A stretch of 13,572 bases of DNA, taken from positions 1 through 13,572 of the forward strand of contig CAMENQ010000018.1 of NCBI GenBank assembly GCA_945928585.1. Reading direction: 5' to 3'. The DNA is from an uncultured Roseburia sp. GTDB lineage: Bacteria > Bacillota > Clostridia > Lachnospirales > Lachnospiraceae. A program made the position numbers and the translations under genes. Positions 1 through 13,572 of the stretch are shown piece after piece; the stretch's first letter is position 1, and the number at the start of each line of letters is the position of its first letter. The notes under the pieces are model-generated. The model had not been told where the DNA came from. It worked only from the letters and a program-made list of their open reading frames with translations, and ran no database searches.

Positions 1-232
1 GGACCGGGCAGGGGGTTATATTTTATCTGTGTAAGCATTTAGGGGGCTGCTAGAAATTTATTAATATACTACCGTCATTTGCTTAGCAGAGGTCGTCTGT
101 CTGAGGAAGTGACTGAGAATTCAGACACTTTCGAGTTACGACCGCCGCTTAGCAAATGGCGGTAGTTTATTAATAAAATTTCTTGCAGTACCCGAAGCTT
201 ACACAGATAAAATATAACCCCCTGCCCGGTCC
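1..232 (+). repeat. Long palindromic structured element, copy 1 (candidate ncRNA)
   Basis: The two ends are perfect reverse complements over about 36 bp (1-36 against 197-232). Inside them the arms pair again (about 42-66 with 167-190, then 68-87 with 147-166, 91-96 with 138-143, 105-116 with 121-132), giving one long interrupted hairpin with a GAAT tip at 117-120. The internal loop CTGTCTGA (97-104) opposite GAGTT (133-137) is identical in copy 2. Pairing reaches the window edge, so the left arm may extend further left. No ORF or transposase is inside. It lies 68 bp behind the stop codon of the minus-strand CapA-like gene and is the only strong hairpin there, so it could also act as that gene's 3' end structure. 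Plus strand is assigned from U-G pairs in the inner stems and from copy 2's upstream promoter; this is inference. No known family was recognised. Confidence 0.85.
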
Positions 233-300
233 GGTCCGCCACATCATCCCGCCACAAAGACATACGGCAAGGAAGAATTTTCTCCCCTCACAAAATCCCC

Positions 301-1533
301 CTACTGCTCCTTATACAAATCCCCAAACACCTGTCTGCACAAATCCTTGCAATACTGAACAGAAAATCCGCTTTCCTCATTTAATATTCTGTTTTTTGCA
401 GCCAGCTCATCTGTATAATCACTAAGCTTATATGTAGTAATTGCCTGCTGTCCAAACAACTTATGTGTCACAAGAGGTATCACACCATAATCCTTTATGT
501 ATATCTGTCCATCCTCAGTATTTGATATGGTAACGTCTGCCATAGCTCCTACCATTCTTGGTCCTTTATCCTGATTAGATACAAAATTTCCAAGAGAATA
601 GTAACAGAGTGTTTTATTTCCATTTGCTCCCTCTATCCATTCTACAGGCTGTATAACATGTGGATGGGCTGCTATAATAAGGTCTGCGCCGTTGTCCGCC
701 ATAAGCTGTGCCCAGCCAACCTCATCATATATACTGCCCGGCTCATCCCATGGCTCATGCTTATACTCCGGTCCCCAATGCGGACATACAATAACAAAAT
801 CTGCCATTTCGTCAGCTCTTTTTAAATCACTGACTATTCTGTCGGTATCCAGCATATTTACCATATACTCTCTACCTGTAGGAAGTGCTATACCGTTTGT
901 TCCGTATGTATAGTTTAAAATTGCTATTTTTATTCCATCCTGCTCATATACATATATATTTTCAGATTCTTCCTGTGTCTGTGCCACACCCAGCACTGCC
1001 ACATCCGGATGACTTGTTTTCCAATATGAAAGACAATTATCTATACCTGTTGCCCCCTTATCAAGAGCGTGATTTGTAGCATGAAGCACAACGTTAAAGC
1101 CTGCATTTACAAGTGCATCACCCATTTCATATGGTCCGTTAAAGCATGGATATCCTGAAAGACCCAGCTCCTTTCCTCCTAAAATAACCTCCTGATTAAC
1201 TATGGCTATATCTGCTGACTGCACCTCATCCTTTACATTTGCAAAGAGATGGTCATAATTGTATGTGCCATCAGCTAAAAGACCGCTGTTAGTTACGCCA
1301 TCGTGCATTAATATGTCGCCTACCATTTTTATATTGATTTCTACAGGTGCAAACGGCTCAGTTGTCGGTTCTTCAGTTGCCGGTTCTTCAGTGGTCTGCT
1401 GCATAGCCTCTGTTCCACTGCCTATTGTTCCGTTTACTTCTACCGTATCATTTTCTTTTGCACAGCCTGTTATTGCCGTTACAAGGACAACTGCCATAAA
1501 CAAAGACTTTAATTTTTTTAATATACTGCTCAT
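301..1533 (-). CDS. CapA-family lipoprotein (poly-gamma-glutamate synthesis CapA-like, metallophosphatase fold)
   Basis: This 410-residue protein starts with a lipoprotein signal: basic MSSILKKLKS, a hydrophobic stretch, and lipobox ITGC with the lipidated Cys at 24. A Thr/Glu/Pro-rich linker (about 41-60) follows, then a CapA domain over about 65-360. Its hallmarks are visible: MVGDILMHDGV (70-80), IVNQEVILGG (111-120), HATNHALDKG (151-160), VCPHWGPEY (249-257), AAHPHVIQPVEW (288-299) and YYSLGNFVSNQ (311-321). The Asp, Asn and His residues of these motifs are the likely metal site. The protein should sit on the outer face of the membrane. CapA proteins take part in poly-gamma-glutamate capsule formation, but no capB or capC partner is nearby, so the substrate here is unknown. 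A GAAAGGA ribosome binding site precedes the ATG. It lies 70 bp behind the papain-fold gene and may share its transcript, although a TATAAT (1560-1565, minus) with a poor -35 lies in the gap. Confidence 0.9.
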   Translation of the reverse strand: MSSILKKLKSLFMAVVLVTAITGCAKENDTVEVNGTIGSGTEAMQQTTEEPATEEPTTEPFAPVEINIKMVGDILMHDGVTNSGLLADGTYNYDHLFANVKDEVQSADIAIVNQEVILGGKELGLSGYPCFNGPYEMGDALVNAGFNVVLHATNHALDKGATGIDNCLSYWKTSHPDVAVLGVAQTQEESENIYVYEQDGIKIAILNYTYGTNGIALPTGREYMVNMLDTDRIVSDLKRADEMADFVIVCPHWGPEYKHEPWDEPGSIYDEVGWAQLMADNGADLIIAAHPHVIQPVEWIEGANGNKTLCYYSLGNFVSNQDKGPRMVGAMADVTISNTEDGQIYIKDYGVIPLVTHKLFGQQAITTYKLSDYTDELAAKNRILNEESGFSVQYCKDLCRQVFGDLYKEQ

Positions 1534-1603
1534 TTTTTATCCTTCCTTTCAAAACTGTAATTATATGTCTTTTACTCCGTGAAATATTGTATATTATCCT
1601 GTT

Positions 1604-2197
1604 TTACTGCACATATCTCTTATAGTTATCCATTTTATCAAGATAGCCCTCTATTGTACCAACATAAAGTATTTTTTTGTCAGGCATATCATAAAAATCT
1701 TTTGGTGTAACAAGTGAATAATGCTTGTCAAATTTTCTTATGCCATAGTCTTCAAGTGTTCTTGCCACAAACTGGGAACAGGCGTATCTTCTTTTTTGAT
1801 GAAAAGGCTTGCCCATCACTAAAAATGGCAGTCCTAATACAGTGTAATGATATCTTTTTGCATTTTTCTCATAATATTTTATACGTTTCCATACATTTTT
1901 CTTCTGCTCCTTTGTACAGGTAATCTCTGATACCATACAAAGTGCCTTTGGAAAATGTTCTACAACCTTATCCATTTCCTCATGTTCAAAGCCTGACAAT
2001 ATAGGTACTTTTGGATTTCGTCTTCCAAAACTGTATGCATACTTTAATTCCTCATCCATTCCCAATACTATATGTATGTATTTATGTCTTGTAAAAAGTC
2101 TGATAAGTGTAGCAAATATACCCGGTGTGGAAACGAGTACCAGATATAGTTTTTCTGTTTGTTCATTTTTATTTTCATCTTTTTCTATGTCTTCCAT
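1604..2197 (-). CDS. Permuted NlpC/P60-like (YiiX-type) papain-fold protein
   Basis: This is a 197-residue soluble-looking protein with a highly charged N-terminus and no signal peptide. Two islands suggest the circularly permuted papain-like (NlpC/P60, YiiX/YebB type) fold: KYIHIVLGMD around His42, and RRYACSQFVARTLEDYG around Cys140. In permuted members the His precedes the Cys, as here. The family includes amidases, peptidases and lipid hydrolases, so no substrate can be named. A conserved-looking hydrophobic patch YTVLGLPFLVMGKPF (118-132) precedes the Cys. The AGGAGG at 2203-2208 (minus) is well spaced from the ATG, and a sigma-A-like promoter lies upstream. It is divergent from the AI-2E gene and is followed after 70 bp by the CapA-like gene. 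The fold assignment rests on motifs only. Confidence 0.7.
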   Translation of the reverse strand: MEDIEKDENKNEQTEKLYLVLVSTPGIFATLIRLFTRHKYIHIVLGMDEELKYAYSFGRRNPKVPILSGFEHEEMDKVVEHFPKALCMVSEITCTKEQKKNVWKRIKYYEKNAKRYHYTVLGLPFLVMGKPFHQKRRYACSQFVARTLEDYGIRKFDKHYSLVTPKDFYDMPDKKILYVGTIEGYLDKMDNYKRYVQ

Positions 2198-2254
2198 TTG
2201 TTCCTCCTATGGAAATTTATATTGATGTCTGTAATATATGTAATGCTGTGCTAT

Positions 2255-2283
2255 AGTATATATTAATTTTCAAATTTCTACAA
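2255..2283 (-). promoter_or_regulatory. Sigma-A-type promoter for the papain-fold gene
   Basis: Read on the minus strand, TTGTAG (2278-2283) is followed after exactly 17 bases by TATACT (2255-2260). Transcription would begin near 2248, leaving a leader of about 50 bases before the ATG at 2197. Five of six bases match the -10 consensus. Confidence 0.6.
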
Positions 2284-2310
2284 TATTTTATTTTATTAAT
2301 CTTTTATTTG

Positions 2311-2319
2311 TGATATTAT
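2311..2319 (+). promoter_or_regulatory. Extended -10 promoter for the AI-2E family gene
   Basis: TGATATTAT reads as TG-n-TATTAT, an extended -10 box, with start expected near 2326 and a leader of about 25 bases. The -35 region (TTTTAT at 2291-2296, 17-base spacing) is poor, which an extended -10 can tolerate. Together with the minus-strand promoter at 2255-2283 it makes a compact divergent promoter region. Confidence 0.45.
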
Positions 2320-2350
2320 TAATTAAAAAATAAAAGAAATGAGGTGTTTT

Positions 2351-3664
2351 ATGAAATTAAATTTAGATAAAAGATATACAAAGTTTTGTAAATACATAAT
2401 ACTGACGGCAGTTATTATATTTCTTCTGTTCAGGGTTATTGATGCCATACCTTCATTTTATGATAATTTCCTTGGATTTTTATCAGGTCTTTGTGAAATA
2501 TCATTTCCTATTATAATTGGCTTTATTATCGCATATCTTCTCTTTGGTCCAATGAATGCCATAGAGAATTTTCTGATGAGAAGAAAGCATTTTCCTCACA
2601 AAAAAGGACTATGCCGTGCCATCGGTCTTGTGGTATCTTACATTTGTTTATTAGCTGTTATTGCCTTTCTTATTGTAGGTATATATTTTATGATAGGCGG
2701 ACAGCTTTCCCAGTCAAGTACCGTATCTGCCATATTTAACACTGTCACAGAATATTTCAGCACAAATACACTTTCCTCTGATGCACTTAAAGAACTCATT
2801 GCATCAAAAAACATTCCTTTTGGAGATTTACTTATAAGTCAGCTTGACAATATAACAAAATTTCTGCAAGGTGTAATGTTATCACTGGTAGACAGCGTTG
2901 GAAGTTTTATTATTGCACTTGGAAGCAACATCTTCTCACTTGCAGTTTCGTTAATATTAAGTATTTATGTACTTTTCAGTCATGAATATTTCAGTTCTAT
3001 ATGGGAAAGATTTTTCTTTATTATATTTAGAAAATCAAAAGCAGGACAGGTTGTGAAGCGCTCACTCCATATAATAAACTATACTTTTTCAAAATATATA
3101 AGAGGTCAGCTTATAGAAGCTTCCATTGTGGCTATCCTATCGGCACTTGTCCTTACAATTATAGGTGTAGATTATGCCTTTGTTATCGGTATCATTGCCG
3201 GTATCTGTAATCTCGTGCCATATATCGGTCCATTTGTAGGCATTGTACTTGCCGGAATCGTTGCCCTGTTTTCAGGAAATATATGGCTGGCTGTAGCTGC
3301 CATAGTGGGATTATTTATAGTCCAGCAGATAGATGTAAATATACTGTGTCCAAAGATTGTCGGGGATATAGTGGGTATGCATCCGGGATTTATCATTATT
3401 GCCATCACCATAGGAGGCAATCTTGCAGGACTTTTAGGTATGCTTATAGCAGTACCTGTAGGTGCATCCCTTAAAACGATTATTTCTGACTGGTTTGATT
3501 ACTATATTAAAGATAAATATGAACAATACAAATCTGAAAATCAGGATGAACAGTTAAGCAGGGACAAAATTGTCTCAGCTTTTGATTTATCAGAAAAGCC
3601 TGAACAGGACTCTGAAGAAAGCACTTCTTCTGACGAAACTGATACGCCACCCGAAAATCAGTAA
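2351..3664 (+). CDS. AI-2E family transporter (PF01594-type membrane protein)
   Basis: The protein has 437 residues from the preferred start. An ATG at 2339 is in frame, but it overlaps the ribosome binding site GAGGTG that serves the ATG at 2351, so the shorter form is chosen. Membrane segments are seen at about 15-31, 50-66, 88-116, 183-209, 256-281, 283-308, 310-327 and 344-372, with a soluble stretch between the third and fourth. The family hallmarks are clear: LVPYIGPFVG (288-297) and GMHPGFIIIAITIGGNLAGL (342-361) running into LIAVP. The C-terminal tail (about 395-437) is acidic, Ser/Glu-rich and probably disordered and cytoplasmic. Family members have been linked to autoinducer-2 export or to ion/proton antiport, so the substrate is not fixed by sequence. 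It is a single-gene unit with its own terminator. Confidence 0.92.
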   Translation: MKLNLDKRYTKFCKYIILTAVIIFLLFRVIDAIPSFYDNFLGFLSGLCEISFPIIIGFIIAYLLFGPMNAIENFLMRRKHFPHKKGLCRAIGLVVSYICLLAVIAFLIVGIYFMIGGQLSQSSTVSAIFNTVTEYFSTNTLSSDALKELIASKNIPFGDLLISQLDNITKFLQGVMLSLVDSVGSFIIALGSNIFSLAVSLILSIYVLFSHEYFSSIWERFFFIIFRKSKAGQVVKRSLHIINYTFSKYIRGQLIEASIVAILSALVLTIIGVDYAFVIGIIAGICNLVPYIGPFVGIVLAGIVALFSGNIWLAVAAIVGLFIVQQIDVNILCPKIVGDIVGMHPGFIIIAITIGGNLAGLLGMLIAVPVGASLKTIISDWFDYYIKDKYEQYKSENQDEQLSRDKIVSAFDLSEKPEQDSEESTSSDETDTPPENQ

Positions 3665-3683
3665 AATAATTTTATAAAAACTC

Positions 3684-3711
3684 TTTACATTTTAAAAATT
3701 TATTGTATAAT
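3684..3711 (+). promoter_or_regulatory. Promoter-like sequence just before a terminator hairpin
   Basis: TTTACA (3684-3689), a 16-base spacer and a perfect TATAAT (3706-3711) form a near-consensus promoter. Transcription would start near 3718, only a few bases before the terminator hairpin at 3722. It could be a chance match in AT-rich DNA or could drive a very short RNA. No ORF follows. Confidence 0.35.
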
Positions 3712-3721
3712 AACAATTAAG

Positions 3722-3759
3722 AACGAGGTTGTTCCAAAAGGAATAACCTCGTTTTTTTT
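3722..3759 (+). terminator. Rho-independent terminator after the AI-2E family gene
   Basis: AACGAGGTTGTTCC (3722-3735) and GGAATAACCTCGTT (3740-3753) form a 14-bp stem with one G-U pair and an AAAA loop. It runs into eight T residues. It sits 58 bp behind the stop codon. Confidence 0.92.
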
Positions 3760-3790
3760 ACTTTCCCTCACATTATACATATAGAAGAAT

Positions 3791-3831
3791 CCCCAGTATG
3801 AAGCTCCATTCAAACTGGGGGTTTTGCTTTT
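3791..3831 (+). terminator. Second hairpin in the convergent gap, probable terminator
   Basis: CCCCAGTATGAA (3791-3802) pairs with TTCAAACTGGGG (3809-3820) with a single A-A mismatch and a 6-base loop. A T-rich tail TTTTGCTTTT follows on the plus strand. The minus-strand tail is poor in T, but the hairpin lies 14 bp behind the minus-strand DUF624 stop codon, so it may serve both directions. Confidence 0.6.
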
Positions 3832-3833
3832 AA

Positions 3834-4553
3834 TCATTCTTCATCATCAAATGTGTAACCCTCTTTTTTCAGGTCTTCAATATTTCGTTTTACCATTTCC
3901 TCATAATCCTCAGAATACTTATTTAATACTCTTCGGAATATATAGCTTTGAACAAGTCCGTTTAAGCCAAAGCATAAAAACAGCAGATATATCATTATTA
4001 ACATTTTTCCTGTCATTATCATATATACGCTTATGCCTATTATACATACGGAAAAGATTACGGCTTCTATTACATATAGGATGTTTTTAACGGTAATATA
4101 AAATGTGTTTACGATATAGTCTTTTATGCTCATCTCAAAACGTGACACCAGCGGAAATAATGTATGAAGCATCATTACCAGAAATACTGCCGCTATAACA
4201 GATGCCACAAGCATAACATATCCATATGTTCCGTCAGCTATGCCATATTTTACCCAATAGAAAATATCTACATACAATATAAAGCCTATGACAAGACCAA
4301 TAACCCAAAGTACTGTTGACTTAAGAAAATTTGCCTTAAAGGATTTAAAATAATCCTTTGTAACAGAAAACTCTCTCTCATTTATGATTTTGAGAAATAC
4401 TGAGTTCATGGCTGTCATTGATGCTCCCATAGTTATAATGGGAATGCTTGTAATTATGAATAATATATTTAATGCAAAAACATATATAAGCTTTCTGCCG
4501 AATTCATAAAATGAATTACTTGGGTCAAATATGTTTCTTACTCCGTCTAACAT
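3834..4553 (-). CDS. DUF624 (YesL-like) membrane protein
   Basis: The protein has 239 residues with about five hydrophobic segments (22-42, 80-96, 112-132, 158-180, 183-203). The N-terminal pattern, a first helix ending in IITSIPIITMGASMTAMNSV (33-52), is typical of DUF624/YesL proteins, where a similar S-P-I-x-T-x-G-A-S core is conserved. The C-terminus is charged and cytoplasmic (about 207-239). The molecular role is unknown; family members often lie near sugar-uptake genes, which is not the case here. It begins 21 bp after nfnB on the same strand, so it is probably the third gene of the nfn transcript. The ribosome binding site is weak (AAAGG about 12 bases upstream), which suggests low or coupled translation. 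Confidence 0.8.
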   Translation of the reverse strand: MLDGVRNIFDPSNSFYEFGRKLIYVFALNILFIITSIPIITMGASMTAMNSVFLKIINEREFSVTKDYFKSFKANFLKSTVLWVIGLVIGFILYVDIFYWVKYGIADGTYGYVMLVASVIAAVFLVMMLHTLFPLVSRFEMSIKDYIVNTFYITVKNILYVIEAVIFSVCIIGISVYMIMTGKMLIMIYLLFLCFGLNGLVQSYIFRRVLNKYSEDYEEMVKRNIEDLKKEGYTFDDEE

Positions 4554-4574
4554 AATTGTTCTTTGCCTTTCAAA

Positions 4575-5966
4575 TTACTTATTGCTAAGATACTCATCTA
4601 TAGACTGTGCTGCCGTCTTTCCAGCTCCCATGGCAAGGATAACTGTAGCAGCACCTGTTACGGCATCTCCACCTGCATACACTCCTTCTCTTGATGTAAG
4701 TCCGGTTTCTTCGTTTACAATAATTCCTCCCCACTTCTGAGTATCAAGTCCCTTTGTGGTTGATTTTATAAGCGGATTTGGTGATGTTCCGATAGACATA
4801 ATAACGCAGTCAACAGGAAGTTCAAATTCAGAATCAGCTTTAGCCACAGGTCTTCTTCTTCCTGATGCATCAGGCTCGCCAAGCTCCATTTCCTGACACT
4901 TCATTCCACCTACAAATCCGTTTTCTCCCGGAAGAATTTCTGTAGGGTTTGTAAGAAGCTTGAAGATAATGCCTTCCTCTTTTGCATGTTCTACCTCTTC
5001 CTTTCTTGCCGGAAGTTCCTCCTCGGAACGGCGGTATACTATGTAAACCTCCTCTGCACCAAGTCTCTTTGCACTTCTTGCAGCATCCATAGCTACGTTT
5101 CCGCCGCCTACTACAGCTACTCTCTTTGCATGCTGTATTGGTGTAGTCGGTTCATCCTTGTATGCTTTCATAAGGTTTACTCTTGTAAGGAACTCATTTG
5201 ATGAGTATACACCTTTAAGATTTTCACCCGGAATATTCATAAATCTTGGAAGTCCTGCACCTGAGCCGATAAATATGGCTTCAAAGTTATATTCCTCTAT
5301 AAGCTCGTCTATGGATAAAACTTTTCCTATTACCATATTTGTCTCTATCTTTACACCTAATGCTTTAAGTCCGTCTATCTCTTTCTGAACTATAGCCTTA
5401 GGAAGTCTGAATTCAGGTATTCCGTATACAAGAACTCCTCCTGCAAGATGAAGTGCCTCAAATATTGTAACCTCATAACCCTTCTTTGCCAAATCGCCTG
5501 CACATGTAAGTCCTGAAGGACCTGAACCTATAACTGCCACCTTATGTCCGTTTGACTGTGGCTTAACTGTTTCTGCTTTTGAGTTTGCATTGTGATAATC
5601 AGCTACAAATCTTTCCAGACGGCCTATGGCTACAGGCTCACCCTTAATACCTCTTACACACTTGCCTTCACACTGTGATTCCTGTGGACAGACACGGCCA
5701 CAAACTGCAGGAAGTGAGCTTGACTGTGAAATAATTTCATAAGCCTTTTCAAAATTACCTGCTGCAACTTCTTTTATAAAATCAGGTATCTGTATCTTTA
5801 CAGGGCAACCTGCCACACAATTCTTTGTCTTACAATTTAAACATCTTGCAGCCTCATCCAAAGCCTGCTCTTCTGTATAGCCTAAGGCAACCTCAAGAAA
5901 ATTTTTGTTTCTTACGTTTGGATCCTGTGAAGGCATTTCGTTTTTAACCATTGACATATTTGGCAT
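4575..5966 (-). CDS. nfnB: NfnB / GltA-like NADPH-binding subunit of ferredoxin:NADP+ oxidoreductase
   Basis: This is the 463-residue FAD/NADPH large subunit. The eight N-terminal cysteines that ligate two [4Fe-4S] clusters are present: Cys42, 45, 50 and 54, and Cys89, 93, 99 and 103. A first dinucleotide fold has VAVIGSGPSGLTCAGDLA (143-160) for FAD, and a second has VAVVGGGNVAMDAARSA (283-299) followed by YRRSEEELPAR (311-321) for NADPH. The C-terminal GVYAGGDAVTGAATVILAMG (428-447) closes the FAD site. Alone it resembles the glutamate synthase small subunit, but pairing with an NfnA-like gene points to the NfnAB complex, which bifurcates electrons between NADH, ferredoxin and NADP+. The frame is open 19 codons further upstream, but AAAGGAGG lies before the ATG at 5966. 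That ATG follows the nfnA stop with a one-base gap, so it is the real start. Confidence 0.92.
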   Translation of the reverse strand: MPNMSMVKNEMPSQDPNVRNKNFLEVALGYTEEQALDEAARCLNCKTKNCVAGCPVKIQIPDFIKEVAAGNFEKAYEIISQSSSLPAVCGRVCPQESQCEGKCVRGIKGEPVAIGRLERFVADYHNANSKAETVKPQSNGHKVAVIGSGPSGLTCAGDLAKKGYEVTIFEALHLAGGVLVYGIPEFRLPKAIVQKEIDGLKALGVKIETNMVIGKVLSIDELIEEYNFEAIFIGSGAGLPRFMNIPGENLKGVYSSNEFLTRVNLMKAYKDEPTTPIQHAKRVAVVGGGNVAMDAARSAKRLGAEEVYIVYRRSEEELPARKEEVEHAKEEGIIFKLLTNPTEILPGENGFVGGMKCQEMELGEPDASGRRRPVAKADSEFELPVDCVIMSIGTSPNPLIKSTTKGLDTQKWGGIIVNEETGLTSREGVYAGGDAVTGAATVILAMGAGKTAAQSIDEYLSNK

Positions 5967-5967
5967 A

Positions 5968-6810
5968 TTACTGAACCTCCTTTTTAAATAAGTTGCATGT
6001 TTCTTCGTGTACTTTTTTCTCAAACTCCTTATACATGGCGCCTCTTGCCATAGCTTCGTCGAAATCTACAAGGTGTCCGTCAAAATCAGGTCCGTCTACA
6101 CATGCAAACTTTGTCTCTCCGCCTACTGTAAGACGACAGCCTCCACACATACCTGTGCCATCTATCATAATAGGGTTCATACTTACCGTAGTTTTTATAT
6201 CGTACTGCTTTGTAAGGGCACATACAAATTTCATCATAATAAGAGGGCCAATAGTAATAACCTCATCATACTTCTCGCCGCTCTCAATAAGCTCCTTAAG
6301 GGCATCTGTTACAAGTCCCTTTTCTCCGTAGCTTCCGTCATCTGTTCGCATACAAAGCTTGTCACTTACAGCCTTAAACTCATCCTCAAGGATAACAAGA
6401 TCCTTATTTCTAAAGCCAACTATAGAATGCACCTCTGCTCCAAGAGCGTGCAGCTTCTTAGCTATAGGATATGCTATGGCACAGCCGACTCCACCGCCAA
6501 CTACTGCCACCTTCTTAAGTCCCTCTACATGAGAAGGCACTCCCAAAGGTCCCACAAAATCCTGAATAAATTCACCTTCCTTAAGGTGATTAAGCTTCTC
6601 TGTTGTAGCTCCAACTATCTGGAAGATAATTGTTACAATACCTTTCTCCCTGTCAAAATCAGCTATAGTAAGAGGGATTCTTTCTCCACATTCATCCACT
6701 CTTAAGATAATAAACTGTCCCGGCTCTGCCTTTTTAGCTATAAGGGGAGCGTCTATATCCATAAGCGTGACAGTTGGATTAAGCTCTTTTTTCCTGATAA
6801 TCTTATACAT
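5968..6810 (-). CDS. nfnA: NfnA / SudB-like FAD-[2Fe-2S] subunit of ferredoxin:NADP+ oxidoreductase
   Basis: This 280-residue protein belongs to the dihydroorotate dehydrogenase electron-transfer subunit family. It shows a flavin-binding barrel with GQFIIL (31-36) and RIPLTI (44-49), a nucleotide-binding fold VAVVGGGVGCAIAYPIA (101-117), and a C-terminal [2Fe-2S] region. That region has DGTGMCGGC (217-225) and FACVDGP (235-241), giving Cys222, 225 and 237 plus Asp217. This fits the three-Cys, one-Asp coordination described for NfnA. It pairs with nfnB, one base downstream, to form NfnAB. Two ATGs compete: at 6819 an AGGA abuts the codon, while at 6810 the AAAGGA is correctly spaced and gives the family-typical MYKIIRKKEL, so 6810 is preferred. 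The other name in use is sulfide dehydrogenase subunit B. Confidence 0.92.
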   Translation of the reverse strand: MYKIIRKKELNPTVTLMDIDAPLIAKKAEPGQFIILRVDECGERIPLTIADFDREKGIVTIIFQIVGATTEKLNHLKEGEFIQDFVGPLGVPSHVEGLKKVAVVGGGVGCAIAYPIAKKLHALGAEVHSIVGFRNKDLVILEDEFKAVSDKLCMRTDDGSYGEKGLVTDALKELIESGEKYDEVITIGPLIMMKFVCALTKQYDIKTTVSMNPIMIDGTGMCGGCRLTVGGETKFACVDGPDFDGHLVDFDEAMARGAMYKEFEKKVHEETCNLFKKEVQ

Positions 6811-6900
6811 TTCCCACATTTCCTTTCATTATATTTTAGTACCGCTTACGTTTAGTCCTCGGTATTTAAGTAATATATTTCACTTGTTCTAAACAGATAC

Positions 6901-6929
6901 ATTTTATCAAATAATACTATAAAAGTAAA
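6901..6929 (-). promoter_or_regulatory. Promoter of the nfnA-nfnB-DUF624 operon
   Basis: On the minus strand TTTACT (6924-6929), 17 bases, and TAAAAT (6901-6906) preceded by TG (TGATAAAAT, extended -10). The expected start near 6894 gives a leader of about 84 bases. The leader contains a small inverted repeat, TACCG (6840-6844) with CGGTA (6860-6864). No riboswitch could be recognised in it. Confidence 0.5.
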
Positions 6930-7013
6930 ACCTTTTTTACGATTCTTTTACACAGATTACAGGTAAGCATAATTTAAAATTGTATTTGTACATCACTTTT
7001 GTTAATCAATGTC

Positions 7014-7027
7014 ATTTGTTTACAAAT
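7014..7027. promoter_or_regulatory. Small dyad ATTTGT-tt-ACAAAT, possible operator
   Basis: A perfect 6-bp inverted repeat with a 2-base centre lies in the AT-rich gap upstream of nfnA, about 85 bp beyond its -35 box. It could bind a dimeric regulator, but such dyads arise by chance in AT-rich DNA. It does not match a full Rex operator. The rest of 6930-7080 shows nothing recognisable. Confidence 0.2.
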
Positions 7028-7080
7028 TATTCATTTTTTATCCAAAAACCTTTTACAATATAAACATTATTTCTTCAATT

Positions 7081-7110
7081 CTGACAATTATAATTAAATT
7101 CGTTAATAAT
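7081..7110 (+). promoter_or_regulatory. Putative promoter of a small plus-strand RNA
   Basis: CTGACA (7081-7086), an 18-base spacer and AATAAT (7105-7110) each match the consensus at five of six bases. Start is expected near 7117, about 70 bases before an isolated terminator on the same strand. Confidence 0.35.
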
Positions 7111-7116
7111 AAAAAA

Positions 7117-7185
7117 ACTTCCTCCCTTTTTTATTATAAAACCAACTAATTATCAAATCGGGTAGAAAACTACTCGATTTTTTTT
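7117..7185 (+). ncRNA. Candidate small RNA with CU-rich segment and terminator
   Basis: A plus-strand terminator lies where no plus-strand gene precedes it: the arms AAATCGGGTAG (7155-7165) and CTACTCGATTT (7170-7180) form an 11-bp stem with one G-U pair and an AAAA loop, and a T run covers 7178-7185. On the minus strand the G-U becomes A-C and the T run is lost, so the plus strand is favoured. With the promoter-like 7081-7110 this would give an RNA of about 70 bases. Near its 5' end is ACTTCCTCCC (about 7118-7127), complementary to Shine-Dalgarno sequences, as in some regulatory RNAs. There is no ORF. The existence of the RNA is an inference; the terminator itself is well supported. No function is assigned. 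Confidence 0.4.
7155..7185 (+). terminator. Orphan Rho-independent terminator
   Basis: An 11-bp stem with an AAAA loop is followed by eight T residues. It lies 48 bp behind the HAD-GNAT stop codon but in the wrong orientation to be that gene's ideal terminator. Weak bidirectional use is possible. Confidence 0.75.
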
Positions 7186-7233
7186 GAAAACATTTACCTA
7201 AATTATTTTTTCTTATAGTTCTGTATATTTTTA

Positions 7234-8430
7234 CTATATCTCAAATATAAATCCAAGCTTTTTTGCCAGTCCTATTGACTTTTTATTGTCCTTATGGATA
7301 TTTACCTTTATTTCCTCTATTCCCAATATATTTACCGCATAATCCATTATTGCCCTGCAGGCCTCAAATCCATAGCCCTTATGCTGATATTTCGTGCCAA
7401 TCACATAGCCAAGAAGCTGACTGTACTTCTCATGTTCAGGCTTAACATAATTGTGATTATTGCAATATATTCCCGTAATGTGATTTTCCGATTTCATTTC
7501 GCTGTCGTAATATTCTATCCCTGCACGCCCTATTACAGTTCCGTCTTTTTTTTCAACTATCCACATGCCATAACCATAAAAGCCATATATATTTGCTATA
7601 TACTGCTCTATATATTTAAGTTCCTCTTCTCTGCCAAAAAGTCCTTCCATATATTGTGTTATGTCACTGTCGCTATATATATCCATAAGGTCATCTATGT
7701 CCTTAGTACTCATTTCTCTTATTCTGAGTCTTTTAGTTTCAAGCACATACCACGGCTCATTAAAACAGTGATTATGTACCATTCTGATAAATGATTCATC
7801 TATGCTTAAAAAATCTTCGAACAGATAATCCGCTTTAGACAAATCCTGATTTCCCGAATTCGGGTTTACAAATCCAAGGCATGCCATTCCCGCTGCCTTT
7901 GCCGCTAATACTCCATTTTTTGAGTCTTCTATAACTATACATTCTGATTCCTTAACCGACAAAAGATTTGCTGCTTTTTGAAAAATATCAGGACTTGGCT
8001 TTGGATTTTCCAGTTCCATTCCACTTATTTTTTTGTCAAATACATCATATAACCCCAACTGTTTAAGGTTTCTGTCTATCTTTGACATAGGTGAGGAGGA
8101 TGCCACTGCCAGAAGATAACCTTCTTTCTTTAAATTTTTAACAAGATCCACTACACCTTTTATCTCCGGATATCCATTTTTCTCTACCATTTCTGCCAGG
8201 ACTTTTTCAGCCATATCCATCAGTTCACTCCAACTATAATTTAAAAGCTTATATTTTTCCCTGAAAAACTTCCAGATTTTTTCTATGGTAGAACCAATAT
8301 ACTGTCTGTAATCCTCGTACTGTAATTCTATACCGAATTTATCTTTTAGCATTTTATAATTAGCTGCAAAATGGACGGGTTCACTGTCCACCAGTACCCC
8401 GTCCATATCAAATATGACCGCCTTTAGCAT
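7234..8430 (-). CDS. HAD phosphatase/phosphomutase fused to a GNAT acetyltransferase
   Basis: The 398-residue protein joins two enzymes. Residues 1 to about 215 are a HAD hydrolase of the beta-phosphoglucomutase-like subgroup: DMDGVLVDSEP (8-18) with nucleophile Asp8 and acid/base Asp10, ASSSP (110-114), NPKPSPD with Lys144, and VIEDS (166-170) with Glu168/Asp169. A cap domain lies between the first two motifs. Residues from about 228 are a RimJ/RimL-type GNAT domain: LETKRLRIREM (230-240), the acetyl-CoA loop YQHKGYG (348-354), and NKKSIGLAKKLGF (382-394). Substrates are unknown; HAD subgroup members dephosphorylate sugar phosphates and GNATs acetylate amines. A coupling of the two activities on one metabolite is speculation. 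The ATG overlaps the cyclophilin stop (ATGCTAA) and has GAGGAG eight bases upstream, indicating coupled translation from the cyclophilin message. Confidence 0.9.
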   Translation of the reverse strand: MLKAVIFDMDGVLVDSEPVHFAANYKMLKDKFGIELQYEDYRQYIGSTIEKIWKFFREKYKLLNYSWSELMDMAEKVLAEMVEKNGYPEIKGVVDLVKNLKKEGYLLAVASSSPMSKIDRNLKQLGLYDVFDKKISGMELENPKPSPDIFQKAANLLSVKESECIVIEDSKNGVLAAKAAGMACLGFVNPNSGNQDLSKADYLFEDFLSIDESFIRMVHNHCFNEPWYVLETKRLRIREMSTKDIDDLMDIYSDSDITQYMEGLFGREEELKYIEQYIANIYGFYGYGMWIVEKKDGTVIGRAGIEYYDSEMKSENHITGIYCNNHNYVKPEHEKYSQLLGYVIGTKYQHKGYGFEACRAIMDYAVNILGIEEIKVNIHKDNKKSIGLAKKLGFIFEI

Positions 8431-8951
8431 TTTTCAGGCTCCTCATATTCCACACCACAAGTGTCTACTGTTACACTTGCCATCTTTTGTGTTTCAAGTG
8501 GTCTGTCCATATAGTCTGTAGCACACTCTGCAATCTTATTTACAATTTCCATTCCCTCTGTTACCTTGCCAAATGCTGCATACTGACCATCAAGATGAGG
8601 TGCATTTTTATGCATAATGAAGAACTGTGAGCCTGCTGAATCAGGATCCATGGCTCTTGCCATTGACAATACTCCCGCAGTATGAAGAAGTGTATTATCA
8701 AATCCATTTATGGCAAATTCACCCCTTATATCATATCCCGGACCTCCCATACCTGTGCCCTCAGGACATCCGCCCTGTATCATAAAGCCTTTTATAACTC
8801 TGTGAAAAATAAGTCCATCATAAAAGCCTTTATTTATAAGACTTATAAAATTTTTCACTGTGTTAGGTGCTATTTCAGGATAAAGCTCTGCCTTTATTAT
8901 ATCTCCGTTTTCCATTGTAATTGTTACTACCGGATTTTTAACCTCTGCCAT
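8424..8951 (-). CDS. Cyclophilin-type peptidyl-prolyl cis-trans isomerase
   Basis: This 175-residue cyclophilin catalyses proline cis-trans isomerisation in protein folding. It has the active-site segment FHRVIKGFMIQGG (49-61) with catalytic Arg51, then GSQFFIMHKNAPHLDGQYAAFGKV (107-130), interrupted only by the usual bacterial-length loops. No signal peptide is seen, so it is cytoplasmic. The reading frame opens 19 codons earlier, but the region around 8999-9008 coincides with the predicted -10 box, and GAGAGGA lies seven bases before the ATG at 8951. The shorter start is therefore chosen. It is the first gene of a two-gene unit with the HAD-GNAT fusion, overlapping it by seven bases. Confidence 0.93.
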   Translation of the reverse strand: MAEVKNPVVTITMENGDIIKAELYPEIAPNTVKNFISLINKGFYDGLIFHRVIKGFMIQGGCPEGTGMGGPGYDIRGEFAINGFDNTLLHTAGVLSMARAMDPDSAGSQFFIMHKNAPHLDGQYAAFGKVTEGMEIVNKIAECATDYMDRPLETQKMASVTVDTCGVEYEEPEKC

Positions 8952-8998
8952 TTTATTTTCCTCTCTTTCCATTGAAGTTATCTGTAATTTTCCTGATA

Positions 8999-9028
8999 AT
9001 TTTATCATACATACTGACCTTTATACAA
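8999..9028 (-). promoter_or_regulatory. Promoter of the cyclophilin/HAD-GNAT unit
   Basis: On the minus strand TTGTAT (9023-9028), 18 bases, then TAAAAT (8999-9004) preceded by TG (TGATAAAAT). The same extended -10 sequence precedes nfnA. Start near 8992 leaves a leader of about 40 bases. Confidence 0.5.
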
Positions 9029-9059
9029 CATTTATTTTTTATTATAAAGTTTCTCGTAA

Positions 9060-9124
9060 CAGTTCAGCCTTGCTGTCTGTGGTGCAGTGAATCTTCCGGC
9101 AGTATAGGCAGCAAGTCTGAACTG
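9060..9124 (-). repeat. Inverted repeat behind the TPM gene (3' hairpin)
   Basis: Arms 9060-9075 and 9109-9124 are complementary at 15 of 16 positions around a 33-base loop. It begins 15 bp behind the TPM stop codon. There is no T run on either side as expected for a classic terminator, so a 3' stabilising or Rho-type end structure is as likely. It does not resemble the three large palindromic elements. Confidence 0.45.
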
Positions 9125-9139
9125 GTATATTTTCTCTCA

Positions 9140-10114
9140 TTAAAACTTTCCGCTGCTTCCTCCATGACTGTGTCCTGAACTGCTGACATGACCGCCGCCA
9201 TGTCCGCCGCCGCTTCTACTGCCACCATTATCTGTCTGTATTTTTCTTCTTGTGGTAGTAGTATGTGTAAATTGGTCATGGCGTACTTTTAAATCCATAT
9301 GACCGCCCTGCATATAAGTCTTTTCATTTACCGTCGCCTTTGTCTTTGCTGAAGAACTCATAATAAGAACTGCAATCAATGCTATAACTAATGCTATAAC
9401 AATATCAATAAACGGATTTTTAAATGTAGTAAAAAAGTTTTCCTGCGGAACATACTTATCATAAAATTCATCCTGTGCACTGATACTTGAATAATCCGAA
9501 GAATACCATGCTTCAAATGCTTCCTCATAATTCTTATCGTCGGCAGCATCTAATGCAAGCTCTCTTACTTCATTTATGAAATATTCGGCAGCTTCCATAT
9601 ATTCCCCATCTGACAGATACGGCGTTATGTCCTCTACCATATCATCAGTTTCCCTGTCCAAATATACTCTGCATAAACCTGCCGTGGAAATTGCAACTTC
9701 CCGGTTATCCATATCAATAAGCATTATAACGCCGGAACCACATTCATAATCATATCCAAATCCATTGTCATCATAAAAATCACTTGCATATAAAAGAGAA
9801 TCCTTACCTCTGTTATAGTCTGTTGTTACTATTATCAAATCAAGTTTTATCTTTTTTGCCGTTTTTACAAGTGTTTCCTGAAGCTTTTGCTCCTCATTTT
9901 CTGAAAACAAATCTGCTTCATCGTAAATCTTTGGTTCTGTGTCATCATAATGACTGTCATCTACATTATATGAACCTGCCGCATATGCTGTAATCCCATT
10001 TATCCCTTTATCGCAAGGTATTGAAAGCATACCTGTCACTATAAGAACCATTCCCATAAATGCTGATGCTTTAAGTGAAGTTTTTCCCTTTACAAATAAT
10101 TCTTTTATTTTCAT
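9140..10114 (-). CDS. TPM-domain (TLP18.3/Psb32/MOLO-1-type) secreted membrane-anchored protein
   Basis: The protein has 324 residues from the ATG at 10114. A signal peptide is seen (hydrophobic 16-33, likely cut after AYA near residue 45). A TPM domain follows over about 60-190 (IYDEADLFSENEEQKLQ, LDLIIVTTDYNRGKDS, GSGVIMLIDMDNREVAIST). A second membrane helix lies at 234-252 and the tail (293-324) is rich in Gly, Ser and His. Family members have been described as acid phosphatases or membrane-quality factors; the bacterial role is unsettled. The His-rich tail may bind metal, which is inference. The frame extends 22 codons upstream into the zinc-ribbon gene, but the ATG at 10114 overlaps that gene's TAA (TAATG) and has AGGAGG upstream, so translation is probably coupled. 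Zinc-ribbon and TPM genes next to each other suggest a shared envelope function. Confidence 0.82.
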   Translation of the reverse strand: MKIKELFVKGKTSLKASAFMGMVLIVTGMLSIPCDKGINGITAYAAGSYNVDDSHYDDTEPKIYDEADLFSENEEQKLQETLVKTAKKIKLDLIIVTTDYNRGKDSLLYASDFYDDNGFGYDYECGSGVIMLIDMDNREVAISTAGLCRVYLDRETDDMVEDITPYLSDGEYMEAAEYFINEVRELALDAADDKNYEEAFEAWYSSDYSSISAQDEFYDKYVPQENFFTTFKNPFIDIVIALVIALIAVLIMSSSAKTKATVNEKTYMQGGHMDLKVRHDQFTHTTTTRRKIQTDNGGSRSGGGHGGGHVSSSGHSHGGSSGKF

Positions 10115-11160
10115 TATCCCACAAAACCTCCTAACATCATAAGAATAGCAAATACACCGGCAAATATTCCTCCAAACCATGCAAGTATTTTTTCCTTAGA
10201 CCGCGGAAGTGTACCTACCTGCTTTCCTGTCTGTCCGTTTATCGCAAGAATTTTATTTTCTCCTTTATACCTGTATGTAATCATCCAAACCGGAAGAAGC
10301 GTGTAAACTGCTGCTTTTTTCCTAAGTCTCGTACTGCTTCCTGTTATATTTACAGAAGAATAACCTCCTATGGTATTTCTCGTTTCTCTAAATATGTAAT
10401 CACGAACTCTTCTCTCTGCTCTCGGTGCCATCTGTTTACTGTCATAGGAATACTTTTCTGAAAGAAAACCTGACAGATACGGCATTTGAAAATCTTTTAA
10501 ATCAGTATAATTATATGGCTCAAGTAAATCCATAACATCGTCCGGCATTTTTTCTGATGCGTCTGCAGGAATCAGTCGAAATTCTGCATCTCCCTCTCTT
10601 ACAACTCTGAAGTGGTCTGTATGTGTAACCTCATAATCTCCCTCTCTGTGATGTCTTACCTTTGTGGCATGTGCCTCCATATGGCAGCCTGCATCATAAT
10701 CATAAAGCCAAAATGGTACATAAATTCCACTCATACTCTCTACAAAAGAAGACTTTTTAAACATAGACGGTGTGAAAACTCCTTTTTTACACCAGCTTTT
10801 GAAAATATCCTGAGCCTTATCCTTCGTAACCGTAAAAGGTACTATCTTTGCAGGCATTGTCTGTCCTGTAAGCCTTCCCTTTATTACGGCAGAACTTCCA
10901 CAAAAGCTGCATACAGTAGCAGTAGTCTTGTCATCTGTAATAAGCTCTGCACCGCAGCTTTGACATTTATAACCGTCTACATCTATTTTTTCATCGTTTT
11001 CTACAGTATCGTCCTCCACCTGAGAATCATACTTTTCCCCTGACTGTTCCATTTCACTTACACTCATATGTGTTCCGCAATATTCACATACAAGTTCACC
11101 ATGGCTACCATCAAACTCTATGGGTGCCCCACATCCCTTACATTTATATGTTTCAACCAT
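10114..11160 (-). CDS. Double zinc-ribbon (TFIIB-type) membrane-associated protein
   Basis: This 348-residue protein opens with two zinc ribbons, each CxxC...CxxC: Cys7, 10, 25, 28 and Cys66, 69, 84, 87, joined by an acidic linker (about 36-62). A middle domain (about 100-315) has no motif I can name; it contains SGIYVPFWLYDYDA (144-157) and VYTLLPVWMITYRYKG (285-300), recurring patterns in this protein type. One membrane helix (about 326-347) lies at the very C-terminus, so the bulk is probably cytoplasmic and tail-anchored. The function is unknown. Two ATGs exist, at 11178 and 11160; only the second has a spaced AAAGGA, so it is used. It is followed directly by the TPM gene with TAATG overlap. 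Its own promoter is unclear; TATACT/TATAGT boxes with poor -35 regions lie near 11195-11207 on the minus strand. Confidence 0.78.
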   Translation of the reverse strand: MVETYKCKGCGAPIEFDGSHGELVCEYCGTHMSVSEMEQSGEKYDSQVEDDTVENDEKIDVDGYKCQSCGAELITDDKTTATVCSFCGSSAVIKGRLTGQTMPAKIVPFTVTKDKAQDIFKSWCKKGVFTPSMFKKSSFVESMSGIYVPFWLYDYDAGCHMEAHATKVRHHREGDYEVTHTDHFRVVREGDAEFRLIPADASEKMPDDVMDLLEPYNYTDLKDFQMPYLSGFLSEKYSYDSKQMAPRAERRVRDYIFRETRNTIGGYSSVNITGSSTRLRKKAAVYTLLPVWMITYRYKGENKILAINGQTGKQVGTLPRSKEKILAWFGGIFAGVFAILMMLGGFVG

Positions 11161-11188
11161 ATTTCTGCTTCCTTTCATATTTCATATA

Positions 11189-11216
11189 TTGTCAGTATAC
11201 TATATTTATATATAAA
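11189..11216 (+). promoter_or_regulatory. Plus-strand promoter leading into palindromic element copy 2
   Basis: TTGTCA (11189-11194), a 16-base spacer and TATAAA (11211-11216) each match the sigma-A consensus at five of six bases. Transcription would start near 11223, about 43 bp before the element. No plus-strand ORF follows, so the element is the only evident product. Confidence 0.5.
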
Positions 11217-11247
11217 TTTCTATGAGAAGTTTTCCATAAATCTGTAA

Positions 11248-11265
11248 ATAAGCTTATCAGCTTAT
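11248..11265. repeat. Short palindrome abutting element copy 2
   Basis: ATAAGCT (11248-11254) and AGCTTAT (11259-11265) form a perfect 7-bp inverted repeat with a TATC centre. It ends exactly where the long element begins. It may be an operator for the divergent promoters or part of the element's 5' end. Confidence 0.4.
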
Positions 11266-11515
11266 GGATGGTGTGCAGAAGGCTGGCAATTATATTTTAT
11301 GTATGTAAGCATTGAGGGGGCAGTTAGAAATTTATTAATACGATGCTGTTATCTTTTTAGCAGAGGTCGTCTGTCTGAGGAAGCGGCTGAGAATTCAGCC
11401 GTTTCCGAGTTACGACCGCCGCTTAAAAGATAACGGCATCGCATTAATAAAATTTCTTACTGTCCCCGAAGCCTAAATACATAAAATATAACTGCCAGCC
11501 TTCTGCACACCATCC
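11266..11515 (+). repeat. Long palindromic structured element, copy 2 (candidate ncRNA)
   Basis: At 250 bp this is the best-bounded copy. The outer arms pair over about 45 bp (11266-11310 with 11471-11515) with few mismatches, and the pairing stops on both sides. Inner stems follow in the order seen in copy 1: 11316-11340 with 11442-11467, 11341-11361 with 11421-11441, 11365-11370 with 11412-11417, 11379-11390 with 11395-11406, and the same GAAT tip. The outer arm differs from copy 1 in sequence and length, yet is self-complementary. The CTGTCTGA/GAGTT internal loop (11371-11378, 11407-11411) and the flanking 3 x 3 loop are unchanged. A plus-strand promoter lies upstream. On the other side it lies 46 bp behind the MCP stop codon, which has no other terminator. 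There is no ORF inside and no target-site duplication. Confidence 0.88.
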
Positions 11516-11561
11516 TGCAAGTATATCTCAAAAGAGCACCGAAAGAATACACCGCCACACT

Positions 11562-13304
11562 TTACAACTTAAATACCTGCACTGTTTTTTCAAGTTCAAC
11601 TGCAATATCCTTAAGCTTATTTACGTTTCCTGATATATCAGATACAATCTCACTAACCTGTGTAACAGATGCTGATGTTTCCTGACTGCTTGCAGCATTT
11701 TCTTCAGCAATGGCTGAAAGATTCTGAACCAAATCAACTACCTTAACTCTTGATTCATCAAGTGTATCTGTCTTTACTGCAATATTATCTATGCTTTCAA
11801 TAGATGATATAACTCCTGCATTAAATGCCTCAAACATCTTATCTGTCTGAATCATCTTATCACTCTGTGCATCCATATTATCCTTTACCACCTGCATAGT
11901 CTTTACGGCTTCAGATGAATCCATTATTAACTCGTTTGTAATTTCCTCTATCTTTTGAGCTGATTCACTTGACTGTTCAGCAAGTTTCTGAATCTGTGAT
12001 GCTACAACTGCAAAGCCTCTGCCCTGTTCACCTGCTCTTGCTGCTTCTATGGAAGCATTTAGTGAAAGAAGATTTGTCTCTTCTGCAATAGAAGTTATAA
12101 AGGCTGTAGCTTCTTTAATCTTTAATGCTGATTCATTTGTGGTATGTGTCTGTCTGTAAATTTCGTCAATTGAAGCTCTTGTATGCTCGTTTTCTTTCAT
12201 AAGCTCGGTAAGAAGCTTCTGTGCGTCTTCGCTTGTATCTTTCATGCCGTCTGCATTTACCTTAAGTGTTGAAACTTCACCTGTAGTTTCTTCTATCATA
12301 TGGCCCATAACTATGACATCCTCTGTGGCTGTCTGAGTTTCCTCGGCCTGACTTGTTGCACCTAATGCTATGTCATTTACGGCTGTTTCTACCTGCTCCA
12401 TAGTCATAGTGGTATCCTTTGCGTCTGTGTTAAGCTGTTCAGATGCTGCATACAATTCTGAGCTTTGATTCTTTATATTGTCAATAACCTGTATAAGCTC
12501 ACCCTTAAGCCTTACAACAGCCTTTCCTATAAGACCTGTCTCATCCTTTCTCTTACTGAGACTCTTCTCCTCAGGACTCTCCGTGAAATCAAGAACTGAC
12601 ATTTTTCCAATAACACTCGTGATACTACCGATTGGACGAAGCATAATGTTTACAAGTATATATCCTATAACAGTAAATATAGCCGTCGCACCTATTCCTG
12701 CACCTATACAGAGATTTATTACTGTATCAGTTGTTGAGAGTATTTCATCCTTGTCTGCCGTAATAAGAATAATTGCACTCATATCCTTTGTAATGTAATA
12801 TGATGCATATTTCATAACTCCCTTAAACTCATATTCAATAACTGCCGAATCACGTCTTACGCCTTTTGATATATCTGCAACAATGCCCTTTACAAGGTCA
12901 TTTTCAACTGACTTTCCAACCTTTTCCTTTGTAGGATGGTAGAGCATGTTTCCATCTCCTGCTACAACATATGCATAGCTTGATTCAACACCTTCGATTC
13001 CTACGCCATCAAAAACAGAAGAAAGAGTTTCATAGGAGAACACATCATCCTCATCAGCAAGTGTCAGCATATTTTCAATGGTTAATCCATTTGCATTTGC
13101 AATATCAAACATATAATTCTTATTCTGCGAATCAATAACCTTAGTTATGTATGGAACAATAATAATCAAGTTGCAAAGCGTAGCGCAAATAATGGCGACT
13201 GCTACCATCAATGCAATCTTGGTTTTTATAGATTTACCAAAGCTGACTTTCCTTTCTACAGTCTTTTTTTCGGAATCCATCATTCCCTGATTTTCATTAT
13301 CCAT
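11562..13304 (-). CDS. Methyl-accepting chemotaxis protein
   Basis: This 580-residue receptor has a short charged N-terminus, TM1 (about 29-53), an extracellular sensor region of about 140 residues (54-195), TM2 (about 196-221), a HAMP domain (about 221-273) and a cytoplasmic signalling coiled coil to residue 580. The sensor includes [20 protein letters not shown] (108-127), a Cache-like PAS-fold signature, so it probably senses a small molecule outside the cell. The hairpin tip that contacts CheA and CheW is fully conserved: [20 protein letters not shown] (408-427) and [18 protein letters not shown] (428-445). No C-terminal CheR-docking pentapeptide is present. AGGAGGT is well placed before the ATG. 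It is a single-gene unit, flanked on both sides by copies of the palindromic element. The ligand cannot be predicted. Confidence 0.96.
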
Positions 13305-13355
13305 ATAAGTACCTCCTAAAATCCATCAAAAAATTCACCATATTTTATGTTTGTA

Positions 13356-13384
13356 ATTATACTATATTTCGACTTTTTTTACAA
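13356..13384 (-). promoter_or_regulatory. Sigma-A-type promoter of the chemotaxis receptor gene
   Basis: On the minus strand TTGTAA (13379-13384), exactly 17 bases, then a perfect TATAAT (13356-13361). Start near 13349 gives a leader of about 45 bases. No flagellar sigma-D type sequence was seen, suggesting expression outside the late motility regulon. Confidence 0.7.
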
Positions 13385-13430
13385 TCATATCTTATAAAAA
13401 ATTTTATAATTGAGTAACAGTTTAGTACTG

Positions 13431-13470
13431 CCGGTACCTGTAGCTTCAAGACGGGCTTCTATGGTGCCGG
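13431..13470 (+). repeat. Hairpin just before or at the start of element copy 3
   Basis: CCGGTACC (13431-13438) pairs with GGTGCCGG (13463-13470), with one T-G pair on the plus strand. It sits where copy 3 begins. It may compete with the element's own outer stem, whose partner arm lies outside the window. Confidence 0.35.
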
Positions 13471-13572
13471 ACACGGCTGAGTGGTTGTATATTATGTGCG
13501 TAAGCATTGAGGAGGCGGTTAGAAATTTATTAATACGATACCGTCATCTGCTTAGCAGAGGTCATCTGTCTG
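13461..13572 (+). repeat. Long palindromic structured element, copy 3 (cut by window end)
   Basis: The 5' half of a third copy is present. From GTAAGCATTGAGGAGGC (13500) onward it matches copies 1 and 2 closely through TTAGCAGAGGTC and CTGTCTG, where the window ends. Its P2 arm is a mosaic, ACCGTCAT and GCTTAGCAG as in copy 1 but CGAT as in copy 2. The outer arm before 13500 is different from both. The left end is estimated from the ATGGTG shared with copy 2. Whether it pairs with an unseen 3' arm cannot be tested here. A perfect TATAAT on the plus strand (13405-13410) lies upstream but lacks a good -35 box. Confidence 0.8.

Follow-up and report, generated by a model that had tools for sequence, protein, structure and literature searches.

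The window, that is, the whole stretch of 13,572 nucleotides that was analyzed, contains three copies of a giant-hairpin element on the plus strand, together with one short hairpin that lacks the core. The features are as follows.

1..232, plus strand: copy 1 of the element, from the single-strand fold and arm alignment; truncated in its left arm where the contig begins
31..204, plus strand: core of copy 1, CM R1 positions 1-174, 189.9 bits (copy 1 is among the R1 builders)
97..137, plus strand: loop module of copy 1, consisting of CTGTCTGAG (97-105), an apical stem and CGAGTT (132-137)
9056..9128, no strand assigned: short imperfect hairpin without core, with terminal inverted repeats as in the full elements
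11266..11515, plus strand: copy 2, which lacks the usual outer ends and is flanked by two minus-strand genes
11305..11478, plus strand: core of copy 2, CM R1 positions 1-174, 187.7 bits (copy 2 is among the R1 builders)
11371..11414, plus strand: loop module of copy 2, CTGTCTGAGG...CCGAGTTACG
13414..13572, plus strand: left half of copy 3, beginning with the terminal repeat and running out at the end of the contig; contig C311 carries the right half (locus L022)

An initial annotation had delimited the same three copies. Its bounds for copy 2 are retained here, whereas copy 1 is truncated by the contig start and copy 3 begins at 13414 rather than at 13461. The first 40 bases of contig C311 are the last 40 of the window, and its right arm matches the left arm of copy 3 at 80 of 82 aligned positions. 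The outer arms of copy 1 (1-36/197-232) form a perfect helix of 36 bp. Copy 2, with 250 bp, is below the length of most copies, and neither a sigma-70-like promoter (-35/-10 pair) nor a T-run terminator was found in it. By single-strand folding, copies 1 and 2 reach -152.7 kcal/mol (z -21.0) and -158.3 kcal/mol (z -21.7), respectively, and none of 200 shuffles was as good in either case. The short hairpin has an 8-bp duplication with 7 of 8 bases matching. Recomputing the 20-bp stem of copy 1 (68-87/147-166) against that of copy 2 (11342-11361/11421-11440) reproduced the reported seven two-sided, two one-sided and zero pair-breaking changes; both one-sided changes involve T-G, and the T-T mismatch is indeed common to the two stems.

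A mobile hairpin family in the host genome

The three copies of the window are members of a family of more than 50 mobile DNA pieces. At least 56 full or partial element places were found in the one host MAG (G000), and 27 of the 35 measured elements are hairpins of 291-401 bp, often of about 344 bp; these arm statistics cover 35 of 41 matches, six having been left out with the apex missing through a contig-end cut. The cores fall into subfamilies A and B, whose outer shells look different.

Terminal inverted repeats (GTAACAGTTCAGCC) are common to the copies, and their pattern gave 59 matches against 0 for the reversed control. Target duplications of 8 bp (at least 7 of 8 bases) were present in 9 of 17 end pairs versus 1 of 272 mixed-pair controls. 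The 17 pairs are 16 of an initial 22 plus L117, which entered the set after its duplication had been seen; without it, the counts are 8 of 16 and 0 of 240. Left out were L093, L029, L077, L032, and the inner pairs of L024 and L021 (internal false ends). The outer inverted repeats and the 8-bp target duplications therefore indicate a mobile, MITE-like family, and such a combination fits a DDE-type mechanism. Complementarity extending beyond the terminal repeats into the flanks was considered and discarded, as only L012 reached 10/12 among the 17 end pairs.

No autonomous element was found in G000 (84% complete) with the two Pfam families searched: neither Y1_Tnp (PF01797) nor reverse transcriptase (PF00078) had a match there. 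Y1 transposase and reverse transcriptase were thus rejected as mobilizers, and the lack of a PF00078 match in G000 also led us to reject a retro-element or retron RNA. With window positions 10114-13304 as query, no clean empty site was found in three same-genus genomes; in G001, the left gene of this region is present, with no right-gene match after it. The mobile-repeat nature of the element was absent from the initial annotation.

Most elements lie between genes. Thirty-eight of 46 cores have no contact with any ORF of at least 100 aa, and the other eight are overlapped by an ORF over 6-22% of the core. An element end is at most 20 bp from a stop codon (ORFs of at least 100 aa) in 16 of 35 copies, and divergent genes flank six of 46. 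Of 24 tandem contexts, 18 have the favored strand antisense to its neighbors (p 0.023), so read-through usually yields the other strand; this speaks against a reading as RNA, as does the lack of a promoter or terminator in copy 2.

Core and outer arms evolve differently

The element has two layers, and these evolve in different ways. The core comprises about 170 nt with nearly invariant asymmetric loops. The initial annotation had called the loops invariant, which is nearly so for the main asymmetric loop, but some copies show variation in the AGA loop and its partner; CTGT is preceded by CGT, CAT or CAA, depending on the row of the alignment of 33 genome copies (A1). Positions 2-4, 8, 9, 18 and 22 from the apex are unpaired in all 35 copies. 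Over the 33 genome copies, the covariation claimed from the window held up: two-sided changes occur at 48 of 67 pairs, a number reached by none of 500 shuffles, which do not keep the relatedness of the copies. When partners were slid by 1-3 columns, paired cells fell from 97.5% to 33-48%, and at least 174 changes from one Watson-Crick pair to another were placed on the tree.

Mispairs in the core, read on one strand, are G.U in 61 and A.C in 16 cells (three loop-embedded pairs left out), with Fitch origins of 54 and 15, respectively; the copies are related, and the cell counts are therefore not independent. Without the two commonest G.U pairs, the counts are 38 and 15 (p 0.002). The excess of G.U over A.C, together with the constant loop, supports selection on the fold of one strand, as RNA or ssDNA. 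Such an excess is expected of a DNA hairpin too, and a structured RNA is not established by it because an ssDNA hairpin would leave the same signature.

The outer arms, defined as starting at position 69 from the apex and thus taking in the outermost helix of the A1 core, pair within a copy at 93%, while identity between copies is about 56% (28 copies). Here, G.T and A.C mispairs number 38 and 46, and the contrast to the core is clear (p 1e-5). Among seven overlapping pairs of copies with near-identical cores, the outer arms differ by 69 two-sided versus 45 one-sided changes, and the core by 2 versus 28 (nominal p 5e-8). Both the mispair counts and these coordinated changes favor homogenization at the DNA level, by which the outer arms would be kept complementary rather than by a selected fold. 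Template switching is a source of compensatory changes in the description given by PMC8794818. Selection on structure, as initially proposed, is thus supported for the core alone; likewise, gene conversion had been set aside with good reason for the loops, which it cannot explain, but it can explain the outer arms. The motif TATATT just outside the core is conserved amid variable arms; it was considered as a possible promoter element, but copy 2 has no -35/-10 pair.

The loop module in other genomes and known repeat families

A search of 397 genomes for the loop module gave 32 matches in G000, five in G437 and one in G087, and the reversed pattern matched twice overall. Both stems are present in 11 of 27 database matches, from four lineages, and hairpins that carry the loop occur in UBA9736, Babeliales, Rheinheimera and a spirochaete. 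G366, a genome from a different genus, contains giant hairpins of its own, about 700 bp long and with the same loop, CTGTYTGAG/CGAGTT. Its G.U and A.C counts are 35 versus 5 in the inner 100 positions, 22 versus 17 in positions 101-200, and 46 versus 41 in positions 201-300, from the 17 loci of 20 that could be used and from columns paired in at least half of the copies. This inner/outer contrast is similar to that in G000, although two shared positions contribute part of the excess, which is 14 versus 5 without them (p 0.06).

Y1 transposase domains occur in three of seven other genomes with a module match, and Y1_Tnp had no match in G366 (91% complete), G087 (100%), G455 or G457. The long core pattern had no match in the genome contig collection, nor did the core pattern in viral contigs; a looser viral pattern gave five matches, none with a 6-pair apical stem. 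By blastn, the copy 1 core had no match among plasmids and phages, and the Rheinheimera and UBA9736 hairpins had none among plasmids. In agreement with the novelty initially claimed, Rfam gave no match at the gathering score for the window. For 13 further loci (5 + 8) at E <= 1, there were 17 matches, all below gathering (15 microRNA families, one sRNA and one viral UTR model), which we took as chance. To our knowledge, the K-turn, the hammerhead and other ribozymes offer no fitting resemblance either. In the open-licence PMC literature, covered mainly by titles and abstract openings, neither the element, nor the loop, nor a known loop binder was found.

The elements share with MITEs the terminal inverted repeats and the target duplication of fixed length, and with structured ncRNAs a two-sided covariation beyond shuffles and slid partners. 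ERIC, bcr1, NEMIS and Nezha resemble the elements here in being small and non-coding, in their inverted ends, in their frequent position next to genes and in their ability to fold as RNA. These four are listed as bacterial MITEs in PMC3733652, whose definition gives TIRs of 15-30 bp, whereas in the present family nearly the entire element consists of the inverted arms, which covary. BOX and RUP of Streptococcus, as portrayed in PMC3049150, are likewise intergenic and apparently mobile, with terminal inverted repeats, which pair inside the folded RNA, and target duplications; BOX is modular and some copies are transcribed. They follow another size plan (a separation made by description, not by sequence), and the elements described here differ in having arms that vary between copies yet pair within them, a core with a strand signature, and a core loop that recurs in other genera and phyla. 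REPs are also dispersed palindromes, mostly outside genes, and in the account of PMC3733652 they measure 20-40 bp and are GTAG- or CGTC-tagged; CGTC REPs have stems of 8-9 bp and no known transposase, and some REP dimers lie within longer palindromes. The elements here, in contrast, mostly measure between 291 and 401 bp and reach about 700 bp in G366; they carry 8-bp duplications and no conserved tag. Membership in REP/RAYT was rejected on unit size, on the tag and on the Y1 (HUH) transposase, none of which agrees in G000. The stem-loop repeats of Borrelia plasmids, as far as PMC2674063 describes them, are intergenic with compensatory changes, and its authors compare them with MITEs; however, they are short, two of the five measuring 34 nt and 122 nt, and few, with nine, eleven or three copies.

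Explanations and implications

We consider these sequences to be, more likely than not, non-autonomous MITE-like DNA elements whose whole body is one giant hairpin, with a selected core and homogenized arms. The mobility footprints, the intergenic placement and the two differently evolving layers are seen directly in the copies. The outer layer consists of inverted arms that would spread by transposition, their complementarity being kept perhaps via template switching, arm-to-arm conversion, or exchange with other copies. The core would work as RNA or, with lower probability, as single-stranded DNA; the internal loop CUGUYUGAG/CGAGUU within it may be a docking site for a host factor present in many bacteria. 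The most likely role would be that of a bound or processed RNA hairpin letting the element persist between genes, for example through control of the transcription or stability of a crossing RNA, or through help in its own mobilization.

Three other explanations were weighed. A recognition site in ssDNA or a cruciform, with the folded plus strand bound by a recombinase or HUH transposase as in REP/RAYT, seems unlikely. The strand-specific fold, the constant mispaired bases, the dispersal of hairpins between genes and the Y1 domains in three of seven other module-bearing genomes agree with it; on the other hand, Y1_Tnp is without a match in the host MAG and the four genomes named above, and TIRs with an 8-bp duplication point to a DDE-type mechanism. 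It is rather improbable that the element is purely a DNA palindrome, in which template switching or arm conversion makes all of the covariation, including that of the core, with no selected fold. The outer arms fit this (G.T 38 versus A.C 46; 69 two-sided versus 45 one-sided), as do the compensatory changes that template switching gives in PMC8794818, but the core of the same copies (2 versus 28) and its G.U excess (61 versus 16) do not, nor do the asymmetric loop positions, which stay unpaired in every one of the 35 copies, and a loop that recurs in other hairpins. An ordinary 3'-UTR hairpin, that is, a terminator or mRNA-stabilizing repeat and nothing special, is highly improbable: although 16 of 35 copies end close to a stop codon and MITEs adjacent to genes are known to act on mRNA (PMC3733652), some copies lie between divergent genes (6 of 46), tandem copies are mostly antisense (18 of 24), copy 2 has no T-run terminator, and the constant loop with its recurrence in other lineages demands more than a stable stem.

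For the MITE-like hairpin with a selected core, a broader version is conceivable, which we hold only tentatively: CUGUYUGAG/CGAGUU might be a general docking module (RNA or ssDNA) for a factor conserved across phyla, adopted separately by unrelated giant-hairpin elements, with the arms homogenized around it. If true, each element would combine a fold under selection with a surrounding palindrome that corrects itself.

As a rule, covariation counts as proof that an RNA is structured. In this element, covariation with a strand signature and covariation without one stand side by side, and the comparison of G.U with A.C therefore separates selection from palindrome homogenization. With its loop, this family also offers a small module that can be tested and that is found again among the hairpin repeats of several lineages of bacteria.

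Copies of the hairpin in the host genome

The window is one entire contig (C18) of the host genome, which comprises 2.39 Mb in 369 contigs and is 84% complete. Nine of the ten window genes tested have a Pfam match, all with ordinary functions (PGA_cap, AI-2E transporter, DUF624, Fer4_20/Pyr_redox, DHODB_Fe-S_bind, HAD/GNAT, cyclophilin, TPM and MCP signalling domain). The window features discussed here are as follows.

1-232: giant hairpin, copy 1
7234-8430: single open frame with a HAD hydrolase and a GNAT acetyltransferase domain
9056-9128: short hairpin with element ends, core absent
11266-11515: giant hairpin, copy 2
13414-13572: giant hairpin, copy 3, cut by the contig end
13533-13572: last 40 bases, identical to positions 1-40 of host contig C311 (locus L022)

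The stem counts first reported for copies 1 and 2 were recomputed and found exact, and the folding z scores of these copies against 200 shuffles each were -21.0 and -21.7, respectively. The half-elements of copy 3 and C311 are complementary, with matches at 80 of 82 arm positions; given this and the 40 shared end bases, the two contigs very probably adjoin. Several further host contigs also terminate within this giant hairpin, which therefore breaks the assembly.

A DNA search of the host genome, with 40 of 71 candidates scored, revealed at least 40 distinct places (48 rows before merging reverse-strand self-matches). A covariance model built from 33 cores (the inner ~170 nt), with 150 of 1140 candidates scored, returned 94 rows representing at least 52 distinct places. 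Both searches combined give at least 56 places with full or partial copies, among which at least one pair (copy 3 and C311) is two halves of one copy. When arms were aligned from the apex in 35 of 41 copies, 27 of the 35 elements measured 291-401 bp, and the 230-250 bp proposed in the initial annotation was not borne out. A second core subfamily, type B (e.g., L072-L077), has the same loop and a different-looking outer shell. The core model had no match in 144 other relatives (19 candidates scored per genome, stricter filters), including three same-genus genomes that are 99%, 95% and 84% complete.

Core, outer arms and ends

Two-sided changes were observed at 48 of 67 pairs among the 33 cores; none of 500 shuffles equalled this covariation, and sliding the partners abolished it. 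Of the loops initially described as invariant, the module CTGTYTGAG opposite CGAGTT, between two helices, is nearly so (exceptions are L031, with TTGT, and the truncated, degenerate L035), while the AGA/GCC loop is variable, chiefly on the 3' side, and reads GTA in type B. Positions 2-4, 8, 9, 18 and 22 from the apex, the last being a T-T mismatch, are unpaired in all 35 copies. Locus L028 combines the same loop with an entirely different apical stem.

Within a copy, 93% of outer-arm columns are Watson-Crick pairs; across 28 copies, left arms have a median identity of 56%, even once aligned. In seven copy pairs with near-identical cores, several copies recurring in more than one pair, two-sided and one-sided changes number 69 and 45 in the outer arms versus 2 and 28 in the cores (nominal p 5e-8). 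Seven additional two-sided outer-arm changes are not both paired. Either mutations of one arm were copied into the other by template switching, a route described in PMC8794818, or cores were exchanged between older shells.

When one base of a pair undergoes a transition, G.T and A.C arise with equal chance. DNA symmetry alone would keep the two equal, whereas a selected fold would tolerate G.T, but not A.C, on its own strand. On the + strand, whose core fold is modelled, core mispairs comprise 61 G.U and 16 A.C cells (p 2e-7, taking cells of related copies as independent), or 54 and 15 when counted as tree origins. Eleven of 21 G.U kinds but only 1 of 15 A.C kinds are present in more than one copy, and omitting the two commonest G.U pairs leaves 38 versus 15 (p 0.002, cells taken as independent). 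The outer arms have 38 G.T and 46 A.C (p 0.45, same assumption), and the contrast between layers gives p 1e-5 with cells of related copies again taken as independent. Given this skew in the core and balance in the outer arms, the + strand fold appears to be selected in the core and not in the outer arms. A DNA hairpin likewise tolerates G.T better than A.C, so that the test identifies the strand rather than the molecule, RNA or DNA.

Typical elements end in GTAACAGTTCAGCC...GGCTGAACTGTTAC. With at most 3 mismatches allowed, this pattern has 59 matches in the host genome versus 0 for its reversed control; some of the matches are short hairpins (53-73 bp) that have ends but no core. An 8-bp duplication (7 or 8 of 8 bases) flanks 9 of 17 end pairs versus 1 of 272 mixed pairs, or 8 of 16 versus 0 of 240 excluding L117, a pair added after its duplication had been noticed. 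The ends and duplications are a DNA transposon footprint. Thirty-eight of 46 cores are free of any ORF of at least 100 aa; in the remaining 8, an ORF covers 6-22% of the core. The short hairpins L096 1500-1572 (window 9056-9128) and L014 55-127 have near-identical loops in opposite orientation, as if inverted between the arms. The duplication of L012 1428-1793 is itself nearly palindromic (TAAGACTTA/TAAGTCTTA), and this is the sole end pair of 17 whose flanks are also inverted repeats (10/12).

The loop module in other genomes

When 396 further genomes of the family were searched, with 7 candidates scored per genome, the core model matched one, G366, weakly (E 4.7e-4). A search seeded by this match yielded 75 rows, with matches on both strands; the top one spans 573 bp. 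Arms extend to the 340-nt limit set for measurement, and ten elements span 689-730 bp; these giant hairpins are a separate family. They carry CTGTCTGAG/CGAGTT at the inner end and again further out on the opposite strand. In L119 1410-1740 the module occurs twice on opposite strands, so that one would be available on either strand. G.T versus A.C counts from the apex, taken over 17 of 20 loci, are 35 versus 5 (positions 1-100), 22 versus 17 (101-200) and 46 versus 41 (201-300). The inner and outermost intervals differ (p 1e-4); leaving out two shared positions reduces the inner interval to 14 versus 5 (p 0.06).

A module pattern gave 32 matches in the host, 5 in G437 and 1 in G087 among 397 genomes, versus 2 overall for the reversed pattern; G366 scores 0 because its spacer is longer than the pattern allows. 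The matches of G437 and G087 sit within hairpins. A stricter pattern retrieved 22 loci in genome_contigs and 5 in viral_contigs. Twelve of these 27 have an apical stem of at least 6 pairs, two pattern-fixed pairs included (null 2.4%), and a lower stem of at least 4 pairs is present in 13 of 27 (null 19%), including 11 of those 12; L150 has the apical stem alone. The other 15 loci look like chance.

Loci with both stems
Candidatus Babeliales SW_22: 7
Lachnospiraceae UBA9736: 2
Rheinheimera: 1
Spirochaetes: 1

In Babeliales the number of copies may be below seven, since four of the loci are no more than 33 bases from the end of a stretch; six of the seven are clear of any ORF of at least 90 aa. 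Candidate ORFs of 105-416 aa overlie matches in L146, L147, L148, L150 and L160. The Babeliales hairpins (L140, L145, L147, L152, L154, L157 and L158) share the loop with CGTC before it and are possibly related to CGTC REPs.

Placement, loop recognition and novelty

In 16 of 35 elements an end falls no more than 20 bp from a stop codon, which would fit a simple 3'-UTR role. Counting against such a role, the element runs antisense to its neighbours in 18 of 24 tandem contexts (p 0.023), and 6 of 46 copies are flanked by divergent genes. This placement fits either an RNA that the element produces or selection against insertions in the sense orientation. As for reading of the loop by an HUH transposase, the Y1 domain is present in G437, G454 and G456, but the lack of any Y1 match in the host, G366, G087, G455 and G457 counts against it.

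In kind, the element belongs among the MITE-like palindromic repeats of bacteria, close to BOX/RUP (PMC3049150) and REP repeats (PMC3733652). Literature searches returned no description of a giant hairpin whose two layers evolve differently, or of a loop module recurring across different hairpin families; as far as these searches reach, both the two-layer giant hairpin and the module shared by distinct hairpin families are new. We show here a transposable shell with a core selected on one strand. The core would most likely act as an RNA, bound or processed at its loop, and the factor acting there would be one common to many bacteria.
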